In this document: piece after piece, positions 1 through 64,000 of the stretch
Numbering within the stretch: the stretch's first letter is position 1
Layout: every line of letters starts with the position of its first letter
Source: Neocallimastix lanati (nom. inval.)
Lineage: Eukaryota > Neocallimastigomycota > Neocallimastigomycetes > Neocallimastigales > Neocallimastigaceae
Direction: 5' to 3'
Assembly: GCA_016946835.1 (NCBI GenBank)
Contig: JACVTC010000040.1
Span: 1,152,501 to 1,216,500 of the forward strand
Length of the DNA: 64,000 bases
Made by a program: the position numbers and the translations under genes
Notes under the pieces: generated by a model
Seen by the model: only the letters and a program-made list of their open reading frames with translations
What the model was told of the DNA's origin: nothing
The model's database searches: none

Positions 1-578
1 TTTACAAAATCATATAATTTATAACATAAATTTTATATTTACATTAATTTTTATGTTATTGTATAGAATTTATGATATTACATAAATCTATTTTATATCA
101 TGTTACACTAAATCACACTATAAATCAGTGATAATTAATCTAGTGATTAATTAGTGATTTATTAATTTATTTTTATGTAAATATTAACAAAATAATTTAT
201 TAATAATTAAAGTTTTTATTTTCATTTTTTTTTTTTCAAAGATAAAAAAAAAAAAAAAAAATAAAATTATAATTCTCAAAGATAAATACATAAAAAAAAA
301 AAAAAAAATTAATTCTTATTATGGTAAAGAATTTTTTATTAATTGAATGTAATCTTGAGATTACTTTATTTATTATTATTTTATTTTTATTATTTATAGA
401 TTAATTTTTATATTTCATTAATTATTACATGAATATTTTATGCTGCTACAATATGTATATTATACAATGTACATAAAGGTTAAGCCATAATTTCAATACA
501 TTTAATTATAACTAAATCTAAGAAATAAATATATATTAAATATTATAAACTTTATTTCTAACAGAATTAATAACAATA

Positions 579-613
<35 letters not shown>

Positions 614-1789
614 AAAAATACAATTAACCTATTTCAATATATTCTCTTTTTTTTTTTTTTTTTTTCTTTTGAAACTAGTTTTATCATATTATTTATATAT
701 ATATATTAATTTATTTCAATATTATTATAATACTATGATGAAGAAATATAAATATTATATATAAATATTTTGAATGTTAATAATTATAAAATAAAAATTT
801 ACAAAATAAAAATTTATTAAGAGTCCTCCATTTCTAATATTTATAAGAAATAGATAATATATTAATAATATATTATAATATATAAAACTATATAAATTTT
901 ATATGAATTAAAGTATTATTATAATAACTCATTGAAATAAAATAAAATAAAATTTTTTTAATAAAAAATATATTACATATTTTCTTTTTCTTTTTTTTTT
1001 TTTTTTTTTTGTGTACTAATTTATTGTATTACCCTTTTCCCTTACAATAAAAGCACCCAATTAACTACACACGATACCTTGGGGCAAACTACTTCAGAGG
1101 GAGAGTTGTATTTCCCCAAGTTGTATTTCACCAATGGCGTATTGATATAAATAAATGAATGAATAAATAAATAAAAATTCAAATTTAAATTTTTAATGTA
1201 ATAAAAAAAAAAAAAAAAAAAAAAAATTTTTTTTAATAGATTATTTGTTTGAAAAACTTGTGCAAATTTTCTTTATTTTATTTAAAGTATTTAACAGAGC
1301 GAATAGAGTTTTACACAGAGTTTAATGTTGCATTTGATAAATAGTTTTAGTTCTAGACTATGTAAAAACTCTATATGAGAGCACTGCAGCCTATTATAAA
1401 GGAAAACTGTTTTAGGTCCGCAACAACTCTGGTGAATAAGGAGCTTACAGTCACTGAAGACGTAAGATTAAACTTATGTATATATATATATATATATATT
1501 TTTTTTTTAAAGTTTTATTATGTGCTCACTCACGGCACTTGCTATAACAGTACTGAAGGTTTTTTTTTGGCTAGAGTTATGAGTCAAAAGTACTATTCTA
1601 TTTCTATTTAATAATAATCATTTCATAATTGATATGATAATTTTATAATTTTAGAAAATATAAAAATTAAAATATAAATACAAGGTTAATACAACTTTCC
1701 ATGTGACAGGAGTCGGTCTCTGTTTTCATAACATTTTTGACTATTAATATAGGGGAAAATAATTTTTTTTTTTTTTTTACTCTTTTCAG
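1..1789. other. AT-rich intergenic DNA
   Basis: No gene is supported here. The stretch is dominated by A/T runs, including an (AT)n tract at 576-601 and T or A runs near 227-310, 640-665, 985-1,010 and 1,202-1,226. Two less AT-rich islands, about 1,030-1,135 and 1,290-1,470, have ordinary base composition and may be decayed transposon or gene remnants. I could not match either one to a family. Short open frames such as 1,375-1,611 run into homopolymers and have no coding character. Confidence 0.7.
121..161. repeat. Two-step hairpin in AT-rich DNA
   Basis: TAAATCA (121-127) pairs with TGATTTA (155-161). Inside it, AATTAATC (133-140) pairs with GATTAATT (145-152) around a TAGT loop. That gives 15 base pairs with one small internal loop. 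The arms contain C and G in otherwise AT sequence, so the pairing is not only A/T background. No function can be assigned. Confidence 0.4.
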
Positions 1790-3419
1790 CTAATAGTAAG
1801 GTAGACACAATAAAGAACCATACAACATTACTTCCTTTTATCTAATAAGAACATTATAACAATCAATTCTATCTGCGTTATCACTAAAAGGCTAAAAGAA
1901 CTAATTGTATAAAACTTTGACAGGTTATACATTTGATTGATCCAATATTATATTATCTGGTTTATATTTCAGTAATCTTTGATAAATAATTATAAAATAA
2001 AAAATAAAATAAAAAAAAAAAATATTTAGTTATAAAAATATTACAAAAGTATCAATAAAATTTTCGTGTTTTTATTCTTCTATCTCGGAGATCTACCTAT
2101 CTACTACTTTTGAACTTTCAGAATCTTTTTACTACCATACCATTATGGAACTTTTGGACTCTACCGGCTGGTTTTATTTCCTTGAAGAAAATTTTATTAA
2201 CTATTCAGTATATATATATATTCCACTTCATTTTTTTTTTTTTTTCATTTTTAATCTATAATATGGAGAAGAGAATAATCAAGCCACATCAACCTTTAAG
2301 GACGATTTTGTAGGTGATCGATCATTGATTCTTTAAAGAATTTTTAGTCAAAAATGGAATTCATCTTTATGATCTTCTTGATTCTGATGGTTTTACTTTG
2401 GCTTTTGCTGCACTTGATCAAATCATCAAAATGGGTCATTCTATTCTTTTCCTAAAATAACTTCTATTACCGATACTGTCTCTGTCTTTATAAATAACAT
2501 TTTTTCGTTTTCATGGATTACTTTCTGAAATTATCTCTGATTGTGGCATTCAGTTTACTTCAAAGTTTCATATTGTTATTTGTTCTTTCTTTAACATTAC
2601 TCCGAACCCTTATTTCTTCATTTCATCACTAAACTTAATGGTTTAAAGGAGAGAGGAAACATCATTATCAAACAATACATAAGGTATAACGTGAATTTCA
2701 ATGGTACTGACAGCCTGGTATAATTTTTTATATTTTGTAAAATTTAGTTATAATAATGTGGTTTAATACTCAACAAAACTTTCTCCCCTTTATATTAACT
2801 AAGGTTTCAATCCAAAGTATTCCTCTGAAATCCTCAAACAACACCGATGTTTTTTTCCAGCCGACAGATTTACTTAAAATTTTTTGCTAAATTAATAAAA
2901 ATACTTAAAGAAAATTTACATCAAGCAATAAAGAAGCAAAAGGAATTCGCCGATAAACATAGAATTGAAGCTCCTAATTTTTATACCAGGTGATAAAAAA
3001 AAATACGGATTAACCGTTCAATTATTATTCATAATGGAAATAAAAAAAAAAAAATTAATACCAAGAAAATTTGGTCCATTCAAAATTATTAATAAAATTT
3101 TACAAGTATTTTATAAATTAGAATTACTTAAAGAATCTTACGATACATCCGTTTATTTATGTTTCGAAATTTGAGCCATATTTTGAAGACCATTTTGGAA
3201 AAAAACAAGAATCATCTCCACCTATAATTGTAAAAAAAAAAAAAAAGGAAGAATTAGAAGTTAAATCTTAGACCAAAGAAAATTTTATGGAAAAAAATTG
3301 AATATCTTATTAAATGGAGAGGATATTCATTATCAGAAGCCTCCCGGAATCTTGAAATAAATTTAAATTGCCTTGAACTCTTAAAATATTTAACAAAAAT
3401 AATTAAAATCAAATCTTAA
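1790..3419 (+). pseudogene. Degenerate Ty3/gypsy chromovirus Pol (integrase-chromodomain) relic
   Basis: This is the 3' half of a Ty3/gypsy polyprotein, readable only across several frames. In order I see: a spacer resembling the post-RNase H region (about 1,790-1,990, weak); an integrase zinc-binding-like stretch around 2,120-2,200 reading HYGTFGLYRLV; an integrase core at about 2,360-2,600 with DSDGF, KMGHSILFPK and HGLLSEIISDCGIQFTSKF, where the SD holds the second acidic residue of the DDE triad; an integrase C-terminal region at about 2,870-3,230 with IPGDK, KFGPFKI, YKLEL and FEPYFEDHF; and a chromodomain at 3,300-3,419 reading EYLIKWRGYS and ending in TAA. In typical chromodomains the residue after the S/T of the SEASW/NTW motif is Trp; here it is Arg. 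There are many stops and frameshifts, so no product is possible. I did not find LTRs, gag, protease or reverse transcriptase. Confidence 0.8.
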
Positions 3420-3885
3420 AAATGAATCGCTAAGTAATATCTATCTGATAAAAGTGTAAATAGTACGAAACTTCACGAATGAAAAATATTTTTCTTCTTA
3501 CTTATATTGATTAACATTTAAGTAAATTCGAAATATTATATCGGTTGATTAATATTAATTATTATTTTAAATTTTTAAATAATAAAATAATTTATTTTAA
3601 TAAAAAATATTTTAATTTTGGTTCTTTTGTGTACCAACCAAATCATATTATCATTTCCCTTAATTAAGTAACAATTTGAATTATTATCTTAGTATAAATT
3701 CTAACGAAAGCAATAATAACTACGACGTTAATATGGATCTTGATCTTGATATCAACCTTATTAATCACAAAATTTGAAATTCCAACAAATCTAAAATATC
3801 GCATTTGAAAGAAACTTGGTCATAACATTGGCAACTGCTAGTTCAATCATAAAAATAAAAATAAAAATTAATATTTATAATTTAC
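3420..3885. other. Intergenic DNA after the chromovirus relic
   Basis: AT-rich sequence with some less AT-rich patches (about 3,430-3,490 and 3,620-3,840). It could include part of a decayed LTR, because it directly follows the Pol stop. No second copy is present in the window to define LTR ends, and I see no gene. Confidence 0.5.
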
Positions 3886-4290
3886 AATATGAATATAAAG
3901 CACAAATAAAATAAAATAAAATAAAATAAATAGCTGAAATATAAAGTACAGAATGAATAAAATAAAATAAAATAAATAGCTGAGATATAAAGTACAGATT
4001 GAATAAAATAAAATAAATAGCTGAAATATAAAGTACAGATTGAATAAAATAAAATAAATAGCTGAAATATAAAGTACAGATTGAATAAAATAAAATAAAT
4101 AGCTGAAATATAAAGTACAGATTGAATAAAATAAAATAAATAGCTGAAATATAAAGTACAGATTGAATAAAATAAAATAAAATAAATAGCTGAAATATAA
4201 AGTACAGATTGAATAAAATAAAATAAAATAAATAGCTGAAATATAAAGTACAGATTGAATAAAATAAAATAAAATAAATAGCTGAAATAT

Positions 4291-4292
<2 letters not shown>
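3886..4292. repeat. 41/46-bp minisatellite, about 9 copies
   Basis: Tandem units each contain AGCTGAAATATAAAGTACAG followed by ATTGAAT and an (AAAAT)n spacer. Units are 41 bp with two AAAAT steps and 46 bp with three, so copy length varies by slippage of the pentanucleotide. Nine AGCTGA[A/G]ATATAA cores start near 3,931, 3,978, 4,019, 4,060, 4,101, 4,142, 4,188, 4,234 and 4,280. A degenerate unit precedes them. The array stops abruptly inside a unit, where a poly-T tract begins at 4,293. Confidence 0.9.

Positions 4293-4328
<36 letters not shown>
4293..4328 (-). other. LINE poly(A) tail
   Basis: Thirty-six consecutive T on the plus strand sit between the broken minisatellite unit and the start of non-repetitive element sequence (AGACAGGGCAGAG). 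Read on the minus strand, this is the 3' poly(A) tail of LINE copy A. Confidence 0.75.
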
Positions 4329-4331
<3 letters not shown>

Positions 4332-4482
4332 CAGGGCAGAGAATACACTTCCAAAACTTTATTAATTTTATTTTAAAAAATACATGTAGGTGAAAAGGTA
4401 CATTTGAAATTAAAAATAAAAAAATTTAAAAAATAAAAAAAATAAAAAAGCTCGAAAATACTATGTATTTAGGCAAGTTGTA

Positions 4483-7056
4483 CTATGCGGGAATTTTTCC
4501 CTTCCTAACAAATAAAAAAGAAATAAAACCTAGAAGTAACATCTTTAAAATAGATAGTGTGGTGTCCACTAAACTCTCCCCGGATTCAACATTTATTGAA
4601 CTACTAGGGCGAGATTCACCCTTCGTAGAAATAGATGATGATCCTGTATTATCATTATGCCTTATCAGTACGACGTCGACGCTCTTGGTTAAGTTTGGTA
4701 TTTTATAATATCTATCAAATAATAGCTCAAACAAACTACTAATGATAGGTATTGCCTCTTGTTAAGAATTCCGCCAAGCCCACAATTTTTGGAACAGGTG
4801 ACTCAGATGAACCTTTGAAAAGTAGTTCATTTAATTGTCTCTGTTCCCCACTATCGAAATGTAGCTCATTTAAAACTAAAGTCCCACCAAGAAGGAACAA
4901 GTATATATAATGATTGATATAATCTTCAAAATTAGAAATAGAGTCATAGGAAGAAAGAGGATTAAACGCTCTAATCTTTCTAAGGAATAAAACATAGAGA
5001 TCATCGATGAAATTTAAAGAATTCCATCTAAAAGATGCAAGAGCTTCGCATTTAAAAATCCAATGTTCAAAAGATTGGTTACCTTCGCCACAACAGGGGA
5101 AAGACTTAGGAACAATCTTTTGAAACTCTACTCATTCTAATAGCAATAGTAATATTGTATTTATAACCACAGCGTAAACGTATAATCCACGAAAACCCTA
5201 AGTTGAATTGGGGATATTTTAAGCTATGCATAATTATAGCTTTATTGTTTGAGAACTTATTACAATCGTAATTTTGACCTTTAATACCTTGAAATTTGGA
5301 AACTGATTTCCAGTAACGTTCTAAAATATCGTCATATTTTTCACATTTATACTTTTTTGATTTTTTTATACAGTGTTCTAGATTCTTTAGTCCAGGAATA
5401 ATAAGGCATTTTGGGAATAGATTTAATAAGATCCTTTATAATACAGTTTGATTTACTCCATTTTGCAAATGATTTAATCTGTAAGGCTGCGCAGACACCA
5501 GCAATAGGAGGAATGCTTAGATCTCGAGATAAAGCATAAGTACTCATAGTAGAATTATGTCTAATATAGTCATTGTTTTCTGAACTTGTTTTACCATTTT
5601 TAGAGAAGGAGCCGATACATCAAAATAGACCAGTGTTAATTAATGTTTGAATTCTAGCTGTTCTAGATTTGTTTGAACCAAGTAAAAGAGAATAATAAAT
5701 TACTTTACTAATAACAAAGGATTGAAGAACTTTTTTCTTGTATGCAATAGGAACAAGTTTATTTGAGAAGAACCGTGTAAATGAAAGAAGGGATTTTCTA
5801 ACTTTAAAATGCGTGTGAGATATAATGTGTTCTAGTAAGAGATCATCAGAAAAAGGAATACCAAGATAAATATAACTAGAAACTTTAGGAATAGCATTCA
5901 TTCCTAAATAGAAGGTTGGGTCACTATAGTTTGGAGGAGATTGGAAGTTCATTGGTTTTATAACCATAGTTGCACATTTTTCAATATCAAAAGTCATTTC
6001 ATTTAAATTAGCCCATTTATGTACCTTTTTTAATAATTTTTCTAAATTTCTTGCACTTGGAGCAATGAGAACAACATCATCAACAAAGAGTCCACCACAA
6101 CACTTTTTTTTTTCCAATATTAACACCATACTTTTCACAGTCATTTATATATCATTAATGAATAAATTGAATAAGATTGGAGATAATGGACAACCTTGAC
6201 GAACACCTCTTTTAATAGGAAATTCATTTGATAACATTGAAGCAAATCGAGCACGAGCTTTAGATGAAGTATATAAATTACAAAGATAATCAAAACATTT
6301 ACAACGTACTCCATAATGATATAATTTAGTAAGAATGTTAAAAATAGGAATTGAATCATAAGCTTTTTTAAGATCTAAAAAGGCCAAATATGTGAATTTT
6401 CCTTGAAATTTTCTTCTTTGGCAAAATTCTATAACGGAAATGAATAAACTAATGCATTCTTCACGGTTGCGAAAATCAATTTGTTCAGGTCTAATGAAAT
6501 TGCGTGAGAGTGAGTAAGTAGATATTCTATTTGTTATAATTTTTGAAATGATTTTTAGTCCAACATTAATGAGAGAAATACCTCTATAATTACTACAATC
6601 TGATAGGTCACCTTTCTTAGGGATTGATACAATAGAAGCAGAGTTCCATTTTTCAGGAAAGGACCCATTCCATATTTTATTTAAAATCAATTTAAGACAC
6701 TTTCCAGCGGCTGGATGTGTTTCTAGTAATTCTTCATTGAATAACAGAGCTTTGTAGGATTCAATCGGTATAGCATCGGGGCCGGGTGCTTTGTTGTTTT
6801 TCATAGATGAAATAGTTTTTTTAATATCTTCAATCGTAATAGGACCGTTGATATTCCAGGTAGAGGATCTAAGACTAATATTCCATAAAGCATGGATCCA
6901 GAAGTTACGATTAAGGCTGTGACCTGAGGGATCAGAAGCTAGATCTTTATAATATTCAGCCCATCTATCTAATTGTTTAGTAGGAGAGATAATATCTTGA
7001 CCAAATTTAGATTTTATGCAAGTAAGGGAGGTAGATGAATACGATGGTTTAGCCAT
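4483..7056 (-). pseudogene. LINE ORF2 reverse transcriptase, copy A (5'-truncated, broken)
   Basis: Reading on the minus strand from 7,056, the copy starts in the pre-RT region (LDRWAEYYKDLASD), followed by KAPGPDAIP (about 6,770-6,795), YRGISLINV, the palm motif FLDLKKAYDSIP (about 6,345-6,380), GVRQGCPLSPILF (about 6,180-6,215) and the catalytic box FVDD (about 6,077-6,088), a variant of F/YADD that keeps both aspartates. The thumb follows (KCATMVIKP, GSNKSRTAR), then a C-terminal CCHC knuckle with CCGEG...HWIFKC near 5,045-5,110. Breaks: an in-frame TAA at 6,145-6,147, with a local frameshift that returns to frame at a 10-nt homopolymer (6,104-6,113); and a TGA at 5,620-5,622 where the sister copy has Trp. 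The family would copy its RNA by target-primed reverse transcription. This copy is inactive and lacks the endonuclease. The LINE clade cannot be resolved by eye. Confidence 0.85.
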
Positions 7057-7061
7057 TTTTT

Positions 7062-8421
7062 TTAAACATGGTAATCAATTCTGTAATTTTCCAATTCTTT
7101 ACAGGCAAAGATCCAATGAGAAAAGCTAGGTACACTAACACCACAACAAGGGCAATATTTAGGGCAATCCTCTGAGACGATATTTCTTTTAATGGAAATA
7201 ATAATGTCAAATTTAAAACCACACCTAATTCGAGAAATCCAAAAGAATCCCAACTGATACTTTGGATATTGAAATGTTAAGTTTTTGATTTCTGAAATAA
7301 ATCCAAAATCATTCTCCTTGTAAATAATTGCTTTTTTAGCTTTTGAGGGTTTGAAGAAATCTCTTTCCCAATAAAACTTTTTTATTTCACTTGTTTTATT
7401 ACCATTTAATTTCTTATCCAAAGTCTTCGATTCTTTAGTTCATGAGTAATGTGACATTGTAGGAATATTATTAGTGAGATGATTAATAATACATGATGAA
7501 TTTTTCCATTTTCTAAAGCATCGTAATTGAGATATAGCACAGACAGCTGAAAGAGGAGGTATTCTCAATTCACGAGTAATATCATAGAGACTAACAGAAG
7601 AATTGCGAGATTTAAATCCATAACTCCAATAAAGTCCTCTATTAATAATTTTTTGAGCTTTAGAACATCTGCTTTTATTTGAACCAAAGAGAGGAGCATA
7701 ATATATAACAAGACTAAGAATAAACAAAATTAAAACATATTTCTTCAATGGGAGAGGAACAGATTTATTAATAAGAAATCGAAAGTACAAATTTAACTTG
7801 ACATTTAAATTACTGTTTAATTTGGATTGTATAGGTTTCAGTGATAAAGACTCATCAAAAGAAATACCAAGATAGGTATAGTTGTCAGTTTTAGGTAATT
7901 TGTTACTACCAATAAAGAAAGATGGATCTTCATAGTTTATCGGTTTAACAAAGTTAATCGGTTTTACAACAAGAGTAGCACACTTATTAATTCCAAATGC
8001 CATTTCATTTTTAATAGCCCATTCGCATAGTGTTTTGAATTTCTTCCATAGTAATAGAATCATTAATATCCCAAGTAAGATTATTATTAGGATTAGTTCC
8101 AAATAAACTTACCCAGTATTTATTATCCAAACTGTGTTGAGTAACATCAGAAGCTAGTTCACTGTAATGTTCAGCAAATCTATTTAATTAATCCGAATGA
8201 GAAAATAAAAAGTTACCCTGCTTGTCCTTTAAAACGCTTGACGAAATAGAATTAGAGTACATAGGGTGAGATAGCTTCTTTAATTTTAAACAAGCACTCC
8301 TAGCATTTTTATTACGAAAATCATTACATGCAGATTCTATTGACTGATGAAATTGTTTTGATTTAATAGAAAACTTAATTGACCTGACTTTACCACATAT
8401 ATTTTTATATTCACGAAGCAA
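7062..8421 (-). pseudogene. LINE ORF2, copy B (internal deletion of the RT core)
   Basis: Copy B is a relative of copy A lying directly 5' of it on the same strand. It begins with the pre-RT region (8,421-8,188). A TAA at 8,188-8,190 replaces the Gln of QLDRW in copy A, after which LNRFAEHYSELASD continues in the same frame to ITMEEI near 8,050. There the sequence jumps straight to the thumb (KTLCEWAIKNEMAFGINKCATLVVKP, 8,045 downward) in another frame. The part equivalent to about 6,830-6,040 of copy A, including the palm motifs and FVDD box, is therefore missing. The thumb ends at a TGA (7,440-7,442) where copy A has Trp (YYSWTKES). Reading on in frame gives the C-terminal knuckle CPKYCPCCG...SHWIFAC (7,100-7,190) and a stop near 7,065. 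It cannot encode an active polymerase. Confidence 0.8.
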
Positions 8422-8856
8422 ATTTAAAAATTCATCAAGGTTTTCAAGATTAGGACCTAAAGAAAAATTTTTGATCCATAATAGTAATAAAAAACTAAAA
8501 ATTAATAAACTAAAAAAAAAATAAAAATAAAAAATAAAAGTCAGTCAGTTTTTATTATAAAGTCTTGAGTACAATGATAATTGTAATAATTTTATTTCTT
8601 TTTGGAGTAAAAATTTCGAAAATTAGTAGTTTGTTGAATGATTGAAAAATAATTTGAATTAGCACTTTTTTCAGTATATTATTTCTTTTGAATATCATAA
8701 AGTATTTAATGACTAAGATTAAATTGATGAAATATAATGGCACAAAATTAGTAAAGAGCTAAATAAAGTACTACAAGATTTAGAGTGAATCAATCTCTTA
8801 CAACGGGATACATGAAATATATAGTTGAAATACAATTGAATACAATAGATTCCTAT

Positions 8857-8904
8857 ATGAGAATAGTAATACTACATGAGAATAGTAATACTACATGATA
8901 ATAG
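8857..8904. repeat. 19-bp tandem repeat, about 2.5 copies
   Basis: ATGAGAATAGTAATACTAC occurs at 8,857-8,875 and again at 8,876-8,894, followed by a partial third unit (ATGATAATAG). The two full units are identical. Confidence 0.75.
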
Positions 8905-9117
8905 AAATGCAATGAAAATGTATTACTTATTCTTGGGTGTAACTTATTTAACAATGTTCCAAAAATGCACCATTATATTCCGCTGTGAATGTTCACCAGA
9001 AAAAATTTTACCAATAACATTACCATTGCGTATAATGTTATTAATTAACACAAAATATAACTTTACTACTATTTTGCATCAGTACTGTGGATCTACTTTA
9101 TAAGAGTAAAATTAATT

Positions 9118-9168
9118 CCCCTTGCAGGCGATTTAATATAAATAAATCGAGTACACCCCTGCTCGGGG
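9118..9168. repeat. Imperfect long hairpin near the LINE 5' boundary
   Basis: Outer arms CCCCTTGCAGG (9,118-9,128) and CCTGCTCGGGG (9,158-9,168) pair except for a two-base mismatch. Inner arms CGATTTA (9,129-9,135) and TAAATCG (9,143-9,149) pair perfectly around a 7-nt loop. Eight bases (9,150-9,157) are unpaired on one side. The GC-rich outer stem is striking in this background. It could be a structured RNA element of the LINE 5' UTR or a remnant of a different transposon end. Confidence 0.55.
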
Positions 9169-9265
9169 AAAAGATTGCATTTAAAATTGAAAAGTAATTT
9201 AGATTTTATTATTATACTATTTGCTGATCCCCTCAGAAACCATACAGCTTAGGTTCCATCATAGG

Positions 9266-9335
9266 GCTGAAATATAAATATAAAGTACAGATTGAATAAA
9301 ATAAAATAAAATAAAATAAATAAATAAATAAAAAC
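9266..9335. repeat. Minisatellite unit on the far side of the LINE
   Basis: GCTGAAATATAA, six extra bases (ATATAA), then AGTACAGATTGAATAAAATAAAA: the same core as the array at 3,886-4,292, running into (AAAAT)n and (AAAT)n. It marks the other flank of the insertion. Confidence 0.8.
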
Positions 9336-10490
9336 AATAAAATTAAAAATAATTTACATAATTTTGGTTTTATAGTATAATATTTTTATGGATTAAATAT
9401 TGATTTAATATTTAATTTTAATTGATTTAAATATATTTTTATTTTTATTTTTATTTTATTTTTTATTATGTTTTATTTTATTTTATTTTTATTAATATTT
9501 TACATTTTTTATATTCATTATTTATTCTTATTTTATTTTATTTTATTTTATTTTATTTTATTTTATTTTATTTTATTTTATTTTATTTTATTTTATTTAT
9601 TTTATTTTATTTTATTTTATTTTTTTCGTTTTATTTATTTTATTTTATTTTATTAATTATTTTTAATTTTTTTTTTATTCTTTTTTTTTTTATTTAAAAA
9701 AATTTTTTTTTTTTAAATTTTTAATTTTATTAATTATTGTTTTATTTAATAAAAAAAATTTGCTTTGAATTAACATGAAAATTTGTTTAATAAAATTTTT
9801 TTCTTGTAAATTATAAATATTTTTTATTTTCTTGTAAAATAAAATATTTTTGTTTTACTTTTTTTTTCTTGTAAATTAAATTTGATATATGTTTTTTTAT
9901 AAAAAATATTATACATAAATAATAAAAATTATAATGACTAATGTTAAAAAAAAAAATATAAAATTGATTAATTATAAATATTTGGTATAATATATTATAT
10001 AATTTTTTTATAAGAATAAAATATATTAATTTTGTTTAAATAATTATTTAACTTATAAAAATATAATAATATAATTTAAATATAAAATTAATTATAAAAA
10101 TTTCAATTACTTTAAATTTATATTGAAATTACTAAATTAGCACATTATAATTTTTAATTATTATAATTATTATTTTAATAAAAAATTAAAATGGTGTAAA
10201 AAATATTGTGAATTTTAAATCAAATAACTATATATTTCGTTTAATATTATTTGGCATGTAATTTAATGAAATCTTGAATTTTTATATTTCTCGTGTAAAT
10301 ATATAAAAATAATCGTATTTAAAAAATTTAGAAAGTTATAGTTTATTATAAATATAAAATTTTTTTATAATCTTAGTGGTTAATTATATAAAATATTTTC
10401 TATATAAATACTATATATTAATAAAAACTTCAATGAAAAAATTCTTTTTTTAATTAAACGAAATAATAAAACTTCTTATCATTTCGATTA

Positions 10491-10522
<32 letters not shown>

Positions 10523-10672
10523 ATATATATATATATATATATATATTTATGATTTTTGTCTTGTTTTGTCTAATGAAATTTAAAATAAAAAGAAAAAAAT
10601 TATACAAAAAACTATATAATCTATTGATAACTGAAAGTTTAACTTATATATATTATAATATTATTTATCTAT
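9336..10672. other. AT-rich spacer 3' of the giant gene
   Basis: No gene is seen. The region contains the (TTTTA)n tract, many A/T runs, an (ATT)n tract at about 10,491-10,521 and an (AT)n tract at about 10,523-10,546. It must contain the 3' UTR and poly(A) site of the minus-strand giant gene. No canonical AATAAA stands out close to the stop, and in DNA this AT-rich such hexamers carry little weight. Confidence 0.7.
9530..9655. repeat. (TTTTA)n microsatellite
   Basis: Near-perfect TTTTA units run from about 9,530 to 9,600, then with interruptions (a TTTTTTCG break near 9,622-9,628) to 9,655. The reverse-complement pentamer AAAAT is the spacer of the nearby minisatellite. Confidence 0.85.
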
Positions 10673-13600
10673 TTAAAGGTGAATTGAATTTTGCCTAATA
10701 CTTTTAATAGTTTCTGGTAAACTCAAAATCTCTTGATATAAATTTTTACTATTTATTTTTGATGACAAACATCCATATAAATATATATATAATAATGCTC
10801 CTTGAGGTAATGGTAAATAATGATGATAATCAACCATAACTAATATGGAATAAGGAATTAATAATACAGTATATAATAGAGAAAGTTGTGATACTTGAGA
10901 TATATTTGCATTTGAATTTAATAATGTTCCAAAAACACCTATAGCATATAAAATAAAATTATTCATTGAAATTCGACCTAAATTACATACTCTATCAATA
11001 TATTTTTTACCAATAATTTCTGTATTTGAACCATAGGTTCTTTCTAAATATGATTTATAATAATTAATGGAACCTATTATTCCACTGAAAATAAGTATTA
11101 TTATTCCATTTAATAACAATAAAACCATAGGAATATTTTCTTCAGAAATATTAAATTGTTCAAATACTAGTTCTATAGTATTAGAGACATCTGGAAGTGA
11201 TACAAATGCTTTTCCTATTAAAAAGATTAATATTGGATTTAATATCATTCTTATGAATGATATCATAGCCATCTTCCTAATGTTCACATTTTCCCTTTTT
11301 GGGAAATAAACATCTCTATTTTTTTCTTGAATTAGCAATCGTGGTCGATTTTTTACTTTACGCAACCTAAAATTTGGTTTATTATTTTTAATTAACCTAA
11401 AATTTGATTTATTACCTTTACTTGATTGAAAATTTTGTTTTTTGCTATTATTTGACCTAAATTTTTGCTTTCGGCTTTGGCTTAATTGAAAATTTTGATT
11501 ATTTTCTTGATCAACTATTTTATTATCACTTATTTCATTATACTGTTTATCTTTTTCATTTGTTATTAATTTAATACTTCTTTCTCCAGAAAGTTTTAAT
11601 ATTCCTATTATATATAATATAATACTCATTATATATGCTAAAATAAATTCTATTACACTTTTTTGTTCGCTATTCCTTTTATCATTGATCTTATCTTTTG
11701 AAATTTCTCTATTTAATTTCTTTTCAACCCTATTATTTAAAATGCTTTTTGTCCTTTTCTTACTATCACTGACTGATTCAGGTAATAATATATATTCATT
11801 GTTATTTTCAATATATTCTTTCTTATTTTCTAAAGATTCTTCATTAATAGAATCATCATCAACAAAAGTTTCAGTGAATAATTGTTCACCTGTTGACTCC
11901 TCAATTGTTTCATAAATTGACTTTTTACTACTAGAATAATTTTCATTTTTCCTATTTACATATGTTACGCTTTCATCTTCAAATCTTGATACTTCCATAT
12001 CTGAATTTTCCTTATTATTGTTTCTTCTTTGTTTATTTTTATTTTTTCTGTGTCTATTTGCCGTTTTACTATAAACTCTGTAAGGGATATATCTCTCTTT
12101 TTCTTCTACAATCTTCGTTTCATTATTGTTCTTATCCGAAATTTTATTCTTAGTTTCAAAACAAACATCTCTTGAATCTACATTAATAATTAACTCATTA
12201 TTTCCTGTAACATCTTTAGAAGGTTTTATTATTTCTTTTAATTTATTAGTTATTATTTTAAATAATCCTAACTTTTTATTTGTATTTATTTCCTCAACTA
12301 CTGGTTTTTGTTCTATTGATTGTTCTTCATTAATAGCTTCAATAATATTTTCGCCTATTTGTTTTTCAATTTGTTGCTCTATTGGTTTTTCTTCAACAAC
12401 CTTTTCCTTTGATTCATAAATATTTTCTTTAACAATATTTTCAATAACGGGTTGTTCAACTACCTCTTCTTCACCAGTAATTGGATTCTTCTTAGTAACA
12501 TATCTGATGATTCTCTTGATATATCTCTTCTTACCTGGAGCGTCAGAAGGAACTTCAACAATTTCTTCCTTAACTTCAGTAACTGGTTCTTCAGATACAA
12601 CTTCTTCTCTTGGTTCAGAAGTAACTTCTTCAACAACTGGTTCTTCAGTTTGTTCTTCAACTACTTCTTCTTCACCAGTAATTGGATTCTTCTTGGTTAT
12701 GTATCTGATGATTCTCTTGATATATCTCTTCTTTCCTGGAACGTCAGAAGGAACTTCAACAATTTCTTCCTTAACTTCAGTAACTGGTTCTTCAGATACA
12801 ACTTCTTCTCTTGGTTCAGAAGTAACTTCTTCAACAACTGGTTCTTCAGTTTGTTCTTCAACTACTTCTTCTTCACCAGTAGTTGGATTCTTCTTGGTAA
12901 TGTATCTGATGATTCTCTTGACATATCTCTTCTTACCTGGAACGTCGGAAGGAACTTCAACAATTTCTTCCTTAACTTCAGTAACTGGTTCTTCAGATAC
13001 AACTTCTTCTCTTGGTTCAGAAGTAACTTCTTCAACAACTGGTTCTTCAGTTTGTTCTTCAACTACTTCTTCTTCACCAGTAATTGGATTCTTCTTGGTT
13101 ATGTATCTGATGATTCTCTTGATATATCTCTTCTTTCCTGGAACGTCAGAAGGAACTTCAACAATTTCTTCCTTAACTTCAGTAACTGGTTCTTCAGATA
13201 CAACTTCTTCTCTTGGTTCAGAAGTAACTTCTTCAACAACTGGTTCTTCAGTTTGTTCTTCAACTACTTCTTCTTCACCAGTAACTGGATTCTTCTTGGT
13301 TATGTATCTGATGATTCTCTTGACATATCTCTTCTTACCTGGAACGTCGGAAGGAACTTCAACAATTTCTTCCTTAACTTCAGTAACTGGTTCTTCAGAT
13401 ACAACTTCTTCTCTTGGTTCAGAAGTAACTTCTTCAACAACTGGTTCTTCAGTTTGTTCTTCAACTACTTCTTCTTCACCAGTAATTGGATTCTTCTTGG
13501 TTATGTATCTGATGATTCTCTTGATATATCTCTTCTTTCCTGGAACGTCAGAAGGAACTTCAACAATTTCTTCCTTAACTTCAGTAACTGGTTCTTCAGA

Positions 13601-16600
13601 TACAACTTCTTCTCTTGGTTCAGAAGTAACTTCTTCAACAACTGGTTCTTCAGTTTGTTCTTCAACTACTTCTTCTTCACCAGTAACTGGATTCTTCTTG
13701 GTTATGTATCTGATGATTCTCTTGACACATCTCTTCTTTCCTGGAACGTTAGAAGGAATTTCAACAATTTCTTCCTTAACTTCAGTAACTGGTTCTTCAG
13801 ATACAACTTCTTCTCTTGGTTCAGAAGTAACTTCTTCAACAACTGGTTCTTCAGTTTGTTCTTCAACTACTTCTTCTTCACCAGTAGTTGGATTCTTCTT
13901 GGTAATGTATCTGATGATTCTCTTGATATATCTCTTCTTACCTGGAACGTCGGAAGGAACTTCAACAATTTCTTCCTTAACTTCAGTAACTGGTTCTTCA
14001 GATACAATTTCTTCTCTTGGTTCAGAAGTAACTTCTTCAACAACTGGTTCTTCAGTTTGTTCTTCAACTACTTCTTCTTCACCAGTAACTGGATTCTTCT
14101 TGGTTATGTATCTGATGATTCTCTTGACATATCTCTTCTTTCCTGGAACGTCAGAAGGAACTTCAACAATTTCTTCCTTTACTTCAGTAACTGGTTCTTC
14201 AGATACAACTTCTTCTCTTGGTTCAGAAGTAACTTCTTCAACAACTGGTTCTTCAGTTTGTTCTTCAACTACTTCTTCTTCACCAGTAACTGGATTCTTC
14301 TTGGTTATGTATCTGATGATTCTCTTGACATATCTCTTCTTACCTGGAACGTCGGAAGGAACTTCAACAATTTCTTCTTTAACTTCAGAAACTGGTTCTT
14401 CAGAAGCAACTTCTTCCTTAATTTCAGTAACTGATTCTTCAGAAACAACTTCTTCTCTTGGTTCAGAAGTAACTTCTTCAACAACTGGTTCTTCAGTTTG
14501 TTCTTCAACTACTTCTTCTTCACCAGTAACTGGATTCTTCTTGGTTATGTATCTGATGATTCTCTTGACATATCTCTTCTTTCCTGGAACGTCAGAAGGA
14601 ACTTCAACAATTTCTTCCTTTACTTCAGTAACTGGTTCTTCAGATACAACTTCTTCTCTTGGTTCAGAAGTAACTTCTTCAACAACTGGTTCTTCAGTTT
14701 GTTCTTCAACTACTTCTTCTTCACCAGTAACTGGATTCTTCTTGGTTAAGTATCTGATGATTCTCTTGACATATCTCTTCTTACCTGGAACGTCGGAAGG
14801 AACTTCAACAATTTCTTCTTTAACTTCAGAAACTGGTTCTTCAGAAGCAACTTCTTCCTTAATTTCAGTAACTGATTCTTCAGAAACAACTTCTTCTCTT
14901 GGTTCAGAAGTAACTTCTTCAACAACTGGTTCTTCAGTTTGTTCTTCAACTACTTCTTCTTCACCAGTAACTGGATTCTTCTTGGTTATGTATCTGATGA
15001 TTCTCTTGACATATCTCTTCTTACCTGTAACGTCGGAAGGAATTTCAACAATTTCTTCCTTAACTTCAGTAACTGGTTCTTCAGATACAACTTCTTCTCT
15101 TGGTTCAGAAGTAACTTCTTCAACAACTGGTTCTTCAGTTTGTTCTTCAACTACTTCTTCTTCACCAGTAGTTGGATTCTTCTTGGTAATGTATCTGATG
15201 ATTCTCTTGACATATCTCTTCTTACCTGGAACGTCGGAAGGAACTTCAACAATTTCTTCCTTAACTTCAGTAACTGGTTCTTCAGATACAACTTCTTCTC
15301 TTGGTTCAGAAGTAACTTCTTCAACAACTGGTTCTTCAGTTTGTTCTTCAACTACTTCTTCTTCACCAGTAATTGGATTCTTCTTGGTTATGTATCTGAT
15401 GATTCTCTTGATATATCTCTTCTTTCCTGGAACGTCAGAAGGAACTTCAACAATTTCTTCCTTAACTTCAGTAACTGGTTCTTCAGATACAACTTCTTCT
15501 CTTGGTTCAGAAGTAACTTCTTCAACAACTGGTTCTTCAGTTTGTTCTTCAACTACTTCTTCTTCACCAGTAACTGGATTCTTCTTGGTTATGTATCTGA
15601 TGATTCTCTTGACACATCTCTTCTTTCCTGGAACGTTAGAAGGAATTTCAACAATTTCTTCCTTAACTTCAGTAACTGGTTCTTCAGATACAACTTCTTC
15701 TCTTGGTTCAGAAGTAACTTCTTCAACAACTGGTTCTTCAGTTTGTTCTTCAACTACTTCTTCTTCACCAGTAGTTGGATTCTTCTTGGTAATGTATCTG
15801 ATGATTCTCTTGATATATCTCTTCTTACCTGGAACGTCGGAAGGAACTTCAACAATTTCTTCCTTAACTTCAGTAACTGGTTCTTCAGATACAATTTCTT
15901 CTCTTGGTTCAGAAGTAACTTCTTCAACAACTGGTTCTTCAGTTTGTTCTTCAACTACTTCTTCTTCACCAGTAACTGGATTCTTCTTGGTTATGTATCT
16001 GATGATTCTCTTGACATATCTCTTCTTTCCTGGAACGTCAGAAGGAACTTCAACAATTTCTTCCTTTACTTCAGTAACTGGTTCTTCAGATACAACTTCT
16101 TCTCTTGGTTCAGAAGTAACTTCTTCAACAACTGGTTCTTCAGTTTGTTCTTCAACTACTTCTTCTTCACCAGTAACTGGATTCTTCTTGGTTATGTATC
16201 TGATGATTCTCTTGACATATCTCTTCTTACCTGGAACGTCGGAAGGAACTTCAACAATTTCTTCTTTAACTTCAGAAACTGGTTCTTCAGAAGCAACTTC
16301 TTCCTTAATTTCAGTAACTGATTCTTCAGAAACAACTTCTTCTCTTGGTTCAGAAGTAACTTCTTCAACAACTGGTTCTTCAGTTTGTTCTTCAACTACT
16401 TCTTCTTCACCAGTAACTGGATTCTTCTTGGTTATGTATCTGATGATTCTCTTGACATATCTCTTCTTTCCTGGAACGTCAGAAGGAACTTCAACAATTT
16501 CTTCCTTTACTTCAGTAACTGGTTCTTCAGATACAACTTCTTCTCTTGGTTCAGAAGTAACTTCTTCAACAACTGGTTCTTCAGTTTGTTCTTCAACTAC

Positions 16601-19600
16601 TTCTTCTTCACCAGTAACTGGATTCTTCTTGGTTAAGTATCTGATGATTCTCTTGACATATCTCTTCTTACCTGGAACGTCGGAAGGAACTTCAACAATT
16701 TCTTCTTTAACTTCAGAAACTGGTTCTTCAGAAGCAACTTCTTCCTTAATTTCAGTAACTGATTCTTCAGAAACAACTTCTTCTCTTGGTTCAGAAGTAA
16801 CTTCTTCAACAACTGGTTCTTCAGTTTGTTCTTCAACTACTTCTTCTTCACCAGTAACTGGATTCTTCTTGGTTATGTATCTGATGATTCTCTTGACATA
16901 TCTCTTCTTACCTGTAACGTCGGAAGGAATTTCAACAATTTCTTCCTTAACTTCAGTAACTGGTTCTTCAGATACAACTTCTTCTCTTGGTTCAGAAGTA
17001 ACTTCTTCAACAACTGGTTCTTCAGTTTGTTCTTCAACTACTTCTTCTTCACCAGTAGTTGGATTCTTCTTGGTAATGTATCTTATGATTCTCTTGACAT
17101 ATTTCTTCTTTCCTGGAACGTTAGAAGGAACTTCAACAATTTCTTCCTTAACTTCAGTAACTGGTTCTTCAGATACAACTTCTTCTCTTGGTTCAGAAGT
17201 AACTTCTTCAACAACTGGTTCTTCAGTTTGTTCTTCAACTACTTCTTCTTCACCAGTAGTTGGATTCTTCTTGGTAATGTATCTTATGATTCTCTTGACA
17301 TATCTCTTCTTACCTGGAACGTCGGAAGGAACTTCAACAATTTCTTCTTTAACTTCAGTAACTGGTTCTTCAGATACAACTTCTTCTCTTGGTTCAGAAG
17401 TAACTTCTTCAACAACTGGTTCTTCAGTTTGTTCTTCAACTACTTCTTCTTCACCAGTAACTGGATTCTTCTTGGTTATGTATCTGATGATTCTCTTGAC
17501 ATATCTCTTCTTACCTGGAACGTCGGAAGGAACTTCAACAATTTCTTCCTTAACTTCAGTAACTGGTTCTTCAGATACAACTTCTTCTCTTGGTTCAGAA
17601 GTAACTTCTTCAACAACTGTTTGTTCAATTGGTTGTTCTTCAACTATTTCTTCTTTGGGTTCAGAAGATATTTCTTCAACTGGTTGTTCTTCAACAACAG
17701 TTTCAACAACTTCTTCAACAACTGGTTGTTCTTTAATTTGTTGTTCTTCAACTGGTTGTTCCTTAGTAACTTCTTCAACAACTTCTTCTTCGCCAGTAAC
17801 TGGGTTCTTTCTAGTAATGTACTTTATGATTCTTCTAATAAATCTATTCTTACCAGCTTCTTCAGAAGAAATTTCAACAATTTCTTCCTTAATTTCTTCA
17901 GATGGTTGTTCTTCAACAACAGTTTCAACAACTTCTTCATTAACTGGTTGTTCTTCAATTGGTTGTTCTTCAATAACTTCTTCCTTTGGTTCAGTAGAAA
18001 CTTCTTCAACTGGTTGTTCAATTGGTTGTTCAATTGGTTGTTCAACTGGTTGTTCAACTGGTTGTTCTTCAACTGGTTGTTCTTCAATAACAGTTTCAAC
18101 AACTTCTTCAACAATTGGTTGTTCAACTAGTTGTTCAACTTGTTGTTCTTCAACAATAGTTTCAACAACTTCTTCAACAACTGGTTGTTCTTCAACAATT
18201 TCTTCCTTTGGTTCAGAAGAAACTTCTTCAACAACTGGTTGTTCAATTGGTTGTTCTTCAACAACAGTTTCAACAACTTCTTCAACAATTGGTTGTTCAA
18301 CTGGTTGTTCTTCAACAATTTCTTCCTTTGGTTCAGAAGAAATTTCTTCAACTGATTGTTCAACTGGTTGTTCTTCAACAACAGTTTCAACAACTTCTTC
18401 AACAACTGGTTGTTCAATTGGTTGTTCTTCAACAATAGTTTCAACAATTTCTTCAACAACAGGCTGTTCTTCAACAATTTCTTCCTTTGGTTCAGAAGAA
18501 ACTTTTTCAACAACTGGTTGTTCAATTGGTTGTTCTTCAACAATAGTTTCAACAACTTCTTCAACAATTGGTTGTTCAATTGGTTGTTCTTCAACTGGTT
18601 GTTCTTCAACAATAGTTTCAACAATTTCTTCAATAACTGGTTGTTCAACTGGTTGTTCTTCAATAACTTCTTCCTTTAGTTCAGAAGAAACTTCTTCAAC
18701 TGGTTGTTTTTCAACTGGTTGTTCTTCAACAACACTTTCAACAACTTCTTCAACAATTGGTTGTTCAACTGGTTGTTCTTCAACAATAGTTTCAACAACT
18801 TCTTCAACAATTGGTTGTTCAACTGGTTGTTCTTCAACAATTTCTTCCTTTGGTTCATAATAAACTTCTTCAACTGATTGTTCAATTGGTTGTTCAATTG
18901 GTTGTTCAATTGGTTGTTCAATTGGTTGTTCAACTTGTTGTTCTTCAACTGGTTGTTCTTCAACTGGTTGTTCTTCAACTGATTGTTCTTCAACTGGTTG
19001 CTCTTCAACTGGTTGTTCTTCAACAACACTTTCAACAACTTCTTCAACAATTGGTTGTTCAACTGGTTGTTCTTCAACAATAGTTTCAACAATTTCTTCA
19101 ACAATTGGTTGTTCAATTGGTTGTTCTTCAACTGGTTGTTCTTCAACTGGTTGTTCTTCAACAATAGTTTCAACAATTTCTTCAACAATTGGTTGTTCAA
19201 TTGGTTGTTCTTCAACTGGTTGTTCTTCAACAATAGTTTCAACAATTTCTTCAATAACTGGTTGTTCAACTGGTTGTTCTTCAATAACTTCTTCCTTTAG
19301 TTCAGAAGAAACTTCTTCAACTGGTTGTTTTTCAACTGGTTGTTCTTCAACAACACTTTCAACAACTTCTTCAACAATTGGTTGTTCAACTGGTTGTTCT
19401 TCAACAATAGTTTCAACAACTTCTTCAACAATTGGTTGTTCAACTGGTTGTTCTTCAACAACAGTTTCAACAACTTCTTCATTAACTGGTTGTTCTTCAA
19501 TTGGTTGTTCTTCAATAACTTCTTCCTTTGGTTCAGTAGAAACTTCTTCAACTGGTTGTTCAATTGGTTGTTCAATTGGTTGTTCAACTGGTTGTTCAAC

Positions 19601-22600
19601 TGGTTGTTCTTCAACTGGTTGTTCTTCAATAACAGTTTCAACAACTTCTTCAACAATTGGTTGTTCAACTAGTTGTTCAACTTGTTGTTCTTCAACAATA
19701 GTTTCAACAACTTCTTCAACAACTGGTTGTTCTTCAACAATTTCTTCCTTTGGTTCAGAAGAAACTTCTTCAACAACTGGTTGTTCAATTGGTTGTTCTT
19801 CAACAACAGTTTCAACAACTTCTTCAACAATTGGTTGTTCAACTGGTTGTTCTTCAACAATTTCTTCCTTTGGTTCAGAAGAAATTTCTTCAACTGATTG
19901 TTCAACTGGTTGTTCTTCAACAACAGTTTCAACAACTTCTTCAACAACTGGTTGTTCAATTGGTTGTTCTTCAACAATAGTTTCAACAATTTCTTCAACA
20001 ACAGGCTGTTCTTCAACAATTTCTTCCTTTGGTTCAGAAGAAACTTTTTCAACAACTGGTTGTTCAATTGGTTGTTCTTCAACAATAGTTTCAACAACTT
20101 CTTCAACAATTGGTTGTTCAATTGGTTGTTCTTCAACTGGTTGTTCTTCAACAATAGTTTCAACAATTTCTTCAATAACTGGTTGTTCAACTGGTTGTTC
20201 TTCAATAACTTCTTCCTTTAGTTCAGAAGAAACTTCTTCAACTGGTTGTTTTTCAACTGGTTGTTCTTCAACAACACTTTCAACAACTTCTTCAACAATT
20301 GGTTGTTCAACTGGTTGTTCTTCAACAATAGTTTCAACAACTTCTTCAACAATTGGTTGTTCAACTGGTTGTTCTTCAACAATTTCTTCCTTTGGTTCAT
20401 AATAAACTTCTTCAACTGATTGTTCAATTGGTTGTTCAATTGGTTGTTCAATTGGTTGTTCAATTGGTTGTTCAACTTGTTGTTCTTCAACTGGTTGTTC
20501 TTCAACTGGTTGTTCTTCAACTGATTGTTCTTCAACTGGTTGCTCTTCAACTGGTTGTTCTTCAACAACACTTTCAACAACTTCTTCAACAATTGGTTGT
20601 TCAACTGGTTGTTCTTCAACAATAGTTTCAACAATTTCTTCAACAATTGGTTGTTCAATTGGTTGTTCTTCAACTGGTTGTTCTTCAACTGGTTGTTCTT
20701 CAACAATAGTTTCAACAATTTCTTCAACAATTGGTTGTTCAATTGGTTGTTCTTCAACTGGTTGTTCTTCAACAATAGTTTCAACAATTTCTTCAATAAC
20801 TGGTTGTTCAACTGGTTGTTCTTCAATAACTTCTTCCTTTAGTTCAGAAGAAACTTCTTCAACTGGTTGTTTTTCAACTGGTTGTTCTTCAACAACACTT
20901 TCAACAACTTCTTCAACAATTGGTTGTTCAACTGGTTGTTCTTCAACAATAGTTTCAACAACTTCTTCAACAATTGGTTGTTCAACTGGTTGTTCTTCAA
21001 CAACAGTTTCAACAACTTCTTCATTAACTGGTTGTTCTTCAATTGGTTGTTCTTCAATAACTTCTTCCTTTGGTTCAGTAGAAACTTCTTCAACTGGTTG
21101 TTCAATTGGTTGTTCAATTGGTTGTTCAACTGGTTGTTCAACTGGTTGTTCTTCAACTGGTTGTTCTTCAATAACAGTTTCAACAACTTCTTCAACAATT
21201 GGTTGTTCAACTAGTTGTTCAACTTGTTGTTCTTCAACAATAGTTTCAACAACTTCTTCAACAACTGGTTGTTCTTCAACAATTTCTTCCTTTGGTTCAG
21301 AAGAAACTTCTTCAACAACTGGTTGTTCAATTGGTTGTTCTTCAACAACAGTTTCAACAACTTCTTCAACAATTGGTTGTTCAACTGGTTGTTCTTCAAC
21401 AATTTCTTCCTTTGGTTCAGAAGAAATTTCTTCAACTGATTGTTCAACTGGTTGTTCTTCAACAACAGTTTCAACAACTTCTTCAACAACTGGTTGTTCA
21501 ATTGGTTGTTCTTCAACAATAGTTTCAACAATTTCTTCAACAACAGGCTGTTCTTCAACAATTTCTTCCTTTGGTTCAGAAGAAACTTTTTCAACAACTG
21601 GTTGTTCAATTGGTTGTTCTTCAACAATAGTTTCAACAATTTCTTCAACAATTGGTTGTTCAATTGGTTGTTCTTCAACTGGTTGTTCTTCAACAATAGT
21701 TTCAACAATTTCTTCAATAACTGGTTGTTCAACTGGTTGTTCTTCAATAACTTCTTCCTTTAGTTCAGAAGAAACTTCTTCAACTGGTTGTTTTTCAACT
21801 GGTTGTTCTTCAACAACACTTTCAACAACTTCTTCAACAATTGGTTGTTCAACTGGTTGTTCTTCAACAATAGTTTCAACAACTTCTTCAACAATTGGTT
21901 GTTCAACTGGTTGTTCTTCAACAATTTCTTCCTTTGGTTCATAATAAACTTCTTCAACTGATTGTTCAATTGGTTGTTCAATTGGTTGTTCAATTGGTTG
22001 TTCAATTGGTTGTTCAATTGTTTGTTCAATTGGTTGTTCAACTTGTTGTTCTTCAACTGGTTGTTCTTCAACTGGTTGTTCTTCAACAACACTTTCAACA
22101 ACTTCTTCAACAATTGGTTGTTCAACTGGTTGTTCTTCAACAATAGTTTCAACAATTTCTTCAACAATTGGTTGTTCAATTGGTTGTTCTTCAACAATAG
22201 TTTCAACAACTTCTTCAACAATTGGTTGTTCAATTGGTTGTTCTTCAACAATAGTTTCAACAATTTCTTCAACAATTGGTTGTTCAATTGGTTGTTCTTC
22301 AACAATAGTTTCAACAACTTCTTCAACAATTGGTTGTTCAATTGATTGTTCTTCAACTGGTTGTTCTTCAACAATAGTTTCAACAATTTCTTCAATAACT
22401 GGTTGTTCAACTGGTTGTTTTTCAATAACTTCTTCCTTTAGTTCAGAAGAAACTTCTTCAACTGGTTGTTTTTCAACTGGTTGTTCTTCAACAACACTTT
22501 CAACAACTTCTTCAACAATTGGTTGTTCAACTGGTTGTTCTTCAACAACAGTTTCAACAACTTCTTCAACAATTGATTGTTCAACTGGTTGTTCTTCAAC

Positions 22601-25600
22601 AATTTCTTCCTTTGGTTCATAAGAAACTTCTTCAACTGATTGTTCAACTGGTTGTTCTTCAACAACAGTTTCAACAACTTCTTCAACAATTGATTGTTCA
22701 TCTGGTTGTTCTTCAACAATTTCTTCCTTTGGTTCATAAGAAACTTCTTCAACTGATTGTTCAACTGGTTGTTCTTCAACAACAGTTTCAACAACTTCTT
22801 CAACAATTGGTTGTTCAACTGGTTGTTCTTCAACAATTTCTTCCTTTGGTTCATAAGAAACTTCTTCAACTGATTGTTCAATTGGTTGTTCAATTGGTTG
22901 TTCAATTGGTTGTTCTTCAACTGGTTGTTCTTCAACTGGTTGTTCTTCAACTGGTTGTTCTTCAACTGGTTGTTCTTCAACTGGTTGTTCTTCAACTGGT
23001 TGTTCTTCAACTGGTTGCTCTTCAACTGGTTGTTCTTCAACAACAGTTTCAACAACTTCTTTAACAATTGTTTGTTCAACTTGTTGTTCTTCAACTTGTT
23101 GTTCTTCAACTGGTTGTTCTTCAACAAAAGATTCAACAATTTCTTCAATAACTGGTTGTTCAACTGGTTGTTCTTCAATAACTTCTTCCTTTGGTTCAGA
23201 AGAAACTTCTTCAACTGGTTGTTTTTCAACTGGTTGTTCTTCAACAACAGTTTCAACAACTTCTTCAACAATTGGTTGTTCAACTGGTTGTTCTTCAACA
23301 ACAGTTTCAACAACTTCTTCAACAATTGATTGTTCAACTGGTTGTTCTTCAACAATTTCTTCCTTTGGTTCATAAGAAACTTCTTCAACTGATTGTTCAA
23401 CTGGTTGTTCTTCAACAACAGTTTCAACAACTTCTTCAACAATTGATTGTTCATCTGGTTGTTCTTCAACAATTTCTTCCTTTGGTTCATAAGAAACTTC
23501 TTCAACTGATTGTTCAACTGGTTGTTCTTCAACAACAGTTTCAACAACTTCTTCAACAATTGGTTGTTCATCTGGTTGTTCTTCAACAATTTCTTCCTTT
23601 GATTCATAAGAAACTTCTTCAACTGATTGTTCAACTGGTTGTTCTTCAACAACAGTTTCAACAACTTCTTCAACAATTGATTGTTCATCTGGTTGTTCTT
23701 CAACAATTTCTTCTTTTGGTTCAGAAGAAACTTCTTCAACTGGTTGTTCAACTGGTTGTTCTTCAACAATAGTTTCAACAATTTCTTCAACAACAGGCTG
23801 TTCTTCAACAATTTCTTCTTTTGGTACAGAAGAAACTTCTTCAACAACTGGTTGTTCAATTGGTTGTTCAATTGGTTGTTCAACTTGTTGTTCTTCAATT
23901 GGTTGTTCTTCAACTGGTTGTTCTTCAACTGGTTGCTCTTCAACTGGTTGCTCTTCAACTGGTTGTTCTTCAACAACAGTTTCAACAACTTCTTCAACAA
24001 CTGGTTGTTCAATTGGTTGTTCTTCAACAATATCTTCCTTTGGTTCAGAAGAAACTTCTTCAACTGGTTGTTCAACTGGTCGTTCTTCAACAACATTTTC
24101 AACAATTTCTTCAACAATTGGTTGTTCAACTGGTTGTTCAATTGGTTGTTCTTCAACAACTTCTTCCTTTGGTTCAGAAGAAACTTCTTCAACTGGTTGT
24201 TTTTCAATTGGTTGTTCTTCAACAATAGTTTCAACAACATTTTCAACAATTGATTGTTCAATTGGTTGTTCTTCAACAATATCTTCCTTTGGTTCAGAAG
24301 AAACTTCTTCAACTGATTGTTCAACTGGTTGTTCTTCAACAACAGTTTCAACAACTTCTTCAACAATTGGTTGTTCAATTAGTTGTTCTTCAACAATAGT
24401 TTCAACAATTTCTTCAACAACAGGTTGTTTTTCTACAATTTCTTCCTTTGATTCAGAAGAAACTTCTTCAATTGGTTGTTCAATTGGTCGTTCAACTGGT
24501 TGTTCAACTGTTTGTTCTTCAACTGATTGTTCTTCAACTGGTTGTTCTTTAATAACAGTTTCAACAACTTCTTCAACAATTGGTTGTTCAACTGGTTGTT
24601 CTTCAACTGGTTGTTCTTCAACAATAGTTTCAACAACTTCTTCAACAATTGGTTGTTCTTCAACAATTTCTTCCTTTGGTTCAGAAGAAACCTCTTCAAC
24701 AACTGGTTGTTCAATTGGTTGTTCTTCAACAATAGTTTCAACAATTTCTTCAACAACAGGCTGTTCTTCAACAATTTCTTCCTTTGGTACAGAAGAAACT
24801 TCAACAACTGGTTGTTCTTCAATAACTTCTTCCTTTGGTTCAGTAGAAACTTCTTCAACAACTGGTTGTTCAATTGGTTGTTCTTCAACAATAGTTTCAA
24901 CAACTTCTTCAACAACTGGTTGTTCTTCAACAATTTCTTCATTTGGTTCAGAAGAAACTTCTTCAACAACTGGTTGTTCAATTGGTTGTTCTTCAACAAT
25001 AGTTTCAACAATTTCTTCAACAACAGGCTGTTCTTCAACAATTTCTTCCTTTGGTACAGAAGAAACTTCTTCAACAACTGGTTGTTCTTCAATAACTTCT
25101 TCCTTTGGTTCAGTAGAAACTTCTTCAACAACTAGTTTTTCAATTGGTTGTTCTTCAACAATAGTTTCAACAACTTCTTCAACAACTGGTTGTTCTTCAA
25201 CAATTTCTTCCTTTGGTTCAGAAGAAACCTCTTCAACAACTGGTTGTTCAACTGGTTTTTCTTCAACAAATTCTTCCTTTGGTTCAGAAAAAACTTCTTC
25301 AACAACTGGTTGTTCAATTGGTTGTTCTTCAACAACAGTTTCAACAACTTCTTCAACAATTGGTTGTTCTTCAATTGGTTGTTCTTCAACAATAGTTTCA
25401 ACAACTTCTTCAACAACTGGTTGTTCTTCAATAACTTCTTCCTTTGGTTCAGAAGAAACTTCTTCAACTGGTTGTTTTTCAATTGGTTGTTCTTCAACAA
25501 TAGTTTCAACAACTTCTTCAACAACTGGTTGTTCTTCAACAATTTCTTCCTTTGGTTCAGAAGAAACTTCTTCAACTGGTTGTTCAACTGGTTGTTCTTC

Positions 25601-28600
25601 AACAACAGTTTCAACAACTTCTTCAACAATTGGTTGTTCAATTGGTTGTTCAATTGGTTTTTCAAATGGTTGTTCAACTGGTTGTTCAACTGGTTGTTCT
25701 TCAACAATAGTTTCAACAACTTCTTCAACAACTGGTTGTTCTTCAACAATTTCTTCCTTTGGTTCAGAAGAAACTTCTTCAACAACTGGTTGTTCAATTG
25801 GTTGTTCTTCAACTGGTTGCTCTTCAACTGGTTGTTCTTCAATAAAGTCTTCCTTTGGTTCAGTAGAAACTTCTTCAACAACTGGTTGTTCTTCAATAAC
25901 TTCTTCCTTTGGTACAGAAGAAACTTCTTCAACAACTGGTTGTTCTTCAATAACTTCTTCCTTTGGTTCAGTAGAAACTTCTTCAACAACTAGTTTTTCA
26001 ATTGGTTGTTCTTCAACAATAGTTTCAACAACTTCTTCAACAACTGGTTGTTCTTCAACAATTTCTTCCTTTGGTTCAGAAGAAACCTCTTCAACAACTG
26101 GTTGTTCAACTGGTTTTTCTTCAACAAATTCTTCCTTTGGTTCAGAAAAAACTTCTTCAACAACTGGTTGTTCAATTGGTTGTTCTTCAACAATAGTTTC
26201 AACAACTTCTTCAACAATTGGTTGTACAACTGGTTGTTCTTCAACAATTTCTTCATTTGGTTCAGAAGAAACTTCTTCAATTGGTTCAATTGCATCATAT
26301 TTCTTTTCATTATTTGGAACAATCTTTCCATTACTTAACTTCTTTCCCTTACGTTTATTAGATTTTCCAAATACTCTATAAAGTATATTCTTCTTTTCAC
26401 TAGCAGGCTTTTCTTCAACTAGTTGTTCAGTTGGTTGTTCTTTAACAACAGTTTCAACAACTTTCTCAACAACAGGTTGTTCAATTGTTGGTTCTTCAAC
26501 AATTTCTTCTTTTGGTTCAGAAGAAACTTCTTCAACAACTGGTTGTTCAACTGGTTGTTCTTCAACAATAGTTTCAACAACTTCTTCTTCACCTGTAGTT
26601 GGATTCTTTCTAGTAATATACTTGAAGATTCTCTTAATAGATCTCTTTTTATCTGGTTCTTCAGTTGGAACTTCAACAATTTTTTCCTTAACTTCCTCAA
26701 TTGGTTGTTCTTCAACAACGTTTTCAACAATTGGTTGTTCAATTGTTTGTTCTTCTACTGGTTGTTCTTCAACTATTTCTTCCTTTGTTTCAGAAGAAAC
26801 TTCTTTAAGTAGTTGTTCTTCAGTTGGTTGTTCTTCAACAACAGTTTCAACAACTTCTTCAACAATTGGTTTTTCATCTTGTTGTTCTTCAACTGTTTGT
26901 TCTTCAACTGGTTGTTCTTCAACTGGTTGTTTTTCAACTGGTTGTTCTTCAACTGGTTGTTCTTCAACTGGTTGTTCTTCAATAATCTCTTCCTTTGGTT
27001 CAGAAGAAACTTCTTCAACTGGTTGTTCAACTGGTTGTTCTTCAACAACAGTTTCAACAACTTCTTCAACAACTTCTTCAACAATTGGTTGTTCAATTGG
27101 TCGTTCAATTGGTTGTTCAATTGGTTGTTCAACTGGTTGTTCTTCAACTGGTTGTTCTTCAACAATTTCTTCAATTGGGTCAGAAGAAACTTCTTCAACT
27201 GGTTGTTCAACTGGTTGTTCTTCAACAATGGTTTCAACTACTTCTTCAACAATTGGTTGTTCAACTGGTTGTTCTTCAACTGGTTGTTCTGAAGCAACTT
27301 CTTCAATAACTTCTTCCTTTGGTTCAGAAGAAATTTCTTCAATTTGTTGTTCTTCAACTGATTGCTCTTCAGCAATAGTTTCAACAACTTCTTCAACAAT
27401 TGGTTGTTCAACTGGTTGTTCTTCAACTATTTTTTCCTTTGGCTCTGAAGAAACTTCTTCAACTGGTTGTTCTTCAGCTCTTTCTTCAATAATTTCTCCT
27501 TCACCTGTAGTTGGATTCTTTCTAGTAATGTACTTAATTATTCTCTTAATAAATCTCTTTCTATCTGGTTCTTTAGCTGGAACTTCAACAATTTCTTCCT
27601 TAACTTCTTCATTTGGTTGTTCTTTAACAACGGTTTCAATTACTTCTTCAACAATTGGTTGTTCAATTGTTTGTTCTTCAACTGGTTGTTCTTCAATTAT
27701 TTCTTCTTTTGGTTCAGAAGAAATTTCTTCAATTGGTTGTTCAATTGTTTGTTCAACCGGTTGTTCAATTGGTTGTTCTTCAAAAACTGTTTCAACTACT
27801 TCTTGTTGTTTTGCATTAACTGGAACAACCTTTCCACTTCTTAACTTCTTTCCCTTACGTTTATTTGATTTACCAAATACTCGGTACATTATATTCTTCT
27901 TTGTTTCAGCTGGCTTTTCTTCAATAATTTCTTCCTTTGGTTCAGAAGAAATTTCTTCAACAACTGATTGTTCAATTGGTTGTTCAACAGGTTGTTCTTC
28001 AGAAATTTCTTCAACAACTTCTTCTACAACTGGTTGTTCTTCAACAACAGTTTCAACAACTTCTTCAACAATTGGTTGGTCAACTGGTTGTTCTTCAACA
28101 ATCTCTTCCTTTGGTTCAGAAGAAACTTCTTCAATTGGTTGTTCAATTGGTTGTTCTTCAACAATAGTTTCAACAATTTCTTCTACAATTGGTTGTTCAA
28201 CTGGTTGTTCTTCAACTGGTTGTTTTTCAACAATTTCTTCCTTTGGTTCAGAAGAAACTTCTTCAACTAGTTGTTCAACTGGTTGTTCTTCAACAATGGT
28301 TTCAACTACTTCTTCAACAATTGGTTGTTCAACCGGTTGTTCTGAAGCAATTTCTTCAATAACTTCTTTCTTTTGTTCAGAAGAAATTTCTTCAATTGGT
28401 TGTTCTTCAACTGGTTGCTCTTCAGCAACTTCTTCAACAACTTCTTCTTCACCTGTAATTGGATTCTTTCTTTTAATATACTTGATGATTCTCTTAATAA
28501 ATCTCTTTTTACCTGGTTCTTCAGTTGGAATTTCAACAATTTCTTCCTTAACTTCTTCAACTGGTTGCTCTTCAACAACGGTTTCAACAACTTCTTCTAC

Positions 28601-31600
28601 AACCGGTTGTTCAATTGGTTGTTCTTCAACAAATTCTTCCTTTGGTTCTGAAGAAATTTCTTCAACTGGTTGTTCATCAATAACTGTTTCAACAACTTCT
28701 TCTTGTTCTTTATTACCTGGAATAACCTTTCCATTTCTTAACTTCTTTCCCTTACGCTTATTTGATTTACCAAATACTATGTAAAGTGGATTCTTCTTTT
28801 CTTCATCTGGCTTTTCCTCAACAATTTCTTTCTTTGGTTCAGAAGAAACTTCTTCAACTGGTTGTTCATCTGGTTGTTCTTCAACAACTGTTTCAACAAC
28901 TTCTTCAACAATTGGTTGTTCTTCAATTGGTTGTTCTTTAACAATAGTTTCAACAACTTCTTCAACAACTGGTTGTTCTTCAACAATTTCTTCCTTTGGT
29001 TCAGAAGAAACTTCTTCAACTGGTTGTTCAACTGGTTGTTCTTCAACAACAGTTTCAACAACTTCTTCAACAACTTCTTCAACAATTGGTTGTTCAATTG
29101 GTTGTTCAACTGGTTGTTCTTTAACTGGTTGTTCTTCAACTGGTTGTTCTTCAACAATTTCTTCAATTGTTTCAGAAGAAACTTCCTCAACTGGTTGTTC
29201 TTCAACAATAGTTTCAACAACTTCTTCAACAATTGATTGTTCATCTGGTTGTTCTTCAACAATTTCTTCCTTTGGTTCAGAAGAAACTTCTTCAACTGGT
29301 TGTTCAACTGGTTGTTCTGAAGCAATTTCTTCAATAACTTCTTTCTTTGGTTCAGAAGAAATTTCTTCAATTGGTTGTTCTTCAACTGGTTGCTCTTCAG
29401 CAACTTCTTCAACAACTTCTTCTTCACCTGTAGTTGGATTCTTTCTTTTAATATACTTGATGATTCTCTTAATAAATCTCTTTTTACTTGGTTCTTCAGT
29501 TGTAATTTCAACAATTTCTTCCTTAACTTCTTCAACTGGTTGCTCTTCAACAACGGTTTCAACAACTTCTTCTACAACTGGTTGTTCAATTGGTTTTTCT
29601 TCAATAAATTCTTCCTTTGGTTCTGAAGAAATTTCTTCAACTGGTTGTTCATCAATAACTGTTTCAACAACTTCTTCTTGTTCTTTATTATCTGGAATAA
29701 CCTTTCCATGTCTTAACTTCTTTCCCTTACTCTTATTTGATTTACCAAATACTCTGTAAAGTAGATTCTTCTTTTCTTCAGCTGGCTTTTCCTCAAAAAT
29801 TTCTTTCTTTGGTTCAGAAGAAACTTCTTCAACTGGTTGTTCAACTGGTTGTTCTTCAACAACAGTTCCAACAACTTCTTCAACAATTGGTTGTTCTTCA
29901 ATTGGTTGTTCTTCAACATTAGTTTCAATTACTTCTTCAACAATTGGTTTGTCAACTTGTTGTTCTTCAACAATAGTTTCATCAATTTTTTCAACAACTG
30001 GTTGTTCTAAAACAATTTCTTCCTTTGGTTCAGAAGAAACTTCTTCAACTGGTTGTTCAACTGGTTGTTCTTCAACAACAGTTTCAACAACTTCTTCAAC
30101 AATTGGTTGTTCTTCAATTGGTTGTTCTTCAACAATAGTTTCAATAACTTCTTCAACAATTGGTTTGTTAACTTGTTGTTCTTCAACAATAATTTCAACA
30201 ATTTTTTCAACAACTGGTTGTTCTTCAACAATCTCTTCCTTTGGTTCAGAAGAAACTTCTTCAACTGGTTGTTCATCTGGTTGTTCTTCAACAATAGTTT
30301 CAACAACTTCTTCTACAATTGGTTGTTCAACTGGTTGTTCTTCAACTGGTTGTTCTTCAACAATCTCTTCCTTTGGTTCAGAAGAAACTTCTTCAACTAG
30401 TTGTTCAACTGGTTGTTCTTCAACAATGGTTTCAACTACTTCTTCAACAATTGGTTGTTCAACTGGTTGTTCTGAAGCAACTTCTTCAATAACTTCTTCC
30501 TTTGGTTCAGAAGAAATTTCTTCAATTGGTTGTTCTTCAACTGGTTGCTCTTCAACAATAGTTTCAACAACTTCCTCTTCACCTGTAGTTGGATTCTTTC
30601 TTTTAATATACTTGATGATTCTCTTAATAAATCTCTTTTTACCTGGTTCTTCAGTTGGAATTTCAACAATTTCTTCCTTAACTTCTTCAACTGGTTGCTC
30701 TTCAACAACGGTTTCAACAACTTCTTCTACAACTGGTTGTTCAATTGGTTTTTCTTCAACAAATTCTTCCTTTGGTTCTGAAGAAATTTCTTCAACTGGT
30801 TGTTCATCAATAACTGTTTTAACAACTTCTTTTTGTTCTTTATTACCTGGAATAACCTTTCCATTTCTTAACTTCTTTCCCTTACGCTTATTTGATTTAC
30901 CAAATACTCGGTAAAGTAAATTCTTCTTTTCTTCATCTGGCTTTTCCTCAACAATTTCTTTCTTTGGTTCAGAAGAAACTTCTTCAACTGGTTGTTCAAC
31001 TGGTTGCTCTTCAACAACAGTTTCAACAGCTTCTTCAACTATTGGCTGTTCATCTGGCTTTTCCTCAACAATTTCTTTCTTTGGTTCAGAAGAAACTTCT
31101 TCAACTGGTTGTTCAACTGGTTGTTCTTCAACAACATTTTCAACAACTTCTTCAACAACTGGTTGTTCTTCAACAATATCTTCCTTTGGTTCAGAAGAAA
31201 CTTCTTCAACTGGTTGTTCAACTGGTTGTTCTTCAACAACATTTTCAACAACTTCTTCAACAATTGGCTGTTCATCTGGCTTTTCCTCAACAATTTCTTT
31301 CTTTGGTTCAGAAGAAACTTCTTCAACTGGTTGTTCAACTGGTTGTTCTTCAACAACATTTTCAACAACTTCTTCAACAACTGGTTGTTCTTCAACAATT
31401 TCTTTCTTTGGTTCAGAAGAAACTTCTTCAACTGGTTGTTCAACTGGTTGCTCTTCAACAACAGTTTCAACAGCTTCTTCAACTATTGGCTGTTCATCTG
31501 GCTTTTCCTCAACAATTTCTTTCTTTGGTTCAGAAGAAACTTCTTCAACTGGTTGTTCAACTGGTTGTTCTTCAACAACAGTTTCAACAGCTTCTTCAAC

Positions 31601-34600
31601 AATTTGTTGTTCTTCAATTGGTTGTTCTTCAACAATAGTTTCAACAACTTCTTCAACAACTGGTTGTTCTTCAACAATATCTTCCTTTCGTTCAGAAGAA
31701 ACTTCTTCAACTGGTTGTTCAATTGGTTGTTCAACTGGTTGTTCTTCAACAACATTTTCAACAACTTCTTCAACAATTGGTTGTTCAACTGGTTGTTCTT
31801 CAGCAATCTCTTCCTTTGGTTCAGAAGAAACTTCTTCAACTGGTTGTTCAACTGGTTGTTCTTCAACAATAGTTTCAATAACTTTTTCAACAATTGGTTT
31901 GTCAACTTGTTGTTCTTCAACAATAGTTTCATCAATTTTTTCAACAACTGGTTGTTCTTCAAAAATCTCTTCCTTTGTTTCAGAAGAAACTTCTTCAACT
32001 GGTTGTTCATCTGGTTGTTCTTCATCAACAGTTTCAACAACTTCTTCAACAATTGGTTGTTCTTCAATTGGTTGTTCTTCAACAATAGTTTCAACTACTT
32101 CTTCAACAACTGTTTGTTCTTCAACAATTTCTTCCTTTGGTTCAGAAGAAACTTCTTCAACTGGTTGTTCAACTGGTTGTTCTTCAACAACAGTTTCAAC
32201 AACTTCTTCTACAATTGGTTGTTCAACTGGTTGTTCTTCAACAACAGTTTCAACAACCTCTTCAACAATTGGTTGTTCTTCAACTGGTTGTTCTTCAACA
32301 ATAGTTTCAACAATTTTTTCAACAACTGGTTGTTCTTCAACAATCTCTTCCTTTGGTTCAGAAGAAACTTCTTCAACTAGTTGTTCAACTGGTTGTTCTT
32401 CAACAATGGTTTCAACTACTTCTTCAACAATTGGTTGTTCAACCGGTTGTTCTGAAGCAACTTCTTCAATAACTTCTTTCTTTTGTTCAGAAGAAATTTC
32501 TTCAATTGGTTGTTCTTCAACTGATTGCTCTTCAGCAACTTCTTCAACAACTTCTTCTTCACCAGTAGTTGGATTCTTTCTAGTAATGTACTTGATGATT
32601 CTCTTAATAAATCTCTTTTTACCTGGTTCTTCAGTTGGAATTTCAACAATTTCTTCCTTAACTTCTTCAACTGGTTGCTCTTCAACAACGGTTTCAACAA
32701 CTTCTTCTACAACTGGTTGTTCAATTGGTTTTTCTTCAACAAATTCTTCCTTTGGTTCTGAAGAAATTTCTTCAACTGGTTGTTCATTAATAACTGTTTC
32801 AACAACTTCTTCTTGTTCTTTATTACCTGGAATAACCTTTCCATTTCTTAACTTCTTTCCCTTACGCTTATTTGATTTACCAAATACTCTGTAAAGTATA
32901 TTCTTCTTTTCTTCAGCTGGCTTTTCCTCAACAATTTCTTCCTTTGGTTCAGAAGTAACTTCTTCAACTTGTTGTTCAACTGATTGTTCTTCAACAATTT
33001 CTTCCTTTGGTTCAGAAGAAACTTCTTCAACTAATTGTTCAACTGGTTGTTCTTCAATAACAGTTTCAACAACTTCTTCAACAATTGATTGTTCTTCAAT
33101 TGGTTGTTCTTCAACAATAGTTTCAACAACTTCTTCAACAACTGGTTGTTCTTCTACAATTTCTTCCTTTGGTTCAGAAGAAATTTCCTCAACTTGTTTT
33201 TCCTCAGTTGGTTGTTCTTCTACAATAGTTTCAATAACTTCATCTAATGGTTGTTCAACTGGCTGTTCTTTAACAACAGTTTCAACAACTCCTTCAACAA
33301 TTGGTTGTTCTTCAACTGGTAGTTCTTCAACAATTTCTTCCTTTGGTTCAGAAGAAACTTCTTCAACTGATTGTTCAACTGGTTGTTCTTCAGCAACTTC
33401 TTTAACAACTTCTTCTTCACCAGTAATTGGATTCTTTCTAGTAATATACTTAATAATTCTCTTAATAAATCTCTTTCTTCCCGGTTCTTCAGTTGGAACT
33501 TCAACAATTTCCTCTTTAACTTCTTCAACAACTGGTTGTTCAATTTGTTGTTCTTCAACAATTTCTTCCTTTGGCTCAGAAGAAATTTCTTCAATTGTTC
33601 GTTCAATTGTTCGTTCAACTGGTTGTTCAATTGGTTGTTCTTCAAAAACTGTTTCATCTACTTCTTGTTGTTTTTCATTTGCTGGAACAACCTTTCCACT
33701 TCTTAACTTCTTTCCCTTACGTTTATTAGATTTACCAAATACTCTGTACATTATATTCTTCTTTGTTTCAGCTGGCTTTTCTTCAACAATTTCTTCTTTT
33801 GGTTCAGAAGAAAATTCTTCAACAACTGGTTGTTTAACTGGTTGTTCTTCAACTACAGTTTCAACTACTTCTTCAACAACCGGTTGTTCAATTGGTTGTT
33901 CAATTGGTTGTTCAATTGGTTTTTCAATTGGTTGTTCAATTGGTTTTTCAATTGGTTGCTCTTCAAATATCTCTTCCTTTGGTTCAGAAGAAACTTCTTC
34001 AACAACTGGTTGTTCAACTGGTTGTTCTTCAACTACAGTTTCAACTACTTCTTTAACAACTGGTTGTTCAACGGGTTGTTCTTCAACTACAGTTTCAACT
34101 ACTTCTTCAACAACTGGTTGTTTTTCAACTGGTTGTTCTTCAATTGGTTGTTCTTCACCAATATTTTCAATAACTTCTTCATCAACTGGTTGTTCTTCAA
34201 CTATTTCTTCCTTTGGTTCATAAGAAACTTCTCCAACTGGTTGTTCAACTGGTTGTTCTTCAACAATAGTTTCAACAACTTCTTCAGCAATTGGTTGTTC
34301 TTCAACTATTTCTTCCTTTGGTTCAGAAGAAACTTCTTCAATTGATTGTTCAATTGATTGTTCAACTGGTTGTTCTTCAGCGACTTCTTCAATAACTTCT
34401 TCTTCACCTGTAGTTGGATTCTTTCTAGTAATGTACTTAATTATTCTCTTAATAAATCTCTTTCTACCTGGTTCTTTAGCTGGAACTTCAATAATTTCTT
34501 CCTTAACTTCTTCATTTGGTTGTTCTTCAACAACGGTTTCAACAACTTCTTCAACATTTGGTTGTTCAATTGGTTTTTCTTCAACGACTTCTTCCTTTGG

Positions 34601-37600
34601 TTCAGATGAAATTTCTTCTATTGGTTGTTCAATCAATTGTTCAATCGGTTGTTCAACTGGTAGTTCTTCAAAAACTGTTTCAACAACTTCTTCTTGATCT
34701 TTATTACCTGGAATAACCTTTCCATTTCTTAACTTCTTTCCCTTACGTTTATTAGATTTACCAAATACTCTGTACATTATATTCTTCTTTGTTTTATCTG
34801 GCTGTTCTTCAATAACTTCTTCCTTTGGTTCAGAAATAACTTTTTCAACAATTGGTTGTTCAACTGATTTTTCCTCTACAATTTCTTCCTTTGGTTTAGA
34901 AGAAACTTCTTCAACTGTTTGTTCTTCAACAACGCTTTCAACGACTTCTTCAACAACTGGTTGTTTAATTGGTTGTTCTTCAACAATTTCTTCTTTTGGT
35001 TCTGAAATAACTTCTTTAACTGGTTGTTCAACTGGTTGTTCTTCAATCACATTTTCAACAACTTCTTCAACAACTGGTTGTTCAATTGGTTGTTCAATTG
35101 GTTGTTCTTCAATAATTTCCTCCTTTGGTTCAGAAGAAACTTCTTCAACTGGTTGTTCTTCAACAACAGTTCCAACAACTTCTTCAACAACTGGTTGTTC
35201 AATTGGTTGTTCTTCAACAATTTCCTCCTTTGGTTCAGAAGAAACTTCTTCAACAACTGGTTGTTCAATTGGTTGTTCTTCTACAATTTCTTCTTTTGGT
35301 TCTGAAGAAACTTCCTCAACTGGTTGTTCTTCAACAACGGTATCAACAACTTTTTCAACAACTGGTTTTTCAATTGGTTGTTTTTCAGTTACTTCTTCAA
35401 CAACTTCTTCTTCACCTGTTTTTGGATTCTTTCTAGTAATATACTTTATGATTCTCTTAATGAATCTCTTTTTTCCTGGTTCTTCGGTTGGAACTTCAAC
35501 AATTTCTTCATTAACTTCTTTAACTGGTTGTTCTTTAACAATTTCCTCCTTTGGTTCAGAAGAAATTTCTTCCAATGGTTGTTCTTCAATCACAGTCTCA
35601 ACAACTTCTTCAACAATTGGTTGTTCAATTGTTTGTTCAATTGGTTGTTCTTCTACAATTTCTTCCTTTGGTTCAGAAGAAACTTCTTCAACTGGTTGTT
35701 CTTCAATCACAGTCTCAACAACTTCTTCAACAACTGGTTTTTCAATTGGTTGTTCTTCAGTAACTTCTTCAACAACTTCTTCTTCACCAGTAATTGGATT
35801 CTTTCTGGTAATATATTTAATAATTCTCTTTATGAATCTCTTTTTACCTGGTTCTTCAGTTGGAACTTCAACAATTTCTTCTTTAACTTCTTCAATTGGA
35901 TGTTCTTTAACAACTTCTTCAACGACTTCTTCAACAACTGGTTGTTTAATTGGTTGTTCTTCAACAATTTCTTCTTTTGGTTCTGAAATAACTTCTTTAA
36001 CTGGTTGTTCAACTGGTTGTTCTTCAATCACATTTTCAACAACTTCTTCAACAACTGGTTGTTCAATTGGTTGTTCAATTGGTTGTTCTTCAATAATTTC
36101 CTCCTTTGGTTCAGAAGAAACTTCTTCAACTGGTTGTTCTTCAACAACAGTTCCAACAACTTCTTCAACAACTGGTTGTTCAATTGGTTGTTCTTCAACA
36201 ATTTCCTCCTTTGGTTCAGAAGAAACTTCTTCAACAACTGGTTGTTCAATTGGTTGTTCTTCTACAATTTCTTCTTTTGGTTCTGAAGAAACTTCCTCAA
36301 CTGGTTGTTCTTCAACAACGGTATCAACAACTTTTTCAACAACTGGTTTTTCAATCGGTTGTTTTTCAGTTACTTCTTCAACAACTTCTTCTTCACCTGT
36401 TTTTGGATTCTTTCTAGTAATGTACTTAATGATTCTCTTAATGAATCTCTTTTTTCCTGGTTCTTCGGTTGGAACTTCAACAATTTCTTCATTAACTTCT
36501 TTAACTGGTTGTTCTTTAACAATTTCCTCCTTTGGTTCAGAAGAAATTTCTTCCAATGGTTGTTCTTCAATCACAGTCTCAACAACTTCTTCAACAATTG
36601 GTTGTTCAATTGGTTGTTCTTCAACAGTTTTTTCCTTTTGTTCAGAAGAAACTTCTTCAACTGGTTGTTCTTCTATCACAGTCTCAATAACTTCCTCAAC
36701 AACTGGTTGTTCAATTGGTTGTTCAATTGGTTGTTCTTCAACAAAGGTTTCAACAACTTCTTCAACAACTGGTTGTTTAATTGGTTGTTCAATTGTTTGT
36801 TCTTCAATAATTTCTTCCTTTGGTTCTAAAGAAACTTCTTCAACTGGTTGTTCAATTGGTTTTTCTTCAACAATTTCTTCCTTTGGTTCAGAAGAAACTT
36901 CTTCTACTGATTGTTCTTCTATCACAGTCTCAACAACTTCTTCAACAATTGGTTGTTCAATTGGTTGTTCTTCAACAGTTTTTTCCTTTTGTTCAGAAGA
37001 AACTTCTTCAACTGGTTGTTCAATTGGTTTTTCTTCAACAATTTCTTCCTTTGGTTCAGAAGAAACTTCTTCAACTGGTTGTTCTTCTATCACAGTCTCA
37101 ATAACTTCCTCAACAACTGGTTGTTCAATTGGTTGTTCAATTGGTTGTTCTTCAACAAAGGTTTCAACAACTTCTTCAACAACTGGTTGTTTAATTGGTT
37201 GTTCAATTGTTTGTTCTTCAATAATTTCTTCCTTTGGTTCTAAAGAAACTTCTTCAACTGGTTGTTCAATTGGTTTTTCTTCAACAATTTCTTCCTTTGG
37301 TTCAGAAGAAACTTCTTCTACTGATTGTTCTTCTATCACAGTCTCAACAACTTCTTCAACAATTGGTTGTTCAATTGGTTGTTCTTCAACAGTTTTTTCC
37401 TTTTGTTCAGAAGAAACATCTTCAACTGGTTGTTCAATTGGTCGTTCTTCAACAATTTCTTCCTTTGTTTCTGAAATAACTTCTTCAACTAGTTGCTCTT
37501 CAACAACGGTTTCAACAACTTCTTCAACAACTGGTTGTTCAATTGGTTGTTCTTCAACAGTTTTTTCCTTTTGTTCAGAAGAAACATCTTCAACTGGTTG

Positions 37601-40600
37601 TTCAATTGGTTGTTCTTCAACAATTTCTTCCTTTGTTTCTGAAATAACTTCTTCAACTGGTTGTTCTTCAACAACGGTTTCAACAACTTCTTCAACAACT
37701 GGTTGTTCAATTGGTTGTTCTTCAACTGGTTGTTTTTCAATTATTTCTTCTTTTGGTTCAGAAGAAACTTCTTCAATTGGTTGTTCAATTGGTTGTTCAA
37801 CTGGTTGTTCAACTGGTTGTTCTTCAGAAACTGTTTCAAATACTTCTTGTTGTTTTTCATTAACTGGAATAACCTTTCCACTTCTTAACTTCTTTCCTTT
37901 ACGTTTATTAGATTTACCAAATACTCTGTACATTATATTCTTCTTTGTTTTATCTGGTTGTTCTTCAACAATTTCTTCCTTTGGTTCTGAAATAACTTCT
38001 TCAACTGGTTGTTCAAGTGGTTGTTCTTCATCAATTTCTTCTTTTGGTTCTGAAGAAATTTCTTCAACAGGTTGTTCTATTGGTTGTTCAACTGGTTGTT
38101 CTTCAATCATAGTCTCAACAACTTCTTCAACAACTGGTTGTTCAATTGGTTGTTCTTCAACAGTTTTTTCCTTTTGTTCAGAAGAAACATCTTCAACTGG
38201 TTGTTCAATTGGTTGTTCTTCAACAATTTCTTCCTTTGTTTCTGAAATAACTTCTTCAACTGGTTGTTCTTCAACAACGGTTTCAACAACTTCTTCAACA
38301 ACTGGTTGTTCAATTGGTTGTTCTTCAACTGGTTGTTTTTCAATTATTTCTTCTTTTGGTTCAGAAGAAACTTCTTCAATTGGTTGTTCAATTGGTTGTT
38401 CAACTGGTTGTTCAACTGGTTGTTCTTCAGAAACTGTTTCAAATACTTCTTGTTGTTTTTCATTAACTGGAATAACCTTTCCACTTCTTAACTTCTTTCC
38501 TTTACGTTTATTAGATTTACCAAATACTCTGTACATTATATTCTTCTTTGTTTTATCTGGTTGTTCTTCAACAATTTCTTCCTTTGGTTCTGAAATAACT
38601 TCTTCAACTGGTTGTTCAAGTGGTTGTTCTTCATCAATTTCTTCTTTTGGTTCTGAAGAAATTTCTTCAACAGGTTGTTCTATTGGTTGTTCAACTGGTT
38701 GTTCTTCAATCATAGTCTCAACAACTTCTTCAACAACTGGTTGTTCAATTGGTTGTTCTTCAACAGTTTTTTCCTTTTGTTCAGAAGAAACATCTTCAAC
38801 TGGTTGTTCAATTGGTTGTTCTTCAACAATTTCTTCTTTTGTTTCTGAAATAACTTCTTCAACTGGTTGTTCTTCAACAATTTCTTCCTTTGGTTCTGAA
38901 ATAACTTCTTCAACTGGTTGTTCTTCAGCGACTTCTTCAATAATTTCTTCTTTACCTGTAGTTGGATTCTTTCTAGTAATGTACTTTATTATTTTCTTAA
39001 TGAATCTCTTTTTACCTGGTTCTTCAGTTGGAACTTCAACAATTTCTTCCTTAACTTCTTCAACAACTGGTTGTTTAATTGGTTGTTCTTCAACTGATTG
39101 TTCTTCAACAACGGTTTCAACAACTTCTTCAACATCTGGTTGTTCAATTGGTTGTTTTTCAACAATTTTTTCCTTTGGTTCAGAAGAAACATCTTCAACT
39201 GGTTGTTCAATTGGTTGTTCTTCAGCAACTTCTTCAACAACTTCTTCTTCACCTGTAGTTGGATTCTTTCTAGTAATGTACTTGATGATTCTCTTAATGA
39301 ATCTCTTTCTACCTGGTTCTTCAGTTGGAACTTCAACAATTTCTTCTTTGACTTCTTCAATTGGTTGTTCTTCAACAATGTTTTCGACAACTTCTTCAAC
39401 AACTGGTTGTTTAATTGGTTGTTCTTCAACTGGTTGTTCTTCAACAATTTCTTCCTTTGGTTCAGAAGAAACTTCTTCAACTGGTTGTTCTTCAATCACA
39501 GTCTCAACAATTTCTTCAACAACTGGTTGTTCAATTGTTTGTTTTTCAATTGGTTTTTCTTCTATAATTTCTTCCTTTGGTTCAGAAGAAACTTCTTCAA
39601 CTGGTTGTTCTTCAATCACAGTCTCAACAATTTCTTCAACAACTGGTTGTTCAATTGTTTGTTCTTCAACTGTTTGTTCTTCAATCACAGTCTCAACAAC
39701 TTCTTCAACATCTGGTTGTTCAATTGGTTGTTCTTCAACAATTTCTTCCTTCGTTTCTGAAATAACTTCTTCAACAACTGGTTTTTCAATTGGTTTTTCT
39801 TCAACAATTTCTTCCTTTGGTTCAGAAGAAACTTCTTCATCAGGTTGTTCAATTGGTTGTTCTTCAATAATTTCTTCTTTTGGTTCAGAAGAAACTTCTT
39901 CAACTGGTTGTTCTTCAGCGATTTCTTCAACAGCTTCTTCTTCACCTGTAGTTGGATTCTTTCTAGTAATGTATTTGATGATTCTCTTAATGAATCTCTT
40001 TCTACCTGGTTCTTCAGTTGGAACTTCAACAATTTCTTCCTTGACTTCTTCAATTGGTTGTTCTTCAACAACGTTTTCGACAACTTCTTCAACAACTGGT
40101 TGTTTAATTGGTTGTTCTTCAACAATTTCTTCCTTTGGTTCAGAAGAAACTTCTTCAACTGGTTGTTCTTCAATCACAGTCTCAACAACTTCTTCAACAA
40201 CTGGTTGTTCAATTGTTTGTTTTTCAATTGGTTTTTCTTCTATAATTTCTTCCTTTGGTTCAGAAGAAACTTCTTCAACTGGTTGTTCTTCAATCACAGT
40301 CTCAACAATTTCTTCAACAACTGGTTGTTCAATTGTTTGTTCTTCAACTGTTTGTTCTTCAATCACAGTCTCAACAACTTCTTCAACATCTGGTTGTTCA
40401 ATTGGTTGTTCTTCAACAATTTCTTCCTTCGTTTCTGAAATAACTTCTTCAACAACTGGTTTTTCAATTGGTTTTTCTTCAACAATTTCTTCCTTTGGTT
40501 CAGAAGAAACTTCTTCATCAGGTTGTTCAATTGGTTGTTCTTCAATAATTTCTTCTTTTGGTTCAGAAGAAACTTCTTCAACTGGTTGTTCTTCAGCGAT

Positions 40601-43600
40601 TTCTTCAACAGCTTCTTCTTCACCTGTAGTTGGATTCTTTCTAGTAATGTATTTGATGATTCTCTTAATGAATCTCTTTCTACCTGGTTCTTCAGTTGGA
40701 ACTTCAACAATTTCTTCCTTGACTTCTTCAATTGGTTGTTCTTCAACAACGTTTTCGACAACTTCTTCAACAACTGGTTGTTTAATTGGTTGTTCTTCAA
40801 CAATTTCTTCCTTTGGTTCAGAAGAAACTTCTTCAACTGGTTGTTCTTCAATCACAGTCTCAACAACTTCTTCAACAACTGGTTGTTCAATTTTTTGTTT
40901 TTCATTTGGTTTTTCTTCTTCAATTTCTTCCTTTGGTTCTGAAGAAACTTCTTCAACTGGTTGTTCTTCAATCACAGTCTCAACTACTTCTTCAACAACT
41001 GGTTGTTCAATTGGTTGTTCTTCAACAATTTCTTCCTTTGGTTCTGAAATAACTTTTTCAACAACTGGTTTTTCAATTGGTTTTTCTTCAACAATTTCTT
41101 CCTTTGGTTCTGAAGAAACTTCTTCATCTGGTTGTTCAATTGGTTGTTCTTCAACAATTTCTTCTTTTGGTTCTGAAGAAATTTCTTCAACTTGTTGTTC
41201 TATTGGTTGTTCAACTGGTTGTTCTTCAGTGACTTCTTCAACAACTTCTTGTTGTTTTTCATTAACCGTAACAACCTTTCCACTTCTTAACTTCTTTCCT
41301 CTACGTTTATTTGATTTACCAAATACTCTGTACATTATATTCTTCTTTGTTTTAGCTGGCTCTTCTTCAACAACTTCTTCAACAATTGGTTGTTCAATTG
41401 ATTGTTCAATTGGTTGTTCTTCAATAACTTCTTCCTTTGGTTCAGAAGAAACTTCTTCAACTGGTTGTTCTTCAACTGGTTGTTCTTCAACAATTTCTTC
41501 CTTTGGTTCATAAGTAACTTCTTCAACTGGTTGTTCAATTGGTTGTTCTTCAATCACAGTCTCAACAACTTCTTCAACATTTGGTTGTTCAATTGGTTGT
41601 TCTTCAACAATTTCTTCCTTTGGTTCAGAAGAAACTTCTTCGACTGGTTGTTCAATTGGTTGTTCTTCAATCACAGTCTCAACAACTTCTTCAACAACTG
41701 GTTGTTCTTCAATCACAGTTTCAACAACTTCTTCAACAACTGGTTGTTCAATTGGTTGTTCAAATGGTTGTTCTTCAGCGACTTCTTCAACAACTTCTTC
41801 TTCACCATTAGTTGGATTCTTTCTAGTAATGAACTTGATGATTCTTTTAATGAATCTCTTTTTACCTGGTTCTTCAGTTGGAACTTCAACAATTTCTTCC
41901 TTAACTTCTTCAACAACTGGTTGTTTAATTGGTTGTTCTTCAACTGATTGTTCTTCAACAACGGTTTCAACAACTTCTTCAACATCTGGTTGTTCAATTG
42001 GTTGTTTTTCAACAATTTTTTCCTTTGGTTCAGAAGAAACATCTTCAACTGGTTGTTCAACTGGTTGTTCTTCAGCGACTTCTTCAACAACTTCTTCTTC
42101 ACCTGTTGTTGGATTCTTTCTGGTAATGTACTTGATGATTCTCTTAATGAATCTCTTTTTACCTGGTTCTTCAGTAGGAACTTCAATAATTTCTTCCTTT
42201 ACTTCTTCAACTGGTTGTTCTTCAACAATGGTTTCAACAACTTCTTCAACAACTGGTTGTTCAATTGGTTGTTCAACTGGTTGTTCTTCAACAATTTCTT
42301 CCTTTGGTTCAGAAGAAACTTCTTCAACTGGTTGTTCTTCAATCACAGTCTCAACAATTTCTTCAACAACTGGTTGTTCAATTGTTTGTTTTTCAATTGG
42401 TTTTTCTTCTATAATTTCTTCCTTTGGTTCTGAAGAAACTTCTTCAACCGGTTGTTCTTCTATCACAGTTTCAACAACTTCTTCAACAACTGTTTGTTCA
42501 ATTGGTTGTTCTTCTACTGGTTGTTCTTCAACAATTTCTTCCTTTGGTTCATAAGTAACTTCTTCAACTGGTTGTTCAACTGTTTGTTCTTCAATCACAG
42601 TCTCAACAACTTCTTCAACATCTGGTTGTTCAATTGTTTGTTTTTCAACAATTTCTTCCTTTGGTTCTGAAATAACTTCTTCAACAACTGGTTTTTCAAT
42701 TGGTTTTTCTTCAACAATTTCTTCCTTTGGTTCTGAAGAAACTTCTTCATCTGGTTGTTCAATTGGTTGTTCTTCAACAATTTCTTCTTTTGGTTCTGAA
42801 GAAATTTCTTCAACTTGTTGTTCTATTGGTTGTTCAACTGGTTGTTCTTCAGTGACTTCTTCAACAACTTCTTGTTGTTTTTCATTAACCGTAACAACCT
42901 TTCCACTTCTTAACTTCTTTCCTCTACGTTTATTTGATTTACCAAATACTCTGTACATTATATTCTTCTTTGTTTTAGCTGGCTCTTCTTCAACAACTTC
43001 TTCAACAATTGGTTGTTCAATTGATTGTTCAATTGGTTGTTCTTCAATAACTTCTTCCTTTGGTTCAGAAGAAACTTCTTCAACTGGTTGTTCTTCAACT
43101 GGTTGTTCTTCAACAATTTCTTCCTTTGGCTCATAAGTAACTTCTTCAACTGGTTGATCAACTGTTTGTTCTTCAATCACAGTCTCAACAACTTCTTCAA
43201 CATTTGGTTGTTCAATTGGTTGTTCTTCAACAATTTCTTCCTTGGGTTCTGAAGAAATTTCTTCAACTGTTTGTTCAACTGGTTGTTCTTCAACAACAGT
43301 TTCAACAACTTCTTCAACAACTGGTTGTTCAATTGGTTTTTCTTCTAAGATTTCTTCCTTTGGTTCAGAAAAAACTTTTTCAACCGGTTGTTCTTCAATC
43401 ACAGTCTCAACAACTTCTTCAACAACTGGTTGTTCTTCAATCACAGTCTCAACAACTTCTTCAACAACTGGTTGTTCAATTGTTTGTTTTTCAATTGGTT
43501 TTTCTTCTACAATTTCTTCCTTTGGTTCTGAAGAAACTTCTTCATCTGGTTGTTCAATTGGTTGTTCTTCAACAATTTCTTCTTTTGGTTCTGAAGAAAT

Positions 43601-46600
43601 TTCTTCAACTTGTTGTTCTATTGGTTGTTCAACTGGTTGTTCTTCAGTGACTTCTTCAACAACTTCTTGTTGTTTTTCATTAACCGTAACAACCTTTCCA
43701 CTTCTTAACTTCTTTCCTCTACGTTTATTTGATTTACCAAATACTCTGTACATTATATTCTTCTTTGTTTTAGCTGGCTCTTCTTCAACAACTTCTTCAA
43801 CAATTGGTTGTTCAATTGATTGTTCAATTGGTTGTTCTTCAATAACTTCTTCCTTTGGTTCAGAAGAAACTTCTTCAACTGGTTGTTCTTCAACTGGTTG
43901 TTCTTCAACAATTTCTTCCTTTGGCTCATAAGTAACTTCTTCAACTGGTTGATCAACTGTTTGTTCTTCAATCACAGTCTCAACAACTTCTTCAACATTT
44001 GGTTGTTCAATTGGTTGTTCTTCAACAATTTCTTCCTTGGGTTCTGAAGAAATTTCTTCAACTGTTTGTTCAACTGGTTGTTCTTCAACAACAGTTTCAA
44101 CAACTTCTTCAACAACTGGTTGTTCAATTGGTTTTTCTTCTAAGATTTCTTCCTTTGGTTCAGAAAAAACTTTTTCAACCGGTTGTTCTTCAATCACAGT
44201 CTCAACAACTTCTTCAACAACTGGTTGTTCTTCAATCACAGTCTCAACAACTTCTTCAACAACTGGTTGTTCAATTGTTTGTTTTTCAATTGGTTTTTCT
44301 TCTACAATTTCTTCCTTTGGTTCTGAAGAAACTTCTTCAACTGGTTGTTCAATTGGTTGTTCTTCAGAGACTTCTTCAACAACTTCTTCTTCACCTGTAG
44401 TTGGATTCTTTCTAGTAATGTACTTGATGATTCTCTTAATGAATCTTTTTCTACCTGGTTCTTCAGTTGGAACTTCAACAATTTCTTCCTTGACCTCTTC
44501 AATTGGTTGTTCTTCAACAACGTTTTCGACAACTTCTTCAACAACTGGTTGTTTAATTGGTTGTTCTTCAACTGGTTGTTCTTCAACAATTTCTTCCTTT
44601 GGTTCAGAAGAAACTTCTTCAACTGGTTGTTCAATTGTTTGTTTTTCATTTGGTTTTTCTTCTTCAATTTCTTCCTTTTGTTCTGAAGAAACTTCTTCAA
44701 CTGGTTGTTCTTCAATCACAGTCTCAACTACTTCTTCAACAACTGGTTGTTCAATTGTTTGTTTTTCAATTGGTTTTTCTTCTACTATTTCTTCCTTTGG
44801 TTCAGAAGAAATTTCTTCAACTGGTTGTTCTTCAATCACAGTCTCAATAACTTCTTCAACAACTGATTGTTCAATTGGTTGTTCTTCAACAATTTCTTCC
44901 TTGGGTTCTGAAGAAACTTCTTCAACTGGTTGTTCAATTGGTTGTTCTTCAGCAACTTCTTCAATAACTTCTTCTTCACCTGTAGTTGGATTCTTTCTAG
45001 TAATGTATTTGATGATTCTCTTAATGAATCTCTTTCTACCTGGTTCTTCAGTTGGAACTTCAACAATTTCTTCCTTGACTTCTTCAATTGGTTGTTCTTC
45101 AACAACGGTTTCGACAACTTCTTCAACAACTGGTTGTTCAATTGTTTGTTCAATTGGTTGTTCTTCAACAATTTCTTCCTTTGGTTCAGAAGAAACTTCT
45201 TCAACTGGTTGTTCTTCAATCACAGTCTCAACAACTTCTTCAACAACTGGTTTTTCAATTGTTTGTTTTTCATTTGGTTTTTCTTCTTCAATTTCTTCCT
45301 TTTGTTCTGAAGAAACTTCTTCAACTGGTTGTTCAATTGGTTGTTCTTCAAATACTGTTTCAACTACTTCTTGTTGTTTTTCATTAACTGGAACAACCTT
45401 TCCACTTCTTAACTTCTTTCCCTTACGTTTATTAGATTTACCAAATACTCTGTACATTATATTCTTCTTTGTTTTAGCTGGCTGTTCTTCAATAACTTCT
45501 TCCTTTGTTTCAGTAGTAACTTCTTCAATAACTGGTTGTTCAACTGGTTGTTCTTCAACAACAGTTTCAACAACTTCTTCAATAACTGGTTGTTCAATTG
45601 GTTTTTCCTCCACAATTTCTTCCTTTGGTTCTGAAATAATTTCTTCAACTTGTTGTTCAATTGGTTGTTCTTCAACAATTTTTTCCTTTTGTTGTGAAAT
45701 AACTTCTTCAACTGGTTGTTCTTCAACAATTTCTTCCTTTGGTTCAAAAATTACTTTTTCAACTGGTTGTTCAATTGGTTGTTCTTCAAATACTGTTTCA
45801 ACTACTTCTTGTTGTTTTTCATTAACTGGAACAACCTTTCCACTTCTTAACTTCTTTCCCTTACGTTTATTAGATTTACCAAATACTCTGTACATTATAT
45901 TTTTTTTTGTTTTAGCTGGCTTTTCTTCTACAATTTCTTCCTTTGGTACTAAAGAAACTTCTTCAACTGGTTGTTCTTCAATTACGGTCTCAACAACTTC
46001 TTCAACAACTGGTTTTTCAATTGGTTTTTCCTCCACAATTTTTTTCTTTGGTTCTGAAATAATTTCTTCAACTTGTTGTTCAATTTGTTGTTCTTCAACA
46101 ATTTTTTTCTTTTGTTGTGAAATAACTTCTTCAACTGGTTGTTCTTCAACAATGCTTTCAATAAATTCTTCAACAACTTGTTGTTCAACTGGTTGTTCTT
46201 CAACAATTTCTTCCTTTGGTTCAGAAATAACTTTTTCAATTGGTTGTTCAATTGGTTGTTCAACTGGTTGTTCTTCAGCGACTTCTTCAACAACTTCTTC
46301 TTCACCTGTTGTTGGATTCTTTCTGGTAATGTACTTGATGATTCTCTTAATGAAACTCTTTTTACCTGGTTCTTCAGTAGGAACTTCAACAATTTCTTCC
46401 TTCACTTCTTCAACTGGTTGTTCTTCAACAATGGTTTCAACAACTTCTTCAATAACTGGTTGTTCAATTGGTTGTTCAATTGGTTGTTCTTCAACAATTT
46501 CTTCCTTTGGTTCATAAATAACTTCTTCAACTGGTTGTTCAACTGGTTGTTCTTCAACAATTTCTTCCTTTGGTTCAGAAGAAACTTCTTCAATTGTTTG

Positions 46601-49600
46601 TTCAATTGTTTGTTCAATTGTTTGTTCAACTGGTTGTTCAACTGGTTGTTCTTTAAAAACTGTTTCAACTACTTCTTGTTGTTTTTCATTAACTGGAACA
46701 ACCTTTCCACTTCCTAATTTCATTCCCTTACGTTTATTAGATTTACCAAATACTCTGTACATTATATTCTTCTTTGTTTTAGCTGGCTGTTCTTCAATAA
46801 CTTCTTCCTTTGTTTCAGAAGTAACTTCTTCAATAACTGGTTGTTCAACTGGTTGTTCTTCAACTACAGTCTCAACATCTTCTTCAACAACTGGTTGTTC
46901 AATTGGTTGTTCAATTGGTTGTTCTTCAACAATTTCTTCCTTTGGTTCAGAAATAACTTCTTCAACTGGTTGTTCTTCAACAACGCTTTCAACAACTTCT
47001 TCAATAACTGGTTGTTCAATTGGTTGTTCAACTGGTTGTTCTTCAGCAACTTCTTCAACAACTTCTTCTTCACCAGTAGTTGGATTCTTTCTAGTAATGT
47101 ACTTGATGATTCTCTTAATGAATCTCTTTTTACCTGGTTCTTCAGTTGGAACTTCAACAATTTCTTCCTCTGGTTCAGAAATAACTTCTTCAACTGGTTG
47201 TTCTTCAACAACGCTTTCAACAACTTCTTCAATAACTGGTTGTTCAATTGGTTCTTCTTCAAAAATTTCTTCCTTTGGTTCAGAAATAACTTCTTCAACT
47301 GGTTGTTCTTCAACAACGCTTTCAACAACTTCTTCAACAACTGGTTGTTCAATTGGTTGTTCAATTGGTTGTTCAATTGGTTGTTCAATTAGTTGTTCAA
47401 TTGGTTGTTCAATTGGTTGTTCAATTAGTTGTTCAATTGGTTGTTCAATTGGTTGTTCAACTGGTTGTTCTTCAATTATTTCTTCCTTTGGTTCAGTAGA
47501 AACTTCTTCAACTGGTTGTTCAATTGGTTGTTCAACTGATTGTTCTTCAACAACGCTTTCAACAACTTCTTCAATAACTGGTTGTTCAATTGGTTGTTCT
47601 TCAACAATTTCTTCTTTTGGTTCAGAAATAACTTCTTCAACTGGTTGTTCTTCAACAACGCTTTCAACAACTTCTTCAACAACTGGTTGTTCAATTGGTT
47701 GTTCAATTGGTTGTTCAATTAGTTGTTCAATTGGTTGTTCAATTGGTTGTTCATCTGGTTGTTCAACTGGTTGTTCTTCAATTATTTCTTCCTTTGGTTC
47801 AGTAGAAACTTCTTCAACTGGTTGTTCAATTGGTTGTTCAATTGGTTGTTCAATTGGTTGTTCAATTGGTTGTTCAATTGGTTGTTCAATTGGTTGTTCA
47901 ACTGGTTGTTCTTCAACAACGCTTTCAACAACTTCTTCAACAACTGGTTGTTCAATTGGTTGTTCAATTGGTTGTTCAATTAGTTGTTCAATTGGTTGTT
48001 CAATTGGTTGTTCATCTGGTTGTTCAACTGGTTGTTCTTCAATTATTTCTTCCTTTGGTTCAGTAGAAACTTCTTCAACTGGTTGTTCAATTGGTTGTTC
48101 AACTGATTGTTCTTCAACAACGCTTTCAACAACTTCTTCAATAACTGGTTGTTCAATTGGTTTTTCTTCAACAATTTCTTCTTTTGGTTCAGAAATAACT
48201 TCTTCAACTGGTTGTTCAATTGGTTGTTCTTCAGCGATTTCTTCAACAACTTCTTCTTCACCAGTAGTTGGATTCTTTCTAGTAATGTACTTGATGATTC
48301 TCTTAATGAATCTCTTTTTACCTTGTTCTTCAGTTGGAACTTCAACAATTTCTTCCTTTACTTCTTCAACTGGTTGTTCTTCAACAACAGTTTCAACAAC
48401 ATCTTCAACAACTGGTTGTTCAACTGGTTGTTCTTCAACAATTTCTTCCTTTGGTTCAGAAGAAACTTCTTCAACTGGTTGTTCAATTGGTTGTTCAACT
48501 GATTGTTCTTCAACAACGCTTTCAACAACTTCTTCAATAACTGGTTGTTCAATTGGTTGTTCTTCAACAATTTCTTCTTTTGGTTCAGAAATAACTTCTT
48601 CAACTGGTTGTTCTTCAACAACGCTTTCAACAACTTCTTCAACAACTGGTTGTTCAATTGGTTGTTCAATTGGTTGTTCAATTGGTTGTTCAATTGGTTG
48701 TTCAATTGGTTGTTCATCTGGTTGTTCAACTGGTTGTTCTTCAATTATTTCTTCCTTTGGTTCAGTAGAAACTTCTTCAACTGGTTGTTCAATTGGTTGT
48801 TCAACTGATTGTTCTTCAACAACGCTTTCAACAACTTCTTCAATAACTGGTTGTTCAATTGGTTGTTCTTCAACAATTTCTTCTTTTGGTTCAGAAATAA
48901 CTTCTTCAACTGGTTGTTCAATTGGTTGTTCTTCAGCGATTTCTTCAACAACTTCTTCTTCACCAGTAGTTGGATTCTTTCTAGTAATGTACTTGATGAT
49001 TCTCTTAATGAATCTCTTTTTACCTTGTTCTTCAGTTGGAACTTCAACAATTTCTTCCTTTACTTCTTCAACTGGTTGTTCTTCAACAACAGTTTCAACA
49101 ACATCTTCAACAACTGGTTGTTCAACTGGTTGTTCTTCAACAATTTCTTCCTTTGGTTCAGAAGAAACTTCTTCAACTGGTTGTTCAATTGGTTGTTCAA
49201 CTGATTGTTCTTCAACAACGCTTTCAACAACTTCTTCAATAACTGGTTGTTCAATTGGTTGCTCAACTGATTGTTCTTCAACAACGCTTTCAACAACTTC
49301 TTCAATAACTGGTTGTTCAATTGGTTGTTCTTCAACAATTTCTTCTTTTGGTTCAGAAATAACTTCTTCAACTGGTTGTTCTTCAACAACTGGTTGTTCA
49401 ATTGGTTGTTCAATTGGTTGTTCAATTAGTTGTTCAATTGGTTGTTCAATTGGTTGTTCATCTGGTTGTTCAACTGGTTGTTCTTCAATTATTTCTTCCT
49501 TTGGTTCAGTAGAAACTTCTTCAACTGGTTGTTCAATTGGTTGTTCAACTGATTGTTCTTCAACAACGCTTTCAACAACTTCTTCAATAGCTGGTTGTTC

Positions 49601-52600
49601 AATTGGTTGTTCTTCAACAATTTCTTCTTTTGGTTCAGAAATAACTTCTTCAACTGGTTGTTCAATTGGTTGTTCTTCAGCGATTTCTTCAACAACTTCT
49701 TCTTCACCAGTAGTTGGATTCTTTCTAGTAATGTACTTGATGATTTTCTTAATGAATCTCTTTTTACCTGGTTCTTCAGTTGGAACTTCAACAATTTCTT
49801 CCTTTGGTTCAGAAATAACTTCTTCAACTGGTTGTTCTTCAACAATTTCTTCTTTTGGTTCAGAAGAAACTTCTTCAAATGGTTGTTCAATTGGTTGTTC
49901 AATTGGTTGTTCAACTGTTTGTTCTTCAACAACGCTTTCAACAACTTCTTCAATAACTGGTTGTTCAATTAGTTGTTCAATTGGTTGTTCAATTAGTTGT
50001 TCAATTGGTTGTTCAATTGGTTGTTCAACTGGTTGTTCAACTGGTTGTTCTTCAATTATTTCTTCCTTTGGTTCAGTAGAAACTTCTTCAATTGTTTGTT
50101 CAATTGGTTGTTCAACTGGTTGTTCTTCAACAACGCTTTCAACAACTTCTTCAACAACTGGTTGTTCAATTGGTTGTTCAATTGGTTGTTCAATTAGTTG
50201 TTCAATTGGTTGTTCAATTGGTTGTTCAACTGGTTGTTCAATTGGTTGTTCTTCAACAATTTCTTCTTTTGGTTCAGAAATAACTTCTTCAACTGGTTGT
50301 TCAATTGGTTGTTCTTCATCGACTTCTTCAACAACTTCTTCTTCACCAGTAGTTGGATTCTTTCTAGTAATGTACTTGATGATTATCTTAATGAATCTCT
50401 TTTTACCTGGTTCTTCAGTTGGAACTTCAACAATTTCTTCCTTGACTTCTTCAATTGGTTGTTCTTCAACAACAGTTTCAACAACTTCTTCAACAACTGG
50501 TTGTTCAATTGGTTTTTCTTCTATAATTTCTTCCTTTGGTTCTGAAGAAACTTCTTCAACCGGTTGTTCTTCTATCACAGTTTCAACAATCTCTTCAACA
50601 ACTGGTTGTTCAATTGGTTGTTCAATTGGTTTTTCTTCTATAATTTCTTCCTTTAGTTCTGAAGAAATTTCTTCAACCGTTTGTTCTTCTATCACAGTTT
50701 CAACAACCTCTTCAACAACTGGTTGTTCAATTGGTTGTTCAATTGGTTGTTCTTTAACAATTTCTTCCTTTGGTTCAGAAGAAACTTCTTCAACTGGTTG
50801 TTCTTCAATCACAGTCTCAACAACTTCTTCAACAACTGATTGTTCAATTGGTTGTTCTTTAACAACGGTTTCAACAACTTCTTCAACAACTGGTTGTTCA
50901 ATTGTTTGTTCAATTGGTTGTTCTTCTACAATTTCTTCCTTTGGTTCTGAAGAAACTTCTTCAACTGGTTGTTCAATTGGTTGTTCTTCAAATATTTCTT
51001 CCTTTGGTTCAGAAGAAACTTCTTCAACTGGTTGTTCTTCAATCACAATCTCAACAACTTCTTCAACAACTGATTGTTCAATTGGTTGTTCTTCAACAAT
51101 TTCTTCTTTTGGTTCTGAAGAAACTTCTTCATCTGGTTGTTCTTCAATCACAGTCTCAACAACTTCTTCAACAACTGGTTGCTCAATTGGTTTTTCTTCT
51201 ACGATTTCTTCCTTTGGTTCAGAAGAAACTTCTTCAACTGGTTGTTCTTCAATCACAGTCTCAACAACTTCTTCAACAACTGGTTGTTCAATTTTTTGTT
51301 CTTCAACAGTTTCTTCCTTTGGTTCTGAAATAACTTCTTCAACTGGTTGTTCTTCAACAACGCTTTCAACAATTTCTTCAACAACTGGTTGTTCATCTGG
51401 TTGTTCTTCAACAATTTCTTTCTTTGGTTCAGAAATAACTTCAACTGGTTGTTCTTCAATCACAGTCTCAACAACTTCTTCAACAACTGGTTTTTCAACT
51501 GGTTGTTCTTCTACAATTTCTTCCTTTGGTTCAGAAATAACTTCTTCAACTGGTTGTTCTTCAACAACGCTTTCAACAACTTCTTCAATAACTGATTGTT
51601 CAATTGGTTGTTCAACTGGTTGTTCTTCAGCGACTTCTTCAACAACTTCTTCTTCACCTGTTGTTGGATTCTTTCTAGTAATGTACTTGATGATTCTCTT
51701 AATGAATCTCTTTTTACCTGGTTCTTCAGTAGGAACTTCAACAATTTCTTCCTTAACTTCTTCAACTGGTTGTTCTTCAACAATTTCTTCCTTTGGTTCA
51801 GAAATAACTTCTTCAACTGGTTGTTCTTCAACAACGCTTTCAACAACTTCTTCAATAACTGGTTGTTCAATTGGTTCTTCTTCAACAATTTCTTCCTTTG
51901 GTTCAGAAGAAACTTCTTCAACTGGTTGTTCAATTGGTTGTTCAACTGGTTGTTCTTCAGCAACTTCTTCAACAACTTCTTCTTCACCAGTAGTTGGATT
52001 CTTTCTGGTAATGTACTTGATGATTTTCTTAATAAATCTCTTTTTACCTGGTTCTTCAGCTGGAACTTCAACAATTTCTTCCTTAACTTCTTCAACTGGT
52101 TGTTCTTCAACAACGCTTTCAACAACTTCTTCAACAACTGGTTGCTCAATTGGTTTTTCTTCTACGATTTCTTCCTTTTGTTCAGAAGAAACTTCTTCAA
52201 CTGGTTGTTCTTCAATCACAGTCTCAACAACTTCTTCAACAACTGGTTGTTCAATTTTTTGTTCTTCAACAGTTTCTTCCTTTGGTTCTGAAATAACTTC
52301 TTCAACTGGTTGTTCTTCAACAACGCTTTCAACAATTTCTTCAACAACTGGTTGTTCATCTGGTTGTTCTTCAACAATTTCTTTCTTTGGTTCAGAAATA
52401 ACTTCAACTGGTTGTTCTTCAATCACAGTCTCAACAACTTCTTCAAGAACTGGTTTTTCAACTGGTTGTTCTTCTACAATTTCTTCCTTTGGTTCAGAAA
52501 TAACTTCTTCAACTGGTTGTTCTTCAATCACAGTCTCAACAACTTCTTCAACAACTGGTTTTTCAATTGGTTTTTCTTCAATAATTTCTTCCTTTGGTTC

Positions 52601-55600
52601 AGAAATAACTTCTTCAACTGGTTGTTCTTCAACAACGCTTTCAACAACTTCTTCAACAACTGGTTGTTCAATTGGTTGTTCTTCAACAGTTTCTTCCTTT
52701 GGTTCTGAAATAACTTCTTCAACTGGTTGTTCTTCAACAACGCTTTCAACAACTTCTTCAACAACTGGTTGTTCAATTGGTTGTTCTTCAACAATTTCTT
52801 CCTTTGGTTCAGAAATAACTTCTTCAACTGGTTGTTCAACTGGTTGTTCTTCTACAATTTCTTCCTTTGGTTCAGAAATAACTTCTTCAACTGGTTGTTC
52901 TTCAATCACAGTCTCAACAACTTCTTCAACAACTGGTTTTTCAATTGGTTTTTCTTCTACGATTTCTTCCTTTGGTTCAGAAGAAACTTCTTCAACTGGT
53001 TGTTCTTCAATCACAGTCTCAACAACTTCTTCAACAACTGGTTGTTCAATTTTTTGTTCTTCAACAGTTTCTTCCTTTGGTTTTGAAATAACTTCTTCAA
53101 CTGGTTGTTCTTCAACAACGCTTTCAACAACTTCTTCAATAACTGGTTGTTCAATTGGTTGTTCTTCAACAATTTCTTCCTTTGGTTCAGAAGAAACTTC
53201 TTCAACTGGTTGTTCAATTGGTTGTTCAACTGGTTGTTCTTCAGCAACTACTTCAACAACTTCTTCTTCACCAGTAGTTGGATTCTTTCTAGTAATGAAC
53301 TTGATGATTCTTTTAATGAATCTCTTTTTACCTTGTTCTTCAGTTGGAACTTCAACAATTTCTTCCTTTACTTCTTCAACTGGTTGTTCTTCAACAACGC
53401 TTTCAACAACATCTTCAACAACTGGTTGTTCAATTGGTTGTTCAATTGGTTGTTCTTCAACAATTTCTTCCTTTGGTTCTGAAATAACTTCTTCAACTGG
53501 TTGTTCTTCAACAACGCTTTCAACAATTTCTTCAACAACTGGTTGTTCAATTGGTTGTTCTTCAACAATTTCTTCCTTTGGTTCAGAAATAACTTCTTCA
53601 ACTGGTTGTTCTTCAACAACGCTTTCAACAACTTCTTCAATAACTGATTGTTCAATTGGTTGTTCAACTGGTTGTTCTTCAGCGACTTCTTCAACAACTT
53701 CTTCTTCACCTGTTGTTGGATTCTTTCTAGTAATGTACTTGATGATTCTCTTAATGAATCTCTTTTTACCTGGTTCTTCAGTAGGAACTTCAACAATTTC
53801 TTCCTTAACTTCTTCAACTGGTTGTTCTTCAACAATTTCTTCCTTTGGTTCAGAAATAACTTCTTCAACTGGTTGTTCTTCAACAACGCTTTCAACAACT
53901 TCTTCAATAACTGGTTGTTCAATTGGTTCTTCTTCAACAATTTCTTCCTTTGGTTCAGAAGAAACTTCTTCAACTGGTTGTTCAATTGGTTGTTCAACTG
54001 GTTGTTCTTCAGCAACTTCTTCAACAACTTCTTCTTCACCAGTAGTTGGATTCTTTCTGGTAATGTACTTGATGATTTTCTTAATAAATCTCTTTTTACC
54101 TGGTTCTTCAGCTGGAACTTCAACAATTTCTTCCTTAACTTCTTCAACTGGTTGTTCTTCAACAACGCTTTCAACAACTTCTTCAATAACTGGTTGTTCA
54201 ATTGGTTGTTCAACTGGTTGTTCTTCAGCGACTTCTTCAACAACTTCTTCTTCACCTGTAGTTGGATTCTTTCTAGTAATGTACTTGATGATTCTCTTAA
54301 TGAATCTATTTTTACCTTGTTCTTCAGTTGGAACTTCAACAATTTCTTCCTTAACTTCTTCAACTGGTTGTTCTTCAACAATGGTTTCAACAACTTCTTC
54401 AACAACTGGTTGTTCAATTGGTTGTTCAATTGGTTGTTCAATTGGTTGTTCTTCAACAATTTCTTCCTTTGGTTCTGAAATAACTTCTTCAACTGGTTGT
54501 TCTTCAACAACGCTTTCAACAACTTCTTCAATAACTGGTTGTTCAATTGGTTGTTCTTCAACAATTTCTTCCTTTGGTTCAGAAGAAACTTCTTCAACTG
54601 GTTGTTCAATTGGTTGTTCAACTGGTTGTTCTTCAGCAACTTCTTCAACAACTTCTTCTTCACCAGTAGTTGGATTCTTTCTAGTAATGAACTTGATGAT
54701 TCTTTTAATGAATCTCCTTTTACCTTGTTCTTCAGTTTGAACTTCAACAATTTCTTCCTTTACTTCTTCAACTGGTTGTTCTTCAACAACGCTTTCAACA
54801 ACTTCTTCAACAACTGGTTGTTCAATTGGTTGTTCAATTGGTTGTTCTTCAACAATTTCTTCCTTTGGTTCTGAAATAACTTCTTCAACTGGTTGTTCTT
54901 CAACAACGCTTTCAACAATTTCTTCAACAACTGGTTGTTCAATTGGTTGTTCTTCAACAATTTCTTCCTTTGGTTCAGAAATAACTTCTTCAACTGGTTG
55001 TTCTTCAACAACGCTTTCAACAACTTCTTCAATAACTGATTGTTCAATTGGTTGTTCAACTGGTTGTTCTTCAGCGACTTCTTCAACAACTTCTTCTTCA
55101 CCTGTTGTTGGATTCTTTCTAGTAATGTACTTGATGATTCTCTTAATGAATCTCTTTTTACCTGGTTCTTCAGTAGGAACTTCAACAATTTCTTCCTTAA
55201 CTTCTTCAACTGGTTGTTCTTCAACAATGGTTTCAACAACTTCTTCAACAACTGGTTGTTCAACTGGTTGTTCAATTGGTTGTTCAATTGGTTGTTCTTC
55301 AACAATTTCTTCCTTTGGTTCAGAAATAACTTCTTCAACTGGTTGTTCTTCAACAACGCTTTCAACAACTTCTTCAATAACTGGTTGTTCAATTGGTTCT
55401 TCTTCAACAATTTCTTCCTTTGGTTCAGAAGAAACTTCTTCAACTGGTTGTTCAATTGGTTGTTCAACTGGTTGTTCTTCAGCAACTTCTTCAACAACTT
55501 CTTCTTCACCAGTAGTTGGATTCTTTCTGGTAATGTACTTGATGATTTTCTTAATAAATCTCTTTTTACCTGGTTCTTCAGCTGGAACTTCAACAATTTC

Positions 55601-58600
55601 TTCCTTAACTTCTTCAACTGGTTGTTCTTCAACAACGCTTTCAACAACTTCTTCAATAACTGGTTGTTCAATTGGTTGTTCAACTGGTTGTTCTTCAGCG
55701 ACTTCTTCAACAACTTCTTCTTCACCTGTTGTTGGATTCTTTCTAGTAATGTACTTGATGATTCTCTTAATGAATCTATTTTTACCTTGTTCTTCAGTTG
55801 GAACTTCAACAATTTCTTCCTTAACTTCTTCAACTGGTTGTTCTTCAACAATGGTTTCAACAACTTCTTCAACAACTGGTTGTTCAATTGGTTGTTCAAT
55901 TGGTTGTTCAATTGGTTGTTCAATTAGTTGTTCTTCAACAATTTCTTCCTTTGGTTCTAAAATAACTTCTTCAACTGGTTGTTCTTCAACAACGCTTTCA
56001 ACAACTTCTTCAATAACTGGTTGTTCAATTGGTTGTTCTTCAACAATTTCTTCCTTTGGTTCAGAAGAAACTTCTTCAACTGGTTGTTCAATTGGTTGTT
56101 CAACTGGTTGTTCTTCAGCAACTTCTTCAACAACTTCTTCTTCACCAGTAGTTGGATTCTTTCTGGTAATGTACTTGATGATTTTCTTAATAAATCTCTT
56201 TTTACCTGGTTCTTCAGCTGGAACTTCAACAATTTCTTCCTTAACTTCTTCAACTGGTTGTTCTTCAACAATTTCTTCCTTTGGTTCAGAAATAACTTCT
56301 TCAACTGGTTGTTCTTCAACAATGGTTTCAACAACTTCTTCAACAACTGGTTGTTCAACTGGTTGTTCTTCAACAATTTCTTCCTTTGGTTCAGAAATAA
56401 CTTCTTCAACTGGTTGTTCAACTGGTTGTTCTTCAGCAACTTCTTCAACAACTTCTTCTTCACCTGTAGTTGGATTCTTTCTAGTAATGTACTTGATGAT
56501 TCTCTTAATGAATCTCTTTTTACCTGGTTCTTCAATTGGAACTTCAACAATTTCTTCCTTAACTACTTCCTTTGGTTGTTCTTCAACGATTTCTTCCTTT
56601 GGTTCGGAAAAAACTTCTTCAACTGATTGTTCAACTGGTTGTTCTTCAGCAACTTCTTCAACAACTTCTTCTTCACCAGTAATTGGATTCTTTCTAGTAA
56701 TATATTTAATAATTCTCTTAATAAATCTCTTTCTACCTGGTTCTTCAGTTGGAACTTCAACAATTTCTTCCTTTGGTTCAGAAATAATTTTTTCAACTGG
56801 CTTTTCTTCATCTGATTGTTCTTCAATAATGGTTTCAACAACTTCTTCAATAACTTCTTCATCTGATTGTTCAATTTGTTGTTCAACTGGTTGTTCTTCA
56901 GTGACTTCTTCAACAACTTCTTCTTCTCCTGTAGTTGGATTCTTTCTAGTAATGTACTTGATAATTCTCTTAATGAATCTCTTTTTGCCTGGTTCCTCAG
57001 TTGGAACTTCAACAATTTCTTCCTTAACTACTTCCTTTGGTTGTTCTTCAACGATTTCTTCCTTTGGTTCAGAAGAAACTTCTTCAACTGATTGTTCAAC
57101 TGGTTGTTCTTCAGCAACTTCTTCAACAACTTCTTCTTCACCAGTAATTGGATTCTTTCTGGTAATATATTTAATAATTCTCTTAATAAATCTCTTTCTA
57201 CCTGGTTCTTCAGATGGAACTTCAACAATTTCTTCTCTAATTTCTTCCTTTGGTAATTCTTCAGCAACTTCTTCATAATCTGTTTCAGGATTAGATTTAT
57301 TAACATATCTAATAATCTTTTTTCTAATAATTCTTGTTTGCGAAGCAGTAGAAGGTTCATCAAGAATATTTTCATCATCGTATTCTTCTTCTTCATATTC
57401 TGGAACTTCAGTTTCTCTAGATTCACTAGAAATTTTTTCAGTTGGTTCTTCAATAACCTTTTCATATTCTTCATACTCCTTAATAGGAGTTTCAACGTTT
57501 TCTTCATTATCTATTTCAGAAAATGATTTATTGATATATTTAGTTATTTTCTTTCTAATAATTCTTGTTTGTGAAGCAGTAGAAGGTTCATCAAGAATAT
57601 TTTCATCATCGTCTTCTTCTTCTTCTTCATATTCCGGAACTTCAGTTTCTCTAGATTCACTAGAAATTTTCTCAGTTGGTTCTTCAATAACCTTTTCATA
57701 TTCTTCATACTCCTCAATAGGAGTTTCAACGTTTTCTTCATTATCTATTTCAGAAAATGATTTATTGATATATTTAGTTATTTTCTTTCTAATAATTCTT
57801 GTTTGTGAAGCAGTAGAAGGTTCATCAAGAATATTTTCATCATCATCATCATCTTCTTCTTCTTCTTCATATTCTGGAACTTCAGTTTCTCTAGATTCAC
57901 CAGAAATTTTTTCAGTTGGTTCTTCCTCAATAACTTTTTCAGATTCTCCATATTCATAAGAAATATCTTCTGTTGGAATTTCAACAACTTCTTCAATAAC
58001 TTCATTATTATCTATTTCTGGATTAGATTTATTAATATATTTAGTAATCTTTTTTCTAATAATTCTTGTTTGTGAAGCAGTAGAAGGTTCATCAAGAATA
58101 TTTTCATCATCATCATCTTCTTCTTCTTCTTCATATTCTGGAACTTCAGTTTCTCTAGATTCACCAGAAATTTTTTCAGTTGGTTCTTCCTCAATAACTT
58201 TTTCAGATTCTCCATATTCATAAGAAATTTCTTCCGTTGGAATTTCAACAACTTCTTCAACAATTTCTTCATTATCTGTTTCTGGATTAGATTTATTAAC
58301 ATATCTAATAATTTTCTTTCTAATAGTTCTTTTTTGTGAAGCAGTAGATGATTCATCAAGAATATTTTCTTTTTCTTCTTCTTCTTCTTGTTCTTCTTCT
58401 TTTTCCTCTTTTTCTTCATGTTCTGGTACAAAAGCTTCTCTAGATTCATCATTAATGTCATCATCTGTTGGTTCTTCAACAACTTCTTCAACAACTTCTT
58501 CTTCACCAGTTTCTGGATTAATTCTAGCAATATATCTAATAATCTTCTTAATTACTTTCTTATGTTGAATTGGTTGTGGTTCTTCTTCTTCTTCTTCTTC

Positions 58601-60751: not shown

Positions 60752-61373
60752 TTTTACACTTTAATTTTTTTTTTTTATTATTATTATAATATATTTAAAA
60801 ATTTTAATAACTTATAAAAGTTTATTTCAAATAAATTTTGAATTATTTAATTGAAATATTTTTAAAATGAAAAATATATAGTGTTAACTATTAAATAATA
60901 ATTTCTACTAATATATTGTAATGTAAAGTTTAAATATTTAAATTAAGAAATCAATAAATTTATATAAATAATTTATAAATAAAAATTTGTTAAATTAATA
61001 TAAATAATATCCTGTAAGATAAATATAAATTGATATCAATAAAAACTTATAACTTCCTAAATTTCTAAATTCTAATAATTTGGTCTTATTAATATTTTCA
61101 GTTTGATTTGATTTTATTATTTCGTTTCGTTTTTTTTTATTCTTTTATTTATATATTTATATATTTTTTTAATTATTTCGGATTTAAAAATTTAATATTA
61201 ATATATAATACAAAAAAATATTAAAAATATTAATTTTTGTTTTTTTATTAAAGTTAACATATTATATTAATAATATTATTTAGTATTTCGATATATAATT
61301 ATTAAAATATATAAAATATAAAATAATATTTACTTTTACATTTAATAAAACATTCGTATTTGAATTGATTTTT

Positions 61374-61404
<31 letters not shown>

Positions 61405-63626
61405 GGTTTGTTCTTTGAATTATATTTAATTTTTTGCTTTTTGCTTTTTTTTTTTTTTTTTTTGTTTCTGTTATTTGTTATTTGTTTTTGTTTGATTTTT
61501 TTTTTTTTTTTGTTTTTTTGTTTTTTTTTGTTTTTTTGTTTTTATTTTTTTCTTTTTTTTTTTGTCCTTATTTTTAAAAACAAAAAATGCTTAAATAATT
61601 TTAAAAGATATAAATAATTATAAAATTTAAATTTCACAAAATTATTAATAATTTACAATAACTATTAAATTGGTTTAATAAATATATTTTTAATTTAAGA
61701 TAGTTTAATAGATAGTTTTTTAAATTTGTTTTTTATTATTAAAAATATCTTTCTTTTTATATATAAAAATATAAAAATAAAAAAAAATAATAAAAAAAGA
61801 AAGATATAAAATAATTTTTTATTAAAAAATTATAATCCTTAAAATATATATAAAATATATATTATATATATTTTGGAAATTTACAAGAAAAAAAAAGTCA
61901 ATTCTGAATGAGTAAAAAAAAAGAAAGTTGGAAAAAACTTTATATATTTATATAAAAATTAGAAAAAAAAATTATAAAAAAAAAAAAAATAATACCAAAT
62001 AAACAAATAGTTAAATAAGAATTAATTATATTTTCTGATAAAAATAGTTTGTGTATAAATATTATAAATATTATTCCATATTATTATTATGTTTTGAACA
62101 TGTATATAATTAATTTTATTTTTATTATTTATGTATATATAAAAAAAAAAAAAAGTTTAAAATCAAAACATAATTAAATAACATAAATACATAAATAACA
62201 TACTAAATGATACATTAAATATATAATATTCAATTAAAATATATATCTTATATATTTATATAATTAATTTTACTAATATATTATATTATAATCTATAAAT
62301 TATTTAATATTAATAATAAAGTAATTATAGCCAATGATTCTGTATATAAATATATTATTATTTATATTTTATTATATGATATTTCTATTGTATAATTAAA
62401 TATTTGATTTTTTTTTTTTTTTGCTTTTTTTTTTAAAAAAATTTAATGTACATTGTCAATATAAATATTTAAATTTTTTTTAAATAATAAATTAAATATA
62501 TATATTATAATTTTAATTATATTATATGAATACTATATATAATAAATATTAATCAATATATTAATTTTTCACCAATACTTTATCAGAAAAATAATATATA
62601 TAACTTATTAAAAAAAAAATAAATAAATAATAATAGAAAAAGCCTCGATGTCTCATAAACCTTAATAAAATATCTTCTTTTTTTTTGCCTAAAGCCGATC
62701 TAATGAAATGAATAGTTAAAGCAAAATTGTTATTAATATAATTAAATATAATAATAAATTTCAAATCAATTTAAAAAATTATTAAATTATTAAAATAATT
62801 AAATATATCTACCAAAAAAAAAAAAAAAATAATAATAATAATAATAAAAACTTGAATAAAAGTAGATTAACTACTATTATATATCTAAATAAATAGATTT
62901 GTCAGAATAATTTATAAATAATATAATATATCAAAAGATTATTATATATTTCAATTTTCTATTTTTGAATCCTACATAATAATTTTTTTTTACTATAACT
63001 TCGAAAACATATCTATAATTGTATTAGTTAAAATTTAAATAAAAAATACATTATTTATGTATTTAAAAAAATCAGCAAATTAATTAAAAATTTTATTTTG
63101 AAAGTTCAATATTTCGAATATTACGTACTAAGCCTAAAACTTAACATATAACAAATAATAAAAAGAAAAATTATTTTAATTATTATTTATTATACTTTCT
63201 ATATGATAAAGAATTCTTTAATATTCTGGTTGATTTTAAAAAATTTTAAATATATTATTTAATTCAATAAAAAAAATTTTTTTTTTTTTTATATACATTA
63301 AATATATAGAATAGACTATATGATTAGTAATACATATATTATTAAGGGTACTTAATTATCAGATCTATTTGTTTTTAGTAATAATATAGAATTAATAAAA
63401 TAAAAATTTATGAAATTTATACATTCAATATAAATTAATATATTGAATAATTAAAAAAAATAGGAATTTTATATTGTAATATATATATTCATATAATATA
63501 AAAAAGAAATAAATATATAGAAAAAGTGGCTAACAGAAACTTTAGTATAAAAGGAGTATTTCATATAAAGAATACTTTAGATATAATTTTTAATAAATAT
63601 TATATTATATTAATATTATATCTATA
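60752..63626. other. AT-rich region upstream of the giant gene
   Basis: No gene is supported. The promoter of the giant gene should lie here. The immediate leader is almost entirely A/T, with TTTATAAG about 60 nt before the start codon, which is uninformative in this background. Short open frames (for example 61,408-61,617 and 62,561-62,764) are homopolymer artefacts. Confidence 0.7.
61376..61566. repeat. T-tract cluster with regular G interruptions
   Basis: A T run of about 30 (61,375-61,404) is followed by a domain of T7-T12 runs separated by single G or GC/C (TTTTTTTG-type units) to about 61,566. It lies 0.6-0.8 kb upstream of the giant gene start. In fungi, long dA:dT tracts tend to exclude nucleosomes; here that is inference only. 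Confidence 0.7.
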
Positions 63627-63687
63627 TTAATTTATTTCTCGTTTTTTTTTTATATAATAAATGTAATAAAAACGAGAAATAAATTAA
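63627..63687. repeat. Perfect 20-bp inverted repeat, 21-nt spacer
   Basis: TTAATTTATTTCTCGTTTTT (63,627-63,646) is the exact reverse complement of 63,668-63,687. The arms include CTCG/CGAG, so the match exceeds A/T chance pairing. No flanking duplication or coding sequence is evident. It could be the remains of a short palindromic transposon or a terminator for a gene outside the window. Confidence 0.75.
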
Positions 63688-64000
63688 CATAAAAAAATGT
63701 ATATACAAATATATGTATAATTATATATTAATGATAATTTTATATTTATTACTATGTATTATTAATTTATTCAAATTTATATTAAATTTCAATTATTTTA
63801 TATATATATATTCTATTATCTTGAAATTACGTTTTACAGGATTAGATTATAATTAGGGTTAGGATACAATTGATGATTAAGAAAGGAAGAGTTATATTAA
63901 AAAAATTGAAAAAAACTTATATTTGACTCAATTTTATAATTGTTATTAATTATTTACCATAAAAATAACAATATGAATATTATAAAATATATCAAAGATA
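63688..64000. other. Intergenic DNA at the window edge
   Basis: AT-rich sequence; no gene seen. It contains the 11-mer TTAGGGTTAGG at 63,853-63,863. Confidence 0.6.

Follow-up and report, generated by a model that had tools for sequence, protein, structure and literature searches.

A 50-kb open frame of the gut fungus Neocallimastix lanati predicted to encode a giant membrane-anchored repeat protein

Introduction

Titin is a tandem of Ig and FN3 domains with a kinase, and KASH proteins (nesprins) have a single membrane helix and, in the lumen, a short tail with a PPPX-type motif at its end. The SasG/Aap G5-E rods of staphylococci, surface proteins of variable length of the 'periscope' type, are among the systems closest to the protein described here; the G5/SasG E type of domain is a single-layer sheet of three beta strands. 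By analogy, the nearest working parallel is Leashin (Lah; LAH-1 and LAH-2), the Woronin-body tether of Pezizomycotina. In excerpts of two papers, Leashin is described as a giant fungal protein with a strongly acidic, proline-rich repeat middle that is poorly conserved and lies between conserved ends, and with a C-terminus inserted in the membrane (PMC2690989, PMC5345055). In these features it resembles the product of the frame reported here. The same excerpts compare Leashin with the PEVK region of titin (PMC2690989, PMC5345055). In Lah, coiled coils are present and a single membrane segment precedes an outer domain of 219 aa (PMC5345055, excerpt). LAH-2 was called Pezizomycotina-specific (PMC7275032, excerpt), whereas the host here, Neocallimastix lanati, lies outside that group.

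The open frame and its product

The window is a stretch of 64,000 nucleotides of N. lanati (contig JACVTC010000040.1). On its minus strand a single frame extends over 50,079 bp and codes for 16,692 residues without an internal stop, and an in-frame TAA is present four codons upstream of the ATG, both as claimed in a sequence-only reading of this DNA. A giant intronless frame with distinct ends, as proposed there, is supported. The mass, estimated at 1.9 MDa, was computed as 1.923 MDa with a net charge of -3,739. The protein consists of 30% glutamate, 17.5% valine, 9.6% proline, 9.5% isoleucine and 7.5% glutamine. The composition was also confirmed to be unlike the flanks, with 29-36% GC in the 2-kb windows wholly inside the frame versus 12-19% in the adjoining windows; the final 595 codons have 23% GC. 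Plus-strand coding of 10673..60751 was rejected, the first frame of that strand containing 289 stops. The layout of the frame is as follows (the giant on contig C368, the stand-alone genes and the metagenome protein P0004 are treated further below).

10673..60751, minus strand: open reading frame, ATG at 60751, stop at 10673-10675; 16,692 aa, 1.92 MDa, no in-frame stop
59762..60751, minus strand: N-terminal non-repetitive region, residues 1-330, with conserved short motifs and no hydrophobic stretch
12461..59761, minus strand: repeat region, residues 331-16,097; 68 cores with an NPxTG[EK]E turn, between which lie acidic linkers rich in P/E/V/Q; PEVK content 66%
57332..59761, minus strand: first and most divergent repeat modules, residues 331-1140; the same kind occurs in the C368 giant and P0004
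57026..57265, minus strand: example module of 80 aa, predicted three-stranded beta meander
26360..46759, minus strand: span with 15 matches to YRV[FY][GS]K[ST], with which a basic insert begins; residues 4,665-11,464
17909..26545, minus strand: longest stretch free of strict cores, acidic, after residue 11,402; 993 D+E and 88 K+R in the 2,880 residues scored
12461..17578, minus strand: near-regular array of mostly 67-residue units with 25 cores of the 'RY' type; last 1,706 repeat residues
11282..12460, minus strand: basic non-repetitive linker, residues 16,098-16,490
11600..11656, minus strand: first hydrophobic helix, at residues 16,366-16,384 and likewise present in the C368 giant
10676..11281, minus strand: polytopic membrane domain, residues 16,491-16,692, homologous to stand-alone proteins of N. 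lanati (C752) and Anaeromyces robustus

The product had been proposed to be among the largest known for a fungus. It is among them and is not the largest: the Trichoderma peptide synthetase (NRPS) genes tex1 and tex2 measure about 62.8 kb and 50.1 kb (PMC11610996, excerpt), so that by gene size tex1 exceeds the window gene and tex2 equals it.

Comparison with Leashin, titin, KASH proteins and SasG

The acidic, proline-rich and repetitive middle of Leashin has its counterpart in the window protein (net charge -3,739, PEVK 66%), which is a general property and not diagnostic. A Lah-type C-terminus with one membrane segment and an outer domain of about 219 aa was not found; instead, by hydropathy only, the last 327 residues contain four hydrophobic windows above 1.6, the final one beginning 71 residues from the end. 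The repeat consensus of Neurospora LAH, PEEVELPASP (R2/R3) and LPVDEDLDLLPALPES (R1), is absent from the window protein. The best ungapped matches were 5/10 and 5/16, below the best of each of 20 shuffles (6-7). The excerpts of PMC2690989 and PMC5345055 mention no basic-cored beta modules such as are predicted for the window protein.

The likeness to the titin PEVK spring consists in 66% P/E/V/K and in disorder predicted by composition, whereas the repeats are of other sequence with 7.5% Q and a membrane anchor is present. A Pfam scan of residues 1-1,333 and 15,418-16,692 gave no Ig, FN3 or kinase rows. On the best reading the window protein would belong to neither the Leashin nor the titin family. 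By repeat consensus, which is absent, and by C-terminal hydropathy, which is different, membership in Lah fails.

The features of KASH proteins were likewise not found, as the protein ends with ...RQNSIHL, has several hydrophobic segments and gave no Pfam KASH row. For the staphylococcal rods, the Pfam family SasG_E (PF17041) reached 18.6 bits against a cut-off of 25 in one of 49 modules, and no G5 row was obtained.

Related giants in the genome

The genome searched comprised 199.0 Mb in 762 contigs, slightly below the published assembly, and may be incomplete. Three other giant loci were found, of 10,256 aa, of 8,139 aa and of 15,350 codons with one in-frame stop, and by their sequences the four loci are two paralogue pairs.

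The partner of the window protein is the 10,256-aa giant at C368:541084-571854. Its N-terminus is 71% identical to that of the window protein, and in the C-terminal linker 138 of 279 aligned residues are identical, with the first hydrophobic helix retained. The C368 giant ends before the polytopic domain, and all three forward frames, read downstream as far as base 573,800, showed no continuation. The copy may be truncated or eroding, because a weak match to the C-terminus (E 9.6e-4) extends beyond its stop and has five stops inside. The absent polytopic domain counts against reading these proteins as tethers.

The second pair was found in a search with the first repeats. The giant on C738 has 8,139 aa, and the one on C334 has its 15,350 codons in one frame with a single TAA after codon 9,074, inside a simple repeat. 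The ends of both and 2 kb from the middle of C334 were read, and openness elsewhere is taken from the frame lengths reported by the search. The two have a common N-terminus, unlike that of the window pair, which is 67% identical between them (dS 0.503, dN 0.187). Both terminate with CIIM followed by TAG, which places a cysteine fourth from the end as in a CaaX motif (2/2), and the region before CIIM has diverged to 83 identical of 193 aligned residues. The CIIM ends are predicted to be of CaaX type and are prenylation candidates. Overall, the frame is unbroken in three of the four giants. The in-frame stop of the C334 giant also counts against the tether reading.

The existence of these loci bears on whether the length of the window frame is an assembly artefact, with tandem repeats misjoined or multiplied. 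The published assembly was made from PacBio reads at 62x with MECAT and Arrow and has 200.97 Mb in 970 contigs (PMC8561657, excerpt). The average read cannot span 50 kb, because the mean read length is 7,821 bp (PMC8561657, excerpt). This, the internal duplications of 2.6 and 2.8 kb at 99.8% and 98.7% identity and the stop inside a simple repeat of C334 would fit an artefact. Against it stands that the same design occurs with different lengths at four loci on four contigs. In addition, only three internal duplications of at least 1 kb reach 98% identity, the longest ungapped one (2.8 kb) is shorter than the average read, and the frame is kept in all 621 repeat offsets described below. An artefactual length is therefore very improbable, and the repeat number of the window giant may be off.

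Relatives of the ends and of the modules

The homologues of both ends were searched for, as had been proposed, and the N-terminus was found in C368 and P0004 and the C-terminal domain in C752 and Anaeromyces robustus. P0004 is a protein of 897 aa on a 2,897-bp JGI metagenome contig, whose N-terminus is 41% identical over 92% and is followed by the same kind of modules; we infer that it comes from another gut fungus.

The polytopic domain occurs in stand-alone proteins: H8356DRAFT_1027599 of N. lanati (C752), a 395-aa frame with 48% identity over 287 residues, and BCR32DRAFT_288767 of A. robustus with 335 aa. The stand-alone proteins share the C-terminal membrane domain with the window protein (44-48% identical) and also have a short charged tandem repeat before it. 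They differ in their total length of 332-395 aa, in the NKSIDKSIEENKG-type repeat, in having no giant region and in lacking the first hydrophobic helix. These relatives were taken from the 8,000 scored candidates sharing most words, and their list is a lower bound. The ends had been called unique; this is true within the protein and not within the genome, where the N-terminus recurs at 71% in the second giant and the C-terminal domain at 48% in the 395-aa frame.

The modules themselves were also found at C665, in a cluster of shorter open frames of 354-503 aa which are probably exons, and in a copy at C645. At both places they precede a conserved domain of 100 residues that has matches at 10 places in the genome.

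Evidence for a protein-coding gene

Selection was analysed with these relatives. Compared with the C368 paralogue, dN/dS was 0.28 (0.161/0.567) for the N-terminus and 0.52 (0.368/0.703) for the C-terminal linker, and compared with the stand-alone C752 gene it was 0.25 (0.326/1.312) for the membrane domain. The repeat cores gave a pN/pS of 0.14-0.30 within a type and of 0.37-0.44 over all cores, which were aligned by position only, and third codon positions were the most variable in every core comparison. Judged by these ratios, purifying selection acts on this frame in the ends and in the repeat cores.

The repeats also keep the frame. All 621 repeat pairs of at least 200 bp and at least 90% identity within the window frame are offset by a multiple of three, and the same holds for 308/308 pairs inside C368 and for 1,085/1,085 between the window and C368. 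About half of the codons (8,266/16,692) are one substitution away from a stop, and the number of actual stops is zero.

Intron-like signals were few. Seven 90-bp windows in the frame are below 20% GC, one near codon 111, six in the C-terminal part and none in the repeats. The words GTAAGT and GTATGT, which resemble splice donors, occur once each and GTGAGT does not occur. The relatives are open in the C-terminal low-GC part, too. The C368 frame has four 90-bp windows below 20% GC, three of which form one dip inside the repeats. This dip has 17-19% GC around base 14,821-14,970 of the frame and is open with an intron-like composition; it counts against the tether reading.

Because of the dN/dS and pN/pS ratios, the frame-keeping repeats, the absence of stops and the few intron-like signals, 10673..60751 is very likely a protein-coding gene, as far as its coding potential is concerned. 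Modest support comes from a conserved stretch upstream.

61613..61926, minus strand: conserved upstream non-coding stretch, with 73-75% conservation at the corresponding site before the C368 giant

Among 62 other hits the C368 match ranks first by 58 bits, the AT-rich background reaching up to 103 bits.

The interval could also be a non-functional, decaying repeat array that is open merely through its composition. Repeat codons such as GAA, GTT and CCA leave long frames on the opposite strand, the longest being 2,547 aa in the window and 4,999 aa in C368, and these antisense frames are a by-product of codon usage. A decaying array is scarcely credible, as both ends have a dN/dS and the cores a pN/pS below 1, the N-terminus is conserved in the C368 duplicate and in the metagenome protein P0004, and none of the 8,266 codons that a single substitution could turn into a stop has become one.

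Another alternative accepts the coding potential and has the frame made in pieces, its N-terminal and membrane portions being transcribed and translated separately. There is a precedent in the leashin of Neurospora, which was predicted with 10,821 aa and really consists of two transcription units (PMC2690989, excerpt). The occurrence of the C-terminal domain as a stand-alone gene and the absence of the full-length giant from the protein database would fit as well. The repeats free of low-GC windows, the rarity of splice-donor words and the unbroken frame in three of the four giants argue against a production in pieces, which we consider quite improbable.

Repeat modules and linkers

The repeat region had been described as charged. 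It is charged and not featureless, since it contains 68 modules with a basic core, each predicted to form a small beta sheet. Strict cores with the NPxTG[EK]E turn number 68 in the window protein and 70 in the C368 giant. With 52 residues counted per core, for a module of about 50 residues, the window protein has 3,536 residues in modules and 12,241 in linkers, and the linkers of C368 amount to 5,928. The linkers of the window protein contain 34% D+E and 6% K+R, and its modules 25% D+E and 17% K+R. P, E, V and K together make up 66% of the repeat region, a proline occurs about every 10 residues, and the charge-hydropathy plot places the repeats on the disordered side by composition. The basic insert beginning with YRV[FY][GS]K[ST] reads YRVFGKSNKRKGKK or close to it in the four of 15 matches inspected, and a diverged 16th match sits in the C-terminal linker.

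The structure of the example module was predicted from paralogous repeats only. The model has strands at 6-16, 25-37 and 44-56, a pLDDT of 82-91 (10-residue means, residues 11-50), a mean of 74.2 and a pTM of 0.52. The strand signs are acidic/basic/acidic in all strict cores, 68/68 in the window protein and 70/70 in C368, and in only 24/37 looser turn matches at the fetched ends of the second giant pair. The modules are thus predicted to be three-stranded beta sheets with a basic strand between two acidic ones, and each module would satisfy its own charges inside the sheet. An amphipathic basic helix as the module core (helix moment 1.74-1.79, two cores) was replaced by the three-strand prediction; an isolated core might still form a helix. 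In a VIA-align comparison of the model, 6 of 50 rows were titled SasG or G5 and 2 more RpfB, the absence of other folds being uninformative. RpfB contains a G5 domain.

The distribution of charges would also suit a multivalent scaffold or condensate former, in which acidic linkers alternate with basic modules and attach, at a membrane, to partners or to one another, the length setting the valency and not the reach. The block-charge pattern is strong (17% K+R in the modules against 5-6% K+R and 34-36% D+E in the linkers), and the 15 matches to the basic insert motif point in the same direction. At the hyphal tip, LAH-2, which is of the Leashin type, serves as a scaffold for an enzyme and for a kinase (PMC7275032, excerpt). 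The module is, however, predicted to satisfy its own charges within the sheet. The strict cores are near equal in number in the two giants (68 and 70), whereas the linkers differ two-fold (12,241 and 5,928), and this fits a spacer as well or better. We regard the scaffold as unlikely.

Probable membrane attachment and topology

No 19-residue window with a hydropathy above 1.6 was found in residues 1-330 or in the repeats. The N-terminus without a hydrophobic stretch bears out the proposal that a signal peptide is missing, and hydropathy agrees with the membrane segments proposed at the C-terminus. Judged across all relatives, the polytopic domain has 4-5 hydrophobic segments by hydropathy.

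According to the positive-inside rule, K/R-rich flanks are on the cytosolic side, and the prenylation of CaaX ends occurs on the cytosolic face only. The stretch before the polytopic domain contains 27 K+R against 10 D+E; the loop that comes next has 0 and 5, and the one after that 6 and 3. We infer that the N-terminal side and the repeats face the cytosol, because there is no signal peptide, the loops show this K/R pattern and the relatives have CaaX-type ends. Attachment of the C-terminus to the membrane appears to be constant across the giants, because a polytopic domain is present in the window protein, a single hydrophobic helix in C368 and a CaaX end in both members of the second pair.

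Proposed working

In the proposed mechanism, the N-terminus of 330 aa, rich in short motifs, would bind a cargo or structure. Acidic PEVK-like linkers and charge-clamped beta modules, together about 15,800 residues, would form a long, soft and extensible tether or spacer, which the polytopic C-terminal domain would fix in the membrane with the repeats in the cytosol. The modules could add stiffness or sacrificial unfolding, and the N-terminus would hold something at a distance from the membrane. By arithmetic, the chain pulled straight measures about 6.0 micrometres, the linkers alone 4.4. The relaxed coil would have a radius of gyration near 60 nm, a rough lower figure that charge repulsion would enlarge.

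The layout agrees with the earlier suggestion of a cytosolic spacer tethered to a membrane, with its repeats, an N-terminus free of hydrophobic stretches and C-terminal membrane segments. The case for the window protein as a cytosol-facing, membrane-anchored elastic tether or spacer, Leashin-like or titin-PEVK-like in its working, is in our judgement about evenly balanced; elasticity and tethering would follow from the layout. Candidate partners are the zoospore kinetosomes, nuclei and hydrogenosomes, none of which is singled out by the data.

The evidence is consistent with a new gut-fungal family of giant repeat proteins that have a membrane anchor. More tentatively, and with some doubt on our part, the giants may form a gut-fungal class of their own of megadalton intracellular springs, with PEVK-like chains, charge-clamped modules that open under load, interchangeable C-terminal anchors and N-termini that choose the cargo. 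Such proteins would be a eukaryotic, cytosolic counterpart of the SasG rods with a micrometre reach when stretched. If the giants are real, a fungus outside the muscle and Woronin-body lineages keeps up to four tethers of 8,139-16,692 residues, with a compact charge-held beta module, matched by no Pfam family above the cut-off, and with membrane fixing by different means. This would suggest that giant elastic tethers have arisen independently of titin and Leashin, and would offer a natural length series for testing the effect of tether length.

Family, database and literature searches

That no family includes the protein is true of both ends, as judged by Pfam and NCBIfam above their cut-offs. 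In Pfam, residues 1-330 gave no family above the cut-off and four anchor-domain sequences gave only rows with E 0.23 or worse; NCBIfam returned 0 families for 6 pieces. Four Pfam rows in the repeat pieces passed the whole-protein cut-off and were rejected: XPA_C (33.1 against 25), Ribosomal_S3Ae (35.2 against 29.3; 5 stretches pass the cut-off on their own), ORF158L-like (33.9 against 27) and DUF7669 (27.1 against 23). They are regarded as composition artefacts, because like repeat pieces match unrelated families, the best stretches have 12-43 residues and P0004 matches none of the four. The C-terminal alignment retrieved 0 sequences from the solved structures, and the structure model of the C-terminal domain was unusable (mean pLDDT 42.7).

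Among prokaryotic genome contigs, 589 stretches matched one pattern of the module and none was related by tblastn. The viral contigs contained no relative of the N-terminus (43 stretches) or of the C-terminal alignment (232 stretches). With few patterns, these scans speak only weakly for an absence.

In a database of 5.8 billion proteins, none of 733 candidates between 5,500 and 17,500 aa (5,500-17,500 aa) had this N-terminus, and between about 410 and 1,310 aa the N-terminus retrieved only P0004 from 3,665 candidates. The window giant is absent from this database in the size ranges searched, and gene prediction can miss such giants. The literature searched contained no paper joining Neocallimastigomycota with a giant protein and no title on such a Neocallimastix protein, and in the main text of a paper on huge proteins Neocallimasti does not occur (PMC11573180). 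With none in 14 control genomes, CBM_10 fungal dockerins were abundant in the N. lanati genome (1,440 first-look candidates, 150 scored).

Divergence of the paralogous giants

The 67-residue arrays of the window giant (window 12461-17578) and of its paralogue on contig C368 differed between the loci by a pS of only 0.12, whereas the N-termini of the same two proteins had reached a dS of 0.57. Since the arrays are much closer to each other than the N-termini are, the sequences suggest that they were recently exchanged or homogenised between the two loci.

The N-terminal dS was similar in both giant pairs, with 0.57 for the window giant (contig C335) and that of C368 and 0.50 for the giants of contigs C738 and C334, and may reflect one large duplication or a hybrid origin. 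Several of the top kinase rows of the genome were likewise paired and near-equal.

Downstream of the window giant, the following features were found:

Disrupted reverse-transcriptase element at window 5620-7056 (RVT_1, E 1.3e-22)
Minisatellite of 8-9 copies of a 41-46 bp unit at window 3892-4292

A second RVT_1 piece of the broken element fell slightly below the cut-off. Downstream of the C368 giant lies a copy of the DNA of window 4293-5250, with 95% identity.

The C334 giant and related genes

Modules of the giants, or a protein homologous to the C-terminal membrane domain of the window giant, are encoded at:

C334:2389975-2436024, fourth giant (ends L039 and L040, middle L041), 15,350 codons in one frame
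C645:1140-3987 and L042 (C665:1481001-1491000), clustered open frames of smaller size with the modules of the giants
L020:618-1805 (contig C752), stand-alone anchor gene

The C334 frame is interrupted by a single TAA after codon 9,074, within a simple EEQPI repeat. This stop may have arisen by an error of assembly, may be polymorphic or may truly truncate the protein. The repeats of C334 (L041) contain a further inserted motif, KPGFLDKLAQKITDLVEPKD, whose sequence resembles an amphipathic helix, and a similar motif, KLGLFKIITNKLKEIIKPSK, is present in the C-terminal linker of the window giant (within 11282-12460).

The shorter frames of C665 and C645, which are probably exons, encode the modules followed by a conserved 100-residue domain. 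This domain matched 10 places across the genome and showed a weak Pfam resemblance, under the cut-off, to the ASH2L winged helix.

The charged repeat tail of the stand-alone anchor protein varies, the protein being 395 aa long according to the assembly frame, 332 aa according to the NCBI model and 382 aa in the metagenome cluster.
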